This document shows positions 1 through 64,000 of a stretch of DNA of 64,000 nucleotides, in pieces. Within the stretch, counting starts at the first letter, position 1. Each line of letters begins with the position of its first letter. The DNA lies in contig NZ_CP046056.1 in NCBI RefSeq assembly GCF_016132445.1, positions 1,612,001 through 1,676,000 on the forward strand. Reading direction: 5' to 3'. Under the pieces are notes generated by a model. It was not told where the DNA came from. It made no database searches and saw only the letters and a program-made list of their open reading frames with translations. This DNA comes from Venatoribacter cucullus (GTDB taxonomy: Bacteria; Pseudomonadota; Gammaproteobacteria; Pseudomonadales; Oceanobacteraceae). The position numbers and the translations under genes are program-made.

Positions 1-1985
1 TGCGCGGCGCTGTCGAGGTTGGCTTGCAGTTGCTCGATATGGCGTAACTGGCTGCTGAAAAAGCGCTCGGCTATTAATGCCGGCGGAATCAGCTCGGCTT
101 TGTATTTGCTTTTGCCAATCACCAGATCGGGCTGTTCTTTGATTTTTTCCTGTTTGCTTTTATCGGCCACCAGCTCGCGCAGCTGGGCGGCGGCTTGCCA
201 GCCGTCCTGGGTAATCAGGTACAGGTCGTCCTGCAATGTGTCGGCCCAGTAGTCCATTAAAATCTGGTACACATCGTATTTGCTCAGCAGTGGCACACTG
301 CTGTAGCGGTTGAGCAGGTCTTCGGCAATACGGTGAATAATGTCTTTGGGCTTTTCGCCCAGGGTAATTTCATCCAGCGCGGCGGCGCTGGCCCAGTCGT
401 TAAAGGGCTGGGTGCTGGCTGTAGCAAAAGCAGTAAATTCCGGGTGAGCCAGAATACTGGCTTTTACCACGGAGGCCTTCACCAGCGCGGTGCTGTAGCC
501 GGGGCGGCCCGGTACAAACAGGCTGGCGCGGATGCTGGGGAATACCTGCCAGTAACGCTCTAAGGCGTCGATATCGCGGTTGGGAATGCCGCCCTGCAGG
601 TGGGCGCTTAAATCGTGCAGGTCTTCGGCTTCGCTGCTGTCGATATAGCGCGGAATGTTCAGGTTGTAATCGTTGGCGGCGATTTCACTTAACGGCACCA
701 TGCGGCTGTAGCGCGGCAGTTGCAGTTGTTTGGTGAAGACATCGACGATTTTGTGAATGTCCTGCGAGCGCAGGCGGTTTTTATTGCCGTCTTTGGCGAA
801 GCCTTTGCTGGCATCGACCATAAAAATGCCCTGTTTATCACTGGCTGCGCCAGTTGCGCTGAAGGCTCTCTGCGGCGCCTGCTCTTTGTCGATCACAATA
901 ATGCAGGCAGGAATGCCGGTGCCGTAAAACAGGTTGGCCGGCAGGCCGATAATGCCTTTGATGTAACCCTGTTTGATCAGGTTTTCGCGGATACGGGCTT
1001 CGGCATTACCCCGGAACAATACGCCGTGGGGCAGAATCACCGCGCCTTTGCCGGTGCTGTTCAGGCTTTTGAGAATGTGCAGCAGAAAGGCGTAGTCGCC
1101 GTTTTTTTCTGGCGGAATGCCCCAGCTGAAGCGGCCAAATTCGTCTTCTTGCGGGTTGATGCCGCTGGTCCAGTTTTTATTGGAAAACGGCGGGTTGGCC
1201 ACGGCAAAGTCGAAGGTTTTCAGTTGGCCGTTAGAGTCTTTCCACTGCGGTGATGCCAGGGTGTTGCCCTTCCAGATTTTGGCGGTGGCGTTGTTATGCA
1301 GAATCATGTTCATACGTGCCAATGCACTGGTGGCGTTGTCCATTTCCTGGCCGAAAATCGACAAGCCACGCGGTGCTTCATCGCTGGCTTTTAACAACAG
1401 CGAGCCGGAACCACAGGTTGGGTCGTATACCGTAGCGTCTTGCGATGTATCACTGGTAATGCCCACCACTTTGGCGAGGATGCGCGACACTTCCGCCGGG
1501 GTATAAAACTGGCCTTTGCTTTTACCCGATTCGGTCGCGAAGTGGCGCATTAAGTATTCGTAAGCGTCGCCCAAAAGGTCGTCGCCGTCGGCGCGGTTGC
1601 CGGACAGATCGATGCCTTCAAAGATACCAATCAGATTGGTGAGGCGATCGACCATTTCTTTGCCTTTGCCGAGCTTGTCTTCGTCGTTGAAGTCGGCAAC
1701 GTCGATCACGCCTTTCAGGTCGTTGGCTTCGGCCAGTGCGCCGATGATTTTGTTGATTTTGTCGCCGATTTCTTTGTCGTTTTTGGCGGCGATCATATCG
1801 TCAAAGCTGGCACCGTCGGGCACGTCGATCATGCCGTAGGGGTCGTCTTTGTATTTGTCAGAGACGTACTTCATAAACAACAGGGTGAGTACGTAATCTT
1901 TGTATTGCGAGGCATCCATACCGCCGCGCAGTTCGTCGCAGCTGGACCAGAGGGATGAATAAAGCTGGGTTTTCTTAATGGCCAT
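1..1985 (-). CDS. hsdM: Type I restriction-modification methyltransferase subunit HsdM (3' part outside window)
   Basis: Modification subunit of a type I restriction-modification system; in complex with HsdS it methylates adenine in a bipartite site, and with HsdR it supports restriction. The 661 codons present begin MAIKKTQLYS and contain an N-terminal HsdM helical region (about 1-150), the AdoMet motif DPTCGSGS (about 188-195) and the catalytic N6-adenine motif NPPF (about 263-266). The ATG at 1985 follows an AGGA ribosome site. The frame is still open at base 1, so the C-terminus lies outside the window, as would hsdS and hsdR, which are not seen here. It is already longer than the ~520-residue EcoR124-type HsdM, so it belongs to a long-HsdM subfamily. 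Confidence 0.95.
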   Translation of the reverse strand, partial: MAIKKTQLYSSLWSSCDELRGGMDASQYKDYVLTLLFMKYVSDKYKDDPYGMIDVPDGASFDDMIAAKNDKEIGDKINKIIGALAEANDLKGVIDVADFNDEDKLGKGKEMVDRLTNLIGIFEGIDLSGNRADGDDLLGDAYEYLMRHFATESGKSKGQFYTPAEVSRILAKVVGITSDTSQDATVYDPTCGSGSLLLKASDEAPRGLSIFGQEMDNATSALARMNMILHNNATAKIWKGNTLASPQWKDSNGQLKTFDFAVANPPFSNKNWTSGINPQEDEFGRFSWGIPPEKNGDYAFLLHILKSLNSTGKGAVILPHGVLFRGNAEARIRENLIKQGYIKGIIGLPANLFYGTGIPACIIVIDKEQAPQRAFSATGAASDKQGIFMVDASKGFAKDGNKNRLRSQDIHKIVDVFTKQLQLPRYSRMVPLSEIAANDYNLNIPRYIDSSEAEDLHDLSAHLQGGIPNRDIDALERYWQVFPSIRASLFVPGRPGYSTALVKASVVKASILAHPEFTAFATASTQPFNDWASAAALDEITLGEKPKDIIHRIAEDLLNRYSSVPLLSKYDVYQILMDYWADTLQDDLYLITQDGWQAAAQLRELVADKSKQEKIKEQPDLVIGKSKYKAELIPPALIAERFFSSQLRHIEQLQANLDSAA

Positions 1986-2157
1986 GGTGTTCCTGGGAAA
2001 TTAGAGGCAGCACAGAGGATGGCTGATGCCGTTAGCGGGGAATCCGGTATTAAGAATGCGGTGCAGGCCGGCTGGGGCGGGCCATGCACGGTGAGGCATA
2101 TGCTGGTCTGGCATTCCTTGTCCTTCCTGGGCTACTGCTTTCTGGTGAATTGCCCTG

Positions 2158-2163
2158 ATTATA
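2158..2163 (-). promoter_or_regulatory. Candidate -10 element for hsdM
   Basis: Read on the minus strand this is an exact TATAAT, about 170 bases upstream of the hsdM start, in the 291-base gap between hsdM and the reductase gene. The -35 at the expected distance (GCAGAC) is poor. Only the -10 is convincing. Confidence 0.3.
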
Positions 2164-2218
2164 CTGACCTTTTTCTAAGTGTCTGCCCTTGGGGCGAAAT
2201 CGGTTTTCTGGGCCGGGT

Positions 2219-2244
2219 GATCGCGCCAGAAATGGCGCTCCTAC
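2219..2244. repeat. REP-like palindromic element
   Basis: Read on the minus strand it starts GTAGGAGCGCC and closes with GGCGCGATC, with a stem GCGCC/GGCGC around a 6-base loop. The GTAGGAGCG head plus short GC hairpin is the typical shape of gammaproteobacterial REP elements. It sits between two minus-strand genes and may also act as a hairpin behind the reductase gene. I noticed no second copy in the window. Confidence 0.45.
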
Positions 2245-2276
2245 ATCGTGATGGGTGACGCGACAACGATGACGGT

Positions 2277-3638
2277 TCAGTACACGTCGCGGCGGAAGCG
2301 GCCTTGTTCAATAAGCTGTTGCAGGCGGGTTGGGCCGAGTATGTCGCTGAGGGCTTGTTCGACGTCGGTGGCCATGCCGGCACGGCTGCCGCACAGGTAG
2401 ATGGCGGCGCCCTGTTCTACCCAGTGGTGCAGTTCGCGGGCCTGGGTTTGCAGCACTTTTTGTACATAGCCGTGGTGTAGTTGGCCGCTGAGCAGTGGCC
2501 AGGGTTGGTCGGCGCAGTGGCGCGAGAAAGCTAAATCCAGTTGTTGCAGGTGGCCGCTGTGGTGCCAGAGTTGCAGTTCCTGTTGCCAGTGGCCGTCATG
2601 CAGCGGGCTGCGTTCGCCGTAAATTAACCAGTTGTGGCTGCTCCCCTGTTGCTGGCGCTGCTGCAGGTGCGCGCGCAGGCCGGCCAGGCCGGTGCCGTTA
2701 CCAATTAAGATGAGTGGGCGTTCGGCCTCCGGGGCGTGAAACGATGGGTTGCTGCGCAAGCTGATGTGAGAAGCCTGCCCCGCTTCCAGCCCATGACACA
2801 ACCAGCCAGACCCCAGCCCGGTTTGGCCGCTGGGGTGATGATGTTCGCGCACCAGCAGGCGCAGGCAGCCTTCAGCGGGCAAGCTGGCGATGGTGTAGTC
2901 GCGGGTTTGGTTATTTATGTGCAGGCGGGCGATGTCGCCGGCTTGCCACTGCAGGGGTTGTTGCGGCTGCAGGTCGATCTGGTAGACCGGGGCGCCGGGG
3001 CTGCCGGGGTTAAGCCAGTGGCGTTGCAGCAAGCTGCAGTTTATTGGTTCGTTCTCTGGCGTTGCGGCGGCGCTGCTGCCGGGCTGGCTGATAATGCCCT
3101 GCTTATGCAGTTGTTGTTGCCAGTGTTGCAGCGCCTGTGGGTCTTGCTGGTGCACGGTGATGGCATCAAACAGCGGCTGCGCGCCGGCTTGCTGCAGTTG
3201 TTGGTGCAGTTGCATACCGAAGGCGCAGAACTGGCTGTACTGCCGATCGCCCAGTGCCAATACGGCGTAGCGCAGTTGGGTTAAAGGTTGGGTTTGACGT
3301 AAGCGCGGCAGAAATAAACGGCCGTTATCGGGCGCTTCACCGTCGCCGTAGGTGCTGGCCACAATAAAGAGTTGCCGGCACTGCTGCAGCTGTTGCGGCT
3401 GCAGTTGGTTCAGCGGCAGGCAGGCAGAAGATTTGCCCTGCTGCTGCAGTTGTTGTTGCAGCTGGTTGGCTAACGCCGCCGCCGTTCCGCTTTCGCTGGC
3501 GTAGGCCACCAGCGTGGTGCAGGTGGCCGCTGTGCCCTGCCACCAGCGCTTTATGGGCTGACGGTAGCACCAGAATGTGAAGGCCAGCCAGGCCAGCAGA
3601 ATAATGCTGGCCTGCAGGTAAGGAACGGCGCTTAGCAT
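2277..3638 (-). CDS. Membrane-anchored flavodoxin/FAD/NAD(P)H reductase (CysJ-like), last gene of an iron operon
   Basis: Predicted diflavin reductase that passes electrons from NAD(P)H through FAD and FMN to a membrane or periplasmic acceptor. The 453 residues show one N-terminal membrane helix (about 8-25), a flavodoxin domain from about 41 (TTLVAYASESGT, STYGDG), an FAD-binding RDYTIAS (246-252), the nucleotide motif GNGTGLAG (323-330) and YLCGSRAGM (414-422), with an aromatic C-terminus as in CPR-type reductases. It is the last gene of the run from the PepSY gene through DUF2271 and DUF4198, 17 bases after DUF4198. Inference: it reduces iron or a siderophore via the PepSY protein. The middle region is very rich in Gln. 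CysJ-type sulfite reductase is unlikely because no cysI is present. Confidence 0.8.
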   Translation of the reverse strand: MLSAVPYLQASIILLAWLAFTFWCYRQPIKRWWQGTAATCTTLVAYASESGTAAALANQLQQQLQQQGKSSACLPLNQLQPQQLQQCRQLFIVASTYGDGEAPDNGRLFLPRLRQTQPLTQLRYAVLALGDRQYSQFCAFGMQLHQQLQQAGAQPLFDAITVHQQDPQALQHWQQQLHKQGIISQPGSSAAATPENEPINCSLLQRHWLNPGSPGAPVYQIDLQPQQPLQWQAGDIARLHINNQTRDYTIASLPAEGCLRLLVREHHHPSGQTGLGSGWLCHGLEAGQASHISLRSNPSFHAPEAERPLILIGNGTGLAGLRAHLQQRQQQGSSHNWLIYGERSPLHDGHWQQELQLWHHSGHLQQLDLAFSRHCADQPWPLLSGQLHHGYVQKVLQTQARELHHWVEQGAAIYLCGSRAGMATDVEQALSDILGPTRLQQLIEQGRFRRDVY

Positions 3639-3655
3639 GGTTTCGTCCGCTTGGC

Positions 3656-4498
3656 TTAGTCCGGCAATACTTCCAGTACGGCAACGTAGGTACCGCTGCG
3701 TTCAGTGGCCGGTTTTTTGGCCTTGTTGTCTTTGTATTCCGCTTCCAGGAAGTAGCGACCAGCGCCGTTCCAGTTCACCGACACCAGGCCGTTGTTGTCG
3801 CTGGTAAGAGTGATTTCCTGCTGGCTGTTGCGGTAACGGGTGCCTTCACGAATCAGGGTTACTTCCACGCCCTGCACCGGTTCGCCGTCCATAACAAAAC
3901 GGAATTCAGCCGCTTCGCCAGCGTATAAATCATTCGGGTGAGTTACCGGCACCAGCTCCAGGCCCTGGCCAGTAGGCTGCAGGGTTTTGTCGCTGGGCGC
4001 GCCCAGGGTAACGAAGGTTTCCATGCGGCGGGATGCCTGTGATACCACTAATTTTTCCGCGTTTTCCGGTACGGCTTTTTTGAAACCTTCTGCGCTGTAT
4101 TGCTCACCACGGCCGGGGTACATACGGCGCTTGCCATCTTCTTCCCACATGGCGCGCAGGCCGCTGCTGGCGGTAAAAATGCGGTAAGTGCCTTCCTGTT
4201 TTAATTCCACATCAAAATTGGTGCGGTATTTCCCGGTATGCAGATTTTGGATGCCGGCTTCGCTGCCGTCGGGCTGCTGCACTTTAACGTCACTGAAACG
4301 GCCGGGATTGTAGTTGGCCAAGAATACGTCGTTGGAAACCGCGGCGTCAAAGCTGACCCAGCGGCCTTCGCCCGACAGTACGGTTTCCTGCGGCAGAATC
4401 CAGGCGCGGTGCGCTTGTACGGCCACGCTGCCCAGCACCAGTGCGGCGACTAACAAGGGTTTAAAGGCGGTTTTATTCAACATGGTTTTATTCAACAT
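3656..4498 (-). CDS. DUF4198-family periplasmic protein
   Basis: Secreted protein of 280 residues with a clear signal peptide (VAALVLGSVAVQA then HRAWILP), matching the DUF4198 family, whose members often accompany TonB receptors and PepSY proteins in metal uptake loci and resemble nickel/cobalt-linked proteins. The C-terminal half has beta-sandwich features (about 185-275). The biochemical role is not established. The start is ambiguous: a 15-base tandem duplication yields MLNKTMLNKT, so ATG 4498 and ATG 4483 are both possible; the AGGAG site favours 4498. It lies 14 bases after DUF2271 and 17 before the reductase, consistent with one transcript. Confidence 0.75.
   Translation of the reverse strand: MLNKTMLNKTAFKPLLVAALVLGSVAVQAHRAWILPQETVLSGEGRWVSFDAAVSNDVFLANYNPGRFSDVKVQQPDGSEAGIQNLHTGKYRTNFDVELKQEGTYRIFTASSGLRAMWEEDGKRRMYPGRGEQYSAEGFKKAVPENAEKLVVSQASRRMETFVTLGAPSDKTLQPTGQGLELVPVTHPNDLYAGEAAEFRFVMDGEPVQGVEVTLIREGTRYRNSQQEITLTSDNNGLVSVNWNGAGRYFLEAEYKDNKAKKPATERSGTYVAVLEVLPD
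4469..4498 (-). repeat. Perfect 15-bp tandem duplication at the DUF4198 start
   Basis: Two adjacent copies of GGTTTTATTCAACAT on the plus strand (4469-4483 and 4484-4498). On the minus strand each encodes ATG plus MLNKT, so the gene has two in-frame start codons and a five-residue repeat before the signal peptide. Confidence 0.9.
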
Positions 4499-4512
4499 AT
4501 TGGTGCTCCTGC

Positions 4513-5028
4513 TCAGGGTTTAATGCTGACGGCCACGGCACCCAGTTCGGTGCTGCCGGTGGCGTTAAAGGTTGCGGCTTTGGCTGGTGGCCATTGGAAC
4601 GGAATGTCGACCACTTCGCGGCCGCCCACTTCGCGCGCGGCTTCAACGCGCAGGGTGTAATCGCCGGATTCCAGGTTATTTAATGGCGCTTTACCCACGG
4701 TAAAATTCAGCTGATGCTGGCCCGGACCCTGGGTGGCGCCGGTAATGCCATCGACTGGCATGGTTAAGGTGCGGCCGGTTTTACGCCACCACTGGCGCAT
4801 GTCTTTCAGCCATTTTTCACCTTCGTTGTTTTTCATTTTAGCGTCGTACCAAACAGCCAAATTGCTGACCACTTGTTTGTTACTGTCTTCAATCCACACC
4901 GCCACATAGGGCTTGTGGTATTCGGCTACGGTGAGCTTGGGCAGCTGTACCGCTACGTTTAATTCTGCCGCCTGCACCGGCAGTGTGGCGGCCAGCAGCA
5001 GGGCTGCGGGCAGTAATGCGTTTTTCAT
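4513..5028 (-). CDS. DUF2271-family periplasmic protein
   Basis: Secreted protein of 171 residues with signal peptide MKNALLPAALLLAATLPVQA. The rest matches the DUF2271 family (LTVAEYHKPYVAVWIED, WRKTGR, DGITGATQGPGQH), which regularly lies next to PepSY membrane proteins in iron-related operons. A flavin-linked or electron-transfer role is conceivable, but nothing in the sequence proves it. ATG 5028 was chosen over the GTG six bases upstream because TAAGGAG lies five bases before it. The PepSY stop codon overlaps this ribosome site, suggesting coupled translation. Confidence 0.75.
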   Translation of the reverse strand: MKNALLPAALLLAATLPVQAAELNVAVQLPKLTVAEYHKPYVAVWIEDSNKQVVSNLAVWYDAKMKNNEGEKWLKDMRQWWRKTGRTLTMPVDGITGATQGPGQHQLNFTVGKAPLNNLESGDYTLRVEAAREVGGREVVDIPFQWPPAKAATFNATGSTELGAVAVSIKP

Positions 5029-5037
5029 AATCACTCC

Positions 5038-5658
5038 TTAATGCACGCTCAAAATAATAATTAACAGCGGAATCACAACACCCAGGGCCACCATCGGCCA
5101 GGTGCCGGGGCGTTGTTGGGCGTAACGCACCAGCAGCCATAAACCACTGAGGGAAAACACCAGACACAGCACGGAAAAAATATCGATAAACCAGCTCCAG
5201 GCGGTGCCGGTATTACGGCCTTTGTGCAGGTCGTTCAAATAGGAAATAACGCCACGCTCGGTGTTTTCGTAAATTAAATAACCACTGTCCAGTTCGATGC
5301 TCAGCCAGGCATCACCACCGGGTTTAGGCATGCCCAAATACAGTTCGCTGCCATCCCATTCGGCGGCGGTCGCCGGAGTATTAATGCCGTGCTCCTGCAG
5401 CAGCCATTGGCGCACCGCCAGCGGTAACGGGCCTTCGCTGCGGCTGTGCAGGGTTTTCAGCAAGCCTTCGGTTAATTCCACTTCCAGCGTGGTGGTAACG
5501 GGTTGGGCTTCAATATCACCAGCGTGGTTTAAGGTGATGCCGGTAAAGGCGAACAACACCATGCCGACCAGACACACCGCCGAGCTGACCCAGTGCCACT
5601 GGCGCAGGGTGCCGAATGACAGGCGATTAAAAATACGGGCTGGCGAAGATGTGTTCAT
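5038..5658 (-). CDS. PepSY-associated inner-membrane protein
   Basis: Inner-membrane protein of 206 residues with a first helix (about 24-42), a periplasmic PepSY-like region (about 50-140) and two C-terminal helices (about 155-175 and 185-205). Histidines typical of PepSY-TM proteins are visible: RQWHW (H22), LNHAG (H45) and NDLHKGR (H145), likely heme-binding positions. Family members such as FpvG act in periplasmic release of iron from siderophores. First gene of the four-gene run; it starts about 215 bases after the TonB receptor gene, separated by a terminator, so it may have its own promoter. Confidence 0.8.
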   Translation of the reverse strand: MNTSSPARIFNRLSFGTLRQWHWVSSAVCLVGMVLFAFTGITLNHAGDIEAQPVTTTLEVELTEGLLKTLHSRSEGPLPLAVRQWLLQEHGINTPATAAEWDGSELYLGMPKPGGDAWLSIELDSGYLIYENTERGVISYLNDLHKGRNTGTAWSWFIDIFSVLCLVFSLSGLWLLVRYAQQRPGTWPMVALGVVIPLLIIILSVH

Positions 5659-5730
5659 GGGATGTTAAAACTCACCGGTAAGGCCGGAAGGTTGTGGTGT
5701 TTATCTGGGGCGAAAGTGTACCAGACGCTA

Positions 5731-5757
5731 TGCAAATAAGAAGTGTTTTTATTAGCA
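5731..5757. promoter_or_regulatory. AT-rich inverted repeat upstream of the PepSY gene
   Basis: TGCAAATAA and TTATTAGCA (one mismatch in nine) flank a 9-base centre, 73-99 bases ahead of the PepSY start. It resembles a Fur box only weakly (10 of 19 by eye). Candidate operator for the reductase operon. Confidence 0.3.
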
Positions 5758-5832
5758 TCTTGTATTTTTATATACTGCTTTGGCTGAGTCTGCGGGGTTT
5801 TGGTACCTCATTATTGCAAGGCAGAAACGACA

Positions 5833-5856
5833 AAGCCGCACCATGGGGTGCGGCTT
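5833..5856 (-). terminator. Terminator after the TonB receptor gene
   Basis: Perfect 10-base stem AAGCCGCACC/GGTGCGGCTT with loop ATGG, 18 bases past the receptor stop codon; the minus-strand continuation is T-rich. Separates the receptor gene from the PepSY operon, at least partly. Confidence 0.7.
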
Positions 5857-5873
5857 ATTGGGTGAGGGAAAAG

Positions 5874-8042
5874 TCAGAAGCTCAGATTAGCGGATAACCA
5901 GAAAGTACGACCGGGCAAAGTTGTCCCCGCCACACTGGAAGAACTCTGGAAGTATTTGCTGGCATATGCATCGTTGATGCCATCGTTATCCGAATCGTAG
6001 CTGGCGTATTCAGTAAAATCCTTGTCCAGCAGGTTGGATACCGAGGCATTCAACGACAGGGTTTCTGAAACCTTATAAGAGCCACCTAATTCAAACAGGG
6101 TGTATCCTTTCAGGTCACCGACCGCATCGTAAATTTTACGATTGGCAGCGCTCAATTCGCTGACAGCACCAGAAAAACGATTGCTGTCGCTGCGATATTG
6201 ACCACGCAACCACAGATTGGCCTGCTCGTTCAAGGTCCAGCGTAAGGTAGCATTAGCCATGTGTTCGGGGGTGTTACTGAGCTGGCCATTCTTTTTACCA
6301 CCTTCAGTCACTTCGCTGTCAGTCCAGGTGTAATTAACATGCAATGCCAATACGTCCTCAACCAATGGCAACCCTAAGCCCAGTTCAACACCCCAGGTTT
6401 CAGCTTCATCAATGTTAATGCTGTAAGTAGCCGTGGAGTTAGCAGAACAGCTGGAAATAAACTGCTCGGTACAGCTGCCTTCGCTGGCAATTTTGTCGTC
6501 AATTTTATTGTGGAAAGCTGTTGCTGAACCGCTTAAACCACGCATATTGTCGAACAGAACTCCCAGTTCCGTAGTAGTGCTGATTTCTGGTTCTAAATTC
6601 GGGTTGCCAATCGAAATATTGGTACCCTGCCCGCTGATGCCACTGACACCATCAATTAACTGATCAATACGCGGGGTTTTAAAACCCTGACTAATACCAC
6701 CCTTCACAGTTACTTGTTCAGAGGTATTCCAGACCAAATAAACGCGTGGGCTGACATGGCCACCAAAGGCATCATGGTCGTCGTAACGGGCACCGATGGT
6801 TGCAGCAATATTATCCAGAACGTGCCACTCATCTTCGGCAAACAATGACCACATAGTCTGTTCATGGGTATCTTGTGGAAGCAAGCCGTCGACCAATTCG
6901 GCATCCCAGTATTGGCCACCGATTGTAATACGATTGGACTGGCCAACAGGAGCTACGTACTTGGTATCAATAACGGTATTGGTGGTTTCTAACTCACGAG
7001 CCTTACCAATCGAAGGATCTCCTGCCGGTCTGGCCGCCGAGGGAATGGTGCGACCTTCGGTTTCGTTTACAGTCTGCATAATGCTGGATTCCAGCGTACC
7101 GGCAGAAAACCGGCCATTATGACCCAGCGCAATCTGGCTACGCTTAAAGCCCAGCTCGTCCTCATAGCCTCTGATGTTGGAGGGAGTATCCAGGGTACCT
7201 AAGCGGGAATCTTCGTTATTGTAACGAGTATCAACATAATCAACATCAAACCAGATATCGTGATTCTCTGTAGGTGTGACGGTCAGACGCGCCCCCACAT
7301 TGTATTGATCGGATTCAGCCGGGGCGGGGTTGCGGCCAGAAGGCACCAGCCCAGGCGCAGCAATAAGATCAGACGCTTCACGGTCATACATTCCCGCCCG
7401 CACTGCCAAGCCGGCCAAGCCTTCCACCAGCGGCCCGGTGGCATAAACATCCACCTTGCGGCTTTGGCCCCAGGCGCTGTCTTCCGGAACACCGGCTTCG
7501 ACCCGGATGTTACCGCCCCACTCGGTGGCCACCTTACGGGTAATAATGTTAATCACACCACCTAAAGCATCGGCGCCGTACAGAGTAGACATCGGGCCAC
7601 GAATCACCTCAATGCGCTCAATGGCAGATAGCGGCGGCATAATGCTGTTTTGCGTATCACCAAAGCCGTTCGGCGTAGAGTTACCAGCCAAATTCTGACG
7701 ACGACCATCCCACAAAATCAGAGTGTATTCGCTGCTCATGCCGCGAATACGGATATCCAGACCACCGGCTTTACCGGTACTGCCGAGCACATCAATACCT
7801 TCAACACCCGACAAAGCTTCAGCAAGATCGCGGTAACGCTTAGTTTCCAGTTCTTCACGATCAATAACCGTAATGCTGGCAGGTGCATCCATAACGGACT
7901 GTTCAAAACCCGCCGCTGAGACCACCATTTTGGAAAGTTGTACGGCATCGACCTGCTCCTGCGCCTGAACATTCAGGCTGACGGCGGCAATGGCCAGTGG
8001 CAGCAGCGCTTTGCGCATGGCGGTATTGGTGTGTTTCTTCAT
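5874..8042 (-). CDS. TonB-dependent siderophore/iron receptor
   Basis: Outer-membrane receptor of 722 residues that imports an iron chelate using TonB energy. It has a signal peptide (LLPLAIAAVSLNVQAQ), a plug domain (about 50-165, DAPASITVIDREEL, then RGPMSTLYGADALGGVINI) and a 22-strand-type barrel ending in FWLSANLSF with C-terminal Phe. The plug resembles FepA/CirA/IrgA catecholate receptors, but the ligand cannot be read from sequence. Upstream lie two Fur-like boxes, so iron repression is expected. The reductase operon follows on the same strand; together they form an uptake and reductive-release module. Confidence 0.92.
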   Translation of the reverse strand: MKKHTNTAMRKALLPLAIAAVSLNVQAQEQVDAVQLSKMVVSAAGFEQSVMDAPASITVIDREELETKRYRDLAEALSGVEGIDVLGSTGKAGGLDIRIRGMSSEYTLILWDGRRQNLAGNSTPNGFGDTQNSIMPPLSAIERIEVIRGPMSTLYGADALGGVINIITRKVATEWGGNIRVEAGVPEDSAWGQSRKVDVYATGPLVEGLAGLAVRAGMYDREASDLIAAPGLVPSGRNPAPAESDQYNVGARLTVTPTENHDIWFDVDYVDTRYNNEDSRLGTLDTPSNIRGYEDELGFKRSQIALGHNGRFSAGTLESSIMQTVNETEGRTIPSAARPAGDPSIGKARELETTNTVIDTKYVAPVGQSNRITIGGQYWDAELVDGLLPQDTHEQTMWSLFAEDEWHVLDNIAATIGARYDDHDAFGGHVSPRVYLVWNTSEQVTVKGGISQGFKTPRIDQLIDGVSGISGQGTNISIGNPNLEPEISTTTELGVLFDNMRGLSGSATAFHNKIDDKIASEGSCTEQFISSCSANSTATYSINIDEAETWGVELGLGLPLVEDVLALHVNYTWTDSEVTEGGKKNGQLSNTPEHMANATLRWTLNEQANLWLRGQYRSDSNRFSGAVSELSAANRKIYDAVGDLKGYTLFELGGSYKVSETLSLNASVSNLLDKDFTEYASYDSDNDGINDAYASKYFQSSSSVAGTTLPGRTFWLSANLSF

Positions 8043-8152
8043 GATTGATCCTCTGTCGATGGCTGCCCCCAGCCACCTGCTGTTGTATCCGGACGACTCG
8101 TCTTGTTGCGGTCCTCCCCCGAAAGCCAGGGCATACTAACAAAGCCAATCTA

Positions 8153-8171
8153 AATGAGAAACGCTTTTATT
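8153..8171. promoter_or_regulatory. Fur-like box 1 between receptor and ABM genes
   Basis: AATGAGAAACGCTTTTATT lies 110 bases upstream of the receptor start and fits the AATGAGAA...TTTATT pattern of Fur sites. It is one of two candidate boxes in the 312-base divergent gap (8043-8354), which otherwise shows only AT-rich promoter-like sequence. Confidence 0.5.
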
Positions 8172-8214
8172 AACTTTTGATATTGTTTTTTATTATCATA
8201 AGGGAACTTTTAAT

Positions 8215-8229
8215 TGAGAATGATTAACA
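8215..8229. promoter_or_regulatory. Fur-like box 2 between receptor and ABM genes
   Basis: TGAGAATGATTAACA matches 13 of 15 positions of the TGATAAT-N-ATTATCA Fur core. It lies in the divergent promoter region about 126 bases before the ABM gene and 172 before the receptor gene, so it could repress both. Confidence 0.6.
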
Positions 8230-8354
8230 TCTTACTTCTGCAGCCGCACCGCCTGACGATTGCATTCATCCGGCAGCGCCTCTAACGTATAGGCCTGAAC
8301 TGCACCTCAGTCTTAACTGTCTTTAATCTGTTATTTGCTAATAAGGAAACACGT

Positions 8355-8636
8355 ATGTTGAAGGTGATCATCGAGCGGGTTATCGCCGAAGGTATGGAGT
8401 CCACCTATGAAGCCACTATTAAAAGCATGCTGCGTACCATGCTGGAGGCGCCGGGCTATGTATCCGGGGTGAACTACAAAGATCTGAAAAACGCCAATCA
8501 CCGGGTGATTATCACCAACTGGCAAAGTGAAGAAGCCTGGTACCAGTGGTCGCACTCTGAAGACCGTAAAAAGCTGATTGATGCGATTAAGCCGATTCTG
8601 CAGCAGGAAGAAAAAATTACGCTGTTGCAGGCATAA
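8355..8636 (+). CDS. Small ABM-superfamily monooxygenase-like protein
   Basis: Cytoplasmic protein of 93 residues with the ferredoxin-like dimeric alpha/beta-barrel signature of the antibiotic biosynthesis monooxygenase superfamily: MLKVIIERVIAEG at the start, the APGYVSGVNY segment, and ITNWQSEEAWYQWSHSEDRK near 60-75. Members include heme-degrading IsdG/HmoB enzymes as well as proteins of unknown substrate. An AAGGA site precedes the ATG. It diverges from the TonB receptor across Fur-like boxes, so a role in iron or heme handling is plausible but unproven. Confidence 0.75.
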   Translation: MLKVIIERVIAEGMESTYEATIKSMLRTMLEAPGYVSGVNYKDLKNANHRVIITNWQSEEAWYQWSHSEDRKKLIDAIKPILQQEEKITLLQA

Positions 8637-8661
8637 GGCGGAAACGCTGTCTGCAGGTTGC

Positions 8662-8687
8662 TCCGGAGCCGGTTGTGCGGCTCCGGA
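8662..8687 (+). terminator. GC hairpin after the ABM gene
   Basis: Perfect 10-base stem TCCGGAGCCG/CGGCTCCGGA with a 6-base loop, 25 bases past the stop. There is no T tract, so it may stop transcription weakly or stabilise the 3' end. Confidence 0.45.
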
Positions 8688-8920
8688 ACATCAAAACCCT
8701 TAAAAAAAGAAACAATCCTGCTGTTTTCCCTCAGATTATCCCGTCAAGCAAAGCAATACCTGCCAGCCCCGCTCACGCCCTGTGACAGCACGGTTACCAC
8801 CACCGGAACTTCTTGCGCTATATCAATGTGGGTAGCGGCGACTTGAATATGATCTGCTCATCCGTATTCCGACAGACCCGGAATCTGTATTGGTGTGCGG
8901 CAGGGTCCTTCCGGACTGCC

Positions 8921-8935
8921 TGAGAATAATTCTCA
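8921..8935. promoter_or_regulatory. Near-consensus Fur palindrome ahead of ccoN
   Basis: TGAGAATAATTCTCA is a perfect odd-length palindrome and matches 13 of 15 Fur core positions. It lies 150 bases upstream of the ccoN start in a 449-base gap (8637-9085) that holds no convincing gene. Whether it controls ccoNOQP or an unrecognised transcript is unknown. Confidence 0.6.
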
Positions 8936-9006
8936 TAAGGTGGCTGGATAGTACCGGAATCAGCAGTTTAACTTGCTGTAAAATCAGGTGTTTTTCCTGT
9001 GTTTGA

Positions 9007-9035
9007 TTGCATTGGCGGCGGTCAAACACCATAAT
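9007..9035 (+). promoter_or_regulatory. Candidate sigma-70 promoter of ccoNOQP
   Basis: TTGCAT, a 17-base spacer and CATAAT (5 of 6 to the -10 consensus), ending 50 bases before the ccoN ATG. No good FNR box accompanies it; the best nearby FNR half-match, TTGAATATGATCTG at 8843-8856, is remote and imperfect. Confidence 0.35.
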
Positions 9036-9085
9036 TACGCCGATTTTTTTAACCCTCAACCCTCGCTGTTAAATGGAATCCAATC

Positions 9086-10519
9086 ATGAGCACAGCATTT
9101 GACCATCCCGAGTACAACTACAAGGTGGTAAGACAATTTGCCATCATGACCGTAGTTTGGGGCATTGTTGGTATGACAGTCGGTGTTCTCATCGCTGCTC
9201 AGCTGGCCTGGCCCGCACTGAACTTTGATCTGCCATGGCTGTCATTCGGTCGCTTGCGTCCGTTGCACACCAACGCGGTAATTTTTGCATTCGGCGGTTC
9301 TGCCCTGTTTGCAACCTCCTACTACATTGTGCAGCGCACCTGTCGCACCCGTCTGTTCTCAGACACGCTGGCAAGCTTCACGTTCTGGGGCTGGCAGGTT
9401 GTGATTCTTCTGGCCGCTATTACTCTGCCGCTGGGTATGACCACTACTAAAGAATACGCAGAGCTGGAATGGCCGATTGATATTCTGGTAGCGCTGGTGT
9501 GGGTGGCTTATGTGGTGAACTTCCTGGGCACCCTGGCGATCCGTAAAGAAAGCCATATCTATGTTGCCAACTGGTTCTTCGCTGCGTTCATGATCATGAT
9601 CGCGATCCTGTACATCGGTAACAACCTGGCCGTACCGGTTTCCCTGACCAAGTCGTACTCTGTTTACGCCGGTACCATCGACGCCATGGTCCAGTGGTGG
9701 TGGGGCCATAACGCAGTAGGTTTCTTCCTGACTGCAGGCTTCTTAGGGATTATGTACTACTTCGTGCCGAAGCAGGCTGGCCGTCCGGTTTACTCTTACC
9801 GTCTGTCCATCGTGCACTTCTGGGCGCTGATCTCCATCTACGTTTGGGCCGGTGGTCACCACCTGCACTACTCCGCACTGCCGGACTGGGCTCAGACTGC
9901 CGGTATGGTTATGTCTCTGATCCTGCTGGCACCAAGCTGGGGCGGTATGATCAACGGTATGATGACGCTGTCTGGTGCCTGGCACAAACTGCGTAACGAC
10001 CCGATCCTGCGCTTCCTGGTGGTGTCTCTGTCTTTCTACGGTATGTCTACCTTCGAAGGCCCGATGATGTCTATCAAGACTGTCAACGCGCTGTCTCACA
10101 ACACTGACTGGACCATTGGCCACGTTCACTCCGGTGCTCTGGGCTGGGTTGCGATGGTGTCTATCGGTGCTCTGTACCACCTGATCCCGATTATGTTTGG
10201 TCGCAAAGCCGGTGAGATGCACTCTATCCCGCTGATCAACACCCACTTCTGGCTGTCCACCATCGGTACTGTGCTGTACATCGCTTCTATGTGGGTGAAC
10301 GGCATTATGCAGGGTCTGATGTGGCGTGCAGTAAACGCCGACGGCACCCTGACTTACAGCTTCGTTGAATCGGTTGAAGCGTCTCACGGTGGTTACGTGG
10401 TGCGTGTAATCGGTGGCGCCCTGTTCCTGCTGGGTATGCTGATTATGGCGTACAACGTGTATATGACTGTCCGCGCTGCCAACAAAGAAGCTGGCAATGC
10501 TGCAGCAGCTCAGGCTTAA
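9086..10519 (+). CDS. ccoN: cbb3-type cytochrome c oxidase subunit I
   Basis: Catalytic heme-copper subunit of the high-affinity cbb3 oxidase; it reduces O2 and pumps protons at the inner membrane. 477 residues, the family's normal length, with about 12 membrane helices. Conserved segments include [14 protein letters not shown], the Cu-ligand region [13 protein letters not shown], the adjacent histidine pair in [10 protein letters not shown], and [14 protein letters not shown], which carries the heme ligands. First gene of ccoNOQP. Codon choice is strongly biased (CTG, GGT, CGT, ATC), more so than in flanking genes, as expected for high expression. Confidence 0.98.
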
Positions 10520-10532
10520 GGAGTAGTGAGAC

Positions 10533-11141
10533 ATGATTAAGCACGACAATATTGAGAAAAGCCTGCCGTTAATGGTGGTGATGATCGTGATCGCCCTGAG
10601 CTGGGGTGGTCTGGTCGAAATCGTTCCGCTGTTCTTCCATGAAGACACCACCAAGCCGGCTGAAGGTCTGAAGCCGCTGACGGCGGTGCAGCTGGAAGGC
10701 CGCGATATTTATATCCGTGAAGGTTGCCACGTATGTCACACCCAGATGGTACGTCCGTTCCGCGCTGAAACTGAGCGTTACGGCCCGTTCTCCACCGCCG
10801 GTGAGCACGTATATGAGCATCCGTTCCTGTGGGGCTCCAAGCGTACCGGTCCTGACCTGGCTCGCCTGGGTGGCCGTTACTCTGATGAATGGCACCGCGC
10901 GCACATGTACAACCCGCGCGACGTGGTACCTGAGTCCATCATGCCGTCTTACCCCTGGCTGTTCGAATACAAAGTCGATGGCCGTATGACTCCGAAGAAG
11001 ATGGAAGCTCTGCGTATGGTCGGCGTACCGTATACAGATGACGATATCGAAGGGGCCAAAGACGCTGTTGATGGCATGCCTGAAATCGAAGCTCTGGTTG
11101 CGTATCTGCAGCAACTGGGCACTGTAACTACTAAACGGTAA
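10533..11141 (+). CDS. ccoO: cbb3-type cytochrome c oxidase subunit II (monoheme c)
   Basis: Membrane-anchored monoheme cytochrome c that passes electrons from CcoP to CcoN. 202 residues with an N-terminal helix (about 11-33), the heme motif CHVCH (65-69) and a distal Met in the SIMPSYPW region. Starts 13 bases after ccoN behind AAGGAG and is of normal family length. Confidence 0.98.
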
Positions 11142-11146
11142 TCCCC

Positions 11147-11323
11147 ATGGATATTAACGACGTGCGCGGCTTGGGCAGTATTTTTGCCCTCATCGCCTTC
11201 AGTGCAATCCTCTGGTGGGCTTATGGCTCAAGCCGGAAGAAAAGATTTGATGACGATGCGCAAATCCCGTTTCACGACAATAACGAGATGCCCGCGCACG
11301 ACGATAACGATCGGAGTAAATAA
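11147..11323 (+). CDS. ccoQ: cbb3 oxidase small subunit CcoQ
   Basis: Small membrane subunit, 58 residues, that stabilises the cbb3 complex. It starts MDINDVRGLGSIFALIAFSA, with one helix (about 10-27) followed by a basic SSRKKR stop-transfer and a charged tail rich in Asp and Asn (HDDNDRSK). It starts 5 bases after the ccoO stop and ends 3 bases before ccoP, the standard position. Confidence 0.93.
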   Translation: MDINDVRGLGSIFALIAFSAILWWAYGSSRKKRFDDDAQIPFHDNNEMPAHDDNDRSK

Positions 11324-11326
11324 GCT

Positions 11327-12262
11327 ATGTTAAGCACTTTCTGGCAAGTGTGGGTCACCGTCATCGTACTGGGATCCATCATTGGTTGCGGTTTACTGAT
11401 CCAGTACACCAGCCGCGGCCAGCGTAAACAAGAAACGGACCAGACCACTGGTCATGATTACGACGGTATTCAGGAACTGGATAACCCGCTGCCGCGCTGG
11501 TGGGTATTGATGTTCTGGGGCACCATCGTATTCGCTGTTGCCTATCTGGGCGTATACGGTCTGGGTAACTTCAAAGGCATCCTGACCGTTGAAGTGGATG
11601 GCGAACAGGTAAGCTGGTCGTCTGAAAACCAGTGGAAAGCTGAGGTTCAGGCCTTCGATAAAGACATTGCTCCGCTGTACGCTGAATACTCAGCCGTACC
11701 GGTAGAGCAACTGATCGCTAACGAAGATGCCCTGCAGTCTGGTCAGCGCCTGTTCAAGAGCAACTGCTCTGTGTGCCACGGCACCAACGCCAAAGGCGCG
11801 CTGGGTTTCCCGAACCTGACCGACGAAGACTGGCTGTACGGCGGTTCTCCGGAAGCCATCAAGCACACTCTGACCTACGGTCGTAAGGGCATCATGCCAG
11901 CCTGGGCAGCCAGCCTGGGTGAGCAGGGTACTCTGGATATGGTTCAGTACGTGCGCAGCCTGTCTGGTTTAAGCCACGATGAAGCCGCCGCCAAAAATGC
12001 TGTTCCGCAGTACCAGGCGTTCTGTTTGGCTTGTCACGGCGCGGACGGTAAAGGCAACCAGATGCTGGGTGCTCCGAACCTGACCGACGATGTATGGCTG
12101 TACGGTGGTTCTTCCAAGCAGATCGAATTCACTCTGCGTCATGGCCGTAATGGCAACATGCCGGCTCACCTGGAAATTCTGGGTAACAACGCAGAAGCGA
12201 AAATTCACCTGCTGGCCACTTACGTTTACTCGCTGTCCAACGAAGCTCCGGCACAGCAGTAA
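11327..12262 (+). CDS. ccoP: cbb3-type cytochrome c oxidase subunit III (diheme c)
   Basis: Diheme cytochrome c of the cbb3 oxidase, the entry point for electrons. 311 residues with two N-terminal helices (about 5-25 and 58-80) and two heme motifs, CSVCH (147-151) and CLACH (233-237), each followed by the family pattern NLTD-(E/D)-WLYGG and a distal-Met segment (GIMPAW, GNMPAH). Completes ccoNOQP. Confidence 0.98.
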   Translation: MLSTFWQVWVTVIVLGSIIGCGLLIQYTSRGQRKQETDQTTGHDYDGIQELDNPLPRWWVLMFWGTIVFAVAYLGVYGLGNFKGILTVEVDGEQVSWSSENQWKAEVQAFDKDIAPLYAEYSAVPVEQLIANEDALQSGQRLFKSNCSVCHGTNAKGALGFPNLTDEDWLYGGSPEAIKHTLTYGRKGIMPAWAASLGEQGTLDMVQYVRSLSGLSHDEAAAKNAVPQYQAFCLACHGADGKGNQMLGAPNLTDDVWLYGGSSKQIEFTLRHGRNGNMPAHLEILGNNAEAKIHLLATYVYSLSNEAPAQQ

Positions 12263-12272
12263 GGGTAAAAAA

Positions 12273-12295
12273 GCCTGCCGGTTAACCCGGCAGGC
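12273..12295. terminator. Hairpin after ccoP (better oriented for the minus strand)
   Basis: Stem GCCTGCCGG/CCGGCAGGC with loop TTAAC just past the ccoP stop. An A6 run precedes it, so the U-tract lies on the minus-strand side; on the plus strand it may act as a 3' stabiliser. Confidence 0.5.
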
Positions 12296-12335
12296 GTATG
12301 TCCGGAGGCCTTTGAGCCAGGACAAGAAAACATGA

Positions 12336-12361
12336 AAAAGGCGGCATTCTGCCGCTTTTTT
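12336..12361 (+). terminator. Intrinsic terminator of ccoNOQP
   Basis: Stem GCGGCA/TGCCGC with a 3-base loop, extended by A4 on the left and T6 on the right. Classical Rho-independent terminator 74 bases after ccoP; it separates the oxidase operon from the assembly operon. Confidence 0.85.
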
Positions 12362-12382
12362 CACTTTAGACCTGCCAAAAAA

Positions 12383-12406
12383 CTATATAATCGTTTCGTT
12401 ATATAG
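12383..12406. promoter_or_regulatory. Perfect AT-rich inverted repeat ahead of ccoG
   Basis: CTATATAA and TTATATAG, perfect 8-base arms around TCGTTTCG. The left arm includes TATAAT (12386-12391), so the dyad covers a likely -10 of the ccoGHIS promoter. May be an operator; its protein is unknown. Confidence 0.4.
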
Positions 12407-12481
12407 AAAGCGCTGTGGATCCCCTGCCCGGCTTCGGTTTCATAAAGCGCCGCATTGCATACAACCGAGGTGGTTTGCCCT

Positions 12482-13888
12482 ATGAGTAATATTCCGGTTA
12501 AAAACGTTACCCCTGAAACCAAGAGCATGTACGAAAAGCGTAAGAAGATTTACGTACGTGAAATTGAAGGGATTTTTCAGAAGCTGCGCACCTGGACTCT
12601 GTGGGCATTAATGCTGGCGTACTTCGGTACCGCCTGGCTGAACTGGGAAGGCCGTCAGGCCGTCTGGTTTGATTTACCGGCGCGTCAATTCCATATTTTT
12701 GGCATTACCTTCTGGCCGCAGGATTTTATGCTGCTGTCCTGGCTGCTGATTATTTCTGCCTTTGCTCTGTTTACCATTACCAACCTTGCCGGTCGTATCT
12801 GGTGTGGTTATACCTGTCCGCAGTCGGCCTGGTCTTTTATTTTTATGTGGATCGAAGAGCGTGTGGAAGGCACCCGTAATGCCCGGATCAAGCTCGATAA
12901 AGAACCCATGAGCGCCACCAAAGCGCGCAAAAAAGCCCTTAAACATACCCTGTGGTTGCTGGTTGCCTTCTGGACCGGGGTAACCTTTGTCGGTTATTTC
13001 ACCCCCATCCGCGATCTGGTGCCTAATATGCTGGGCCTCGACATTAACGGCTGGGCGTTTTTCTGGATTGCCTTTTTTACCGTCGCCACCTACATCAACG
13101 CCGGCTGGATGCGTGAGCAGGTGTGTATTTATATGTGTCCGTACGCCCGCTTCCAGTCGGTAATGTACGACCGCGACACCTTAGCCGTTTCCTACGATTA
13201 CAACCGTGGCGAACCGCGCGGCAAGCGCAGCAAAAAAGAAGCCGACCAGGAAGCGCAGAAACAGCTGGGCGACTGTGTCGATTGCTCGCTGTGCGTGCAG
13301 GTGTGCCCGGTGGGTATCGATATCCGTGATGGCCTGCAATATCAGTGTATTGCCTGTGCGCTCTGTATCGACGCCTGTGACTCCATTATGGAAAAACTGG
13401 AACTGCCGAAAGGTTTAATCCGCTACACCACCGAAAACGAACTGGAAGGTGGTAAAACCCATATTATGCGTCCGCGTCTGCTCGGCTATGCCGTGGTGAT
13501 GCTGGCCATGCTGACTGCGTTTTCTTATGTGCTGCTGACCCGTACCCCGTTCAAACTGGAAGTGGAACGTGGCCGTGGTGCGCTGTACCAGCAAACGGTG
13601 AATGACACCATTACCAACGGCTACACCCTGAAGCTGATTAACATGTCGCAGGCGCCGAAATCGTACACCCTGAGTGTGGAAGGCCTGGACGGCGCGACCA
13701 TGGATGCTGCGGAAACCTACGATCTGCGGGTGAACGAGGTGCGCGAAGTGCTGCTGACGCTGGAAATTGATCCGGCCAGCGCCAAACTCACCAGCAGCCG
13801 CAACGAGGTGTATTTTGTGGTGCGTGAAGCCGATACCGGCGAAGTGGTTAAACGGGTGAAAAACACCTTTATTGCCCCGCTTAATTAA
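12482..13888 (+). CDS. ccoG: cbb3 oxidase assembly iron-sulfur protein CcoG
   Basis: Membrane polyferredoxin needed for copper reduction and delivery during cbb3 maturation (RdxA/FixG family). About 468 residues with five helices, CGYTCPQS and CIYMCPYARF in the membrane part, two ferredoxin clusters (CVDCSLCVQVCP and CIACALCIDAC), and a C-terminal Ig-like domain typical of FixG. The ATG at 12482 was chosen over the upstream TTG at 12455 because GAGGTGG lies about 11 bases before it and homologues begin near MSNIPVKN. Confidence 0.95.
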   Translation: MSNIPVKNVTPETKSMYEKRKKIYVREIEGIFQKLRTWTLWALMLAYFGTAWLNWEGRQAVWFDLPARQFHIFGITFWPQDFMLLSWLLIISAFALFTITNLAGRIWCGYTCPQSAWSFIFMWIEERVEGTRNARIKLDKEPMSATKARKKALKHTLWLLVAFWTGVTFVGYFTPIRDLVPNMLGLDINGWAFFWIAFFTVATYINAGWMREQVCIYMCPYARFQSVMYDRDTLAVSYDYNRGEPRGKRSKKEADQEAQKQLGDCVDCSLCVQVCPVGIDIRDGLQYQCIACALCIDACDSIMEKLELPKGLIRYTTENELEGGKTHIMRPRLLGYAVVMLAMLTAFSYVLLTRTPFKLEVERGRGALYQQTVNDTITNGYTLKLINMSQAPKSYTLSVEGLDGATMDAAETYDLRVNEVREVLLTLEIDPASAKLTSSRNEVYFVVREADTGEVVKRVKNTFIAPLN

Positions 13889-13897
13889 GCCGTGACG

Positions 13898-13935
13898 GTG
13901 CGGTTTTTTCAGGGTAATTCCTGACAAAACCGCAC
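13898..13935 (+). other. Long hairpin between ccoG and ccoH
   Basis: Outer arms GTGCGGTTTT/AAAACCGCAC (10 of 10) and inner arms TCAGG/CCTGA around GTAATT, a nearly continuous 15-base stem. No T run follows, so it is more likely an mRNA processing or stability element than a terminator. Confidence 0.55.
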
Positions 13936-13993
13936 TGGTCTCCAGCGTACCCCATCAGTACACTTGGGCCATTTTTAACAGTGCAGAAGTCCT

Positions 13994-14500
13994 ATGAAAG
14001 CCGAGCGTGAACCCGTAACTCCGTTTTATAAAGAACCCATGGTCTTGCTGGTAGCCGGTATTCCGCTGCTGGCCGTTATCTGGGGTTTTGTGATGCTGAA
14101 CCTGGCCCTGGGCAGCAAAGATTCGCTGGTCTCCGACAGCTATTACAAAGACGGTGTCAGCTTTACCGAAAACGTGGAAGTGGACGCCAAAGCCACTGCC
14201 CTGAACATTCAGGCCGAGCTGACCTTTAACAGCAGCGATGCAGTGCTGCAGTTAAGCGGTGATTTCAGCGGCGAAGCCGAGCCGGCCTCACTGCAGCTGA
14301 AGCTGATTCACCCCACCCTGCAGGAGCAGGATCTGGATGTGTTTCTGCAACGCATCGGCCCCGGCCAGTACGCCGGGGTAAACGAACTGGTGTTGCCGCA
14401 GCGCCGCCATATCTGGCTGCAAAGCCCGGAACAAGGCTGGCGCGTACGCACCACCGATTTTATCCAGGCGAATAAGGCGGTTATTTTAAGCGCCCAATGA
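13994..14500 (+). CDS. ccoH: cbb3 oxidase assembly protein FixH/CcoH
   Basis: Single-span membrane protein of 168 residues needed for cbb3 assembly or stability. Helix at about 17-38 after EPMVLLVAGIPLLAVIWGF; the SDSYYKDGVSF segment just outside the membrane is a FixH hallmark, followed by a periplasmic beta domain. It overlaps ccoI by four bases (ATGA), indicating translational coupling. Confidence 0.92.
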   Translation: MKAEREPVTPFYKEPMVLLVAGIPLLAVIWGFVMLNLALGSKDSLVSDSYYKDGVSFTENVEVDAKATALNIQAELTFNSSDAVLQLSGDFSGEAEPASLQLKLIHPTLQEQDLDVFLQRIGPGQYAGVNELVLPQRRHIWLQSPEQGWRVRTTDFIQANKAVILSAQ

Positions 14501-16923
14501 ACACCTCTGCCAAGCCGTCGCAACCCTCCTGCTTTCACTGCGGCGAAGCCGTTACCGAAGGCGAACGCTGGACGGCCATCATTGATGGCCAGCCCCAGCC
14601 TATGTGTTGCCCGGGTTGTAAAGCCATTGCCGAAACCATTGTCGCCAGTGGTCTGAAAGACTATTACCGGCATCGTACTGAATTGCCGGATGTATCCCCG
14701 GCGGTGTTCGATAACAACAACGTCGAAGCCCGCGAAACCCTGCTGTTTTACGACAGCGACGCCCTGCAGAAACAATTTGTTGGCCGGGACGGCGATGCGG
14801 CCGAGGCCACCTTTATTATTGAGGGCATCAGCTGCGCCGCCTGCAGCTGGCTGATTGAACACCGCATGGCGCAGTTGCCGGGGGTGGAACAAGCCCTGCT
14901 CAACCTGTCCAGCCACCGCTTATTTCTGCGCTGGCGTCCGGCCGATATTAAAGTATCCAGCCTGATCGAAGCCTTATTGCGGCTGGGCTACAAAGCCACG
15001 CCCTTTTCGGCCACCTCGCAGGAAGAAAGCCGCCTGAAAGAAAACAAAGTGGCCATCCGCCGTATGGCGCTGGCCGGCTTTGGCATGATGCAGATTATGA
15101 TGATGGCCATTCCCACCTACGCCGATATGACGGTGGAGGGGGAAATGTTTTTACGGCTGGCACAGATGATTCTGGCCATTCCGGTCATCCTCTACAGCGG
15201 CGCCCCCTTCTTCCGCGCGGCAGTGCGTGATATTCAGGCGCGCCACTTAACCATGGATGTGCCGGTATCGCTGGCCATTATGCTGGCGTTTCTGGCCAGT
15301 ATCTGGAGTACCTTTAACCAGGGCGTGGAGGTGTACTACAGCGAAATCTGTATGTTTATCTTCTTCCTGCTGGTTGGCCGTTATTTTGAAATGCGCGCCC
15401 GCCACCGCATGAGCCGGGCCGGCAACAACCTGTTAACCCTGCTGCCCAACCTGGCCCTGCGGGTAGAAAACGGTGACGACGTCCTGATTGCCTCTACCGA
15501 TATTAACGTCGGCGATATTCTGCGGGTAAAACCCGGCCAGGCCATTGCCGCTGACGGCATTGTGCTGGAAGGCCGCAGCTCGGTCGATGAAGCGGCCTTA
15601 ACCGGTGAATACATGCCGGTGGGCAAAAAAGTGGGCGATACCTTAATCGGCGGCACCATGAACGTGGAAAGCCCGTTACTGATGCAGGTAACGGCTACCG
15701 GCGCCGATGCGCAGCTGTCGACCATTATGCGGCTGCTCGACCGCGCCCAGCAGGCCAAGCCGCGCGCGGCGCTCATTGCCGACCGGGTGGCCAGTTATTT
15801 CGTACTGGCGGTGTTGCTGGTATCGCTGGCGGTGTTTTTATTCTGGCTGCCGGATGGCGTTGAAAAAGCCTTTTTTATTGCCTTATCGGTACTGGTGGTT
15901 ACCTGTCCCTGCGCGCTGGCGCTGGCCACCCCCACCGCCCTGACCGCAGCCACCGCCGCCATGCGCGAACGGGGTTTGTTAATCAGCAAAAGCCATGTAC
16001 TGGAAACCCTGCCACAGATTAACCGGGTGGTGTTTGATAAAACCGGCACCTTAACCCAGGGCCGCCTAACGCTGGAGCGGGTCGTTCCCTTAGCCGACCT
16101 TTCCGAAACCGAACTGCTGAGCCTGGCCGCCGGACTGGAGAAATACAGCACCCACCCTATCGCCAGGGCCTTCAGTGGTATTGACGCTGCACAGGTCAGC
16201 CAGCCGGAGCAGATTTCCGGCCAGGGCATTCAGGGCCAGTGGCAGGGCCTTACCGTACGGCTGGGCCGTGCCGATTTTGCCTGGTCGCAACCCATCACGG
16301 CCCCGGATACCGCCGGCCAATGGTTACTGCTGGCCAGCGACCAGCAACCGCTGGGCTGGATTCAGCTGAACGACAGCCTGCGCCGCAGCGCCTTCACCGT
16401 GGTGAAAGGATTGCAGCAGCGCGGCATCGCTGTTTCGCTGCTGACCGGTGACCCGGGTGAATCCGGCCCCCGCGTTGCCGCCGAACTGGGCATCAGCGAT
16501 GTTCGCGCCGGCATGACCCCGTCCGACAAACTGGCGGCTGTTAACACCTGGCAACAAGCCGGTGAAAAAGTAATGATGGTCGGCGATGGTATTAACGATG
16601 TACCGGTACTGGCGGGCGCCGATTTATCGCTGGCGGTCAACGAAGCCAGCGACCTGGCCAAAACCAATGCCGATACCCTGCTGACCAACGGCCAGCTGGA
16701 AGTATTACTGCAAAGTCTGGATACGGGCCGTAAAACCCGGCGTATTATTACCCAGAACCATGCCTGGGCCATCGGCTACAACCTGCTGGCATTGCCGGCT
16801 GCCGCGTCCGGGCTGGTAGAACCCTGGCAAGCTGCCATCGGGATGTCGTTAAGTTCGGTATTGGTGGTTGCCAATGCCATGCGTCTGTTATGGCTGCAGG
16901 CCATTCCGACCAAGGAGCATTAA
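14497..16923 (+). CDS. ccoI: Copper-transporting P1B-type ATPase for cbb3 assembly
   Basis: Exports Cu(I) to the periplasm for the cbb3 CuB site; CopA2/FixI type. 808 residues: N-terminal cysteine cluster (CFHC at 12-15, CCPGC near 37-41), heavy-metal domain with CAAC (113-116), eight helices, translocation motif CPC (about 470), phosphorylation motif DKTGT (about 514-518), and GDGINDVPVL in the hinge. The N-terminal Cys cluster is typical of FixI/CcoI rather than detoxifying CopA. Embedded in the cco assembly operon. Confidence 0.96.
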   Translation: MNTSAKPSQPSCFHCGEAVTEGERWTAIIDGQPQPMCCPGCKAIAETIVASGLKDYYRHRTELPDVSPAVFDNNNVEARETLLFYDSDALQKQFVGRDGDAAEATFIIEGISCAACSWLIEHRMAQLPGVEQALLNLSSHRLFLRWRPADIKVSSLIEALLRLGYKATPFSATSQEESRLKENKVAIRRMALAGFGMMQIMMMAIPTYADMTVEGEMFLRLAQMILAIPVILYSGAPFFRAAVRDIQARHLTMDVPVSLAIMLAFLASIWSTFNQGVEVYYSEICMFIFFLLVGRYFEMRARHRMSRAGNNLLTLLPNLALRVENGDDVLIASTDINVGDILRVKPGQAIAADGIVLEGRSSVDEAALTGEYMPVGKKVGDTLIGGTMNVESPLLMQVTATGADAQLSTIMRLLDRAQQAKPRAALIADRVASYFVLAVLLVSLAVFLFWLPDGVEKAFFIALSVLVVTCPCALALATPTALTAATAAMRERGLLISKSHVLETLPQINRVVFDKTGTLTQGRLTLERVVPLADLSETELLSLAAGLEKYSTHPIARAFSGIDAAQVSQPEQISGQGIQGQWQGLTVRLGRADFAWSQPITAPDTAGQWLLLASDQQPLGWIQLNDSLRRSAFTVVKGLQQRGIAVSLLTGDPGESGPRVAAELGISDVRAGMTPSDKLAAVNTWQQAGEKVMMVGDGINDVPVLAGADLSLAVNEASDLAKTNADTLLTNGQLEVLLQSLDTGRKTRRIITQNHAWAIGYNLLALPAAASGLVEPWQAAIGMSLSSVLVVANAMRLLWLQAIPTKEH

Positions 16924-16925
16924 AT

Positions 16926-17132
16926 ATGGACTTACTCTGGGCCATGGTGCCGCTGTCTTTTGTACTGCTCAGTATCGCCATCTGGGTCTTTTTCTGGGCC
17001 GTACGCCACGGTCAGTTCGATGATATGGACTCGCCGGCGCACCGTATTCTGTTCGATGACGATGAACACGCCCCCCAAAAACCCGATGCCGCCGCAGACA
17101 CCGCCAACGAGCCACCAAAATCCCATGATTGA
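16926..17132 (+). CDS. ccoS: cbb3 oxidase maturation protein CcoS
   Basis: Small protein of 68 residues needed for heme and copper insertion into CcoN. One helix (about 4-24, PLSFVLLSIAIWVFFWAV) followed by the family hallmark GQFDDMDSPAHRILFDDD. The ATG at 16926 lies 2 bases after ccoI and matches homologues; an upstream in-frame start is spurious because it lies within ccoI. Confidence 0.95.
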   Translation: MDLLWAMVPLSFVLLSIAIWVFFWAVRHGQFDDMDSPAHRILFDDDEHAPQKPDAAADTANEPPKSHD

Positions 17133-17787
17133 GCCGCTGTCGTTAGTAACTGCCCTGTTGCTGGGATTATTCGGTTCCAGCCATTGCCTGGTGATGTGCG
17201 GCGGTATTGCGGCGGCCATTGGCAGCCGGGCCGGCGAACGCCAGCTGCAAACACTGTTGCTGTTTAACGGCGGCCGTTTGCTCAGCTACACCCTGCTCGG
17301 TTTGCTGGTGGGCAGCGCCGGCTTATGGCTGGGCAGCCTGCACGACAGCCTGATGCTGGTGCTGCGCAGCATCGCCGCCGTCATGCTGATTCTGATGGGC
17401 TTGTATGTGGCACGCTGGTGGATGGTGCTGACCCGTTTTGAACAGCTGGGCAAACCGGTGTGGAATGCCCTGCAACCCATCACCCGCCGTTTTATCAGTT
17501 CTGCCCGGCCGCTCGACCAGCTGCGGCTGGGCATGCTGTGGGGGTTACTGCCCTGCGGCCTGATTTACAGCACCCTGGCCTGGGTTGCTGCGAACGGCTC
17601 ACCGGCCATGGGCGCGGCGGCCATGCTGGCCTTTGGTATTGGCACCTTGCCAGCCCTGTTTGCCAGCACCTTAGCCGGCAGTGTGCTGGCGCCCTGGCTG
17701 AACCGCCCGGCAGTACGCCAGCTAGCAGCGCTGTTACTGATAGTCTTTGGTCTATGGACCGGGGCTGCCGTCTGGTTTCATTCTTGA
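17125..17787 (+). CDS. SafE/DsbD_2-type membrane protein of the cco operon
   Basis: Integral membrane protein of 220 residues with six or so helices, of the sulfite exporter TauE/SafE-like family that commonly follows ccoS. The motif GSSHCLVMCGGI near the start and LWGLLPCGLIYS in the middle recall DsbD/CcdA-like thiol or copper transport proteins. Its job in cbb3 assembly is inferred from position. It overlaps ccoS by eight bases. Confidence 0.8.
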   Translation: MIEPLSLVTALLLGLFGSSHCLVMCGGIAAAIGSRAGERQLQTLLLFNGGRLLSYTLLGLLVGSAGLWLGSLHDSLMLVLRSIAAVMLILMGLYVARWWMVLTRFEQLGKPVWNALQPITRRFISSARPLDQLRLGMLWGLLPCGLIYSTLAWVAANGSPAMGAAAMLAFGIGTLPALFASTLAGSVLAPWLNRPAVRQLAALLLIVFGLWTGAAVWFHS

Positions 17788-17797
17788 CATAGTGCAA
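17784..17797. promoter_or_regulatory. FNR-like site upstream of anr
   Basis: TTGACATAGTGCAA has the FNR spacing (five, four, five) and 7 of 10 consensus positions; its extended ends CTTG/CAAG are symmetric. It overlaps the end of the SafE-like gene, 63 bases upstream of the anr start, and could mediate autoregulation. Confidence 0.4.
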
Positions 17798-17859
17798 GAT
17801 AGTGCCGAACATACCCGCAGCCTTTTTTCCGCACCGCCGGATACCGATTGGACGACGCT

Positions 17860-18627
17860 ATGAAACCTACTTCTGCTGTTCAAAGTCCGCTGCGTGGTAC
17901 CCAACCACACTGCCAAACCTGCTCCCTGAATGCTTTGTGCCTGCCGCTGTCACTGAATGACTCTGACATGGAACGGCTGGATGACATTATTCGTCGTGGC
18001 CGCCCGATTCAGAAAGGTCAGTTATTGTTCCAGCAGGGTGAAACCTTCCAGTCCGTCTTTGCAGTGCGCACCGGTGCGCTGAAAACCTACACCCTGGCCA
18101 GCAATGGCGAAGAACAGATTACCGGTTTTCACCTGGCCTCCGAGCTGGTTGGCCTGTCCGGTTACGACAATGGCAGCTACCCGTTAACCGCCAAAGCACT
18201 GGAAACCACCACCGTGTGTGAAATTCCGCTGCCGCAGCTGGATACCCTGGCCGATGACCTGCCCGATCTGCGCAAACAATTAATGCGTACTATGGGTACC
18301 GAAATCCGCCACGACCAGAACATGATGCTGCTGCTCAGCAAAAAGAACGCGGAAGAGCGCGTAGCCTCCTTCCTGCTGGATATTTCCCAGCGTTATGCTC
18401 GTCGCGGTTTTTCTGCCAACCACTTCCGTCTGCCGATGTCGCGCGTCGATATCAGCAACTATCTGGGCCTGGCGGTGGAAACCATCAGCCGGGTGTTCAC
18501 CCGCTTCCAGAAAAATGGCCTGATCGAAACCCAGGGCAAGGAAGTGATTCTGCAGGATCTGGATATGCTGCGGGAAATGGCTGGCCTGAACCCGGAAGCC
18601 GAATGCAAAGCGCACAGCGCTGAATAA
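17860..18627 (+). CDS. anr: Anr/FNR-family oxygen-sensing transcription regulator
   Basis: CRP/FNR regulator of 255 residues whose [4Fe-4S] cluster senses O2. Cluster cysteines are C18, C21 and C27 ([11 protein letters not shown]) plus C120 (TTVCEIP). It has a cyclic-nucleotide-like fold, dimer helix and HTH with recognition helix [11 protein letters not shown], which carries the E--SR residues that read TTGAT half sites. The ATG at 17860 (MKPTSAVQ) is preferred over TTG four codons upstream; the ribosome site is weak. It follows the cco genes and likely controls them and ompW. Confidence 0.94.
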
Positions 18628-18644
18628 ACGGCCCTGACTCTTCT

Positions 18645-18675
18645 GCGGCGAAGGTTCCTTCGCCGCTCTTGTTCT
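18645..18675 (+). terminator. Terminator after anr
   Basis: Perfect stem GCGGCGAAGG/CCTTCGCCGC (18645-18666), effectively with a 4-6 base loop, followed by TCTTGTTCT. Ends the anr transcript before ttcA. Confidence 0.7.
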
Positions 18676-18708
18676 GCTATAAAGCGGGCGCAATTCAGGG
18701 GGCCCGCC

Positions 18709-19560
18709 ATGATCGAATCCATCACCGAACGCAAACAACAGCTCGAATTCAACAAACTGCAGAAACGCCTGCGCCGCAACGTCGGTAAAGCCATCGACGA
18801 TTACCGTATGATCGAAGACGGTGACAAGGTCATGGTGTGTCTGTCGGGCGGTAAAGACTCCTACACCATGCTGGATATTCTGCTCAGCCTGCAGAAAAGC
18901 GCGCCCATTCACTTCGATATTGTGGCGGTGAATATGGACCAGAAACAGCCGGGTTTTCCTGAGCATATTCTGCCGGAATACCTGAGCACCCTGGGCATCG
19001 AATACCATATTGTCGAAAAAGACACCTACAGTGTGGTGAAGGAAATTATTCCGGAAGGCAAAACCACCTGCGGCCTGTGCTCGCGCCTGCGCCGTGGCAC
19101 CCTGTACGGTTTTGCCGAAACCATTGGCGCCAATAAAATCGCCCTCGGCCACCACCGCGACGACATTATTGAAACCCTGTTTCTGAATATGTTTTATGGC
19201 GGCAAACTGAAAGCCATGCCGCCTAAGCTGTTAAGCGATGACCAGAAGCATGTGTTGATCCGCCCGCTGGCTTACTGCAAAGAAAGCGATATCGAGCGTT
19301 TTTCCGAAGCCAAAGGCTTCCCGATTATTCCCTGCAACCTGTGTGGTTCGCAGGAAAACCTGCAGCGTCAGAACATTAAAAACATGCTGGCGCAGTGGGA
19401 GCGTGAGCAGCCCGGCCGCAGTGAAAACATTTTTGCTGCTGTGTGCAATGTGGCACCGTCGCAACTGGGCGACCGCGAACTGTTTGATTTTGTCACCCTG
19501 CAGGATAAACAGGACAAGGGCCATCTGTTTACCCGTCTGGATGTGGTACAGATCGATTAA
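18709..19560 (+). CDS. ttcA: tRNA 2-thiocytidine(32) synthetase TtcA
   Basis: ATP-dependent enzyme that thiolates cytidine 32 of certain tRNAs using a labile Fe-S cluster. 283 residues with the PP-loop SGGKDS (46-51) and cluster cysteines C121, C124 (CGLC) and C212 (PCNLC), matching the known E. coli positions closely. The pairing anr-ttcA is common in Gammaproteobacteria. Confidence 0.97.
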
Positions 19561-19578
19561 TTAAGCAATCGGTTTAAA

Positions 19579-19607
19579 CGGGCGATTACAGATCGCCCGG
19601 TAATTTT
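19579..19607 (+). terminator. Terminator after ttcA
   Basis: Stem CGGGCGAT/ATCGCCCG with a 5-base loop, then GTAATTTTT. It overlaps the last codons of the convergent gene at 19586. Confidence 0.75.
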
Positions 19608-20044
19608 TCAATCACCATCAGCCGATATTCCCCCGGCCCTTTCAGACGCAGCTGCAGCTGATAGCGCCGCTCACTGTCCACATCTTCGGCGACCATATTC
19701 AACTCGCAATGATCCGGGTGTAACTGCGCCTGTGGCGGCTGTAAGCGCACCCTGTACAGCTGATCCAGCTCGTCAATAACACGGGTGGAAACTGCCTCAT
19801 CGGGCTGTTCATTCATACTCTTGCGGATCCACTGCACCAACAGCCGGTGACGATCATCATCAAGGGTGCGCACCAGCCGCAAATAGCCCGTCTCCGTAGC
19901 CGACTTCCATGGGCAGAGCGAATCGGCCCATTCAATATCCGCCGGCATTTTATACACGGCACTAAAGGCCGGATCGGCCAACAGCTTACCGCTGCTGAGC
20001 ATCAGCAACAGGCCCAGAAAGCCCATAAGCAGCGCTGATTTCAT
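19586..20044 (-). CDS. Predicted secreted protein of unknown function
   Basis: 152 residues, not recognised. Starts with a signal peptide (MKSALLMGFLGLLLMLSSGKLLA, cleavage near LLA-DPAF); the mature part has two cysteines (SLCPWK and DHCELN) that could form a disulfide, and a beta-rich C-terminus. ATG 20044 follows AGGAGA at good distance; longer upstream reading lacks a ribosome site and would bury the signal peptide. It stands alone between ttcA and greB, convergent with ttcA. Confidence 0.7.
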   Translation of the reverse strand: MKSALLMGFLGLLLMLSSGKLLADPAFSAVYKMPADIEWADSLCPWKSATETGYLRLVRTLDDDRHRLLVQWIRKSMNEQPDEAVSTRVIDELDQLYRVRLQPPQAQLHPDHCELNMVAEDVDSERRYQLQLRLKGPGEYRLMVIEKLPGDL

Positions 20045-20163
20045 AAGATTCTCCTGCGTTCCAGACCAGACAGCATAGCAAAGGGGCGGCGGGCATTCCC
20101 GTTTCCGCGCCGGCAATGTTACCCTTGCCGCATTCATTGTTCAGCGTCACAAAGGTTATCGGC

Positions 20164-20646
20164 ATGGCGACCAAACTCATTACCCGCGAAGGCTTTAACC
20201 GGCTGCAGCAAGAGCTGGATGAGCTGTGGCGGGTGGAACGCCCGGAGGTAACCCGCAAAGTGGCCTGGGCCGCCAGTCTGGGCGATCGCAGTGAGAATGC
20301 AGACTACCAGTACAACAAGAAAAGACTGCGCGAAATTGACCGCCGTGTGCGCTACTTACGCAAAGCGCTGGAAGACCACAAGGTGGTGGATTACAGCCCG
20401 CAGCAGGATGGCCGGGTATTTTTCGGCGCCTGGGTGGAAGTGGAAAACGACGCCGGCGACAGCCTGCGTTTCCGCATCGTTGGCTACGACGAAATTTTCG
20501 GCCGCAACGATTATATTTCCATCGACTCCCCCATGGCCCGCGCGCTGCTGAAAGCACAGGTGGATGACGAAGTGGTGGTCAACACGCCGGCCGGCAAGGC
20601 CACCTGGTATGTGAACGCCATTGATTACGTGAAGGAGCCGGCGTGA
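20164..20646 (+). CDS. greB: Transcription elongation factor GreB
   Basis: Rescues backtracked RNA polymerase by stimulating transcript cleavage. 160 residues: N-terminal coiled coil (about 1-75) with conserved acidic tip (SLGDRSENADYQYNKK), then an FKBP-like domain. The segment RRVRYLRKALE and basic character fit GreB rather than GreA. ATG 20164 (MATKLITREG) is the family start. Overlaps the next gene by four bases. Confidence 0.95.
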   Translation: MATKLITREGFNRLQQELDELWRVERPEVTRKVAWAASLGDRSENADYQYNKKRLREIDRRVRYLRKALEDHKVVDYSPQQDGRVFFGAWVEVENDAGDSLRFRIVGYDEIFGRNDYISIDSPMARALLKAQVDDEVVVNTPAGKATWYVNAIDYVKEPA

Positions 20647-21227
20647 CCGCTGAGGATACGCTGCAACCCCTGCAGGCCTTACTCAGCCTGCGCCTGGCCG
20701 ATGGCTGTCCCTGTTCCGAATACGATTTACTGCGCTGGCTGCAGCAGCCGCAACAAGGGCTGTTCAGCCCCACCGCACTGCAGGAACCCCAATCCATGTT
20801 TCAGGCGCATTTTCTGCTGATGCATTGTTTGTATAGCCTGCGACAACAGTGGGCGAACGAACGCAGCGCCCTGCTGGATATTTCCGCCCTGCAGATTCAG
20901 AAGCACCCCTGGCCGGCGCACAGCCAGCAACAGCAACCCGACCAGCACGATCCTCTGGCGGCGTATTATCTGGATTTGCAGCATCTGCAAACGTCTGATG
21001 ACGACATCGAACAGTTACTGCGTAACTTCTGGCAACGCCTGTTGCAACCGGCGGATGAAGCCGCTGACCTGGCCACACTGGAATTACAGCCGCCCACGGA
21101 TGCCGGGGAAATTCGTCTACAATACAGAAAACTGGCCATGCGCCATCACCCGGATCGCGGTGGACAGCCAGAACGCTTCCGCGATATTCAATCCGCTTAT
21201 CAACGCTTACGGCAACGCTACTTATGA
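20643..21227 (+). CDS. DnaJ-related J-domain protein
   Basis: 194 residues with an N-terminal DnaJ-related region (about 5-130; SEYDLLRWLQQP, MFQAHFLLMHCLYSLRQQW) and a C-terminal J domain holding the HPD tripeptide (RHHPDRGG), which stimulates DnaK ATPase. This layout, with the J domain at the C-terminus, is a recognised gammaproteobacterial family of unknown client. It overlaps greB and the deacetylase gene by four bases each, so the three are translationally coupled. Confidence 0.88.
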   Translation: MTAEDTLQPLQALLSLRLADGCPCSEYDLLRWLQQPQQGLFSPTALQEPQSMFQAHFLLMHCLYSLRQQWANERSALLDISALQIQKHPWPAHSQQQQPDQHDPLAAYYLDLQHLQTSDDDIEQLLRNFWQRLLQPADEAADLATLELQPPTDAGEIRLQYRKLAMRHHPDRGGQPERFRDIQSAYQRLRQRYL

Positions 21228-22270
21228 AAATAATCACGCACTGGCTGGCCTCGTTCAGCCTTTTTCTTGCCCTGCCCGCCAACGCCCAGCTGGTGATTCT
21301 GCAGTATCACCATATCGCTACCGACACGCCGCCGGTTACCAGCATCAGTCCCGCAGGTTTTGAAGAACATATGCAATTGCTGGAACAGGAAAATATGGTG
21401 GTGGTCGATTTAAAAGACGCGCTGGCGAAAATCCGCGCTGGTATTGCCCTGCCGGAAAAAGCCGTGGCGATTACCTTCGATGATGCCTACGTTTCTATTT
21501 ACGACAACGCCTTTCCGCGTCTGCAAGCCCGCAACTGGCCCTTTACCGTCTTCGTTAACACCAGGGCCGTGGACGAACGCCACAATGTGGTGATGAGCTG
21601 GGATCAGCTGCGCGATATGCAAAACCACGGCGGCTTAATTGCCAACCACACGCAATCACACCCTTACCTGATTGAACCGCCACAAAATACCCAACTGGCG
21701 GACTGGCTGGAGATGGAAATTAACGGCGCCGAACAACGCCTGCAGAAAGAATTAGGCACCAGCCATAAAATACTGGCTTACCCCTATGGTGAATACAACG
21801 TTGCCGTGCGCGACTGGCTACAGCAGCAAGGCTACATTGCCCTGGGGCAACAGTCCGGCCCGGTCGGTACCAGCTCGCATTTTCAGGCGTTACCACGCTA
21901 TCCGGCTGCCGGCATTTATGCCAATCCGAAAACACTGCGTACCAAGCTCTATACCAAGGCGTTTCCTATCCCGGCGGAACAATCGGTCGAGCCGGTGCTG
22001 AGTACCGACAACAACCCGCCAGCCTTAACCCTGACCTTCAGCAGCACGGACTTATATGCCCGCCAGATTCAATGCTACTCGGGTGCCGAAGGCGCTATTC
22101 CAACCAAAGTGCAGCAAACCGGGCAGGGTATTCAGATTGATACCGCTGCCCGTGGTCCGATTAAAGCAGGGCGTGACCGCTACAACTGCACCGCTCCCAG
22201 CAAAAACAGCCCCGGCTGGTATTACTGGTATTCCCAGGCCTGGATTAACCCGGCGGTTAAAAACCGCTGA
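21224..22270 (+). CDS. Exported polysaccharide deacetylase
   Basis: 348 residues with a signal peptide (LASFSLFLALPANA) and a NodB domain: first metal motif TFDDAY (about 87-92), HTQSH (about 142-146) supplying the two metal histidines, and a later AYPYGEY motif. Similar to the deacetylase half of PgaB/IcaB, so it may N-deacetylate a surface or periplasmic glycan. The C-terminal ~100 residues are a separate domain I do not recognise. Third gene of the greB run. Confidence 0.85.
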   Translation: MKIITHWLASFSLFLALPANAQLVILQYHHIATDTPPVTSISPAGFEEHMQLLEQENMVVVDLKDALAKIRAGIALPEKAVAITFDDAYVSIYDNAFPRLQARNWPFTVFVNTRAVDERHNVVMSWDQLRDMQNHGGLIANHTQSHPYLIEPPQNTQLADWLEMEINGAEQRLQKELGTSHKILAYPYGEYNVAVRDWLQQQGYIALGQQSGPVGTSSHFQALPRYPAAGIYANPKTLRTKLYTKAFPIPAEQSVEPVLSTDNNPPALTLTFSSTDLYARQIQCYSGAEGAIPTKVQQTGQGIQIDTAARGPIKAGRDRYNCTAPSKNSPGWYYWYSQAWINPAVKNR

Positions 22271-22279
22271 GGTATCAGG

Positions 22280-22981
22280 TTAAAGCAACCGCGCGAGCTG
22301 GCTGAGTTGCTGCTCGCGCGTTCGCCAGTCGGGCAGGCACTGGCTCATTAAGGCACGGAATCCCGGCCCGTGGTCAAAGTGTTTCAGGTGGCAAAGTTCG
22401 TGCACCACCACCAGCTCCAGCAGGTGTTCGGGCAGCTGCATTAATGCCAGATTCAGATTGATGTAACCACGTTGCGACAAACTGCCCCAGCGGGTACGCA
22501 TTTTCTTAATCCGCAATTGCGGCCGCTGGCTGGCAAAGGGCGAAAAAGCCGGCCACCAGCGTTCGATCATGCGGGTAAATTCCAGTTTGGCCTGGCTGCG
22601 CAACCAGGTATCCAGCGCCAGCTGGGTTTGTTCAACGCTCCAGCCGGACGGCACCCACACCGCTTGTTCCGACACCATAAACTCACTCAGCGCACTTTCG
22701 CGCACCGGCAGTTGCCGGCCCTGCACCAGCAAATGCTCACTGCGCGCCTGGCGCCGCTGGCGAAATTCGCTGCGCCGCTGCACTAACCAGTCGTGATGCT
22801 GCTTAACAAACGCCAGCACCTGATCTTTGGCAGTGCCCAGCGGAATACGCAGATCAATCTCACCGCTGCTGTTCAGTTGCAGCCGCATACTTTTGCGCCG
22901 CATAGCCGATACCAGCACCGGGACTTCTTCCTGTCCCAGCGTCAGCATAAATTGTTGCCGGTAAGATTTTCGCGCAGTCAT
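22280..22981 (-). CDS. YgjP-like zinc metallopeptidase (DUF45)
   Basis: 233 residues of the M48-related YgjP/DUF45 family. Zinc motif HELCHLKHFDHG near 190-201 (HExxH plus a downstream His), preceded by KMRTRWGS and a conserved DUF45 N-domain. Cellular substrate unknown. Convergent with the deacetylase gene, with only nine bases between stops. Confidence 0.9.
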   Translation of the reverse strand: MTARKSYRQQFMLTLGQEEVPVLVSAMRRKSMRLQLNSSGEIDLRIPLGTAKDQVLAFVKQHHDWLVQRRSEFRQRRQARSEHLLVQGRQLPVRESALSEFMVSEQAVWVPSGWSVEQTQLALDTWLRSQAKLEFTRMIERWWPAFSPFASQRPQLRIKKMRTRWGSLSQRGYINLNLALMQLPEHLLELVVVHELCHLKHFDHGPGFRALMSQCLPDWRTREQQLSQLARLL

Positions 22982-23019
22982 AAGCCTGTTAGGATGAGCA
23001 GCTATTTCAGGAGTACCCC

Positions 23020-23592
23020 ATGTCAGATCTCAATAGTATCCCATCCCTTTCTGAAGACGAACTGGAAACCCTCGGCGTCCTGCTGGAAGACGAAGCCGAG
23101 CGGCAGGACAGTTTTGATTTTTTCGCCGTCCACGGTCTGATGACCGCGTTAATCGCCGGCCCGGTCGAGTTTTCGGTACAACAGATCTGGGACTGCGCTT
23201 TTGACGAACAGCTGGGGTTCAGCAAAGCCGAACAAGAGCAGGTGAACAGCCTGTTGCTGAAACTGAGCAAAGAAATTCAGGCCTGGCTGGATTCCGGTCA
23301 GGATTTCCCGGTGCCCTGCGATTTAACCCTGCTGGATGACGAAGACGAGCCACCGGTAGAAAGCTGGGCCATGGGTTTTATGACCGGTGTGCTGCTGCAG
23401 GAAGAACAATGGTACGCGCGCAACGAAGAAACCGTTGCGCAGCATCTGTTCCCCATTATGTACGCCTCCGGTTTGTTTATGGATGAGCCGGAAATGGCCG
23501 ACATTGACGAGGACGTCGATTTATCCAACCAGATGTGCGCCAATATTCCGGCTGCGGTGGTTGAGCTGTATCTGATGCTGCACGCCGAATAA
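23020..23592 (+). CDS. UPF0149 (YgfB/YecA) family protein
   Basis: 190 residues, all-helical acidic protein of UPF0149. Conserved marks include FFAVHGLMTALIAGP and SWAMGFMTGV. No C-terminal SEC-C zinc tail is present, so it is the short YgfB-like form. Function unknown here; YgfB in Pseudomonas affects gene regulation, which is only suggestive. Confidence 0.88.
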   Translation: MSDLNSIPSLSEDELETLGVLLEDEAERQDSFDFFAVHGLMTALIAGPVEFSVQQIWDCAFDEQLGFSKAEQEQVNSLLLKLSKEIQAWLDSGQDFPVPCDLTLLDDEDEPPVESWAMGFMTGVLLQEEQWYARNEETVAQHLFPIMYASGLFMDEPEMADIDEDVDLSNQMCANIPAAVVELYLMLHAE

Positions 23593-23620
23593 AGGCGTTA
23601 AACAGCGTTATTCCGATATA

Positions 23621-23648
23621 AAAAAACGGGGCCAGGCCCCGTTTTTTT
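23621..23648. terminator. Bidirectional terminator
   Basis: A6, stem CGGGG/CCCCG around CCAGG, then T7. Serves the UPF0149 gene on plus and the PstS-OmpA gene on minus. Confidence 0.9.
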
Positions 23649-23700
23649 ATACCTTGGCATTGTTAGCCGGCTAACCACCCGTTTTATGATGCCAGCGGAT

Positions 23701-25110
23701 TTATTCGGCCCCGGCCAGATTATTCATTACCGGCTGCGTGGCTGGCGGAGCAATCTGCGCGCCCGGTGTCCGCACCCACACTTCGACGCGGCGGTTTTTC
23801 AGACGACCATCTTCGCCTTCCACCGAAGCCACCAGCAGATCATCCCCGAAACCTACCGATGCCTGCGGGTAAATACCTTCGCGCACCAGCTCCCGCCGTA
23901 CCGACATAGCACGCAGTTTGGATAATAACTGCGAACGATTTTCGGTTTTTTTCGGGTCACCAAAACCCACCAGCACCAGTTCGGCCTGCGGCTGCGCCTC
24001 AAGGTAACGCACCAACCGCTGCAGATCTTTCAGGCCCTTGTTATCCAGCCGCGCACTGCCCTGCTCAAAGCGGAAGTTCAGGGTTAAACGCTGGGCGTCT
24101 TCGGTCAGCTGACGGAATTCCTGCGGTAATTCGTGGTAAAACTCCGGCAGAACGGCCATGACTTCCTGTGACACAAAGCCGGTATCCGCCACAATCTGCT
24201 GGCCGGCGTCGGCCAGCGCAAACTGAATAAATTCCTCTACGGCCGGTTTTACCTGCGCACGGGTATACAAAAATAAGCGCCGTGCCAGGGCATAATCTTC
24301 GGTGGCCACCGTCAGTTTGTTCGGCAGCATGGCCCGTGACGTACCGTCATACACGGCAATGGCTTTGGCTGAGCGCACCGACGATAAACCAACAAACCCA
24401 ATCGCACCCGGCTGAGCCGCCACCGCATCGGACAATTCAGCGGTGGATTCATAACGCAGGGCATTGGCAGCCAGTGGCTGATCATCCAGTACCATGCTTT
24501 TAAAACTGTCCCAGGTACCGGATTTATCATCCCGGGCGTGCAGATGAATGGCGCCACGGAAGCCACCCAGTTCCGACCAATCCTGAACCGCACCGGAAAA
24601 AATCGCCGCAATCTGGTCAACACTCAGTTCGCTGATGGGGTTATCCGGATGCACAATCACCGCCAGACCATCAATAGCCACCACATGCTCGGTAGCAAAC
24701 GAGCGCATATCCGCTACCGGTTTCAGCAAGTCATATTCTTTGTCTTTAATCGGGCGGGAAGAGGCAGCGATGTCGCCACTGCCATCCAGCAACGAACGGT
24801 AACCGGTACCGGAACCATGGGCCGCCACCAGTACCTCTACCCGGGTGCGCAGCTTCTCGTGGCGGCCACTGATCAGACGTTCGTTTTCCACACCGGTCGG
24901 CTCAATCCGAACCTGCGATAACCCGGCATCCCGGAACCACTTCTGCAGCAGATTGGGCGCCAGTTCTTCACCGATGGTATTAGAGCCATGAATGGCAAAC
25001 AGCCGCACCTTGCTGTCGGAGGGCAGCGTATCCAGTACGGAAGCCTGGCTTACCAGGCTGAGACAGGAGAATAAAACCGTTAACAAGACTGCAGAAAGTT
25101 GCCGGAACAT
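23701..25110 (-). CDS. PstS-like phosphate-binding protein fused to an OmpA domain
   Basis: 469 residues: signal peptide (VLFSCLSLVSQA), a PBP-like domain of the PstS/SphX type (about 35-320; AIHGSNTIGEELAP, SGTGYRSLLDGSGDIAASSRPI, DDKSGTWDSF) and an OmpA peptidoglycan-binding domain (about 345-455; NFRFEQGSARLDNKG, RRVEVWV). Inference: a phosphate or anion receptor tethered to the cell wall rather than a transporter component, since no pstCAB is nearby. The signal sequence has no clear lipobox. Confidence 0.82.
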   Translation of the reverse strand: MFRQLSAVLLTVLFSCLSLVSQASVLDTLPSDSKVRLFAIHGSNTIGEELAPNLLQKWFRDAGLSQVRIEPTGVENERLISGRHEKLRTRVEVLVAAHGSGTGYRSLLDGSGDIAASSRPIKDKEYDLLKPVADMRSFATEHVVAIDGLAVIVHPDNPISELSVDQIAAIFSGAVQDWSELGGFRGAIHLHARDDKSGTWDSFKSMVLDDQPLAANALRYESTAELSDAVAAQPGAIGFVGLSSVRSAKAIAVYDGTSRAMLPNKLTVATEDYALARRLFLYTRAQVKPAVEEFIQFALADAGQQIVADTGFVSQEVMAVLPEFYHELPQEFRQLTEDAQRLTLNFRFEQGSARLDNKGLKDLQRLVRYLEAQPQAELVLVGFGDPKKTENRSQLLSKLRAMSVRRELVREGIYPQASVGFGDDLLVASVEGEDGRLKNRRVEVWVRTPGAQIAPPATQPVMNNLAGAE

Positions 25111-25173
25111 CAGGGGCCACCTAAGAAGAAAGTTGGATGGCCGCGATGCTAGAGAGGATTTATTACCGTTTTG

Positions 25174-25857
25174 TTACAGGGAGCTGTCAGGAACGTTACG
25201 TACGTGCGGCAGGCGGGCCTGCTGGTAACGCGGTTCCTGCACTTTTTTCTGCATATTGCGCAAGGTGTAGTACGGGGTATCCACCACCAGGCTGTTAATC
25301 AGCCAGCCCGGAATACCGCCCCCCGGATCGGCATGCACCTGATAGGTCACTTCCACCCAGCCGGCCGCTAATGGCCGGAATTGCCAGAAGCCCTGCATAT
25401 CGGTAATTCGGATCATGTCTTCGTTGGGCGGAAAAACATCGTTACGCACCGCCATATCGATACGTACGGTGTGAGTATCCGGATCTTGCTGCAGCAGGCT
25501 GTGTACCACGCTGTCGCGGTCTTTTACCGGCCACGGCGCTCCCGTCACCATATAGAACATAATCTCTTCGGCGCCGGGACGTTCGATAATATCAATGGCG
25601 CGGCACTGATGAATCCATTCCGCCGCGTGGTGATGATCTTCAATCAGGGCCACCAGCGCCGTTAAGCTGCTTTGTACCTGCATCACACCACGGAACTCTT
25701 TTAACGGCGAATCCGGATTGATCCGGGTGTAAACCCGGATACGGTTGTCGTCATCCTGCTTTTCCAGCGACCAGTTCTGCGTCTGGGCACTGACTCCCGA
25801 CATCAACAGCGACAGGATCAGGATTAATCCGCACTGCCAGGCAGTCATTCTTTGCAT
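25174..25857 (-). CDS. Secreted START-domain protein
   Basis: 227 residues with signal peptide (LILILSLLMSGVSAQ) and a START/SRPBCC lipid-binding-like fold; GAPWPVKDRDSVV and YQVHADPGGGIPGWLIN are typical of bacterial START proteins. Ligand unknown. No lipobox. Located 63 bases downstream of the PstS-OmpA start on the same strand, with no obvious terminator between. Confidence 0.82.
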   Translation of the reverse strand: MQRMTAWQCGLILILSLLMSGVSAQTQNWSLEKQDDDNRIRVYTRINPDSPLKEFRGVMQVQSSLTALVALIEDHHHAAEWIHQCRAIDIIERPGAEEIMFYMVTGAPWPVKDRDSVVHSLLQQDPDTHTVRIDMAVRNDVFPPNEDMIRITDMQGFWQFRPLAAGWVEVTYQVHADPGGGIPGWLINSLVVDTPYYTLRNMQKKVQEPRYQQARLPHVRNVPDSSL

Positions 25858-25973
25858 ACATTCACCCGTAATCCTCAGCCCGGAGGATGCCTGTTTGGGC
25901 CGGCACTCAATAGGTGCAGTTATGCCAATCTGGCATTGGTTATGGCTCTTTATGCACCCTGCCTGTCAGTAAC

Positions 25974-26270
25974 TCAATGGCCGCCCTGACACTGCGGCGA
26001 TGGCGGTACGGTTGCCTGTTGCCATTCGTCAGGGCTGTACAGATGTAAGGCCAGCGCATGCACCGGCCCCTGCAGTTCTGCGGCCAGCAGCTTATAAATC
26101 TGCTGATGGCGCGCCACCACCCGCTGGCCGTTAAAGGCCGCGCTGACCAGAACCAGTTTGAAGTGTGAGTCGGTTGCCGGGCCGGCGTGCATATGGCTTT
26201 CGTTCAGTAATTCCAGATGTTCGGGGTTCAGAACCGCCAGTTTGGTGCGGATTTGATCAGCAATGGTCAT
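25974..26270 (-). CDS. BolA-family protein
   Basis: 98 residues of the BolA fold, which works with monothiol glutaredoxins in Fe-S handling. Marks: MHAGPATDSHFKLVLVS, the HQQIYKLLA helix and VHALALHLYSPDEW. ATG 26270 (MTIADQIRTKL) matches the family start. Closer to BolA than to the shorter IbaG. The C-terminal tail QCQGGH is not conserved in the family. Confidence 0.9.
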   Translation of the reverse strand: MTIADQIRTKLAVLNPEHLELLNESHMHAGPATDSHFKLVLVSAAFNGQRVVARHQQIYKLLAAELQGPVHALALHLYSPDEWQQATVPPSPQCQGGH

Positions 26271-26400
26271 GGGCCAGCTCCATCGGTTAAGGTCAGGCGC
26301 CACTATAAATCAGGTGCCTGCGGTTGCACACCAACGCCGGCCTTCGCTACAGTACCGCCTTTGCCCTAACGACACAGAAACTACTTAACGGAAGCTCATC

Positions 26401-27021
26401 ATGCAGGATATCGATACCACCAGCACTCAGTCACTGATTGACCGTTACTATCAGGAAGAGAAGGCGCTGCGCGAAAAGGAAATGACATTGGCTGCACTGA
26501 CGGTCCGCCTGGACGCCAACGATCTGGCCATGCTGAATGTGATTGCCCGCCGCTTCCGCAAAACCCGCGACGAGATCGCTCAGGAAGTATTATCCAATGC
26601 ACTGGTTGATCTGTTTGCCCGCATTGACGCCGGTGAACGTAAGCTGCTGGCCCGCGATGCCGATGACGCTGCGCGCGCTATTGCCGATGAGATTGCCGAA
26701 GAAAACGGCGTGCGTAATGTTGAAATCAAGACCGGTGTCTGGGCCAACCATGACCGCCAGATTACCAAGCTGGAGCGCAAGAAAGCCCGTCTGTCAGCCT
26801 CAGATACCAGTACCGGAAATACCGCTGAGCAGGATGCTGAGCCGTCTGCTGACATCAGCAATGACATGGAAGCCGGGACTCAGGCAGATACGGTAACGGA
26901 TAACGCAGACACGCAGGAAAACCTGGTGAGCACGGACAGCAGCCCGGCCATCAGTGCCGGTAATGAAGAAGAAAACACCACCTCAGCGCCGGCTCCGGCG
27001 CTGTCGATGTTTGCGGGCTGA
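26401..27021 (+). CDS. Ribbon-helix-helix-like protein with acidic low-complexity tail
   Basis: 206 residues, not recognised as a named family. Residues 29-75 (LAALTVRLDANDLAMLNVIA followed by RRFRKTRDEIAQEVL) look like a ribbon-helix-helix DNA-binding motif: a strand then two helices. Residues 76-135 are charged and helical; 136-206 are a disordered Asp/Glu/Ser/Thr-rich tail ending APALSMFAG. May be a DNA-binding regulator. No linked gene on the same strand. Confidence 0.65.
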   Translation: MQDIDTTSTQSLIDRYYQEEKALREKEMTLAALTVRLDANDLAMLNVIARRFRKTRDEIAQEVLSNALVDLFARIDAGERKLLARDADDAARAIADEIAEENGVRNVEIKTGVWANHDRQITKLERKKARLSASDTSTGNTAEQDAEPSADISNDMEAGTQADTVTDNADTQENLVSTDSSPAISAGNEEENTTSAPAPALSMFAG

Positions 27022-27076
27022 TGCCTGCGGCAACGGCGGAGCAATCTGCTTCGCCGTTGCTGAGCTTTAACAGCCG

Positions 27077-27268
27077 TTATTTACGCCAGATGCGCAATTC
27101 GCGGAACTCACCCGGCCCGGCCTGACGCCATAACACATCCATGGGGTCGGGAAAGACGAACTTATTACCGACCAAAAAACCTTCCAGACGTTGTCCTGAT
27201 ACCGTTGCTGAGGCATGCCGGCCTTGTTTACGGACACTGCGTACAAAGTCTTCCTGCAAAACATCCAT
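27077..27268 (-). CDS. Small protein of unknown function
   Basis: 63 residues starting MDVLQEDFVRSVRKQGRHAS, mixed strand-helix pattern ending RELRIWRK; no recognised family. ATG 27268 lies eight bases after GGAG, and an upstream frame extension lacks a better site. The 192-base gap to ylqF holds nothing else obvious. Kept because the ribosome site and composition look coding. Confidence 0.5.
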   Translation of the reverse strand: MDVLQEDFVRSVRKQGRHASATVSGQRLEGFLVGNKFVFPDPMDVLWRQAGPGEFRELRIWRK

Positions 27269-27460
27269 AGTGGTTGTCTCCAATCCGATCAAAAGCATCT
27301 GAACCGTGACTCAGATGACGGTAACCTGAAATTGTGACAAGCCTGTGTCGGGCAAAGCCATCCGGCTGCGCAAGGCAATACAGGATGAGCGGTTGCTCTC
27401 CACCGGCCTTGCTTTACAATGTGCCGCCCTTTCAAACACTCGTCAACCGGAAAGCACGCT

Positions 27461-28378
27461 ATGGCAATTCAATGGTTCCCAGGGCACATGAACAAAGCCC
27501 GCAAGAAAATCAGCGAGGCAATGCCGGATATTGATCTGGTGATTGAGGTGCTGGATGCCCGCCTGCCTTTTTCCAGTACCAACCCTCTGGTTGACGAGCT
27601 GCAGGGCGACAAAACCTGCATTAAAGTGCTGAACAAAGCCGATCTGGCCGACCCTGAGGTTACAGCCCGGTGGGTCGAATACTTTGAACGCCAGCACAAT
27701 ACCCGCGCCCTGCCCCTAGTCGCCGAAGACCGTAATCAGGTGAAAAAACTGATCGCTCTGGCCAAGCAGGTAGGCAGCGCCCGCAGCGAGAAAAAGCAGG
27801 CCATCCGGGTAATGATTATGGGCATTCCCAACGTCGGTAAATCCACCCTCATTAACGCCCTGGCGGGTCGCTATGTGGCTAAAACCGGTAACGAACCGGC
27901 GGTGACCAAAGCCAACCAGATGATTGACCTGAAAAACGGCATCATCCTGTCGGACACGCCCGGTATTCTGTGGCCCAAGTTTGAGAACGAACAAAGCGGT
28001 TACCGGCTGGCCGCCAGTGGCGCGGTAAAAGATACCGCCATGGAATACGAAGATGTGGCCATGCACGCTCTGGACTATCTGGTGCGCGAATACCCGCAAC
28101 AGCTCAGCGAACGTTTCCGCTTTAAACAACAACCGGAAACCGCCAGTGCAGCCCTGCACGAAATCGCCGCTCGCCGCGGGTGTCTGAAACCCGGTGGTAT
28201 TGTCGACCTGCATAAGGCGGCGGAATTGTGTCTGCATGAACTGCGGGCGGGAAAAATCGGCCGGATTTCACTGGAAAACCCGGTCGCGGTCGAAGCCGAA
28301 CTGGCGGAACTGGAAGCCCGCCGGCTGGCGGAAGAAGCGGCTAGGGCTGCGGCTGAATCACCTGATAAACCTGGCTGA
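27461..28378 (+). CDS. ylqF: Ribosome biogenesis GTPase YlqF
   Basis: Circularly permuted GTPase of 305 residues acting in large ribosomal subunit assembly. Motif order is permuted: NKAD (G4) near 76, then GIPNVGKS (G1) near 122-129, then DTPG (G3) near 166. ATG 27461 (MAIQWFPGHM) is the family start. The last 38 bases overlap the convergent DUF695 gene. Confidence 0.93.
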   Translation: MAIQWFPGHMNKARKKISEAMPDIDLVIEVLDARLPFSSTNPLVDELQGDKTCIKVLNKADLADPEVTARWVEYFERQHNTRALPLVAEDRNQVKKLIALAKQVGSARSEKKQAIRVMIMGIPNVGKSTLINALAGRYVAKTGNEPAVTKANQMIDLKNGIILSDTPGILWPKFENEQSGYRLAASGAVKDTAMEYEDVAMHALDYLVREYPQQLSERFRFKQQPETASAALHEIAARRGCLKPGGIVDLHKAAELCLHELRAGKIGRISLENPVAVEAELAELEARRLAEEAARAAAESPDKPG

Positions 28379-28778
28379 AGGTCTGCCACTGCGGATCTTC
28401 ATCAGCCACCACTTCGATAGGATACAGGCCAGCGCTGGTCGGAATGCTGTCCAGCGCCTGCTTGAAACTCTCCAGATCGCGGGCATAGATAATCCATTGA
28501 TTGACTCCGGCGTGGGTAATCACCATCAGAATCAGGGCATTCTCTTCCGCTTCCGCCTGCCGTTGCAGGTGTTCACTGAAGGTTAAAATCGCGCTCTGTT
28601 CACTCAGCGCCGGAAAGCCGGTGCTGTCGTCAGTGGTTGCGGCATTCCAGGCAATCTGTACGCAGATCGGGTAATCGCCGGCGTCTTTGGCCAGCGCCCA
28701 GTCTTCGCGGTATTGAATGCTGATGGGCTTATCGTGCAGCGTTCCCGATGCACGCACCCAGCGGTTGTTCGCCAGCAT
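28341..28778 (-). CDS. DUF695-family protein
   Basis: 145 residues matching DUF695 (SIQYREDWALAKDAGDYPIC, EENALILMVITHAGVNQW, YPIEVVADEDPQW). Function unknown. Its 3' end overlaps the 3' end of ylqF by 38 bases, so transcripts are antisense there. Confidence 0.8.
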   Translation of the reverse strand: MLANNRWVRASGTLHDKPISIQYREDWALAKDAGDYPICVQIAWNAATTDDSTGFPALSEQSAILTFSEHLQRQAEAEENALILMVITHAGVNQWIIYARDLESFKQALDSIPTSAGLYPIEVVADEDPQWQTFSQVYQVIQPQP

Positions 28779-28870
28779 GGCTTATTCCTTTTGGTTACGA
28801 TGATTCCAGACTAATAGAAATTATCGTAAATGCCAAAGCCATGCTGCAGCCAGATGACAGAACGGCTGAT

Positions 28871-29737
28871 TTACAGCAGGTTCAGCGGTAATTTCAGGTA
28901 TGCAACACCGTTGGCTTCCGGCTCCGGAAAAGCACCGGCGCGGATATTCACCTGTAACGACGGCAAAATAAGGCGCGGCATATCCAGGGTGGCGTCACGC
29001 CGGCTGCGCAGCTGAATAAACTCGTCCCGGCTGATGCCGGTTCGCACATGAATATTGGCGGCTTTCTGAACGGCCACCGTACAGCGCGAACTCATCGGCC
29101 GGTCTGTCGGCGGGTAATCGTGGCACAGATGCAGCACCACCTCATCACCCAGCGCCAGTAAGCGCTGAATGGAATCGTACAGGGTACCGGCATCGCCCCC
29201 GGGGAAATCGCAGCGGGCGGTGCCGACATCGGGCATAAACAGCGTATCACCGACAAAAACATCGGTACCGTTAACCGCATAGCTGATGCAGGCCGGGGTA
29301 TGGCCGGGGGTATTCATCACCCGGATCAGGCTGTTGCCCAGCGCCAGTTCATCGCCTTCGCCCAGTAACAGATCAAACTGGTGACCATCGGCCTGAAAGC
29401 GCTCGTCTTCGTTAAAGATTTTGCGGAAGGTTTCCTGCACCTGCACGATAGGCTTGCCAATCACCACCCGGGCACCGCTCTGGCGGCGGATATAATCAGC
29501 ACTGCTCAGATGGTCGGCATGGGCGTGGGTTTCCAATACATACTGCAGGATAAGGCCCTGATTGCGGATATGTTCCAGCACCCGGTCGGCAGCTACCGTG
29601 GCAGTACGGCCGGACTTCTGATCAAAATCCAGCACCGGATCAATAATGGCGGTACAGCCACTGGCGGTGTCGGTCAGCACATGAGTGTAGGTCGAGGTGT
29701 CTTCATGCAGAAAACTGGTGATGGTGACTGCGCTCAT
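28871..29737 (-). CDS. Persulfide dioxygenase-like metallo-beta-lactamase-fold hydrolase
   Basis: 288 residues of the ETHE1/Blh type, which oxidises glutathione persulfide to sulfite using a mononuclear iron. Metal motif THAHADH (70-76), later NTPGHTPACISY, VGDTLFMPDVGTARCDFPGG and HLCHDYPP carry the remaining ligands and the ETHE1-specific TARCDF segment. It diverges from a BigR-like repressor gene over a 107-base gap with an operator-like dyad, the usual arrangement of sulfide-detoxification loci. Confidence 0.88.
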   Translation of the reverse strand: MSAVTITSFLHEDTSTYTHVLTDTASGCTAIIDPVLDFDQKSGRTATVAADRVLEHIRNQGLILQYVLETHAHADHLSSADYIRRQSGARVVIGKPIVQVQETFRKIFNEDERFQADGHQFDLLLGEGDELALGNSLIRVMNTPGHTPACISYAVNGTDVFVGDTLFMPDVGTARCDFPGGDAGTLYDSIQRLLALGDEVVLHLCHDYPPTDRPMSSRCTVAVQKAANIHVRTGISRDEFIQLRSRRDATLDMPRLILPSLQVNIRAGAFPEPEANGVAYLKLPLNLL

Positions 29738-29770
29738 TACTGGTACTCCGTCGTCTGAATGCTGCCGATT

Positions 29771-29788
29771 ATATTAGTACATTCTTAT
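29771..29788. promoter_or_regulatory. BigR-like operator candidate
   Basis: ATATTAGTACATTCTTAT in the divergent gap. Arms TATTAG and CTTATT are imperfect, but the sequence is 16 of 18 identical to the perfect dyad at 61684-61701. A further AT-rich stretch (AATATTCGATATAC) follows. Likely binding site of the adjacent ArsR-family repressor. Confidence 0.6.
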
Positions 29789-29844
29789 TTAGCAATATTC
29801 GATATACAATACCTGACCATATCTGTCCGCTGCGGAGCTGGCTT

Positions 29845-30204
29845 ATGACAACCACCCCTTCCCTGCCGTCATCCGGCAGCGACCATGCCGCGCTGGCCGA
29901 ACACCGGCAGCAGGCGGTGCGGCTGCTGAAAGCACTGGCCAACGAACACCGGCTGAATATTCTGTGCTGCCTGCGTGAAGGAGAAGTATCGGTCGGTGAA
30001 CTGGCCCGCCGCCTGCCACTCAGCCAGTCGGCACTGTCACAGCATCTGGCCTGGTTACGCAGCGAACATCTGGTCGCCACCCGCCGCCATGCACAAACCA
30101 TTTTTTACCAACTGTGCGATGACAAAGCCGAACGTATTATTACCGTGCTGAACAGTCTGTACTGCGGCATCAACCGTGACGGAGCCCCTCATGCGGCTGA
30201 CTAA
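29845..30204 (+). CDS. bigR: BigR/SqrR-type ArsR-family sulfur-responsive repressor
   Basis: Winged-helix repressor of 119 residues. HTH SVGELARRLPLSQSALSQHL with wing near RRHAQTIFYQL. Cysteines at 41, 42 and 107 match the C41/C107 pair that forms a polysulfide bridge in SqrR, and the C42/C108 pair of BigR. No ArsR-type CVC metal motif is present. Neighbours (persulfide dioxygenase, SulP) support persulfide sensing. It overlaps sulP by 14 bases. Confidence 0.85.
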   Translation: MTTTPSLPSSGSDHAALAEHRQQAVRLLKALANEHRLNILCCLREGEVSVGELARRLPLSQSALSQHLAWLRSEHLVATRRHAQTIFYQLCDDKAERIITVLNSLYCGINRDGAPHAAD

Positions 30205-31873
30205 CACCCTGCAGAATTACCGCCGCGACTGGCTGGGTGCCGACCTCACGGCCGGCCTGATTGTCGCCATCCTGATTACCCCGCAAGCCATTGCCTACGC
30301 CATGCTGGCCGGTATGCCGCCGCAAGCCGGTCTGTATGCGGCGTTGTTGCCGGTTATTGTATATGCCCTGCTCGGCACCAGCCCGGTGCTGGCAGTCGGC
30401 CCGGTGGCGATTATCTCGTTAATGACCTTTGAAGCCCTGCAGCCACTGGCCAGCCCCGGCAGCAGCGAATATATGGCGCTGGCAGCGGGCCTGGCGCTGC
30501 TCACCGGCTTATGGCTGCTGTTATTTTTTCTGATTGATCTGGGGCGCTGGACCAACTTTATCAGCCACTCGGTTATTTCTGCCTTTACCAGTGCCGCCGC
30601 CATCCTGATTGTGCTGAGCCAGATCCGCCATGTCACCGGCCTGCCGATTCCGTCCGATGGCCCGCTGTGGCAACCCATTCAAACCCTGCTGAGCGCCAGC
30701 GATCAGTTACGCCCGGATGTATTGTTGCTGTTTGCTCTGGCTTTACTGCTGTTGCTGAGCTGGCAAAAAGGCATGCCCCGTCTTACCCGCCGCCTGCCAC
30801 AGTGGCTGGCCAGTTTGCTGAACAAAGCCGCACCGCTGGTGCTGGTAATCGCCGGTATTGCAGCGGTCAGCGGGCTGGCACTGCCGGTGAAGGTGGTGGG
30901 CGAATTACCGGCTGGTTTGCCGGCCCTGCAACTGCCCTGGCTGACCTGGCCGCAATGGCAGTCATTACTGCCTTCGGCCGCGGTTATTGCGTTAATCGGA
31001 TATCTGGAAAGTCTGGCGGTGGCGCAATCACTGGCTGACCGGCGTGGGCCGAAACTGCACAGCAACCAGGAGCTGCTGGCCCTGGGCGGGGCCAATCTGG
31101 TGGCGGCGTTCAGCCAGGCGTTTCCGGTCGCCGGTGGGTTTGGCCGCAGCGTGGTTAACCATGCGGCCGGCGCCAAAACCCAACTGGCCAGTATTATTAC
31201 GGCGGTATTGGTGGCGGTTATTTGTCTGTTCGCCGCCCGTTTATTTATGAACCTTCCCAATGCCGTTCTGGCGGTGATTATTGTGGTGGCCGTATGGCCG
31301 TTAATCCGTTTTGCCGAGGGCTGGCAGGCCTGGCGTTATCAGAAAAGTGATGGTCTGGTGTGGCTGATGACCTTTGCCGGCGTACTGCTGGGCGGTGCCG
31401 AAAGCGGCATTCTGCTGGGTATGCTGCTGTCGCTGGTACTGTTTCTGAAACGCACCAGCGAACCTCATATTGCCGAAATCGGCCGGGTCGGCAACAGCGA
31501 CCATTTCCGTAATATCCGCCGTCATCAGGTGGGCACCAGCCCAACCGTACTGATGATCCGTATCGACGAAAACCTGTACTTTGCCAACAGCCATTTTCTG
31601 CAGGAAACCATTGCAAACAGCCTGCAGCAACGCCCCGCTGTGCAGCACGTGGTGCTGGTCGGCAGTGCCATTAACCATATTGATTACATCGGCCTCGAAA
31701 CCCTGCAGCATCTGTTACAGGATCTGCGCGAACGTGGCGTACAACTGCATTTGGCCGAGTTCAAAGGTCTGGTGATGGACCGCCTGCAACGCACCGACCT
31801 GTTGCCGCAACTGGCACCGGGACGGATCTTCTTTACCGCCAGCGAAGCACTGCGCGAACTGGGGCAATGCTGA
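30191..31873 (+). CDS. SulP-family anion permease with STAS domain
   Basis: 560 residues: N-terminal SulP membrane domain of about 14 spans beginning GLIVAILITPQAIAYAMLAG, and a C-terminal STAS domain (about 445-550; TVLMIRIDENLYFANS, INHIDYIGLETL). Transports sulfate or a related anion across the inner membrane; in this context export or handling of sulfite/sulfate from persulfide oxidation is plausible. ATG 30191 (MRLTNTLQNY) was chosen over GTG 30176 because GGAG precedes it. Confidence 0.88.
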   Translation: MRLTNTLQNYRRDWLGADLTAGLIVAILITPQAIAYAMLAGMPPQAGLYAALLPVIVYALLGTSPVLAVGPVAIISLMTFEALQPLASPGSSEYMALAAGLALLTGLWLLLFFLIDLGRWTNFISHSVISAFTSAAAILIVLSQIRHVTGLPIPSDGPLWQPIQTLLSASDQLRPDVLLLFALALLLLLSWQKGMPRLTRRLPQWLASLLNKAAPLVLVIAGIAAVSGLALPVKVVGELPAGLPALQLPWLTWPQWQSLLPSAAVIALIGYLESLAVAQSLADRRGPKLHSNQELLALGGANLVAAFSQAFPVAGGFGRSVVNHAAGAKTQLASIITAVLVAVICLFAARLFMNLPNAVLAVIIVVAVWPLIRFAEGWQAWRYQKSDGLVWLMTFAGVLLGGAESGILLGMLLSLVLFLKRTSEPHIAEIGRVGNSDHFRNIRRHQVGTSPTVLMIRIDENLYFANSHFLQETIANSLQQRPAVQHVVLVGSAINHIDYIGLETLQHLLQDLRERGVQLHLAEFKGLVMDRLQRTDLLPQLAPGRIFFTASEALRELGQC

Positions 31874-32094
31874 TGACAGCACCCGAACATAAATCCGACC
31901 CTGTGCCACCAACGGCCGATCATCCTCAGACCCGCCCGGCTGAGAATACAGAAAATACGCCCACCAGCGGCCGTGACGGCCGCCGTTTTGTGATTATTCC
32001 GCAACAAGGCCCCCGTATACGGGTGCGCTATCGCGAAGGCAGCAGCGGCACCGGTGACTGTACGCTGTGCCAGATCAGCCCGGATAACCTCTGA
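31873..32094 (+). CDS. Small protein of unknown function with CxxC end
   Basis: 73 residues, MTAPEHKSDPVPP onward; Pro/Thr-rich first half, then a short RRFVIIPQQGPRIRVRYREG strand region and a CTLC motif near the C-terminus. No recognised family. The ATG overlaps the sulP stop (ATGA), so it is probably the last gene of the bigR-sulP transcript. An ATG two codons upstream is also possible. Confidence 0.55.
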   Translation: MTAPEHKSDPVPPTADHPQTRPAENTENTPTSGRDGRRFVIIPQQGPRIRVRYREGSSGTGDCTLCQISPDNL

Positions 32095-32098
32095 TACC

Positions 32099-32122
32099 CC
32101 TGCAAACTGCAGGTTAATTTTT
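32099..32122 (+). terminator. Terminator after the sulP operon
   Basis: Stem CCTGCA/TGCAGG with a 3-base loop, then TTAATTTTT, four bases past the small gene's stop. Confidence 0.75.
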
Positions 32123-32175
32123 GCCGCCCTGCTGGGTATGATGCGGTTCCGTCTTTTGCTGACCCGGTAACTGCC

Positions 32176-32661
32176 ATGACTCTGACCTACACCTTGCTGA
32201 TTCTTGCGGCGCTGGTAATTATCGCTGCACTGGCCTACTACGCCTGGCACCTGACCGCGAAAGTGAAAAACCTGCAGCAGACGCAACAGGACGAAGCCGC
32301 GCAGGCGGAGCTGCACCTGCGCAACCGCCAGCTGGAGTTGCTGCAGGATATCCGCTTTATTGCCCGCGCCGTGCTGGCAGAACAATGTGAAATTACCGAA
32401 GGCGTATTGCGCATTCAGTATTTAATGAGTGCGCTCGACCCCGATGCCTGGCAACTGGATGAACTGGCCACCCTGCGCCAACATCACGAAGCCACCGCCG
32501 GAATGCCCATTCTGGATGCTTACAAAGCGCTGCCGAAAAAAGAACAGTTCCGTCTCGACCGGGAACGCTGGACGCTGGAAGAGCGTCATAAACCAGCCGT
32601 GCAGCGCGAGTTGCAATGGCTGGTAAGCTACCGTTTTCCCGGCGTTACCCTGCTGCAATAA
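32176..32661 (+). CDS. DUF2489-family membrane-anchored protein
   Basis: 161 residues: one N-terminal helix (about 4-25), a short coiled coil and a cytoplasmic helical domain with conserved CEITEGVLRIQYLM and DAYKALPKKEQFRLDRERW, typical of DUF2489. Function unknown. Followed by yceI after 28 bases with its own ribosome site. Confidence 0.82.
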   Translation: MTLTYTLLILAALVIIAALAYYAWHLTAKVKNLQQTQQDEAAQAELHLRNRQLELLQDIRFIARAVLAEQCEITEGVLRIQYLMSALDPDAWQLDELATLRQHHEATAGMPILDAYKALPKKEQFRLDRERWTLEERHKPAVQRELQWLVSYRFPGVTLLQ

Positions 32662-32689
32662 ACCCGTTACTGATAATAAGGATTCTGCA

Positions 32690-33262
32690 ATGCGCACTCT
32701 GATACTGGCTCCGTTATTTCTGTTCGCCGCCCTGGCTCAGGCCGGCTGGCAACTGGAACAACCGTCTGAACTGACCTTTATGTCGTTCAAAAATACCCAT
32801 CTGGCTGAAGTTCATCGTTTTAACCGCCTGCAGGGCAATATTGCTGACAACGGTGAAGCCACATTGAGCATTGACCTGAGCAGCGTTGATACCGCCATTG
32901 CTATCCGCGATACCCGTATGCAGGAAATGCTGTTTGAAACCAGCCGCTTTGCCAGCGCCACCCTGACCGCCAAAGTGAATACCAAAGTGCTGCAACAGGC
33001 TGCCGCCGGTGCCATTCAGACCTATGACCTGGCTGGTAAACTGAGCCTGCATGGCCTGGAAGCCGATGTATCCGTACCGGTTTTAATTGTGCCGGCCGCC
33101 GATGGCCGTCTGGTGGTTACCAGCCTGAAGCCGGTGCTGGTGCAGGCCGACCAGTTTGAATTAACCGCTGGTATTCAGAAGCTGCGCGACATTGCCAAAC
33201 TGGAACGCATCAGCGAAGTGGTGCCGGTTAATTTCACGCTTATTTTCAGCCCCAAACCTTAA
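32690..33262 (+). CDS. YceI-family periplasmic lipocalin-like protein
   Basis: 190 residues, signal peptide (LAPLFLFAALAQA) and a YceI domain (LTFMSFKNTHLAEVHRFNRL, IDLSSVDTAIAIRDTRM). YceI proteins bind polyisoprenoids; ligand here unknown. Follows DUF2489 at 28 bases behind AAGGA. Confidence 0.88.
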   Translation: MRTLILAPLFLFAALAQAGWQLEQPSELTFMSFKNTHLAEVHRFNRLQGNIADNGEATLSIDLSSVDTAIAIRDTRMQEMLFETSRFASATLTAKVNTKVLQQAAAGAIQTYDLAGKLSLHGLEADVSVPVLIVPAADGRLVVTSLKPVLVQADQFELTAGIQKLRDIAKLERISEVVPVNFTLIFSPKP

Positions 33263-33281
33263 GGGCCTCGGCATACCCGCG

Positions 33282-33309
33282 CCACACCCGCCCTCAGCGG
33301 TGGGTGTGG
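33282..33309. terminator. Hairpin between convergent genes
   Basis: Arms CCACACCC/GGGTGTGG (33282-33289, 33302-33309), GC-rich centre; a T6 run lies 9 bases further on plus. Probably a shared terminator; it overlaps the end of the gene at 33294. Confidence 0.45.
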
Positions 33310-33515
33310 TTACGCAGTTTTTTCAGTAATTCTTCCACGTCTTGTTCCGCCAGCTGCATGGCATCCATCACGCTGGTATTAATAGCCGATTCAATCAGCA
33401 CCTCTAACGTACTGAAATGATAGTCACCAATGCGGCTGCACAATTCTTCCCCTAACACCCGGCGAAAATTATTCACCACTTTTTGCGCATGCAGATAATG
33501 CGGTCGGTCGTGCAT
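33294..33515 (-). CDS. Small protein of unknown function downstream of ppk2
   Basis: 73 residues, MHDRPHYLHAQKVVNNFRRV onward, acidic and helical, ending EELLKKLRNHTHR. Not assigned to a named family. AGGAGA lies six bases before the ATG. It begins nine bases after ppk2 and is likely the third gene of the cyclase-ppk2 operon. Confidence 0.65.
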   Translation of the reverse strand: MHDRPHYLHAQKVVNNFRRVLGEELCSRIGDYHFSTLEVLIESAINTSVMDAMQLAEQDVEELLKKLRNHTHR

Positions 33516-33524
33516 GTCAGTCTC

Positions 33525-34355
33525 CTAGGCTTCCCGCGCAGCGGTCGCCGGCTGCACAATCAGCGGATCGGGGGTTAAATTCAGGCTGGGTGATTTATGC
33601 CGGTAATCAAACTGATTCAGAACAAAACGCATGGCATTCAGACGGGCGCGTTTTTTATCGTCGGAACGGATTACCGTCCAGGGCGCATCGCTGTGGTGGG
33701 TGTAATGAAACATGGTTTCTTTGGCATCGGTGTAATCATCCCATTTATCCAGTGACGCCAGATCAATGGGGCTGAGTTTCCACTGTTTCAGCGGGTCAAT
33801 CTGACGGCTCTGAAAACGCCGCAGCTGCTCTTCCCGGCTAACCGAAAACCAGAATTTGAATAAGCGGATGCCGGAACGCACCAGCATTCGTTCCAGTTCC
33901 GGCACGGTACGCATAAATTCCATATATTCTTCGGTACTGCAAAAGCCCATCACCCGCTCAACACCGGCTCGGTTGTACCAGCTGCGGTCAAAAAACACCA
34001 TTTCACCGGCGGCCGGTAAATGATGGATATAACGCTGAAAATACCACTGGGTGCGTTCCCTTTCGCTGGGTTTTTCCAACGCCACCACGTGCGCACCACG
34101 CGGGTTCAGGTGTTCCATAAAGCGCTTAATGGTGCCGCCTTTACCGGCTGCATCACGGCCTTCAAACAAAATAACGATTTTTTCACCGCTTTCGCGTACC
34201 CAATTCTGTAATTTCAGCAGTTCAATCTGCAGGCTTTGCTTTTCCCGCTCGTACTGCGCCCGGCTCAGGCGTTCACCGTAAGGAAGATGCCGGCTTTTTT
34301 GTTCCGCAGGTTTGGCCGGCTGTGGAATAACCAGCGGATAATGCTGTTCGTTCAT
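33525..34355 (-). CDS. ppk2: Polyphosphate kinase 2
   Basis: 276 residues; transfers phosphate between polyphosphate and nucleoside phosphates. Walker A GRDAAGKGG (66-74), DRSWYNR (123-129) and lid/Arg segment near VSREEQLRRFQSR. Length and motifs fit single-domain PPK2. ATG 34355 (MNEQHYPL) follows AAAGGA; the GTG six codons upstream is disfavoured. Starts 21 bases after the cyclase gene. Confidence 0.93.
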   Translation of the reverse strand: MNEQHYPLVIPQPAKPAEQKSRHLPYGERLSRAQYEREKQSLQIELLKLQNWVRESGEKIVILFEGRDAAGKGGTIKRFMEHLNPRGAHVVALEKPSERERTQWYFQRYIHHLPAAGEMVFFDRSWYNRAGVERVMGFCSTEEYMEFMRTVPELERMLVRSGIRLFKFWFSVSREEQLRRFQSRQIDPLKQWKLSPIDLASLDKWDDYTDAKETMFHYTHHSDAPWTVIRSDDKKRARLNAMRFVLNQFDYRHKSPSLNLTPDPLIVQPATAAREA

Positions 34356-34376
34356 CAACAATCCTTTCTGCACGAT

Positions 34377-35378
34377 TTAATTCGGTGGCCGGGCGGCCAG
34401 AAAACAATCCCGCCCCTGTGCCTTAGCCTGGTAAAGATACTTGTCCAGCAAACGAATCACCTGATCCAGCTCAATGCGGCTGTGCGCCCGGGGCGTGACA
34501 ACCAGATAACTGCCCGAAGCGGTCATGGTAACCCGCTGACCGCTATCATTACGCACGTCCATTTGTCGGATAGCCTGCTGAATACGGGGCACCAGGCTAT
34601 CGAGCTGTGACCACGAACAACCGGGCACCAGCAGGGCAAACTCCTCACCGCCAAGCCGGCCAATGGGGTCAGAAGGCCGGACAATCTGGCGCAGGGTGTT
34701 GCATAACGCCTGCAGCGCACGGTCACCGGTGGCATGACCATGCTGGTCATTCACCTGCTTGAAGAAATCCAGATCGAGCAGAATAACGGCAAATTCGTGA
34801 AACTGGCGCAGCCCTCTGGCCCACTCGCGGGTATACAGGCGTTCAAACCCGCGGCGGTTTTCCACCCCGGTCAGCGGGTCGGTCAGCGCCAGCCGAGTCT
34901 GTTGTTCGCTTTGCTCAACCATTACCAGGCAGGCAGCAATGACCGCCGCCAGATGCTGCAGAAAATCGGTCGCCATGTCATCGCCGAAACGGTCGCGGCG
35001 GGTGGAAAATAATGTCAGTTTGCCCAGACAGCGTTCATGCCGCAGCAACGGCAACACAAGGCCACTGTGCCAGGGCGGGTTTACCGCCACCGGCCCCGGC
35101 CGGCACTGCGGCAAGTGGGTAACAAATTCCAGAGCTTCCAGCCAGGGGGCCTGTTCCGGGGTCAAAGACTGCCCCATGGACTGATACAACTGACCATCGG
35201 CATCGACCAGACAAAGCCTGATGTCATCCAGGCCAAACTGCTCAGGCAGCCCCTGTAACAGTAACCGCAGCAGGTCACTCCAGCTCTGACAAGACAACAA
35301 CTGTAATTCAAACGCCTGCAGCCGGTGCAACAACGCCTCATTGCGCCGGGCATTATCCAATAGTTGCTGTAAATCCAC
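34377..35378 (-). CDS. Diguanylate cyclase with GAF-like sensor
   Basis: 333 residues: N-terminal GAF/DUF484-like sensor (about 20-150) and GGDEF domain with active site GGEEF (243-247), DLDFFK, and an intact inhibitory RxxD (RPSD, 234-237), so it should make c-di-GMP with product inhibition. No membrane helix. GTG start at 35378. Probably co-transcribed with ppk2, linking c-di-GMP and polyphosphate. Confidence 0.9.
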   Translation of the reverse strand: MDLQQLLDNARRNEALLHRLQAFELQLLSCQSWSDLLRLLLQGLPEQFGLDDIRLCLVDADGQLYQSMGQSLTPEQAPWLEALEFVTHLPQCRPGPVAVNPPWHSGLVLPLLRHERCLGKLTLFSTRRDRFGDDMATDFLQHLAAVIAACLVMVEQSEQQTRLALTDPLTGVENRRGFERLYTREWARGLRQFHEFAVILLDLDFFKQVNDQHGHATGDRALQALCNTLRQIVRPSDPIGRLGGEEFALLVPGCSWSQLDSLVPRIQQAIRQMDVRNDSGQRVTMTASGSYLVVTPRAHSRIELDQVIRLLDKYLYQAKAQGRDCFLAARPPN

Positions 35379-35508
35379 GCGTTCACTGCTCCCTTTCCAA
35401 TGGGTTGATTATAGTGCGATCTGACAGGAACGCAGCCCAGGCAATAACTTAGCTGCCGCCTCTGCCACCTTTTGTTAAACTGCCGCGCTTTACCCACCCG
35501 GAAACGGC

Positions 35509-36324
35509 ATGAGCGCAAACGTCCTGATCTTCGACTCCGGTGTCGGAGGCCTGAGCATTGTCAGTGAAATCCGCCAGTTATTGCCCGGCTTACCGCTGCA
35601 GTACCTGATGGATTCCGCCGCCTTTCCTTATGGCACCAAGGCCGATGATTTTCTGATTCAGCGTATTCTCAGTGTCTGCACCAGCGCCGTGCGCGAGCTG
35701 AATCCGGATATTCTGGTGGTCGCCTGCAACACCGCCAGCACCCTGGCCTTACCAGCACTGCGCCAGCAATTACAGCTGCCGGTGGTCGGTGTGGTGCCAG
35801 CCATCAAAGTGGCGGCCGGTTTAAGCAGCAGTGGCCAGATTGGCTTGCTGGCAACCCCGGCGACGGTGAACCGCCCCTACACTGATGACCTGATCCGGGA
35901 ATTTGCCCCGCATTGCGAGGTGCGCCGCTTTGGCAGCGGCGAGCTGGTGCAATGGGCGGAAGATTTTATTGCCACCGGCAGCGTACCTGCCGGCCTGCAG
36001 GCCCACCTGCAGCACTGGCTGTATCAGCCCCGGCCACTCAGCCATGTGGTGCTGGGCTGCACGCATTTTCCGCTGCTGAAACCCCAACTGCAGCAGTTGT
36101 TTCCGGATATTGGCTGGGTCGATTCCGGTGCCGCCATTGCCCGCCGGGTCGCCACCCTGCTGGGCAATCAGGCCGAACGCCTGCAACACGCAGACAGCGC
36201 ACCCATTGGCTGCTTCTGGACCGGCAGCCAGCCGCCGGCGCCGGGCGTACTGCATTACCTGCAGCAGCTGGGGCTGCCGGGTGACCATGGTCAGCTGCAG
36301 GTGACCGAATTTTCTTATACATAA
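35509..36324 (+). CDS. murI: Glutamate racemase
   Basis: 271 residues; makes D-glutamate for peptidoglycan. Catalytic cysteine motifs ACNTAS (about 73-78) and GCTHFPLL (about 183-190), and DSGVGGLS at the start. Standard length. Divergent from the cyclase gene across a 130-base gap without obvious operator. Confidence 0.95.
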   Translation: MSANVLIFDSGVGGLSIVSEIRQLLPGLPLQYLMDSAAFPYGTKADDFLIQRILSVCTSAVRELNPDILVVACNTASTLALPALRQQLQLPVVGVVPAIKVAAGLSSSGQIGLLATPATVNRPYTDDLIREFAPHCEVRRFGSGELVQWAEDFIATGSVPAGLQAHLQHWLYQPRPLSHVVLGCTHFPLLKPQLQQLFPDIGWVDSGAAIARRVATLLGNQAERLQHADSAPIGCFWTGSQPPAPGVLHYLQQLGLPGDHGQLQVTEFSYT

Positions 36325-36346
36325 AAGCTGTTTGTATAAGTTTTTT
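36314..36346 (+). terminator. Terminator overlapping the murI end
   Basis: Stem CTTATACA/TGTATAAG with an 11-base loop, then T6. It begins inside the last codons of murI. Confidence 0.75.
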
Positions 36347-36349
36347 AAT

Positions 36350-36364
36350 TGAGTAAACTACTCA
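36350..36364. promoter_or_regulatory. Palindrome upstream of folE
   Basis: TGAGTAAACTACTCA, perfect 6-base arms around AAC, 28 bases before the folE ATG. Could be an operator or part of a promoter; unknown. Confidence 0.3.
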
Positions 36365-36391
36365 GGTATTACAACCAATCACGGTATCGAC

Positions 36392-36943
36392 ATGAGCAAT
36401 CTTGAAACCCTGTACCGTCAGGTACTGTCCGGACTGGGCGAAGACCCGCAACGCGAAGGCCTGCTGGACACCCCGAAACGGGCTGCCAAAGCCATGCAGT
36501 TTCTGACCAGTGGTTACACCACCGATATTAATGAAGTGGTTAATGGTGCTGTTTTCACCAGCGATAACGACGAAATGGTGGTGGTTCAGGGTATCGAGTT
36601 CTATTCCCTGTGCGAACACCATGTTCTGCCCTTTATTGGCCGCTGCCATATCGGCTACCTGCCGAATGGCCAGGTGCTGGGGTTATCCAAATTTGCCCGT
36701 ATCGTCGATATGTTTGCGCGCCGGTTGCAGATTCAGGAAAACATGACCAAGCAGATCGCCGAAGCCGTACAGGAAGTGACCGGTTGCCGCGGCGTGGGGG
36801 TGATTATGGAAGCCCAGCACATGTGCATGATGATGCGCGGCGTGCAAAAGCAGAATTCTATGATGCGTACCTCGGTGATGCTGGGTGACTTCCGCAGCAA
36901 CCCGGCCACCCGTGACGAGTTCATGCGCTTGATCGGGATGTAA
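36392..36943 (+). CDS. folE: GTP cyclohydrolase I
   Basis: 183 residues; first step of tetrahydrofolate (and queuosine) synthesis from GTP. Zinc motif CEHHVLPF (about 71-78) with second Cys in the HMCMMMRGV segment near 142-150. Family-length protein. Alone on its transcript or followed by cls after 40 bases. Confidence 0.96.
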
Positions 36944-36983
36944 ATATCCCGTTTACTGCCGTCATCAATGACGGGAGAAGAAC

Positions 36984-38381
36984 ATGCAGGAACTGGCGTG
37001 GTGGATCTGGGCACTGTTGGTGTACAGCCTTGGTTTGCTGGCCGCCATTGATGCCTTGTGGCAGGGGCGTACTGCCCAGGGCACCATCGCCTGGGTGTTG
37101 GGGTTAATACTGATGCCCATGATCACCCTGCCCCTTTATGCGTTCTTTGGCAGTCGCCGCTTTCATGGTTATTTACGCGCGCGCAGCCACCATGATGAAG
37201 ACCTGGATCTGATCGCCGATCAGGTTCAGGCCGAACTCGAACCACAAGCGCTGCCTCCCGGCGACTTCACCTACCCGCTGTACCCGCTGTTCCGTATGCC
37301 TCAGGTCGATGGCAACCACTGCCAGCTGCTGACCAGCGGCGCCGACACCTACACCCAGATTTTCCGTGCCATTGCTGCCGCCGAACATTCCGTCTGTGTG
37401 CAGTTTTATATTCTGCGTGACGACCGCACCGGCCAGCAGCTGGCCGACCTGCTGTGTAATAAAGCCCGCCAGGGCGTTGCCACCTACCTGCTGTATGACG
37501 AAATCGGCAGCCGTGGCCTGAGCCGGGCGTACCTGCAGCGGTTGCGTAAAGCCGGGGTACGGGTATCGCGCTTTAATCCCCTGCGCCTGCGTACCCGTAT
37601 GCAGCTGAATTTCCGCAACCACCGCAAACTGGTGGTCTGTGATGGCCACACCGCCTTTACCGGTGGTTTTAATCTGGGCGATGAATATCTGGGCGACGGT
37701 ACGGCACTGCCCTTCTGGCGTGATACCCATGTGGAAATTCATGGACCGGCGGCACTGAGTTTTCAGCTGGCATTCAGTGAAGACTGGCACTGGGCGACTC
37801 AGCATCTGCCGGCCTTACACTGGCAGGCGTCACAACCAGCCGGCAACAGCCGGGTAATGTGCATTGCCTCGGGGCCGGCGGATGAAACCGAAAGCGCCAG
37901 CCTGTATTTTTCGCACCTGATTCACAGCGCCAAACGCCGCTGCTGGCTGGTCAGCCCTTATTTTGTGCCAGATCAGAATCTGTTTAATGCCCTGCAGCTG
38001 GCCGGCCTGCGGGGGCTGGATATCCGTATTCTGGTACCGGAGAAAAGCGACAGCTGGCTGGTGCAGCAGGCCATGCGCAGCTACATCAGCAGCCTCAGCC
38101 AGTGCAACGTGCAGTTTTACACCTATAAAAAAGGGTTTCTGCACCAGAAAGTGCTGCTGATAGACGATGACTGGAGCAGCATTGGCAGCGCGAATCTGGA
38201 TAACCGTTCTTTACGGATTAATTTTGAAATTAATGCCCTGATCGAAGACCCGGATTTTGCCCGCCAGACCGAACGGATGCTGTTGCAGGATTTTGTCGAC
38301 GCGGAACCCACCGGGTTAAACAAACACTGGTGGCCGGTATTGCTGGCCAAATCGGCCAGGTTGCTGGGGCCTGTGTTGTGA
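36984..38381 (+). CDS. cls: Cardiolipin synthase
   Basis: 465 residues; condenses phosphatidylglycerol to cardiolipin in the inner membrane. Two N-terminal helices (about 5-25 and 35-55) and two phospholipase D motifs: HRKLVVCD (about 212-219) with GGFN after it, and HQKVLLIDDDWSSIGSAN (about 388-405). A small hairpin CCGTCAT/ATGACGG (36959-36974) ends at its GGGAGAAG ribosome site. Confidence 0.92.
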   Translation: MQELAWWIWALLVYSLGLLAAIDALWQGRTAQGTIAWVLGLILMPMITLPLYAFFGSRRFHGYLRARSHHDEDLDLIADQVQAELEPQALPPGDFTYPLYPLFRMPQVDGNHCQLLTSGADTYTQIFRAIAAAEHSVCVQFYILRDDRTGQQLADLLCNKARQGVATYLLYDEIGSRGLSRAYLQRLRKAGVRVSRFNPLRLRTRMQLNFRNHRKLVVCDGHTAFTGGFNLGDEYLGDGTALPFWRDTHVEIHGPAALSFQLAFSEDWHWATQHLPALHWQASQPAGNSRVMCIASGPADETESASLYFSHLIHSAKRRCWLVSPYFVPDQNLFNALQLAGLRGLDIRILVPEKSDSWLVQQAMRSYISSLSQCNVQFYTYKKGFLHQKVLLIDDDWSSIGSANLDNRSLRINFEINALIEDPDFARQTERMLLQDFVDAEPTGLNKHWWPVLLAKSARLLGPVL

Positions 38382-38383
38382 GG

Positions 38384-38411
38384 GGCTTGAGGCTTGAGGC
38401 TTGAGGCTTGA
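38384..38411. repeat. Heptamer tandem repeat
   Basis: Four perfect GGCTTGA units plus a partial fifth, starting two bases after the cls stop. GGGAGAC repeated twice follows. Together with the next feature this makes a G/T-rich stretch from 38382 to about 38505 without a gene. Confidence 0.95.
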
Positions 38412-38453
38412 GGCTGGACGGGAGACGGGAGACGCTTTTAGCGTTGAGTGTTC

Positions 38454-38479
38454 GGGGTTGGGCGGTTGGGCGTTCAGGG
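38454..38479 (+). other. Canonical G-quadruplex motif in the cls 3' region
   Basis: G-tracts at 38454-38457, 38460-38462, 38468-38470 and 38477-38479 with loops of 2, 5 and 6 bases fit G3+N1-7. It would be in the cls transcript, before the terminator at 38551. Confidence 0.6.
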
Positions 38480-38550
38480 TTAAGCGTTCGGCGCGCGCGG
38501 GTGAATAAACAGAGCTGATGATTAACGCAGGAATTATTGAGCCGGCATAA

Positions 38551-38578
38551 AAAAGCCACGCACGGGGCGTGGCTTTTT
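38551..38578. terminator. Bidirectional terminator between cls and ompW
   Basis: A-run, stem GCCACGC/GCGTGGC with a 5-base loop, then T5. Serves both convergent genes. Confidence 0.85.
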
Positions 38579-38600
38579 AAGCTGTGAAGCAATCAGAACA

Positions 38601-39209
38601 TCAGAACTTGTAACCGCCACCGATCATAACGACAACCGGGTCGATTTCAACATCAGCACCATCAGCAGCACCACCTTCAATTTCACTATCGATATCGACT
38701 TTCCACACTGCTGCGTTCAACAACCATTGTTCGTTCAGGTCGTAGTTAACGCCAGCAGATAATGCCCAGCCCCAGCTATCTTTCAGATCCTTGGTGCCTA
38801 AGCTTGCGGTGTCTTTCACATCATAAAAATTGGTGTAGTTCACACCCAAACCGACATAGGGCTGAACCTTGGAAGCACCATCCATGAAATAGTACTGAGC
38901 AGATACTGTCGGCGGCAGATGTTTGGTGCTGGCAATCTTAGCGCCACCCAAAGTCACGTCATGCTCAAACGGAGTTGCTGCTAACACTTCAACACCGATT
39001 TGTGGGCTTACCATATAGGTGAAAGTCAGACCCAATTGAGTATTGTCGTCAATCTGAGCCTTTCCGAGAGCACCCAGATCAATATTGTCTGATTTCGGGT
39101 TTACGTTAATAACACCCGCTTTCACCATCATATCGCCGGCTTCATAAGCCATAGCAGGTACAGACGCAGCAACAACAGCAGCAGCCAGCAGGGTTTTCAT
39201 CATTTTCAT
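38601..39209 (-). CDS. ompW: Outer membrane protein OmpW
   Basis: Eight-stranded barrel of 202 residues with signal peptide (LLAAAVVAASVPAMA), GDMMVKAGVINVNPKSDN, FTYMVSPQIGVEVLAATPFEHDV and a C-terminal GGGYKF ending in Phe. OmpW channels small hydrophobic molecules. An FNR box lies 66 bases upstream of the start, consistent with anaerobic control known for E. coli ompW. Confidence 0.95.
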   Translation of the reverse strand: MKMMKTLLAAAVVAASVPAMAYEAGDMMVKAGVINVNPKSDNIDLGALGKAQIDDNTQLGLTFTYMVSPQIGVEVLAATPFEHDVTLGGAKIASTKHLPPTVSAQYYFMDGASKVQPYVGLGVNYTNFYDVKDTASLGTKDLKDSWGWALSAGVNYDLNEQWLLNAAVWKVDIDSEIEGGAADGADVEIDPVVVMIGGGYKF

Positions 39210-39274
39210 ATTAACTTCCTCATTACAGGTAAGAACCAGATGGCGCCAGACTACCCTGCTTCCGGCTGCCTATT

Positions 39275-39288
39275 TTGATTCAGGTCAA
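39275..39288 (-). promoter_or_regulatory. FNR/Anr box upstream of ompW
   Basis: TTGATTCAGGTCAA: 9 of 10 consensus positions with exact spacing. It is 66-79 bases before the ompW ATG, a distance suited to activation. The rest of the 252-base gap (39210-39461) shows no gene. Confidence 0.75.
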
Positions 39289-39461
39289 TACTCAAAAATT
39301 GATAAACGCAAACCCCTGTTTTTCTTGTGGCAAATCAAGTTTCACTAAGGTCAGGCGCATTTCAGCGTTCACATTGGCACAAAAAATATTTCCTGAGTCA
39401 GCGCAGTTGCCAGCCGGGCAGCTATAGTTACTGCACTTTATTCTGTGGATGACCTGCCACC

Positions 39462-41243
39462 GTGGCTGATACTCCTGCTTCTGAAATCCCTGCTTCTGAT
39501 GTCATTGCGCCCATTGGCCGACGGCTGCTGTACTCATTGCTGAGTACCAGCAGTCTGATCGCGCTGTTATCCAGCGCGGTGATGCTGTGGACGGATTACC
39601 GTCAGGGGGTTGCTGATTACGACAAAGCACTGCAGCAGATCCGCAGCAGCTATCAGGACAGCATCACCTACAGTCTGTGGAATTTTGACAAACGCCAGCT
39701 GGAAACCCTGCTGCAAGGGGTCAGTAATTTTCCCGGTGTGGTGTATGTTCAGCTGGATCATGATGGCACCGTTCTGCACAGCATTGGCGATCTGTACCGG
39801 AAATCGGACCAGCGGCTGGTCATTCCGCTGCAATATCAGAACGTGACCGGCACCACGGAACTGGGCACCCTGCGCGTCAGCCAAAGCTATGAGGTGCTGT
39901 ACGATACCCTCACCGGCCGGGCGGCAGACATTCTTATCAGTCAGTTTCTGCTGATTTTTTCCGTGGCCGTTATGCTGCTGCTGATTGTGCACCGGCTGAT
40001 TGCCCGTCGCCTGCAACGCATGGCCGACTGGGCCAGTACCTTCAGCCTGGAAAACCCGGATCTGGAATTGCAGGTAGACCGCCCCGGTGATCCGCGTGAT
40101 GAACTCAGTTATGTGGCTGCGGCCATTAATGATATGCGCACTACCCTGCAGGAAGACCTGCGTTTACGCGAGCAGGAATACGACCAGCGCAAACAACTGC
40201 AGCACCAACTGGCCATGGCCGTGGATAACGCCGCACTGGGGTTTTGTCGTTATGATCTGAGCCAGGATGCCTTCCATTGCAATAACCATTTTGCCACCCA
40301 GATCGGCAGTAATGAGTCGGATATTGAGAATCTGCGCCAGCCCATGGAGTTTTTTCTCAGTTGCATCACGGGTCCGGAAGCGGAACGGCAGGTTGAGCGA
40401 ATCCGGCAATTGTTACAGGGCCATCAGGTGCGTCTGCATGACAGCTTTCGCATGCTGGATAAACAGCAAAAGGAACGGTTTTTTGATATCAGTCTGCAGG
40501 TAATCCGCTATCAGGATAATCGCCCGGAGCAGGTGCTTATCTGCATGATCGACCGCAGCAAAGAATTAAAAGCCCGCGAACAACTGCAGCAAATGCGCCA
40601 GCAGCTGGAGCAGGAAGTGGTGCGTCAGACCCATGAACTGCATGAGTCAAATCAGGAACTCCAGCGCCAACTGAACGACCAGCAACGTGAAGTACAACGC
40701 TTGCGCTCGGGTCGCCAGCCGCATTATATGCAAACCATCTGTGCGCTGATTGCAGAAGATATTCAGCAATGGCAAAGCATTCATCAGCTTCCGGCCGTCC
40801 AGCAATGGCAGGAATTTTTTGCGCTGGATTTATACCAGAACCGCACCAGCCTCGACCTTTGTGCCTGGTTACGCCAGCAATTTGAACAATGGCAAAATGA
40901 TTATGGGCTGCAGGCAGACCTGCATATTCCGTTTTCATTATTGGTGCAGGAAAACCCGGCCATTCCACAATTTATACTGCGTACCCTGCTGCTGAGTGCT
41001 GCCCAAAATAAAGAGCAGAACAGTGGCAACCCTGTGCCGCTGAGCCTGCATGTATGGGTTCGGGAAGATCATCTGGAAGCGCGCCTGACACTGCCGGATA
41101 CGCATTGGACGGTTGCTCCCGACGCTCATGCTTTCCGGTTATGTCAGGCGCTTTGTGGCCTGCGCTACGATGCTGAATTAAGCCACCGGCAGCAGGAGCA
41201 ACAACAGATTATTCATTTAATCCTGCCCCTGGCCAGCGCCTGA
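39462..41243 (+). CDS. Membrane sensor with degenerate histidine-kinase-like C-terminus
   Basis: 593 residues: two membrane helices (about 21-43 and 147-170) enclosing a periplasmic sensor region, HAMP-like linker (about 172-230), a PAS-like domain (about 245-365), a coiled coil (about 370-420) and a C-terminal region shaped like DHp plus ATPase (PHYMQTICALIAEDI, then NPAIPQFILRTLLLSAA). The ATPase N, G1 and G2 motifs are not recognisable, so it may not be catalytically active. GTG start at 39462. No response regulator gene adjoins. Could be a signalling scaffold. Confidence 0.7.
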   Translation: MADTPASEIPASDVIAPIGRRLLYSLLSTSSLIALLSSAVMLWTDYRQGVADYDKALQQIRSSYQDSITYSLWNFDKRQLETLLQGVSNFPGVVYVQLDHDGTVLHSIGDLYRKSDQRLVIPLQYQNVTGTTELGTLRVSQSYEVLYDTLTGRAADILISQFLLIFSVAVMLLLIVHRLIARRLQRMADWASTFSLENPDLELQVDRPGDPRDELSYVAAAINDMRTTLQEDLRLREQEYDQRKQLQHQLAMAVDNAALGFCRYDLSQDAFHCNNHFATQIGSNESDIENLRQPMEFFLSCITGPEAERQVERIRQLLQGHQVRLHDSFRMLDKQQKERFFDISLQVIRYQDNRPEQVLICMIDRSKELKAREQLQQMRQQLEQEVVRQTHELHESNQELQRQLNDQQREVQRLRSGRQPHYMQTICALIAEDIQQWQSIHQLPAVQQWQEFFALDLYQNRTSLDLCAWLRQQFEQWQNDYGLQADLHIPFSLLVQENPAIPQFILRTLLLSAAQNKEQNSGNPVPLSLHVWVREDHLEARLTLPDTHWTVAPDAHAFRLCQALCGLRYDAELSHRQQEQQQIIHLILPLASA

Positions 41244-41244
41244 T

Positions 41245-43056
41245 TCAGAACGAGAAATGCTCGTCCTTCATCTGCATCAGCGACTTCGGATCTTTCAGCA
41301 TCATTTTTCCGTGCGCCTTAGCGCGCGGTAACAGACGATCATAATAAAATTGTGCCGTCTGAATTTTAGCCTTATAAAAATCCGTATCGCCATTACCGGC
41401 TTTAATGCCGCTGTACGCAGCATCCGCCATTCTGGCCCAGAAAAACGCCATAATGATGTAGCCGGAATACATCAGATAATCCACGGACGCAGCACCGACC
41501 ATATCGCGGTTTTTCGCCGCTTTTAAAGCAATGCGGAAGGTGCCGATACGCCACTGGAACATAGCGCGTTTCAGCTGCCGGATCAGTGGTTTCATTTCGC
41601 GGGTATTTTTATGGGTTTTAATAAATTCCTTCATTTCAGCCCGGAATTCGTTGAAGGATTTCATTTTACCCAGCAGAATTTTCCGGCCCAGTAAATCCAG
41701 CGCCTGGACACCGGTGGTGCCTTCGTACAATTTGGAAATCTGGGCATCACGGATAATCTGCTCCATGCCCCACTCTTTAATAAAACCATGACCACCGTAA
41801 ATCTGCACGCCGTGGTTGGCGGCTTCATAACCCAGCTCGGTCAGAAAGGCTTTCAGGATTGGGGTGAGGAAACCCAGTTTATCGTCGTAAGCCTCATAAC
41901 CGGCGCTATCGCCTTTGCTGTGTGCAGCCATCATGTGGTCAGCCAGACGGGCTGCGTGATACAGCATGGCGCGGCCACCTTCGGCGATGGCTTTCTGGGT
42001 TAACAGCATACGGCGCACATCCGGGTGCACGATTAACGCATCGGCGACCTGATCGGGGCTTTTGGTGCCGCTGAGCGAGCGCATGGAGCGACGGTCACGG
42101 GCATAAGGCAAGGCGTTCTGGAACGACAATTCAGCGGTGCCGACCCCCTGAATGGAGGTACCGATACGGGCAGTATTCATAAAGGTGAACATGCACATCA
42201 GGCCTTTATGTTCCGGGCCAATCAGGAAACCTTTAGCACCGTCGAAATTCATCACGCAGGTCGAAGAACCGTGAATACCCATTTTTTCTTCAATGGAACC
42301 ACAGCTCACGGCATTGCGCTCGCCCAGTGAACCGTCGGCGTTGACGTGGTATTTCGGCACGATAAACAGCGAAATCCCTTTGGTGCCTTTCGGCGCATCG
42401 GGCAGACGAGCCAGTACGATGTGCACGATCTGGTCGGTTAAATCGTGTTCACCGGAGGAAATAAAAATCTTGGTGCCGGTAAGGTTGTACGAACCGTCGC
42501 CGTTCGGTTCGGCTTTGGTTTTTACCTGACCCAGGTCGGTACCACACTGCGGCTCGGTTAAGCACATGGTGCCCATCCAGCGGCCTTCCGTCAGCGGCAG
42601 CAGAAAGGTTTGCTTCTGTTCTTCAGTGCCGTGCATGTAAATGGTGTTCATCGCCCCCATCGACAGGCCCGGGTACATGCCCCACACCCAGTTGGCGGTG
42701 CCGATCATTTCCGATTTAATAACGCCCAGCGACAGCGGCAACCCCTGGCCACCGTATTCCACCGGCGCCGACATACCCTGCCAGCCGCCTTCCATATATT
42801 GCTGGTAGGCTTCTTTAAAGCCTTTCGGTGTGGTCACCTCACCGTTATTCCACACACAGCCTTCATCACCACTCTGATACAGCGGTGCCAGCACTTCTTC
42901 GCTGAAGCGGGCGGCTTCGCCCAGAATGGCATCGACCATCTCCGGTGTGGCATCACTGCCACCCGGAATATGCTGATAGTGGTTCTGGAAATTAAAAACG
43001 TCGTTAATCAGGAAGTTAATATCTTTTAACGGAGCTTTGTACTGAATCATCGTCAA
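41245..43056 (-). CDS. Acyl-CoA dehydrogenase (603-residue FadE-like type)
   Basis: Flavoprotein of beta-oxidation; converts acyl-CoA to enoyl-CoA. 603 residues with the N-terminal extension typical of long-form enzymes (MIQYKAPLKDINFLINDVFN), FAD segment MCLTEPQCGTDLGQVKT and C-terminal domain QIYGGHGFIKEWGMEQI. The active-site Glu should lie near YEGTTGVQALDL. Its stop lies one base past the sensor gene stop; convergent. Confidence 0.92.
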   Translation of the reverse strand: MTMIQYKAPLKDINFLINDVFNFQNHYQHIPGGSDATPEMVDAILGEAARFSEEVLAPLYQSGDEGCVWNNGEVTTPKGFKEAYQQYMEGGWQGMSAPVEYGGQGLPLSLGVIKSEMIGTANWVWGMYPGLSMGAMNTIYMHGTEEQKQTFLLPLTEGRWMGTMCLTEPQCGTDLGQVKTKAEPNGDGSYNLTGTKIFISSGEHDLTDQIVHIVLARLPDAPKGTKGISLFIVPKYHVNADGSLGERNAVSCGSIEEKMGIHGSSTCVMNFDGAKGFLIGPEHKGLMCMFTFMNTARIGTSIQGVGTAELSFQNALPYARDRRSMRSLSGTKSPDQVADALIVHPDVRRMLLTQKAIAEGGRAMLYHAARLADHMMAAHSKGDSAGYEAYDDKLGFLTPILKAFLTELGYEAANHGVQIYGGHGFIKEWGMEQIIRDAQISKLYEGTTGVQALDLLGRKILLGKMKSFNEFRAEMKEFIKTHKNTREMKPLIRQLKRAMFQWRIGTFRIALKAAKNRDMVGAASVDYLMYSGYIIMAFFWARMADAAYSGIKAGNGDTDFYKAKIQTAQFYYDRLLPRAKAHGKMMLKDPKSLMQMKDEHFSF

Positions 43057-43196
43057 CCCTCAGAGGCACACATAACCAACAATGGTGAATAAGTGGACGG
43101 ATTGTGACGATCTGTAACACGTGCGCCATTGGCTGTAATGGCCAGCCAATAACGTCAGATAAGTGAATGAATAATACCGATAAGTAGGGCGACATC

Positions 43197-43238
43197 ACCG
43201 CCAGCCGGACGGCCAGCGGTTGGTCAGAGGCTGGCGGT
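43197..43238. other. Inverted repeat after the YdhR-like gene
   Basis: Perfect 10-base arms ACCGCCAGCC/GGCTGGCGGT with a 22-base loop, directly after the YdhR-like stop (43240). No T tract. Further on in the 183-base gap, ATTGGCT/AGCCAAT forms a second dyad near 43131-43150. Confidence 0.5.
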
Positions 43239-43239
43239 A

Positions 43240-43545
43240 TCAGCCCAGCTGCGCGTTATTCAGAACCGATAAGGTATCGTTTACCTGGAAAATTTTGGCC
43301 TGAATACCGCTGACGCCAAAACCCTGTAAACGCTGGGTATGCTTGTGCAGGTACGCCTGGGCGTTGGCTTCATCGGTAAACAGATAAATACCACCGGCTT
43401 CCTGACGGCCGGCATGCTCGGTCCAGACTTTCCAGATAAAACCCGGCTCGTCGTTAATGGTAGCGGCCAGGTCACGGAAACCGGCGGTCATTTCGTCACC
43501 GAAGGGGCCGGCAAAGGGAAAATCGATTTGTAACAGTACGCTCAT
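43240..43545 (-). CDS. YdhR-like putative monooxygenase
   Basis: 101 residues of the YdhR family, a dimeric alpha/beta-barrel (ABM-related) fold. Marks: LLQIDFPFAGPFGDEM, EPGFIWKVWTEH, AGGIYLFTDEANAQAYLHKH. Substrate unknown. Lies between fadD and the acyl-CoA dehydrogenase on the same strand. Confidence 0.85.
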   Translation of the reverse strand: MSVLLQIDFPFAGPFGDEMTAGFRDLAATINDEPGFIWKVWTEHAGRQEAGGIYLFTDEANAQAYLHKHTQRLQGFGVSGIQAKIFQVNDTLSVLNNAQLG

Positions 43546-43676
43546 AACTCTGCCTTAATGCAATGGGTTGCGCCCAACTTAGCAGGTCAGCGGCGGAGTA
43601 ACAGCGGGGGAAATGGGAAAATACTGTTCTGCCGGGTGTATTCAGGAGATCTGCTTACACCCGGCGGTCAGAACAA

Positions 43677-45401
43677 TCAGGCAGTAGCGGCCTGTTTTTT
43701 CGCTTCTTCGTCTTTCAGTTCACGGCGCAGAATTTTGCCCACCGGGCTCATTGGTAATTCCTTGCGGAATTCAATGTGGCGCGGCAGTTTGTAACCGGTC
43801 AGGTTCTCTTTGCAGTGTTTTTTAATGTCTTCAATGGTCAGATTCTGATCCAGTGCCACCACAAACAATTTCACCGCTTCGCCGGTTTTGTCGTCCGGCA
43901 CACCGATTACTGCAGCATTTTCAACGCCCGGGTGCATGGCAACCACGTCTTCAATTTCGTTCGGGTAAACGTTAAAACCAGAGACCAGAATCATATCTTT
44001 GATGCGGTCCACAATTTTCACAAACCCGTCTTCGTCGATCACCGCCACGTCACCGGTACGCAGCCATTCACCGTCGGCGGTAAAGCTGGCTTCGGTGGCA
44101 TCCGGACGGTTCCAGTAGCCTTTCATCACCTGCGGGCCTTTTACGCACAGCTCACCGCGTTCGCCCACCGGCACTTCATTGCCGTCCGGGTCAATGCACT
44201 TCAGAGCGGTGCCCGCAATGGCCTGGCCCACGGTACCCATGCGCTCCAGACCATTGGTCGGATTCATGGTTACCGCCGGTGAACATTCGGTTAAGCCATA
44301 GGCTTCTGAAATGCCGCAGCCGGTTAATTCTTTCCAGCGCTTGGCGGTATTTTCCACCAGCGCGGTACCGCCGGATAAGGTCAGTTTCAGCTGGCTGAAA
44401 TCACAGTTTTTAAAATCCGGATGGTTCAGCAAAGAGACAAACAGCGTGTTCAGGCCGATAAAACCGGTTAACTGATGCGGTTTGATCATGCGCACAAACA
44501 TATTGGTGTCGCGCGGGTTGGCAATCAGGATGCTGTGATCGCCCAGCTCGAACAGCGCCATTAAATGCACGGTAAACGAATAAATGTGATACAGCGGCAG
44601 CGGTGCCACCACTTTTACGCCGGTATCGGGCTTAATGGGTTTACCGGTGGCGGGGTCGACCTGGCTCAGCTGTGCACGCGACTGCAGCATATTGGCCACC
44701 AGGTTGCGGTTGGTCAGCTCGGCGCCCTTGGCCACGCCGGTGGTACCGCCGGTGTATTGCAGAATAATGGTGTCATCCGGGTTGCGCATATAGTTGGCAA
44801 CAAAACCGCCGAATTTAGCACCCTGCTGCAGCGCGGTGCGGAAACGCACGGCTTCCGGCAGGCTGTAAGCCGGTACCATTTTTTTAATGTATTTAGCCGC
44901 TGCGTTAATAATATTGCGCTTCGGGAACGGCAACATATCGGCCAGGCTGGTCACAATAATGTGCTTCAGGCCAGTCTGATCTTTGATGTTCTGCACCGAA
45001 CGGGCGAATACGTCCATACACACCAGCGCTTTGGCGCCAGAATCATTGAACTGGTGCAGCATTTCGCGTTCGGTGTACAGCGGGTTGGTGTTCACCACAA
45101 TCAGGCCGGCGCGCAGGGCACCGTACATGGCAATGGGAAATTGCAGAATATTCGGCATCTGAATGGCAATGCGGTCACCGGGCTGCAGGCTGGTGTGGTT
45201 CTGCAGATAGGCGGCAAAGGCGGCACTGTATTCGTCGATCTGCCGGTACGTCAGGGTGTAGTTGATGCTGGTAAAAGCCGGGCGATCGGCGTAACGCTGA
45301 AACGCGCTTTCGATCACTTCCACCACGGCATTGTATTTGGATAAATCAATTTGATCCGGCACGCCGGGAGCGCGCTTTCCATCCCAGAATGAAGCTTCCA
45401 C
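43677..45401 (-). CDS. fadD: Long-chain fatty acid-CoA ligase
   Basis: 574 residues; activates fatty acids with ATP and CoA. AMP-binding motif YTGGTTGVAKGA (about 219-230), GYGLTE-like SEAYGLTECSP (about 355-365), WLRTGDVAVIDEDGF and the C-terminal lysine segment PMSPVGKILRREL. GTG start at 45401. Forms a fatty-acid use group with the dehydrogenase and desaturase genes. Confidence 0.94.
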   Translation of the reverse strand: MEASFWDGKRAPGVPDQIDLSKYNAVVEVIESAFQRYADRPAFTSINYTLTYRQIDEYSAAFAAYLQNHTSLQPGDRIAIQMPNILQFPIAMYGALRAGLIVVNTNPLYTEREMLHQFNDSGAKALVCMDVFARSVQNIKDQTGLKHIIVTSLADMLPFPKRNIINAAAKYIKKMVPAYSLPEAVRFRTALQQGAKFGGFVANYMRNPDDTIILQYTGGTTGVAKGAELTNRNLVANMLQSRAQLSQVDPATGKPIKPDTGVKVVAPLPLYHIYSFTVHLMALFELGDHSILIANPRDTNMFVRMIKPHQLTGFIGLNTLFVSLLNHPDFKNCDFSQLKLTLSGGTALVENTAKRWKELTGCGISEAYGLTECSPAVTMNPTNGLERMGTVGQAIAGTALKCIDPDGNEVPVGERGELCVKGPQVMKGYWNRPDATEASFTADGEWLRTGDVAVIDEDGFVKIVDRIKDMILVSGFNVYPNEIEDVVAMHPGVENAAVIGVPDDKTGEAVKLFVVALDQNLTIEDIKKHCKENLTGYKLPRHIEFRKELPMSPVGKILRRELKDEEAKKQAATA

Positions 45402-45584
45402 AGAAGACCCCTTATTGCGTTATTTGTTGTTATTAGGTGGGCTGCAATCAACCCTCTTTGTGGCCGACTATGACCTAAAGCCACGACGAGATAAAGTGGA
45501 AAAGATGCCACACAAGGCGCTTTTAAGGGCCATTTCCGGTGCCATTCTGTCAGGTAAAGTAAAGGCTCCGCCTTAACAATCGCC

Positions 45585-45605
45585 TTCGTACTGGTGCGTT
45601 CGTAC
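45585..45605. promoter_or_regulatory. Direct repeat upstream of the desaturase gene
   Basis: TTCGTAC occurs at 45585-45591 and 45599-45605 (14-base period), each followed by a similar GGT element. It sits in the 266-base gap between fadD and the desaturase. Possible operator for a lipid regulator; no known consensus recognised. Confidence 0.3.
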
Positions 45606-45667
45606 CGGTTTCGCATCCGCTCAAACTCGGGTAGGATGCCCCGGTGTCATAACAATCATAATAAATC

Positions 45668-46765
45668 ATGACTTCACCTCAGTTTCCGCCCGGCCAACGG
45701 CCGGTGTATCAGCAGCTGTCGGCGCTGGTACAGCAACATTTCAGTACCCACCAGCAGCCCCGCAGCGGCGATGCCCGTCTGTTCCGTAAAGCCCTGGTGA
45801 TTATCAGCCTGTATTGCGCCAGTTATGCCGCCTTGCTGCTGGTGCCCGAACCGCTGAACCTGCTCGGCTGGCTGGCCCATGGCATTGCCACCGCCCTGCT
45901 TGGTTTTAACGTGATGCACGATGGCGCGCACGAATCGTTCAGCCGCACTGGCCGCCTGAACCGGCTGGCCGCCCTCAGTTTCAACCTGATCGGCAGCAAC
46001 CGCTTTTACTGGGCGCAGAAGCACAACCGCAACCACCACACCTTCACCAACGTCGATGATGTGGACGAAGACATAGACGCCCTCGGCCTGTTCCGCATGA
46101 GCCCGCACCAGCCGCGTTACTGGTTTCACCGCTTTCAGCACTGGTACGTGTGGTTGCTGTACCCGCTGACCAGCCTGTTCTGGTTTTTTGTGCTGGATTA
46201 CAAAGCCTGGTTCAGCCGCACCATCGGCAAGCGCCCGTTCAGTAAAAATCCGACCCTGGCCGATCAGGCCGAATTCTGGTTCAGCAAAGTGCTGTACCTG
46301 CTGATTTACCTTATTGTGCCGCTGCAGTTTTTACGTGGCACTGAGGTTCTGACCGGGTTTTTATTAATGCACGCCGCTCTGGGCTTTCTGTTTGCGGTGG
46401 TGTTTCAGCTGGCCCACGTGGTGGACAAAGCCGAATTTCCGCAACCAACAGCCAATGGGGCAATGGCCGATGAATGGGCCGTGCACCAGCTGCGCACCAC
46501 GGTGGATTTTGCCACCAACAGCCGCTTTTTAACCTGGGCGCTGGGCGGGCTGAACTTTCAGGCTGAACACCATTTATTTCCGCGCGTCAGCCATGTGCAT
46601 TACCCGCAGCTGCACCAGCTGCTGCAGCAACCCTTACAACAGCTGGGCTACCCGCTGCGCTCTTACCCTACCCTGTGGGCGGCGCTGGCCGGCCACTACC
46701 GGCACCTGCGCGCGCTGGGCCGTCCTGACGACACAACGCTTGTCAAAGCCGGCCTGGCTGGGTAG
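45668..46765 (+). CDS. Membrane fatty acid desaturase
   Basis: 365 residues with four to six helices and three histidine boxes: HDGAH (about 82-86), HNRNHH (about 119-124) and EHHLFP (about 299-304), which bind the di-iron centre. Linoleoyl-CoA-desaturase-like (acyl-lipid) family. Probably adjusts membrane fluidity. Divergent from fadD. Confidence 0.92.
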   Translation: MTSPQFPPGQRPVYQQLSALVQQHFSTHQQPRSGDARLFRKALVIISLYCASYAALLLVPEPLNLLGWLAHGIATALLGFNVMHDGAHESFSRTGRLNRLAALSFNLIGSNRFYWAQKHNRNHHTFTNVDDVDEDIDALGLFRMSPHQPRYWFHRFQHWYVWLLYPLTSLFWFFVLDYKAWFSRTIGKRPFSKNPTLADQAEFWFSKVLYLLIYLIVPLQFLRGTEVLTGFLLMHAALGFLFAVVFQLAHVVDKAEFPQPTANGAMADEWAVHQLRTTVDFATNSRFLTWALGGLNFQAEHHLFPRVSHVHYPQLHQLLQQPLQQLGYPLRSYPTLWAALAGHYRHLRALGRPDDTTLVKAGLAG

Positions 46766-46795
46766 ATTCGCCGCTTTCCCGCAGCAGGAACGGCC

Positions 46796-47257
46796 ATGAG
46801 TTACCCGCAGTTTATTGCCATCGACGGCAGCTCCTTCGAAGAACACGCCCATCCGGTCGCCATCGCCTGGTCGCTGCCGGATGGCCAGATCAAAACCACC
46901 TTAATTGCTCCGGAAGACGACTGGGACGACTGGGACATCAGTCTGCAGGACCTGCACGGTATCAATCCCGACACCCTGTACCAGCGTGGTGAAACCGGCT
47001 GGTCGGTGATCCGCGAACTGGAACAGGACCTCGAAAACCCCTACCTGTTTGCCGATACGCCAGAACGGGTAACGGTATTACTGGAAAAACTGTACGAGGC
47101 CTGCAACCGCGACCTGAGCATCGAAATCGGTGATTACCGCGAAGAAATAAGCGCTGCCGTGCTGGATGAATCGGCCCAGTACCACCTGCCCTGCGATGAG
47201 CGTGTGCACCGGCTATTGGTTGGCTGGGCGCGCCAGCATGGGCGGCTGAGCGAGTAA
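46796..47257 (+). CDS. Exonuclease-fold-like protein of unknown function
   Basis: 153 residues. The start FIAIDGSSFEEHAHPVAIAW and the SLQDLHGINPDTL segment resemble the first two DEDD exonuclease (DnaQ) motifs, but the first acidic pair (D-x-E) is not intact, and the third motif only partly. May be a degenerate or divergent nuclease. It lies 30 bases after the desaturase, AGGAA ahead of its ATG; likely one transcript. Confidence 0.55.
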   Translation: MSYPQFIAIDGSSFEEHAHPVAIAWSLPDGQIKTTLIAPEDDWDDWDISLQDLHGINPDTLYQRGETGWSVIRELEQDLENPYLFADTPERVTVLLEKLYEACNRDLSIEIGDYREEISAAVLDESAQYHLPCDERVHRLLVGWARQHGRLSE

Positions 47258-47297
47258 CTTACTGTCGTTCCACCTTCTGTTACAGAGTGAACAGACC

Positions 47298-47338
47298 GGC
47301 TATCGGATAGCCAGATTGTGTTGCCAACACAATCTGGC
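47298..47338. terminator. Two adjacent palindromes before metE end
   Basis: GGCTATC/GATAGCC (47298-47312), then a perfect 13-base stem GCCAGATTGTGTT/AACACAATCTGGC (47310-47338) with loop GCC. They share three bases. The second is a strong hairpin between convergent genes, but neither side has a T tract. Confidence 0.5.
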
Positions 47339-47440
47339 CTTAATCCCTCCCTGAACCCCGATGCGGTAACCGGCCCGGCACGACGGGTTAACAAAGCAAC
47401 GTCTGCAACCAGATCAAAATCGGATTAACAGATAACGGTA

Positions 47441-49759
47441 TTACGCCCTTTCCAGCGCGTTGGCATTCGCCTGCCCGGCTCCCTTTTGGGCTGCCTCAAT
47501 CCGTAAATCAGCCGCCGCCTGCACCATGGCCTCCAGTGCCGGAATCACTTCCGCCCAGCGCCGGGTTTTTAAGCCGCAGTCGGGGTTTACCCATAAGTTA
47601 GCCGCCGGTACGACATCCAGCGTGCCGCGCAAAATGCCCAGCATGTCGGCCTGGGCCGGGATATTCGGGCTGTGAATGTCGTACACGCCGGGGCCGATGC
47701 CGTTGTGGTACGGCGTCTGCGCCAGCGTGGTCAGCAGCTTATTGGCCGAACGCGCGGTTTCCAGCGTAATCACGTCGGCATCCATACCTTCGATGGCCGG
47801 CAGAATGTCGTCGAAGTCGGCGTAGCACATGTGGGTGTGAATCTGGGTGCTGTCGTCGACGGCGCTCACGGCATAGCGGAAGCTGTTCACCGCCCAATGC
47901 AGGTAGGCCGGGTGCGCCGCTTTGCGCAGTGGCAAGGCTTCGCGCAGAGCCGGTTCATCCACCTGAATCATGCCGATGCCGGCGGCCTGTAACTCCAGCA
48001 CTTCATCGCGCAGCACCGCCGCCAACTGATAAGCGGTGGCCGACCAGGGCTGGTCGTCGCGCACAAAGGCCCATTTCAGAATAGTCACCGGGCCGGTGAG
48101 CATGCCTTTTACCGGCTTGCTGCTGTGCTGTTGGGCAAAACGGCTCCAGCGCACGGTCATGGCCTGCGGGCGTTCGATATCACCGAAAATCACCGGCGGT
48201 TTAACGCAGCGGGAACCGTAGCTTTGCACCCAGCCATTGCGGGTAACGGCAATGCCATCGAGCTGCTCACCAAAGTATTCCACCATGTCGGTGCGCTCGG
48301 CTTCGCCATGCACCAGGACATCCAGCCCGATCTGCTCCTGAATACGCAGGGATTCGAGCAGCGTCTGTTCCAGTCCCTGCTCATAGGCGGCGGTGTCCAG
48401 TTCACCGGCACGGAAACGGCGGCGCAGCTGGCGTACCTCGTCGGTTTGCGGGAACGAGCCGATGGTGGTGGTCGGAAACAAGGGCAGCTGCCAGCGTTGC
48501 TGCTGCGCCTGCGCCCGCTGGGCAAAAGGCGAGGTACGCTGCCAGCTCTGGGCGGCGGCTTGCGCAGCGCGCTGTTTCACCGGCGCTTTGTGCACCAGCA
48601 GCGAGGTGCGGCGTTCCTGCACCCGCGCCTGCTGTTCCTGCCAGGCGTGGCTGTGCAACACCTGTTCATCATCCAGCGCAGCACGCAGCAGCGCCAGTTC
48701 CTGCAGTTTCTGTTGGGCAAAGGACAACCAGCGGTTTACACCTTTCTGCGGCGCGGCTTCCAGTTCCACATCGTAGGGCACGTGCAGCAATGAACAGGAT
48801 GACGCCAGCCACAGGCGTTCGCCCAGTTGCTGTTGTGCGTTCTGTACCAATTCCTGCGCAGCCTTCAGGTCGGCACGCCAGATATTGCGGCCATCAATCA
48901 CTCCGGCCGACAGCACCTTATAAGGGCCGATGCGATCCAGAATGGGTTGCAGCTGTTGCGGCGCGCTGACCAGATCAACATGCAGGCCCTGCACCGGCAG
49001 GCTCAGCGCCAGATGCAGATTGTCGTCCAGGGCACCGAAGTAAGTGCCGAGCAGCAGGTTCAGGCCGTTATTGCGCAGGCTGTGGTAGGCCGGCTCGAAC
49101 ACCTGCTGCCAGGGGGCGGGTAAATCCAGCACCAGAATGGGTTCGTCGATCTGTAGCCAGTCCACGCCTTCGGCTTGCAGCAGGGCAAACAATTCGCTGT
49201 ACAGCGGTAACAGGCGCGGCAGCAGATTCAGGCGCTCGCAGCCGTCTTTGCTGTTGGCCAGATACAGATAGCTGAGCGGGCCCAGCACCACGGCTTTCAG
49301 CGGTTTCCCCAGCGCTTTGGCTTCACGTACTTCCTGCAATAACAAATCCGGCTGCAGACGGAATTCATCCTGCACCGAGCATTCCGGCACCAGATAGTGG
49401 TAGTTGGTATCGAACCATTTGGTCATTTCGCTGGCGCTGGCACTGCAGCCACAGGGCGTGCGGCCACGGGCAGCCAGAAACAGCTGATCCACCGGGTTAT
49501 GGGCATGACGGGCGCGTTCCGGCAGATGCCCAAGCAGGTAGCTGGTGTTCAGAACGTGGTCGTACAGGGCAAAGTCGCCGACGGTGAGATAATCCACGCC
49601 GGCGTCCAGTTGCCGCTGCCAGTTGGCCGCCCGCAATGCAGAGGCAGTGTTCAGCAGGTCGTTCTGGGTGCTGTTGCCGGCCCAGTAGGATTCCAGCGCC
49701 CACTTGAGTTCGCGCTGTGCGCCAACGCGCGGAAAGCCGAGAACATGAAACTTAGTCAT
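47441..49759 (-). CDS. metE: Cobalamin-independent methionine synthase
   Basis: 772 residues; transfers methyl from methyltetrahydrofolate to homocysteine with zinc. MTKFHVLGFPRVGAQRELKW at the start, catalytic segment TTTIGSFPQTDEVR near 430 and the zinc region HTHMCYADFDDI near 655-666, with DVITLETARS and DIHSPNIP later. Full family length. The 109-base upstream region is AT-rich; I found no clear MetR or B12 element. Confidence 0.96.
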   Translation of the reverse strand: MTKFHVLGFPRVGAQRELKWALESYWAGNSTQNDLLNTASALRAANWQRQLDAGVDYLTVGDFALYDHVLNTSYLLGHLPERARHAHNPVDQLFLAARGRTPCGCSASASEMTKWFDTNYHYLVPECSVQDEFRLQPDLLLQEVREAKALGKPLKAVVLGPLSYLYLANSKDGCERLNLLPRLLPLYSELFALLQAEGVDWLQIDEPILVLDLPAPWQQVFEPAYHSLRNNGLNLLLGTYFGALDDNLHLALSLPVQGLHVDLVSAPQQLQPILDRIGPYKVLSAGVIDGRNIWRADLKAAQELVQNAQQQLGERLWLASSCSLLHVPYDVELEAAPQKGVNRWLSFAQQKLQELALLRAALDDEQVLHSHAWQEQQARVQERRTSLLVHKAPVKQRAAQAAAQSWQRTSPFAQRAQAQQQRWQLPLFPTTTIGSFPQTDEVRQLRRRFRAGELDTAAYEQGLEQTLLESLRIQEQIGLDVLVHGEAERTDMVEYFGEQLDGIAVTRNGWVQSYGSRCVKPPVIFGDIERPQAMTVRWSRFAQQHSSKPVKGMLTGPVTILKWAFVRDDQPWSATAYQLAAVLRDEVLELQAAGIGMIQVDEPALREALPLRKAAHPAYLHWAVNSFRYAVSAVDDSTQIHTHMCYADFDDILPAIEGMDADVITLETARSANKLLTTLAQTPYHNGIGPGVYDIHSPNIPAQADMLGILRGTLDVVPAANLWVNPDCGLKTRRWAEVIPALEAMVQAAADLRIEAAQKGAGQANANALERA

Positions 49760-49868
49760 GGTTTTATTCCTTAATTTGAAAGCGGCTCACATTGTGGCCA
49801 CCTCAGACTATGAAATAAAACGATGATTTTTAATGAAGAATTGAAATTAACTAATACAAATAAGCCAA

Positions 49869-50456
49869 TTACTCAGCCGCGGCGCCGGCTTCGCCATTGG
49901 GCAGGCAGACCGCATCGTCGGCCACTTTGCGCATCACCAGCAGCACCTGCCCCACATCCAGGCCCCATTTGCTCATGCGGGTTTCGTTAATCACCACGCC
50001 ATCGGCCACCTTGTACATCCAGTCGTCCATGTGCAGGTCGATGGTGTCGCCGGGCTGGCCGTAACGCAGGGTGTAGGCCATGTGAATGCTGTTACCGGCG
50101 TGGGTCATGCGGGTTTCTTCCGGCACATCGCTGGCACTGGCGCGATAACCGCCGTCCGGGTGTGGGGTTAAGGTCCAGACGCGGTACTCACGGCCATCGT
50201 CAAAATCGAAAATTTCATCCAGCGTGCCTACGCCCTGCTCATCCCAGCTGGCCAGAATCTGCGCGTTGAACTGGCGGATTTGCTTGCCGCTCCAGTCGCG
50301 CACCACGCCATCGGCGCACACCTTGCCGTTAAAAAACTCGCGCGGATGCAGTTCCGGCGTACGACCGGCGTATTCGTCCACACTGATCGAGCTGCAGCCA
50401 CTTAACACCACTACCGACAGTAACGCCGGCACAGCAACCAAAGGGAAACGAGCCAT
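49869..50456 (-). CDS. DUF3833-family lipoprotein
   Basis: 195 residues with a lipobox (VVVLSGCSS, lipidated Cys near 21) and DUF3833 marks FNGKVCADGVVRDWSGK, DDWMYKVADGVVINETRMSKWG. Function unknown. Alone on the minus strand between metE and a divergent methyltransferase. Confidence 0.85.
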   Translation of the reverse strand: MARFPLVAVPALLSVVVLSGCSSISVDEYAGRTPELHPREFFNGKVCADGVVRDWSGKQIRQFNAQILASWDEQGVGTLDEIFDFDDGREYRVWTLTPHPDGGYRASASDVPEETRMTHAGNSIHMAYTLRYGQPGDTIDLHMDDWMYKVADGVVINETRMSKWGLDVGQVLLVMRKVADDAVCLPNGEAGAAAE

Positions 50457-50578
50457 AACAACCTCCGCAAATTAATTCTTATACACCCATTCATTAACAG
50501 CGCAATGCCCATCCTCTTGCCGGAATGTAAAAAGCCGGTAGACTGCCGGCCATTATTGCTGCAGCCGAGCCCGTGGCC

Positions 50579-51226
50579 ATGCCTCGCCTGGATATTTTTC
50601 CTGAAGATCAGATGCATTATGCCTATGGCATTTATCTGTTTAAGAGCCGCCATCCGCTGGTACGGCGATTAAAAAAAGTGGCACAGCCCAGTGTGCACGG
50701 GCACCGGCCCTGGGCGTCCAGTTTTTTATTAATGGATTGGTTACAGGAAAACCCGCTGCCCACCGGCAGCCGGGTATTGGAACTGGGCTGTGGCTGGGGG
50801 CCGGCTTCAGTCTATTGCGCCAGCCAGCAGCAGGCCAAAGTGACCGGGCTGGATATTGATGACAGCGTGTTTCCCTATCTGGATATGCTGGCGGCGGCCA
50901 ACGACTGCAAGGTAAAACCCCTGCATGCCGCTTTTGCCGATCTGGGCGATAAGCAACTGGCTAAATTCGATACCTTAATCGGGGCCGATATCTGTTTCTG
51001 GGATGGCTTAACCGATGAGTTACTGGCGCTGTTCAAACGCGCCCGTAAAGCCGGGGTAAAGCAGATTTTACTGGCCGACCCTGGCCGCACCACCTTTGTA
51101 AAATTGCGCGACGAATGCGAACGACGCTGGCCGGACAGCGTCAGCCATGATTTCTGGTATGCCCTGCAACCCAAGCGTTTTGAAGGGCAGATTCTGCGGC
51201 TGCAGTTTAATACCGCAGAATCCTGA
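50579..51226 (+). CDS. Class I SAM-dependent methyltransferase
   Basis: 215 residues with AdoMet motif VLELGCGWGPASVY (about 65-78), acidic LDIDD strand end and IGADICFWDG, as in METTL21/ETFB-type protein-lysine methyltransferases. Substrate unknown. ATG 50579 was taken over GTG 50573. Convergent with the permease gene, eight bases apart. Confidence 0.8.
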   Translation: MPRLDIFPEDQMHYAYGIYLFKSRHPLVRRLKKVAQPSVHGHRPWASSFLLMDWLQENPLPTGSRVLELGCGWGPASVYCASQQQAKVTGLDIDDSVFPYLDMLAAANDCKVKPLHAAFADLGDKQLAKFDTLIGADICFWDGLTDELLALFKRARKAGVKQILLADPGRTTFVKLRDECERRWPDSVSHDFWYALQPKRFEGQILRLQFNTAES

Positions 51227-51234
51227 AGTGACGG

Positions 51235-52617
51235 CTAAATAACCGTCAGGTTCATCAGCCAGCCGATAAACAGCACCTGCGGTACTGTTACCAGCGGCAG
51301 GAACAGCGCTATTTTCCAGCTGCGGGTGGTGTCTTTCACCGCCATAATTTCGGTGTAATCGGTGGCGGCACCGGCCATTAAAAAGGTAAAGGCATTGCCC
51401 GGCGCGCCGGCACGGTTAAACAGATCAGCAGCAATGGGCGTGGAACCTTCCGAACACACTTCAATTAGGGTGGCGGCCAGCAAGGTCAGGAACAGACCAG
51501 AAACCGACGCCCCGAACCACACCCCAAAGGCTTCCTCCGGTACAAAAGCCCGGATTAACGCCACCAGCACCACACCGAACACAATCCAGCGCAGCACCAT
51601 TTTTGAGTCTTTCAGGCCTTGCCAGAACATGCTCAGCACAGAGGGGGCCGACCAGTCGTGTTCACCCCAGCTGGCTTTCAGCAATGGCCACACCGGTGCT
51701 TCGCTGAATTCGGTCTGATGTGGGTTGGCCGGCAAGGTGCCACGCGCCACCAGCCTGTCGAATATCCAGCCGCTGATCAGTGCGATCAACAATGACGCAG
51801 CGATAATTAATAAGGTCCAGGGCAAACCGATCAGCCCCACCAGAATCAGCGTTAAGGTGAGCGAGTTCCACGGGCTGGCAATCAGAAAGGCCATCACCTG
51901 ACCAATGCTGGCACCACGCTCGTACAGTTTCATCGCCACCATCAGAATGCCGTGGTTGCATAAATCCAGCAGCAGGCCTGCCAGCGTGGCACGGAACAGA
52001 CCGCGCTTGGTGCCGCCCTGGCCGAGTACCGACATCACCACTTCACGCGGGATACGATTCAGTAAACCGACAAAGAAAGCGGCCAGTAAAATACCCCACC
52101 ACATGGCGTTCACCATTTCGAATGAGGTATGCAGCATGGTGCCCAGCCAGGGCAGGCTTTGGTCGGCATCGTGGCCGATGAATAAAAAGCCCAGATAACC
52201 TAAAAAAACCGCCGGGCCACAAGTCCACAGAATCCAGTCAATACGTTTTTTGCCGCCGGTTGCCGGGGCACAACAGGACGATGCCGCGGCGGCGGGTTCG
52301 CTGCCACAGCAGGATGACGAGGCCGCAGGCTTGGCCTCACTGGCGCAACAGGATGAACTGGCTGCGGGCTTGGCCTCAGTGCCACAACAGGATGACGTGG
52401 CCGCAGGCTTGGCCTCAGTGCCACAACAGGATGACGAGGCCGCAGGCTTGGCCTCACTGGCGCAACATGATGACGTGGCCGCAGGCTTGGTTTCCGTGCC
52501 ACAGCAGGATGAACTCTCTGTTGATTTAACGTCACTGGCGCAGCAGGAACCGGCTTGTTCTTTGGCCGGCTCCGCAACACCGCCGCCACAACAGGATGTT
52601 GATTTGGATTCACTCAC
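51235..52617 (-). CDS. SO_0444-type Cu/Zn efflux permease with Cys-Cys repeat domain
   Basis: 460 residues. The C-terminal ~325 are a ten-helix permease (SO_0444 family; LLDLCNHGILMVAMKLYE, EVCSEGSTPIAADL) for heavy-metal efflux. The N-terminal ~120 residues hold nine Cys-Cys pairs, several in a 13-residue tandem repeat (SSCCGTEAKPAAT), likely a cytoplasmic metal-loading tail. GTG at 52617, six to nine bases after AGGAG, is the probable start; it overlaps merR by eight bases. Confidence 0.85.
   Translation of the reverse strand: MSESKSTSCCGGGVAEPAKEQAGSCCASDVKSTESSSCCGTETKPAATSSCCASEAKPAASSSCCGTEAKPAATSSCCGTEAKPAASSSCCASEAKPAASSSCCGSEPAAAASSCCAPATGGKKRIDWILWTCGPAVFLGYLGFLFIGHDADQSLPWLGTMLHTSFEMVNAMWWGILLAAFFVGLLNRIPREVVMSVLGQGGTKRGLFRATLAGLLLDLCNHGILMVAMKLYERGASIGQVMAFLIASPWNSLTLTLILVGLIGLPWTLLIIAASLLIALISGWIFDRLVARGTLPANPHQTEFSEAPVWPLLKASWGEHDWSAPSVLSMFWQGLKDSKMVLRWIVFGVVLVALIRAFVPEEAFGVWFGASVSGLFLTLLAATLIEVCSEGSTPIAADLFNRAGAPGNAFTFLMAGAATDYTEIMAVKDTTRSWKIALFLPLVTVPQVLFIGWLMNLTVI
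52302..52496. repeat. 39-bp tandem repeat encoding Cys-Cys units
   Basis: Five 39-base units (from 52302, 52341, 52380, 52419 and 52458) differing at a few positions, plus a degenerate partial copy after. Each encodes one SSCC...KPAA unit of the permease. Strong identity indicates recent expansion and likely copy-number variation. Confidence 0.9.
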
Positions 52618-53041
52618 AGCTTTTCTCCTCTGCCGCCACCGGGGCGTCGCAGCTTTCAATTAAATGACAAATATGGTCCCCGCTGGGAAAACAATCGGGC
52701 ATCGCCTGCCAACCAGCCACGGCACTCTCCATGCGTTCGACCAGCGCCTGCATAGCCTGCAATCGGTTGCGCGCCTCCTGCAGGCGCGGTTCAATCAGCT
52801 GCCGCACCGTCGGGCAGGGTGAACTGCCGCGGCCGGCTTCATGCAGAATTTTCTGAATATCGTCGAGGGTAAAGCCCAGATCGCGGGCCTGGCGGATAAA
52901 ACGCAGCCGCTTCTGATCACCGCCCGAGAAAATATGGTATCCATTGTCGGCTTTACCCGGCTGCAATAAGCCAATACGCACGTAATGACGGATGGTGTCG
53001 GCGCTGATCTGCTCCTGTCGCGCCAGTTCCTGCACTTTCAT
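52610..53041 (-). CDS. MerR-family metal-responsive regulator
   Basis: 143 residues: MerR HTH (MKVQELARQEQISADTIRHY), dimer helix and a C-terminal metal loop. Cysteines in GSSPCPTV (near 80) and the DCFPSGDHICHLIESC tail recall ZntR/PbrR/CadR, so zinc, cadmium or lead is more likely than copper. ATG 53041 follows GGAGG; upstream extension to 53095 lacks support. First gene of the merR-permease operon. Confidence 0.88.
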   Translation of the reverse strand: MKVQELARQEQISADTIRHYVRIGLLQPGKADNGYHIFSGGDQKRLRFIRQARDLGFTLDDIQKILHEAGRGSSPCPTVRQLIEPRLQEARNRLQAMQALVERMESAVAGWQAMPDCFPSGDHICHLIESCDAPVAAEEKSCE

Positions 53042-53132
53042 AAGACCTCCACCGCTGAACCAACCTGAACAGTAACAAGGGAGCCTCCGAATCACTCTGC
53101 ACAGCTCTGCGCGGGTTATCCGTAGGCTTTCA

Positions 53133-53163
53133 AGGTTAAACCCGCGAGTAGCTCACAGGTCAA
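53133..53163 (-). promoter_or_regulatory. MerR-type promoter/operator of the merR-permease operon
   Basis: Minus strand: TTGACC (-35, 53158-53163), a 19-base spacer and TAACCT (-10, 53133-53138). A 21-base dyad, ACC...GAG...CTC...GGT (53140-53160), covers the spacer. The over-long spacer with a central dyad is the hallmark of MerR-activated promoters. Confidence 0.7.
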
Positions 53164-53242
53164 GTCTCTGTACAGCAGCTGACTGAACTTTATATGCTGA
53201 CTATTTATCATCACTGCGAAAGACGCTGAGAAGGTCACAAAA

Positions 53243-53268
53243 TAGCCATAACCTTGGCTACTTTTTTT
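53243..53268 (+). terminator. Orphan terminator-like hairpin
   Basis: Stem TAGCCA/TGGCTA, loop TAACCT, then C and T7 on plus; extended by CACAAAA/TTTTGTG flanks. No plus-strand gene lies upstream, so it may end a small RNA or be part of the cyclase gene's leader. The gap from 53042 to 53350 holds no protein gene I can support. Confidence 0.5.
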
Positions 53269-53350
53269 GTGCCAAAATGTAAGTGTCAGATAACAGAAGA
53301 TTTCTTATTGTTCATCTGAGTGGTCATATCCCTACAATTAATGAGGCTTC

Positions 53351-54946
53351 ATGCTCACCATACGCCAGCTTTTTTATTATTTAACCAGTGCCTACATAAT
53401 ACTGCTGCTGGCAGGGTTACTGCTGGGTCGCTGGTTCTGGTTTTATCCGGTCGAGCTGGAAAACTATCTGCACCAACAGCAAAAAGAGCTGTTCAGTTTG
53501 TCGTCAGCCATCGACTTGCGCCAGCAACAGTTACTGGCCATGGCAACCGATTATGGCCACTGGAATGAAACCTGGAATTTTGTCCGCCAGCCGGATCAGC
53601 CCGGCGATTATCTGCAGCATAATTTTACCGCTGCCAGCATGGAAACCCTCAGTCTCGATGCCGTAGTCATTCTTAACCGTGAATATCAGCCGCTACTGGC
53701 TTACCAACTGGATGAACAGCAACAACTGCTGCTGCCGGCAGACAATAATTTTTTTAACTGGACACGCAGTGAATTTGCCCACGAAAGCCTGCTGATTGCG
53801 GAACCGGTTAATGATGTCCTTAACATTGGTGAGCATGCTTATCTGGTGGCGGTAAGCCCGGTGTTGCAAAGCGACCATCAGGGACCACAGGCTGGCTGGC
53901 TGCTGTTTTTTCAACGCGTTGATGAACAATTACTGACCAACATCAGCAATATTATCCGGGTGGGTCTGCGCGAAATACCGCTGAGCACGATGGATGCCAG
54001 CACCATTATGCCGCTGGAGCTGCCGATACATGAAGTGGCGGCCAGCCATCCGCGCTGTGTGTATAACAGTAATCAGCTGCCGGTGCTCTGTCTGGAACTG
54101 CAGCACGATATGACCAATATGCCGGAGTTTATGAACCGCGGTATTTTTATTGCGTTAATGTTTATGATCTTGCTGCCAGCCCTGTTATTTGCCGTTTTAT
54201 TACACCAACTCACCTCACCAATCCGGCAAGCCACCAGCTTATTACAGCGGAATAATTCTGATGGTTTGTTGCGGCCGGTATTATTTTCTTCGCCATTGCG
54301 GGTCAAAGAACTGCGCCAGCTGCGCAATGCCTTTAACGAACTGGTGTACACCGCCCGTCAGCAACAAGCCAAGCTGGAACAACTTTCGAATACCGACCGG
54401 CTGACCAACATTGCCAATCGCCGGGCCTTTGATGAAACGCTGGATAACACCTGGCGCCGCCTGTGCCGGCATTCCCAGCAAGCGGCGCTGGTGTTGTGTG
54501 ATATCGATTATTTCAAAGCCTACAACGACCACTATGGCCATCAGGCCGGTGACGATGTACTGCATAAGGTGGCGCAGGCGCTGAAAGGCTGCGCCCGCCG
54601 TACTGATGAAATCGCAGCCCGTTTTGGCGGTGAAGAATTTGTGCTGATTTTATACGTCGATAACGATGTGGACATGCACAGCATCCGCGAGCGCATTCAG
54701 GAATCCATCCGCAATCTGAAAATTCCGCATGGGTATTCCAATACCGGCCCCATCCTGACGCTCAGCTTCGGCGTGGCCTGGATTCGTGACAGTGGTGCCT
54801 GGCTGGAAAATTACACCGCTGCCGACTGGCTGCATGCCGCCGACAGTGCGTTGTATGCCGCCAAAGGCGCTGGACGAAACTGCAGCTTAGTGCAGATCAT
54901 CAGCGCCGATCAGCCGTTTACAGATCAACCGAAATTGCTGCAATAA
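53351..54946 (+). CDS. CHASE4-GGDEF membrane diguanylate cyclase
   Basis: 531 residues: helix about 10-30, periplasmic CHASE4 domain (about 50-245, containing [12 protein letters not shown]), second helix about 255-280, and a GGDEF domain (about 350-520) with [14 protein letters not shown] and [10 protein letters not shown]. The usual RxxD inhibitory site is RTDE, so product inhibition may be lost. Its last 29 bases overlap the convergent purT. Confidence 0.9.
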
Positions 54947-56123
54947 CTGCATTGGCCTTATCTCGCGCGGCGGTAATATCCGCACCGCGCGCCAGAGCCA
55001 CACCCAAACGGCGCTTGCCGGCCAGATCCGGTTTACCAAACAAACGCAGTTGCGTATCCACTGCCGCCAGCGCCTTATCTACCCCGTTGTAACGCATCTG
55101 TGCCGACTGCCCGGCCACCAGCAATACCGAGGATGCCGACGGCCCATGCTGCTGAATATTAGGAATCGGCAGGCCCAGAATGGCGCGCACGTGCAAAGCA
55201 AATTCGGATAAATCCTGCGAAATCAGCGTCACTAAGCCGGTGTCGTGCGGGCGCGGTGACACTTCACTGAAAATCACCTCATCGCCTTTAACAAACAACT
55301 CCACACCGAATAAACCCAGGCCACCCAGATCATCGGTAATGGTGCGGGCAATCTGCTGCGCTTTTTCCAGCGCCGCGGCGGTCATGGCCTGTGGCTGCCA
55401 GGATTCCTGATAATCACCATCCTGCTGACGGTGACCAATGGGATCACAGAAACTGGTCACCACCTCACCGGCAGCGTTTTTGTGGCGGATGGTCAGCAGT
55501 GTGATTTCAAAATCAAAATCGACAAAACCTTCGACAATCACTTTGCCTTTACCGGCGCGGCCACCTTCCTGGGCGTAGGTCCAGGCCTGTGCCAGCTCAG
55601 TCTGCTCACGGACAAAACTCTGGCCTTTGCCGGACGAGCTCATAATGGGTTTCACCAGACAAGGCAGACCGATTTCAGCCACCGCCTGCAGAAAATCGGC
55701 TTCGTTATCGGCAAAGCGGTAAGTGGAGGTCGGCACCTGCAGGGTTTCGGCGGCCAGGCGGCGAATACCTTCCCGGTTCATGGTCAGCTGCGCTGCGCGG
55801 GCCGACGGAATCACGGTAAAACCTTCCTGCTCTAATTCGGCCAGCGTGGCGGTGGCAATGGCTTCAATTTCCGGCACGATCAGGTGCGGTTGTTCGGCTT
55901 CAATTACCGCACGCAGGGCCGCACCATCGAGCATGCTGATCACGTGGGAACGGTCCGCCACCTGCATGGCCGGCGCATTGGCATAGCGGTCTACGGCAAT
56001 CACTTCACAGCCCAGGCGCTGTAATTCAATCACCACTTCTTTGCCCAGCTCACCAGAGCCACAGAGTAAAACGCGGGTGGCCGTGGGGGAAAAAGGCGTA
56101 CCAATCGAACCTTGGGTAGTCAT
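54918..56123 (-). CDS. purT: Formate-dependent phosphoribosylglycinamide formyltransferase
   Basis: 401 residues; ATP-grasp enzyme that formylates GAR in purine synthesis using formate. [20 protein letters not shown] (N-domain), [13 protein letters not shown] loop, [27 protein letters not shown] (metal site). Followed on the same strand by DUF1289-yrdA-nudL as upstream neighbours. Confidence 0.95.
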
Positions 56124-56136
56124 AAAGAATCCTGTG

Positions 56137-56349
56137 TTATGGCTTTTTAACCGGTACTCCGGGCACCGGTATGAAATTCATGGCCGCGCGCTCGCGGGCA
56201 GCGACCCGTTGTAAAACCTGCCTGCGCTCGGCATCGGTCAGGCGTGTCCACTGGGCAATCTCGTCACCGGTGCGGTAGCAACCCACACAGATATCCTGCT
56301 CATCCAGAGCACAAATACTGACGCAGGGCGATTTAACGCGCTGGCTCAC
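56137..56349 (-). CDS. DUF1289-family small protein
   Basis: 70 residues with the DUF1289 cysteine pattern [18 protein letters not shown], plausibly binding zinc or iron, then the conserved [17 protein letters not shown]. Function unknown. Overlaps the yrdA-like gene by four bases. Confidence 0.85.
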
Positions 56350-56870
56350 AATTCAACGACCTGCAGTTCGGTGCGGTAACGGCGGGCGTTGTGCACATAA
56401 TGGGCGGCGGACGCTTCCAGCATTTTTTGTTGCTGTTCACTCAGCTGGCGCTTAATAACCGCCGGTGAACCGACCACCAGCGAACCATCGGGTATCTCCA
56501 TGCCCTCGGGGATCAATGCATTGGCGCCAATAATACAGTGCTTGCCGATGCGGGCTTTGTTCAGCACCACCGCATTAATACCAATCAGGGAATAATCCCC
56601 CACCGTACAGCCGTGCAGCATGGCGTTATGGCCCACCGTCACACCGCGGCCCAGCGTCAGCGGAATGCCGCCATCGGTGTGCAGTACCGCGTTGTCCTGC
56701 ACATTGGATTGCGGGCCGATGGTAATCAGGTCATTGTCGCCACGGATCACCACGCCAAACCAGATACTGCTGTCATCGGCCAGTTCAACACTGCCGATAA
56801 TGCGGGCATTGTCGGCGACGAACACATTTTGGCCCCGCTGCGGACGCCGTTGGCCAAGCTGATAAAACAT
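56346..56870 (-). CDS. yrdA: Gamma-carbonic anhydrase-like hexapeptide-repeat protein
   Basis: 174 residues of left-handed beta-helix, YrdA/PaaY type. Metal histidines lie in [11 protein letters not shown] and GHNAMLHGC. Catalytic activity of the YrdA group is doubtful. Between nudL and the DUF1289 gene in one run. Confidence 0.88.
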
Positions 56871-56891
56871 GCGTTGCTCCTTTAAACCCGG

Positions 56892-57464
56892 TTAAACGCG
56901 AAAGGAAATATCACAATCCCACAGATTGTTCATCATCTCGGCAATCATCATGGCGGTGAGGCCCCAGATGTGAAAACCCTGATAATCGTAACTGGGAATG
57001 CGGATGGTGCCGCGCTCAAAATACTGGCTGGGTGGCTGGCGGAAATGACTGAGCGGCACGGTAAACACCGCATCCAGCTCATCCGGATTGGCCTGTAACG
57101 GCAGCTGCGGCGGAATCACCCCCAGCACCGGCGTAACCAGATAGCCGAAGCGCGACACCACCTGATCCAGCTCGCCGATCACCTGCACCTGCTGCAGCGG
57201 CAGCGCCACTTCTTCTTCCGCTTCCCGCAGCGCCGTCATCACAATGCTGGTGTCGGTATCGTCACGCTTGCCACCGGGAAAGGCCACTTCGCCCTGATGG
57301 GTGGACAGGTGCAAAGCCCGCCGCGTCAGCAGCAGCTGCGGCTCAGTTTCATTGGTAATGGCCACCAGCACACCGGCCTCGGCCAGTTCCGGCTGACACA
57401 CACGACGCGGCTGATGCTGCTGCAAACGTTGCTGCAGATAACAGGCAAGGGATAATTGGGTCAT
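56892..57464 (-). CDS. Nudix CoA pyrophosphatase NudL-like
   Basis: 190 residues; Nudix box GGKRDDTD...REAEEEV (about 61-84) preceded by the CoAse-specific LLLTRRALHLSTHQGEVAFP. Expected to hydrolyse CoA and derivatives. First gene of the nudL-yrdA-DUF1289-purT run. Confidence 0.87.
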   Translation of the reverse strand: MTQLSLACYLQQRLQQHQPRRVCQPELAEAGVLVAITNETEPQLLLTRRALHLSTHQGEVAFPGGKRDDTDTSIVMTALREAEEEVALPLQQVQVIGELDQVVSRFGYLVTPVLGVIPPQLPLQANPDELDAVFTVPLSHFRQPPSQYFERGTIRIPSYDYQGFHIWGLTAMMIAEMMNNLWDCDISFRV

Positions 57465-57521
57465 GCCGGCATTCTAATAGCTGCCCGCCACCGCCACCAG
57501 CGCCAGACGCCTGCCAGACGC

Positions 57522-57833
57522 TCAGAACGTTTCCAGCCGCCAGACGTCAAACGCCGGTTCTTCATAAGGATGGGCTTGCCGCAGGGCATTTACCGCGGCC
57601 TGAATATGCTCATCGGCACAGACCATTTCCACCCGGAACTCTTCAACCCTTGAGGTTTCATGCAAACGGCCGATAAAAGGTTCAGCGCCCGCTGTCGGGC
57701 GGAATTGTCCGGTACCGGCCACCTGCCAACAACAGGCTTCGTAATGACCGATCCGGCCAGCCCCGGCATCAAAGACAGCTTCTTTCACCGCATCCAGGTG
57801 CGTGGGCGGAACAAAAAATGCAAGTTTGTACAT
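57522..57833 (-). CDS. YqfO-like (NIF3 C-terminal) small protein
   Basis: 103 residues; ferredoxin-like fold of the YqfO/NIF3 middle domain (MYKLAFFVPPTHLDAVKEAV, GRIGHYEACCWQ, AHPYEEPAFDVW). Possibly metal-binding; function unknown. Divergent from the chemoreceptor gene by 88 bases. Confidence 0.85.
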   Translation of the reverse strand: MYKLAFFVPPTHLDAVKEAVFDAGAGRIGHYEACCWQVAGTGQFRPTAGAEPFIGRLHETSRVEEFRVEMVCADEHIQAAVNALRQAHPYEEPAFDVWRLETF

Positions 57834-57921
57834 AATCAGACGGTTCTCAATAATGTGCGTTATGACGGGAATGGTCTAAAGTATTCACCTGAATCTTTTT
57901 TTGCCGTAAGGATTATTCACA

Positions 57922-59529
57922 ATGGCCAATGCTGTGTCGATTCAGCGCAAAGTGTACTTCGCTCTGGGCAGTATTTTTCTGCTGGTACTGGTAGTTGTTA
58001 TCAGTGTCGCAGTATCCGCTGAAAAGAAACTCAGTACCGAAATGGTACACAGTCAGCTGAAAGACAAAGCGTCCGGTTATCTGGACACCATGAATATGCT
58101 GATGATCTCCGGCGCCATTGCCAACCGCGAGATGGTCCGTACCAAATTGTTGTCTGATAACAACATTGTCGAAGCCCGTATGCTGCGTGCGCCGTCCATT
58201 GATGCCATGTACGGCAAAGGTCTGGAACACGAATACCCGCTGGACGAACTCGACCGCCGGGCTCTGGCCGGTGAAGAAATTATGTTGGAAGAAGATGGCG
58301 AAAATGGCCATACCATGACCTATCTGACTCCGGTATACGCGCACGAAGATTACCGCGGCACCAACTGCCTGCCCTGCCACCAGGCACAGGAAGGCGACAT
58401 TCTGGGTGCCATCCGCATCAGCTATTCCCTCGATGAACTCGATGGCCATATTTTCAATAACATGATGACCATGGCGCTGATTCAGGCGGCCATGTTTGTC
58501 AGCGCCCTTATTTTGTTGTCCCTGCTGCTGCGCCGCTTTGTTATTTCACCAGTGCGCAGCATGCACCGCACGTTGGATACCATGGAACGTGACTCCGACC
58601 TGACGCAACAGGTGCGGGTGGATACTCAGGATGAAATCGGCCGTACCGCGATGGCACTGAACAAAATGATTGCCCGCTTCTCCGATTCCCTGCGTCAGGT
58701 GGTTGGCTCGTCCCACGAACTGGAAGAATCGGCCGGCCAGATTCAGCAGTCATCCCAGGCATCCCTGCAGGCCGCCAACGCCCAGAAAAGTGAAACCGAA
58801 CATATCCAGCGTTCCATTGAAGAATTGCATCAGAGCATTCAGACCGTGATGACCAACGCGGAAGAAAGCAGCCGCGCCTCCGCCGAAGCCAAAGTTGTGG
58901 CCGGCCAGGGCGTCAGCAAAACCGATCTGGCCTCGGCCAGCATTGAAACCATGAACAACGCCATTCAGTCAGCGTCCGGGGTCATTGCCTCGCTGGACGA
59001 GCGCAGCAACAACGTCGGAAGTGTGCTGGAAGTGATTAAAGGCATTGCCGAACAAACCAACCTGCTGGCCCTGAACGCCGCCATTGAAGCCGCCCGCGCC
59101 GGCGACTCTGGCCGTGGTTTCGCCGTGGTTGCTGATGAAGTCCGCACGCTGTCGCAGCGCACTCACAAATCAACTCAGGAAATTGAGAGTATGATCGAGC
59201 AGCTGCAGGCCGAAGCCCGTCAGGCTGTGCATTCCATGGAAAATGCCCAGAGCACCGCCAGCGAAGGCATGGAACGGGTGCGGGAAGCCGCGCTGGCACT
59301 GCACAGCATGATTCAGCACGTTGAACGCATGAACCAGCTGAATGCCGAAACCCTGAAGAGTATGCAAGTACAGGTGGAAGTCAGCCGTAACGTCAGCGCA
59401 GGGGTAGAAAGCATCAGCGGGCATTCTTACCAGAGTGCCGACACCGCCGCTCAAACCGCCGAGATTTCACGCCAGCTGGTTACAATGGCTCATCATCTCA
59501 GCACCCTGGTTAACCGTTTCCGCTTATAA
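57922..59529 (+). CDS. Methyl-accepting chemotaxis protein with c-type heme motif
   Basis: 535 residues: helix 1 about 13-32, periplasmic Tll0287/DUF3365-like sensor domain with CLPCH (149-153), helix 2 about 184-203, HAMP (about 205-258) and a signalling domain with the tip [15 protein letters not shown] (about 380-394). The CxxCH should bind heme covalently in the periplasm, pointing to redox or gas sensing. No C-terminal CheR-binding pentapeptide. Own terminator follows. Confidence 0.9.
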
Positions 59530-59542
59530 CCAGCCTATGGGT

Positions 59543-59575
59543 GGCGGCCTGCAGGCCGCCGCCTTCCCTTTTTTA
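59543..59575 (+). terminator. Terminator after the chemoreceptor gene
   Basis: Stem GGCGGCC/GGCCGCC with loop TGCA, then GCCTTCCCTTTTTT. Confidence 0.8.
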
Positions 59576-59595
59576 CCACATTCCCACAGCCAGCC

Positions 59596-59889
59596 TCAGC
59601 CGGTGCAGTTTTCCAGTTCGGTCAGTAAGGCCAGGGCTTCGCTTTGCGAACTGCCGCAACAGTAAGCAACGACCTGAAAAGAAGCACAAACCGCCGGCCG
59701 CGCCGGATCGGTAAAAATATCGCAGTAAAAATCAGCGTTCAGATGAACACAGCGCACCCCGGCCGGTTTGCCCTGTGGCATACCGGGAATGGGTGAGCTG
59801 ATGGACGGCGCAATACAGCAGGCACCGCAACCGGCGCGGCAAGCCATGCTTTCGTCCGGCAGCGGTTTAATAACGATAGCGTTTGGCAT
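59596..59889 (-). CDS. YkgJ-family cysteine cluster protein
   Basis: 97 residues with many cysteines: CRAGCGACC near 17-25, then RCVHL, YCDIF, VCASF and CCGSS. YkgJ-like proteins may bind Fe-S or zinc; function unknown. Its 5' end overlaps the next upstream gene by 23 bases. Confidence 0.82.
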   Translation of the reverse strand: MPNAIVIKPLPDESMACRAGCGACCIAPSISSPIPGMPQGKPAGVRCVHLNADFYCDIFTDPARPAVCASFQVVAYCCGSSQSEALALLTELENCTG

Positions 59890-60235
59890 CCTGCACCTTC
59901 TGCTGCTGCAGTTCTTTCCACATCACCAGATTGTAACGGCGGGCATAGCTCTGCATGCGTCGCAGTTCCTGCGGTCTTTGTTCAATATTGGTGAACGTAC
60001 GCCAGCGCTGATTCAGCACCTTAACGGCGTAATCTTGCTGTACCTGTCCGGCCTGCGCTTCAGTCAGCCCCGGAAATTCCAGCCCATCCGCCATCTCCAG
60101 CGCCACAAACTCATAATTGCGGCTGGCCACCGCGGCTTTGGCATCTTCAACCGGAAATTCCAGCCCGATCGTTTCATCGGCCAGCGCCGGCAGCCACCCA
60201 AGCAGGGCCACCAGTACGATACTCAGTTTTTTCAT
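59867..60235 (-). CDS. Predicted secreted protein of unknown function
   Basis: 122 residues with signal peptide (MKKLSIVLVALLGWLPALA) and a charged helical body ending KRYRY. Not recognised. ATG 60235 preferred to TTG one codon earlier. It precedes ykgJ in the same transcript, with a 23-base overlap. Confidence 0.65.
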   Translation of the reverse strand: MKKLSIVLVALLGWLPALADETIGLEFPVEDAKAAVASRNYEFVALEMADGLEFPGLTEAQAGQVQQDYAVKVLNQRWRTFTNIEQRPQELRRMQSYARRYNLVMWKELQQQKVQDAKRYRY

Positions 60236-60386
60236 CAATCTTGCCCATCACAGAATCCCGCGCAGTATAGCCGAGCAGGCTCAGACTGTTGCAACCACCG
60301 CACAGGCTGTTGCCGGCCCAGCCCGCGCTTGCCATCACCCCTTACGCGGGATAGCCTTGGCCGGCTTTTTTACCGGACCGCTGTCT

Positions 60387-60923
60387 ATGCTGCGACTTGT
60401 TTTTATTACGGCCCTGATCCTGCTGCCATCCATCGGCAGTGCCGAACCCACCAATTTCCGTGCCGGTATCGGTGCTTTTGCCCTGGATATCGGCCATGCG
60501 CCGGCCGGTCTGCCCGACGGCAGCCAGACCGGTGTCAGCCTGTTTGGTGAGTTTCCGCAAAGCAACCATACCGCCTCGCGCTTTATTCTGTACCGCATCG
60601 ATGGCGGCGACGGGGTCAGACTGACCGGCGGTGAAACCCAGTTAATGTGGGGCATGGGCCTCGCCCAGCCGGGCTTCCGCTTATACACCGGACCGGCCTG
60701 GCACTATGACCGTATGCGGGTAACACGCAGCGGCGGCCACGACACCCGTACCTTTAATGGCTGGGGCTGGCAGATCGGTACCGGCTGGCAATACCGCGCC
60801 GTCACGCTGGACGTTGCTGCCACTTTCCGCGACCGCCACGACTACAACCGCGAAACCCGCCGCGCCGGTTTACCCAAAGGCGATGTCTGGACGCACAACC
60901 TGTTGCTCAGTTACCGCTTTTAA
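60387..60923 (+). CDS. Predicted outer-membrane barrel protein
   Basis: 178 residues: signal peptide MLRLVFITALILLPSIGSA, then alternating strand pattern (RAGIGAFALDIG, WGWQIGTGWQYRAVTLDVAA) ending NLLLSYRF with C-terminal Phe, suggesting a small eight-strand barrel. No specific family recognised. ATG 60387; the frame is open further upstream but without a signal-peptide start. Eleven bases before the pseudouridine synthase gene. Confidence 0.65.
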   Translation: MLRLVFITALILLPSIGSAEPTNFRAGIGAFALDIGHAPAGLPDGSQTGVSLFGEFPQSNHTASRFILYRIDGGDGVRLTGGETQLMWGMGLAQPGFRLYTGPAWHYDRMRVTRSGGHDTRTFNGWGWQIGTGWQYRAVTLDVAATFRDRHDYNRETRRAGLPKGDVWTHNLLLSYRF

Positions 60924-60934
60924 AAGGCCAGCTC

Positions 60935-61624
60935 ATGACCCTGCCTGAAGGCACCCCGGATTTAACCTCCTGTCGGCTGGCCCGTGGTCACGACTGGCTG
61001 GCCATTAACAAACCCGCCGGCATTGGTATGCACAGCGAAGACGATGTGGCCGGACTGGTGGTACTGGCCAGCAACGCCTTTGGCCAGCCGCTGTGGCCGG
61101 TGCACCGGCTGGATAAGGTCACGTCAGGGGTGTTATTGCTGGCCACCAGCGCCAGCGGAGCCGCCCGCCTCAGCGCCCTGTTTGCCGAACATAAAATGCG
61201 CAAATATTACCGTGCCCAAAGCCACAGCCGGCCGCAAAAAAAACAAGGCTGGATCAAAGGTGATATGAGCAAAGGCCGTAACGGCAGCTGGCTGTTATTA
61301 CGCAGCCAGAATAATCCGGCCATTACCCGCTTTGTCAGCGCCTATGATGAAGCCAGCCAGACCCGTACTTTCTTATTGCATCCCCTTACCGGCCGCACCC
61401 ACCAGCTGCGCGTGGCCATGAAAAGCCTGGGTAGCCCGATTGACGGCGACCAGCGTTACCGTGGTGCCGCCGCCGACCGTACTTACCTGCACGCAGCGGC
61501 GCTGTGCTGGGATGATGAACAACCCGATGGCAGCGTACAGCGCATAGAACTGACCTGCTCTCCTGCCAGTGGCCAGTGGGTCAGCACCGCCGCGGACTGG
61601 GAAAAACCCTGGTTATTATTCTGA
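60935..61624 (+). CDS. RluA-family pseudouridine synthase
   Basis: 229 residues, compact form without S4 domain (TIGR01621-like). Catalytic HRLD motif (PVHRLDKVTSGVLLLAT, about 55-71) with the essential Asp, and the C-terminal GRTHQLRVAMKSLGSPIDGD. RNA target unknown. Confidence 0.9.
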   Translation: MTLPEGTPDLTSCRLARGHDWLAINKPAGIGMHSEDDVAGLVVLASNAFGQPLWPVHRLDKVTSGVLLLATSASGAARLSALFAEHKMRKYYRAQSHSRPQKKQGWIKGDMSKGRNGSWLLLRSQNNPAITRFVSAYDEASQTRTFLLHPLTGRTHQLRVAMKSLGSPIDGDQRYRGAAADRTYLHAAALCWDDEQPDGSVQRIELTCSPASGQWVSTAADWEKPWLLF

Positions 61625-61683
61625 ACCGTCATCATCTGCTCCTATACTGAAGCCGGCACCTGCGCGGGTGGGTTGCATTCCGA

Positions 61684-61701
61684 ATATTAGTATATTCTAA
61701 T
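61684..61701. promoter_or_regulatory. Second BigR-like operator, ahead of the RND operon
   Basis: ATATTAGTATATTCTAAT includes perfect arms TATTAG/CTAATA around TATATT (61685-61702). It is 16 of 18 identical to the site at 29771-29788 and lies about 67 bases before the membrane fusion gene. Likely operator of an ArsR-type repressor, perhaps the BigR-like one here. Confidence 0.6.
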
Positions 61702-61768
61702 ACAGGCATATTTTAGCCGGCCGGGTACTGCTCCCGGGCTGATACTGAGCTTCAGAGAGGAACGTTGC

Positions 61769-62815
61769 ATGCCCATTCCACTGCTCCGCACACTGCCGAA
61801 AACCCTGTTACTGGCCCTCGGTGCCAGTCTGCTGGCCAATCCCTCACAGGCGCTGGAACAACAGACCATTCAGCCGGTCAGCATCCCCCGCTACGTCGAT
61901 CTGGAAGCCACGCTGGAAGCAGTGAACCAAAGTACCGTGTCGGCGCAGACCAGCGGGGCCATTAAAGCCGTGCATTTTGATGTGAATGATCAGGTCGAAG
62001 CCGGTGCCCTGCTGATTGAAATTGATGACACCCAACAACAGGCTCAGCTGCAACAAGCCCGCGCCAATCTGGCGCAGGCGCAGGCGCAGAATGAAGACGC
62101 TCAGGTCCTGCTGCAACGCAACACCCGCCTGTACGAACAGCGCACCCTGTCCAAGGGCGAATTCGACAGCTCCAATGCCCGCGCCAAAAGTGCCGCAGCG
62201 GCAGTAAAAGCGGCCGAAGCGGCACTGAAACAAGCACAGGAACAACTGGCCTACACCAAGGTAAAAGCCCCTTACGGTGGTATTGTGCGCGCCCGCCATG
62301 TGCAGCTCGGTGAACTGGTCAGCCCCGGCCAGCCGCTGATGACCGGGCTGGCGCTGGAACCGCTGCGCGCGGTGGCCGATCTGCCGCAACAGGTTGCCCG
62401 CCAGTATCAAGCCGCCGACCAGATCAGCATTCAGCTGCAGCACAGCCAGCTGCAACCCACCGACGTGGTGCTGTTTCCATTCGCCGATGAGCGTCATCAC
62501 AGCGTGCGCCTGCGTGCCGAGTTACCGGCCGGCAGTCTGGATGGCGACCAGCGTCTGTTTCCTGGCCAATGGGCCAAAATCCGCGTCCGCACGGGTGAAC
62601 GCAACGGCATACTGGTGCCCAGCGTCGCCATTCTGCAGCGCGCTGAACTGAACTCCGTGTACGTCATCCACAACGGCGAACCGCATCTGCGTCAGGTACG
62701 CACCGGTGAACGCTTCGATGGCCAGACCGAAATTCTGGCCGGCCTGCAGGCCGGTGATGTGATTGTGACCGACGCACTGGCGCAACTGGCCGCCATCAGC
62801 CGCAAGGAGCAATAA
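61769..62815 (+). CDS. RND efflux membrane fusion protein
   Basis: 348 residues; periplasmic adaptor linking an RND pump to an outer-membrane channel. Signal peptide (LLLALGASLLANPSQA), barrel-sandwich halves around a coiled coil (about 95-160; QQAQLQQARANLAQAQAQN) and a beta-barrel/MP domain. No lipobox. Two bases before the permease gene. Confidence 0.9.
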   Translation: MPIPLLRTLPKTLLLALGASLLANPSQALEQQTIQPVSIPRYVDLEATLEAVNQSTVSAQTSGAIKAVHFDVNDQVEAGALLIEIDDTQQQAQLQQARANLAQAQAQNEDAQVLLQRNTRLYEQRTLSKGEFDSSNARAKSAAAAVKAAEAALKQAQEQLAYTKVKAPYGGIVRARHVQLGELVSPGQPLMTGLALEPLRAVADLPQQVARQYQAADQISIQLQHSQLQPTDVVLFPFADERHHSVRLRAELPAGSLDGDQRLFPGQWAKIRVRTGERNGILVPSVAILQRAELNSVYVIHNGEPHLRQVRTGERFDGQTEILAGLQAGDVIVTDALAQLAAISRKEQ

Positions 62816-62817
62816 TT

Positions 62818-64000
62818 ATGGCGCTGGGCATTTCCGGAAAAACCGCACAGGCCTTCCAGAACTCGGCCATTACCCCGCTGCTGGCACTGGTCGGCTTACT
62901 GCTGGGTTTCTTTGCCATTATGGTGACGCCGAAGGAAGAAGAGCCGCAGATTGATGTGACCTTTGCCAACGTCTTTATCGGCTTTCCCGGCGCCAGTGCG
63001 CGCCAGGTTGAACAGCTGGTGTCCATCCCCGCCCAGCAGGTGCTGGCCGAAATCAAAGGCGTGGACGATATTTTCTCCATCAGCATGCCCGGCCAGTCGG
63101 TGCTGACCGTGGCCTTTGAAGTGGGCATTCCGCGCGAAGAAGCCATTCTGAACCTGTACAACCAGATTCACAGCCACAACGACTGGTTTCCGCAGAATTT
63201 AGGCGTGATGGCGCCGGTGGTGAAACCCATGGGCATCGACGATGTGCCCATCATGGCCATTACCCTGTCCTCACAACGCCCGGATATCAGCGCCGCCGAC
63301 CTGACCCAGGTGGCCAACGCGCTGGAAACCGAACTCAAGCGCATTCCCGGCACCCGTGATATTTACACCATCGGTGCGCAACAAGCGGTGCTGGAAGTTC
63401 GCCTCGACCCGGCGCGCATGAACGGCCACGGTCTGGCCTTTGACGATGTCCGCAACGCATTGCTCAGCGCCAATGCCGGTGGTTACCTGCAGCCGCTGGT
63501 TCAGGACAACAGCGTGATCCAGATTCAGGCCGGCAATTTTCTTAAAACCCCCGCCGAAGCAGGCCAACTAGTGGTCGGCCGCCACAGCGACGGTATTGTT
63601 TACCTGACCGATGTCGCCGATATCCGCCTGCAGGCCGATACCCCGGAACAGTCCGTCTACACCCGTGCGCTGGGTCAGGATGCCTCGCTACCGGCCGTCA
63701 CGCTGGCCATTGCCAAACAACCAGGCATGAACGCTATTGATATCACCAGCGCCATCAGTGAACGGCTGGAATTGCTGAAAAACCGCCTGCTGCCGGCGGA
63801 TATTGATGCGGAAATTACCCGCGACTATGGCACCACCGCCAAACAGAAATCCGACCAGTTAATTGCCAAACTGCTGTTTGCCACCGCCGCCGTGGTGGTG
63901 CTGGTGCTGGCCACCATGAGCTGGCGCGAAGCCATTATTGTGGGTGCCGCCATTATTATTACGCTGGCCATTACCCTGTTTGCCAGCTGGGCCTGGGGCT
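62818..64000 (+). CDS. RND efflux permease (3' part outside window)
   Basis: First 394 codons of an AcrB/MexF-like inner-membrane pump of the RND superfamily. First helix ALVGLLLGFFAIMV, then PEEEPQI-like PKEEEPQIDVTFANVF, porter domain segments (FPGASARQVEQLVSIPAQQV) and start of helix 2 (LLFATAAVVVLVLAT) near 345-360. The frame is open at the right edge. Substrate not readable; operator context suggests sulfur or oxidative stress. Confidence 0.93.
   Translation, partial: MALGISGKTAQAFQNSAITPLLALVGLLLGFFAIMVTPKEEEPQIDVTFANVFIGFPGASARQVEQLVSIPAQQVLAEIKGVDDIFSISMPGQSVLTVAFEVGIPREEAILNLYNQIHSHNDWFPQNLGVMAPVVKPMGIDDVPIMAITLSSQRPDISAADLTQVANALETELKRIPGTRDIYTIGAQQAVLEVRLDPARMNGHGLAFDDVRNALLSANAGGYLQPLVQDNSVIQIQAGNFLKTPAEAGQLVVGRHSDGIVYLTDVADIRLQADTPEQSVYTRALGQDASLPAVTLAIAKQPGMNAIDITSAISERLELLKNRLLPADIDAEITRDYGTTAKQKSDQLIAKLLFATAAVVVLVLATMSWREAIIVGAAIIITLAITLFASWAWG

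Follow-up and report, generated by a model that had tools for sequence, protein, structure and literature searches.

We found closely similar operator-like sequences ahead of a BigR-like ArsR repressor gene and ahead of a distant RND efflux operon in the window, i.e., the whole stretch of 64,000 nucleotides analyzed here (Table 1). From the comparisons described below, it is very likely that a persulfide-released ArsR repressor controls the sdo/bigR-sulP locus, a YgaP-TM gene and the RND pump. Both sites are real, and the case rests on their conservation across genomes, since all nine genomes of the genus carry both.

Table 1. Coordinates of the features under study; entries prefixed L138 refer to the locus that holds the full permease gene.
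Feature	Position	Strand	Remarks
sdo, persulfide dioxygenase-type MBL protein, 288 aa	28871..29737	-	Lactamase_B
Operator 1, ATTAG-N6-CTTAT	29771..29788	+	between divergent sdo and bigR
bigR-like ArsR repressor gene, 119 aa	29845..30204	+	HTH_5; Cys 41, 42, 91, 107
SulP/STAS anion transporter	30176..31873	+	TIGR00815 437.9 bits, above cut-off
Candidate pump promoter, TTGCAT-17-TCTAAT	61673..61701	+	read by eye; overlaps operator 2
Operator 2, ATTAG-N6-CTAAT dyad	61684..61701 (best register 61685-61702)	+	ahead of RND operon; shared tail to 61712
RND periplasmic adaptor (MFP), 348 aa	61769..62815	+	TIGR01730 215.6 bits, above cut-off
RND permease	62818..64000, runs off window (full gene L138:2819-6007, 1062 aa)	+	PF00873
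CHASE5 histidine kinase gene, after permease	L138:6163-7713		kinase domains

The two sequences named in the original prediction are present on the plus strand and are identical at 16 of 18 positions. The second had been described as a perfect dyad. This holds for its arms, which pair at 6/6 positions in the best register (TATTAG-TATATT-CTAATA), but the site as a whole is symmetric at only 16/18 positions. Operator 1 has one arm mismatch (ATTAG/CTTAT). The likeness between the operators runs downstream to 29 bp (to 29799 and 61712, respectively), a pattern built from both sites and hence descriptive only. When the sdo-bigR intergenic region (29738-29844) was compared with the rest of the window at a threshold of at least 16/18, exactly one partner was recovered, the pump site. 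Since 4 of 40 Markov-1 random windows contained at least one comparable match, the pair taken alone is only suggestive and gives weak evidence for a shared operator; the expected count of 0.03 for the site pair is flattering, because the pattern was derived from those same sites. Operator 1 fills the spacer of the promoter predicted for sdo (TTGCTA-16-TATAAT, 29795-29768 on the minus strand) and reaches three bases into its -10 element. At the pump, the automated scan reported no promoter and the candidate listed in Table 1 is a manual reading; its TTGCA is invariant in the alignment of the nine genus genomes.

The regulator is an ArsR/SmtB-type winged-helix protein (HTH_5, 48.4 bits with a cut-off of 22; NF033788, 89.5 bits with a cut-off of 55). 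Its cysteines in ILCC (41/42) and LYC (107) align with the ILC and LYC of HlyU, which is also its best relative in the PDB (102 bits), followed by 13ct/6o8l (73 bits), which we take to be SqrR, BigR (66 bits) and YgaV (60 bits). The description as a BigR-like repressor stands insofar as the protein is a BigR-like ArsR, but its sequence is nearer to HlyU and it scores 85.9 bits against the NCBIfam BigR equivalog NF040642, with a cut-off of 155 bits. We therefore call it BigR-like and do not file it as BigR sensu stricto. Persulfide release and DNA binding would be expected from its protein family. As in BigR-type operons, the regulator gene adjoins a persulfide dioxygenase-type gene, here the divergent sdo, whose product scores 333 bits over the SDO part of NF040641 Blh, under the full-length cut-off of 625. 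The sulP start overlaps the end of bigR, with an ATG at 30193 as alternative start, and bigR and sulP probably form one operon.

A scan of the 2.83-Mb genome of the window recovered TATTAGTAYATTCTWAT without mismatch only at the bigR and pump sites. The next best match, with the reverse reading of site 2 set aside, has two mismatches and lies outside the window ahead of a gene for a membrane protein of the YgaP-like_TM type (PF11127); the genome holds only three near-exact sites. The loose pattern ATTAG-N6-CTAAT at two mismatches is useless alone, with 319 matches per strand compared to 807 for the reversed control. A site with three mismatches before an SQR-like gene (G000:704113) was dropped; by eye, the dyad is kept upstream in none of the nine genus orthologs. 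A fourth 17-mer, TATAAGCACATTCCTAT, occurs in 9/9 genus genomes in the interval that separates two genes identified by eye as pilM and ponA. It was not counted, because it shares bases with a TATAAT towards pilM and because its flanks are conserved too in the three loci viewed.

We compared nine genomes of the window's own genus, that of Thalassolituus marinus. Besides the sites at the pump and at sdo/bigR, the third site is found at no more than one mismatch in 9/9 genomes, and by eye a similar gene starts shortly after it in the eight loci, of nine, that were viewed. At the pump, all 18 columns of the 18-mer are invariant, versus 27 of 187 other columns. Pump loci were retrieved from 30 of 34 genomes of the family. 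Of the 22 genomes that have a BigR ortholog, 17 carry the pump dyad at one mismatch or less, compared to none of the eight that have no such ortholog (Fisher p 0.0002, kinship ignored), the latter representing few lineages (g6, g7, g8 and one g3) and including one genome, G031, that is only 81% complete. Intragenic controls gave the dyad in 0/30 even at two mismatches. The five BigR-bearing genomes that lack the canonical pump dyad all belong to genus g2; four of them have ATATTAC-N6-GTAATAT instead and the fifth has the same with one arm mismatch, while the g2 bigR promoters retain the usual dyad and a sixth g2 genome, G028, has the canonical one at the pump. Across 55 genomes the tight pattern gave 70 strand-hits versus 5 for the reversed control, with hits also in G014 and G023, both without BigR, and in four order-level genomes.

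More distant pumps point in the same direction. A search for related loci recovered the exact dyad in 8/11, of which four (L025-L028) are apparently the same genomes as G004, G001, G005 and G007, with identical hit coordinates, and are not independent. The other four (L029-L032, three Hyphomicrobiales and one Chromatiales) all have the exact ATTAG-N6-CTAAT upstream and adaptors 41-46% identical to that of the window; in L029 about 277 bases separate the dyad from the matched adaptor, and the dyad falls within the longest open frame, the start of which is uncertain. The three loci without the exact dyad (L033-L035) are remote or partial homologs. One genome, G061, carries the exact dyad both ahead of its pump, at L031, and, at L131, ahead of a gene of the Blh phosphatase/sulfurtransferase type that adjoins its BigR-like ArsR gene. 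A draw from the order around G061 contained the pump (E<=1e-50) in 3/150 genomes and the dyad in one of the two besides G061; L170 and L177 are apparently one locus. In a draw across the phylum, the dyad was found at one mismatch or less in 5/29 pump upstream regions and at up to two mismatches in 0/29 intragenic controls; 23/29 pumps lacked it upstream of the adaptor at up to two mismatches. Two genomes (G593, G421) have the dyad before YgaP-TM rather than the adaptor. A two-cysteine BigR/HlyU-type ArsR gene (cysteines read by eye) lies within about 2.3 kb of the adaptor in 7/29 genomes, along with YgaP-TM, for example in the orders ArsR-YgaPTM-adaptor-permease (L240) or ArsR-dyad-adaptor-permease-YgaPTM (L242), and in L243 and L245 the linked cluster also encodes a CoA-disulfide reductase-like/rhodanese protein. 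The linked clusters of G556, G362 and G534 have no dyad at one mismatch or less anywhere in the stretch read. Because of the genus-wide footprint, the co-presence with BigR, the recurrence in other classes and the linkage to two-cysteine ArsR genes, the predicted membership of the pump in a persulfide/sulfide-responsive regulon is supported.

The pump consists of an adaptor and a permease with the transmembrane Asp pair of RND efflux pumps, whose role is presumably as in AcrB. Asp414, Asp415 and Arg973 are invariant in the 21 permeases compared. None of the 16 curated NCBIfam multidrug or metal RND subfamilies listed was matched above its cut-off, the best being RND_permease_2 (473.5 bits, cut-off 1250). 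The permeases of the group are 55-61% identical to that of the window and occur across Alpha- and Gammaproteobacteria; in the permease tree the single distant outgroup fell inside the group on a long branch, and the tree does not test whether they form one clade.

We propose that the ArsR protein belongs with HlyU, SqrR, BigR and YgaV among the dithiol repressors that sense persulfide. Its reduced dimer would bind ATTAG-N6-CTAAT overlapping promoter elements at three unlinked targets, sdo/bigR-sulP, the RND pump operon and the YgaP-TM gene. Rising low-molecular-weight persulfides or polysulfides would lead to a Cys41/42-Cys107 bridge and take the repressor off the DNA, and all three units would be induced. 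The dioxygenase would oxidize persulfide, SulP would carry an anionic product, and YgaP-TM and the RND pump may deal with sulfur species, or with molecules modified by sulfur, in the envelope. Given its operator, the pump appears to take part in the reactive-sulfur defence of the cell.

A sulfur-linked pump substrate fits this context and is quite possible, if short of probable. The pump may also belong to the persulfide regulon and carry something else, persulfide being a general stress signal for a multidrug or lipid exporter. We consider this possible, if somewhat less likely than not. There is precedent in MexR, which frees mexAB-oprM upon sensing sulfane sulfur (PMC11211675), the permease of known structure nearest to that of the window is MexK (about 245 bits), and the sequence fixes no substrate, with no invariant Cys among the 21 permeases. 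However, the pump repeatedly clusters with YgaP-TM, and in some genomes with genes for rhodanese, CoA-disulfide reductase-like proteins and sulfur transport, a degree of specificity that a drug pump of general purpose would not require.

Binding of the pump dyad by another regulator, either a second ArsR-type protein or a different dyad binder with related recognition, is improbable. The genome has seven HTH_5 matches, bigR included, and in g2 the pump dyad changed while the bigR promoters did not. Against this, the bigR promoter in the window's genome has the same extended element, the pump dyad is missing in all eight genomes examined without BigR, and the other matches to the BigR protein in the genome cover partial stretches, with no more than 41% identity. 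Chance likeness of AT-rich or promoter-derived sequence is disfavoured and highly improbable: the random-window matches and the overlap of site 2 with a putative -10 would agree with it, but not the invariance of the whole 18-mer in the genus, the recurrence in other classes and the restriction of near-exact sites in the window's genome to bigR, the pump and YgaP-TM.

Persulfide-sensing repressors control oxidation enzymes and small sulfur transporters. Polysulfides inactivate BigR, which binds at the -10 region (PMC5823870), and further targets away from the operon have been proposed for Acinetobacter BigR (PMC7315123). The regulons of Xylella/Agrobacterium and Acinetobacter resemble the window in that the operon of a two-Cys ArsR repressor includes a gene for a persulfide dioxygenase, but the targets named in the cited parts of these papers are Blh, YeeE/YedE/PDO2, pilus and dehydrogenase genes and no RND pump (PMC5823870, PMC7315123). 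SqrR and YgaV belong to the same family, and in the ygaVP operon the sensor is encoded together with YgaP (PMC9774250, PMC9995734); a protein with the YgaP type of TM domain belongs to the regulon proposed here. The SqrR rule ATTC-N8-GAAT (PMC9774250) overlaps the pump dyad, being exact in 6/17 pump sites and at one mismatch in 9/17, including the window, and it fails at the Alphaproteobacterial and Chromatiales sites (3-6 mismatches). In contrast to what is described for SqrR/YgaV in those sections, the conserved dyad ATTAG-N6-CTAAT is broader and the targets include an unlinked RND operon. Vibrio HlyU, the closest solved relative, reacts with persulfides, and its printed operator oligo has, by eye, the same frame as the dyad with one mismatch per arm; unlike the proposed regulator it acts on exotoxin genes, the sections cited making no mention of an RND target (PMC10509353). 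MexR-MexAB-OprM likewise is an RND pump derepressed by sulfane sulfur, but with a MarR-family regulator and a multidrug pump (PMC11211675, as far as cited here).

From gene neighbourhoods, a 2025 paper suggests, in the part cited, that the targets of sulfane-sulfur ArsR regulators include RND efflux pumps (PMC12423496). RND targets of such regulators have thus already been inferred, and the window is a variant of that kind, in which the pump is unlinked and tied to the regulator by a conserved operator rather than by proximity. Tentatively, this unnamed, distinct RND group may, together with YgaP-TM, serve to rid the inner membrane or periplasm of sulfane sulfur or persulfidated molecules. Dithiol ArsR persulfide sensors would keep control of it either through gene linkage or, in the manner of the window, through an operator that dispersed genes have in common. 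The window offers a concrete three-promoter regulon that is testable in one marine genus. If true, an RND pump dedicated to this task would extend reactive-sulfur defence by efflux across the whole envelope, and it would provide an uncharacterised pump group of several proteobacterial lineages with both a natural role and a class of candidate substrates.

As originally noted, ATATTAGTACATTCTTAT and ATATTAGTATATTCTAAT are present in the two promoter regions, that of the sdo-bigR pair and that of the RND pump. This observation was right except for the word "perfect" applied to the pump dyad: its 6-bp arms are perfect in a register shifted by one position, but the symmetry is incomplete (16/18). 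By itself the bare site pair is not compelling, since 4 of 40 random windows matched to the window's dinucleotide make-up yielded a comparable partner of at least 16/18 for the 107-bp sdo-bigR intergenic region. A whole-genome scan (2.83 Mb, one contig), as had been proposed, found exact TATTAGTAYATTCTWAT at operators 1 and 2 only; the next separate match has two mismatches and lies upstream of a 69-aa YgaP-like_TM (YgaP-TM) gene. A somewhat broader pattern gave three sites in this genome and, over 55 genomes, 70 strand-hits (including untraced matches in G014, G023, G038, G044, G049 and G051) versus 5 with the reversed control. An operator-like 17-mer between pilM and ponA (L024) overlaps a TATAAT element and is identical in all nine genomes of the genus.

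Features of the window, of its pump locus (L138) and of the compared genomes
Feature	Position or members	Remark
sdo, bigR, sulP	28871-31873	sdo (persulfide dioxygenase-type) divergent from bigR-sulP
Operator 1	29771-29788	between sdo and bigR
Operator 2	61684-61701	perfect arms in register 61685-61702
RND adaptor gene	start 61769	permease gene next
CHASE5 sensor histidine kinase gene	L138:6163-7713	after pump operon
Second RND adaptor/permease pair	L138:7698-12001	convergent, directly behind pump; named by eye; permease ~22% identical
pilM/ponA 17-mer	G000:C1:2520719-2520735
Genus g2 variant pump promoters	L084, L085, L087, L089, L091	L087 with one arm mismatch; usual form ATATTAG-N6-CTAATAT
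Genomes with ArsR-linked adaptor	G556, G362, G572, G534, G451, G593, G421

Both operators occur in 9/9 genomes of the genus, to which Thalassolituus marinus (L027) belongs, as does the third site at up to one mismatch; a gene start lies downstream of the third site in the eight of them read at this locus, and the Pfam assignment covers the gene of the window's own genome. When the nine pump upstream regions were aligned, all 18 columns of the site were invariant versus 27/187 in the rest, and no 18-column window scored above it. The bigR site has 16/18 invariant columns; 11 of 112 windows outscored it, the best ones being displaced into a shared tail, AGCAATAT. Upstream of the SQR-like gene (L231-L239) a conserved ACTTTATGCCTAT-like element is found and the BigR dyad is absent.

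Within the family (34 genomes, pump loci obtained for 30), the pump dyad at up to one mismatch accompanies the regulator: it was found in 17 of 22 genomes with a BigR ortholog and in none of the eight without one, of which G031 is merely 81% complete (Fisher p = 0.0002, uncorrected for phylogeny). Intragenic control windows of these loci contained no dyad at up to two mismatches (0/30). The five BigR-bearing exceptions all belong to genus g2, of which another genome, G028, retains the dyad. In the pump promoter of four exceptions the element is ATATTAC-N6-GTAATAT, and that of G032 differs from it by one arm mismatch (by eye); the bigR promoters of all five retain ATTAG-N6-CTWAT or differ by one mismatch. 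Possibly, the g2 pump operator has changed toward another regulator. At bigR itself the 18-bp dyad occurs at up to two mismatches in 27/30 upstream regions, a lax threshold, since 2/30 control windows match too. Genus g7, which lacks BigR, shows a common ATTGGAATATAGTAAT-like element upstream of the pump (L088, L093, L095).

Exact ATTAG-N6-CTAAT also precedes the pump in three Hyphomicrobiales and one Chromatiales bin (L029-L032; adaptors 41-46% identical), whose genomes hold best ArsR matches of 38-54% identity, that of G062 being uncertain owing to a stop inside the matched stretch. In G061 the exact dyad additionally stands before a Blh phosphatase/sulfurtransferase-type gene adjoining ArsR (L131). 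A phylum-wide draw of 398 genomes gave the adaptor at E<=1e-45 in 39, the window's own included, and loci were obtained from 29 of the other 38. Five of these pump upstream regions have the dyad at up to one mismatch and one more at two; it is missing at this threshold in 23/29, and in all 29 intragenic controls.

Seven of these 29 genomes encode a BigR-like ArsR protein close to the adaptor (at most ~2.3 kb away), each with both cysteines (by eye). These regions were read together with those of G334, G424 and G312, a non-random set because the latter three were picked for having dyads. YgaP-TM was detected by BLAST in 8/10 regions, with Pfam confirmation in both scanned (L240, L246), and the dyad at up to one mismatch in 7/10, L240, L241 and L243 having none. 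L243 and L245 encode a protein that resembles CoA-disulfide reductase and includes a rhodanese domain (scores under NCBIfam cut-offs), and L244 has a similar, unscanned ORF; separate rhodaneses occur in L244 and L248, and Sulf_transp or DUF6691 genes in L243, L244 and L249. Given the ArsR linkage and YgaP-TM in these regions, pump, YgaP-TM and sensor thus recur as a module, whose three parts are unlinked in the window's genus and have the operator in common.

The nearest solved structure to the regulator is HlyU (102 bits), ahead of 13ct/6o8l, which we take to be SqrR (73), BigR (66) and YgaV (60). The family cysteines are at 41/42 and 107, with an additional one at 91. Operator 1 spans the spacer of the predicted sdo promoter and reaches its -10; operator 2 overlaps a candidate pump promoter (by eye). 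Related regulators are described as losing DNA binding on sulfide, polysulfide or persulfide treatment (PMC5823870, PMC10509353, PMC9774250, PMC12423496). Because of this behavior of its relatives and the promoter overlap, the reduced regulator would most likely act by simple repression that persulfide lifts. The SqrR rule given in PMC9774250, ATTC-N8-GAAT, overlaps the pump dyad and is matched exactly in six of 17 canonical pump sites, with one mismatch in nine, two in one and three in one. It fails at the Alphaproteobacterial and Chromatiales pump sites, and the broader common element is therefore ATTAG-N6-CTAAT.

The permease (1062 aa) shares 55-61% identity with the linked members and with those from Alphaproteobacteria and Chromatiales, versus 22% with the neighboring RND paralogue; the permease tree leaves open whether the group is a single clade. 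It scores under the NCBIfam cut-offs, and MexK is its best solved relative at just ~245 bits. The Asp pair and Arg of the relay region are retained. Since no cysteine is invariant among the 21 permeases compared, covalent sulfur handling inside the permease is not indicated. A sulfur-linked substrate, as predicted, would fit the genomic context; the pump may instead be a general drug exporter induced by sulfane sulfur, as described for MexR/MexAB (PMC11211675). Behind the pump, L025-L027 and L141 carry an ORF similar in size and start to the CHASE5 kinase gene.

The predicted membership of the pump in a persulfide/sulfide-responsive regulon thus gains strong comparative support from the genus footprint, BigR co-presence, other lineages and linkage, and the pump probably belongs to it. 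Gene neighborhoods described in PMC12423496 suggest that sulfane-sulfur ArsR regulators act on RND pumps among others. Among the literature matches listed, no title deals with control of this group of pumps through a BigR-type operator, which is weak evidence of absence. The finding extends the known persulfide regulons on a solid and testable footing.
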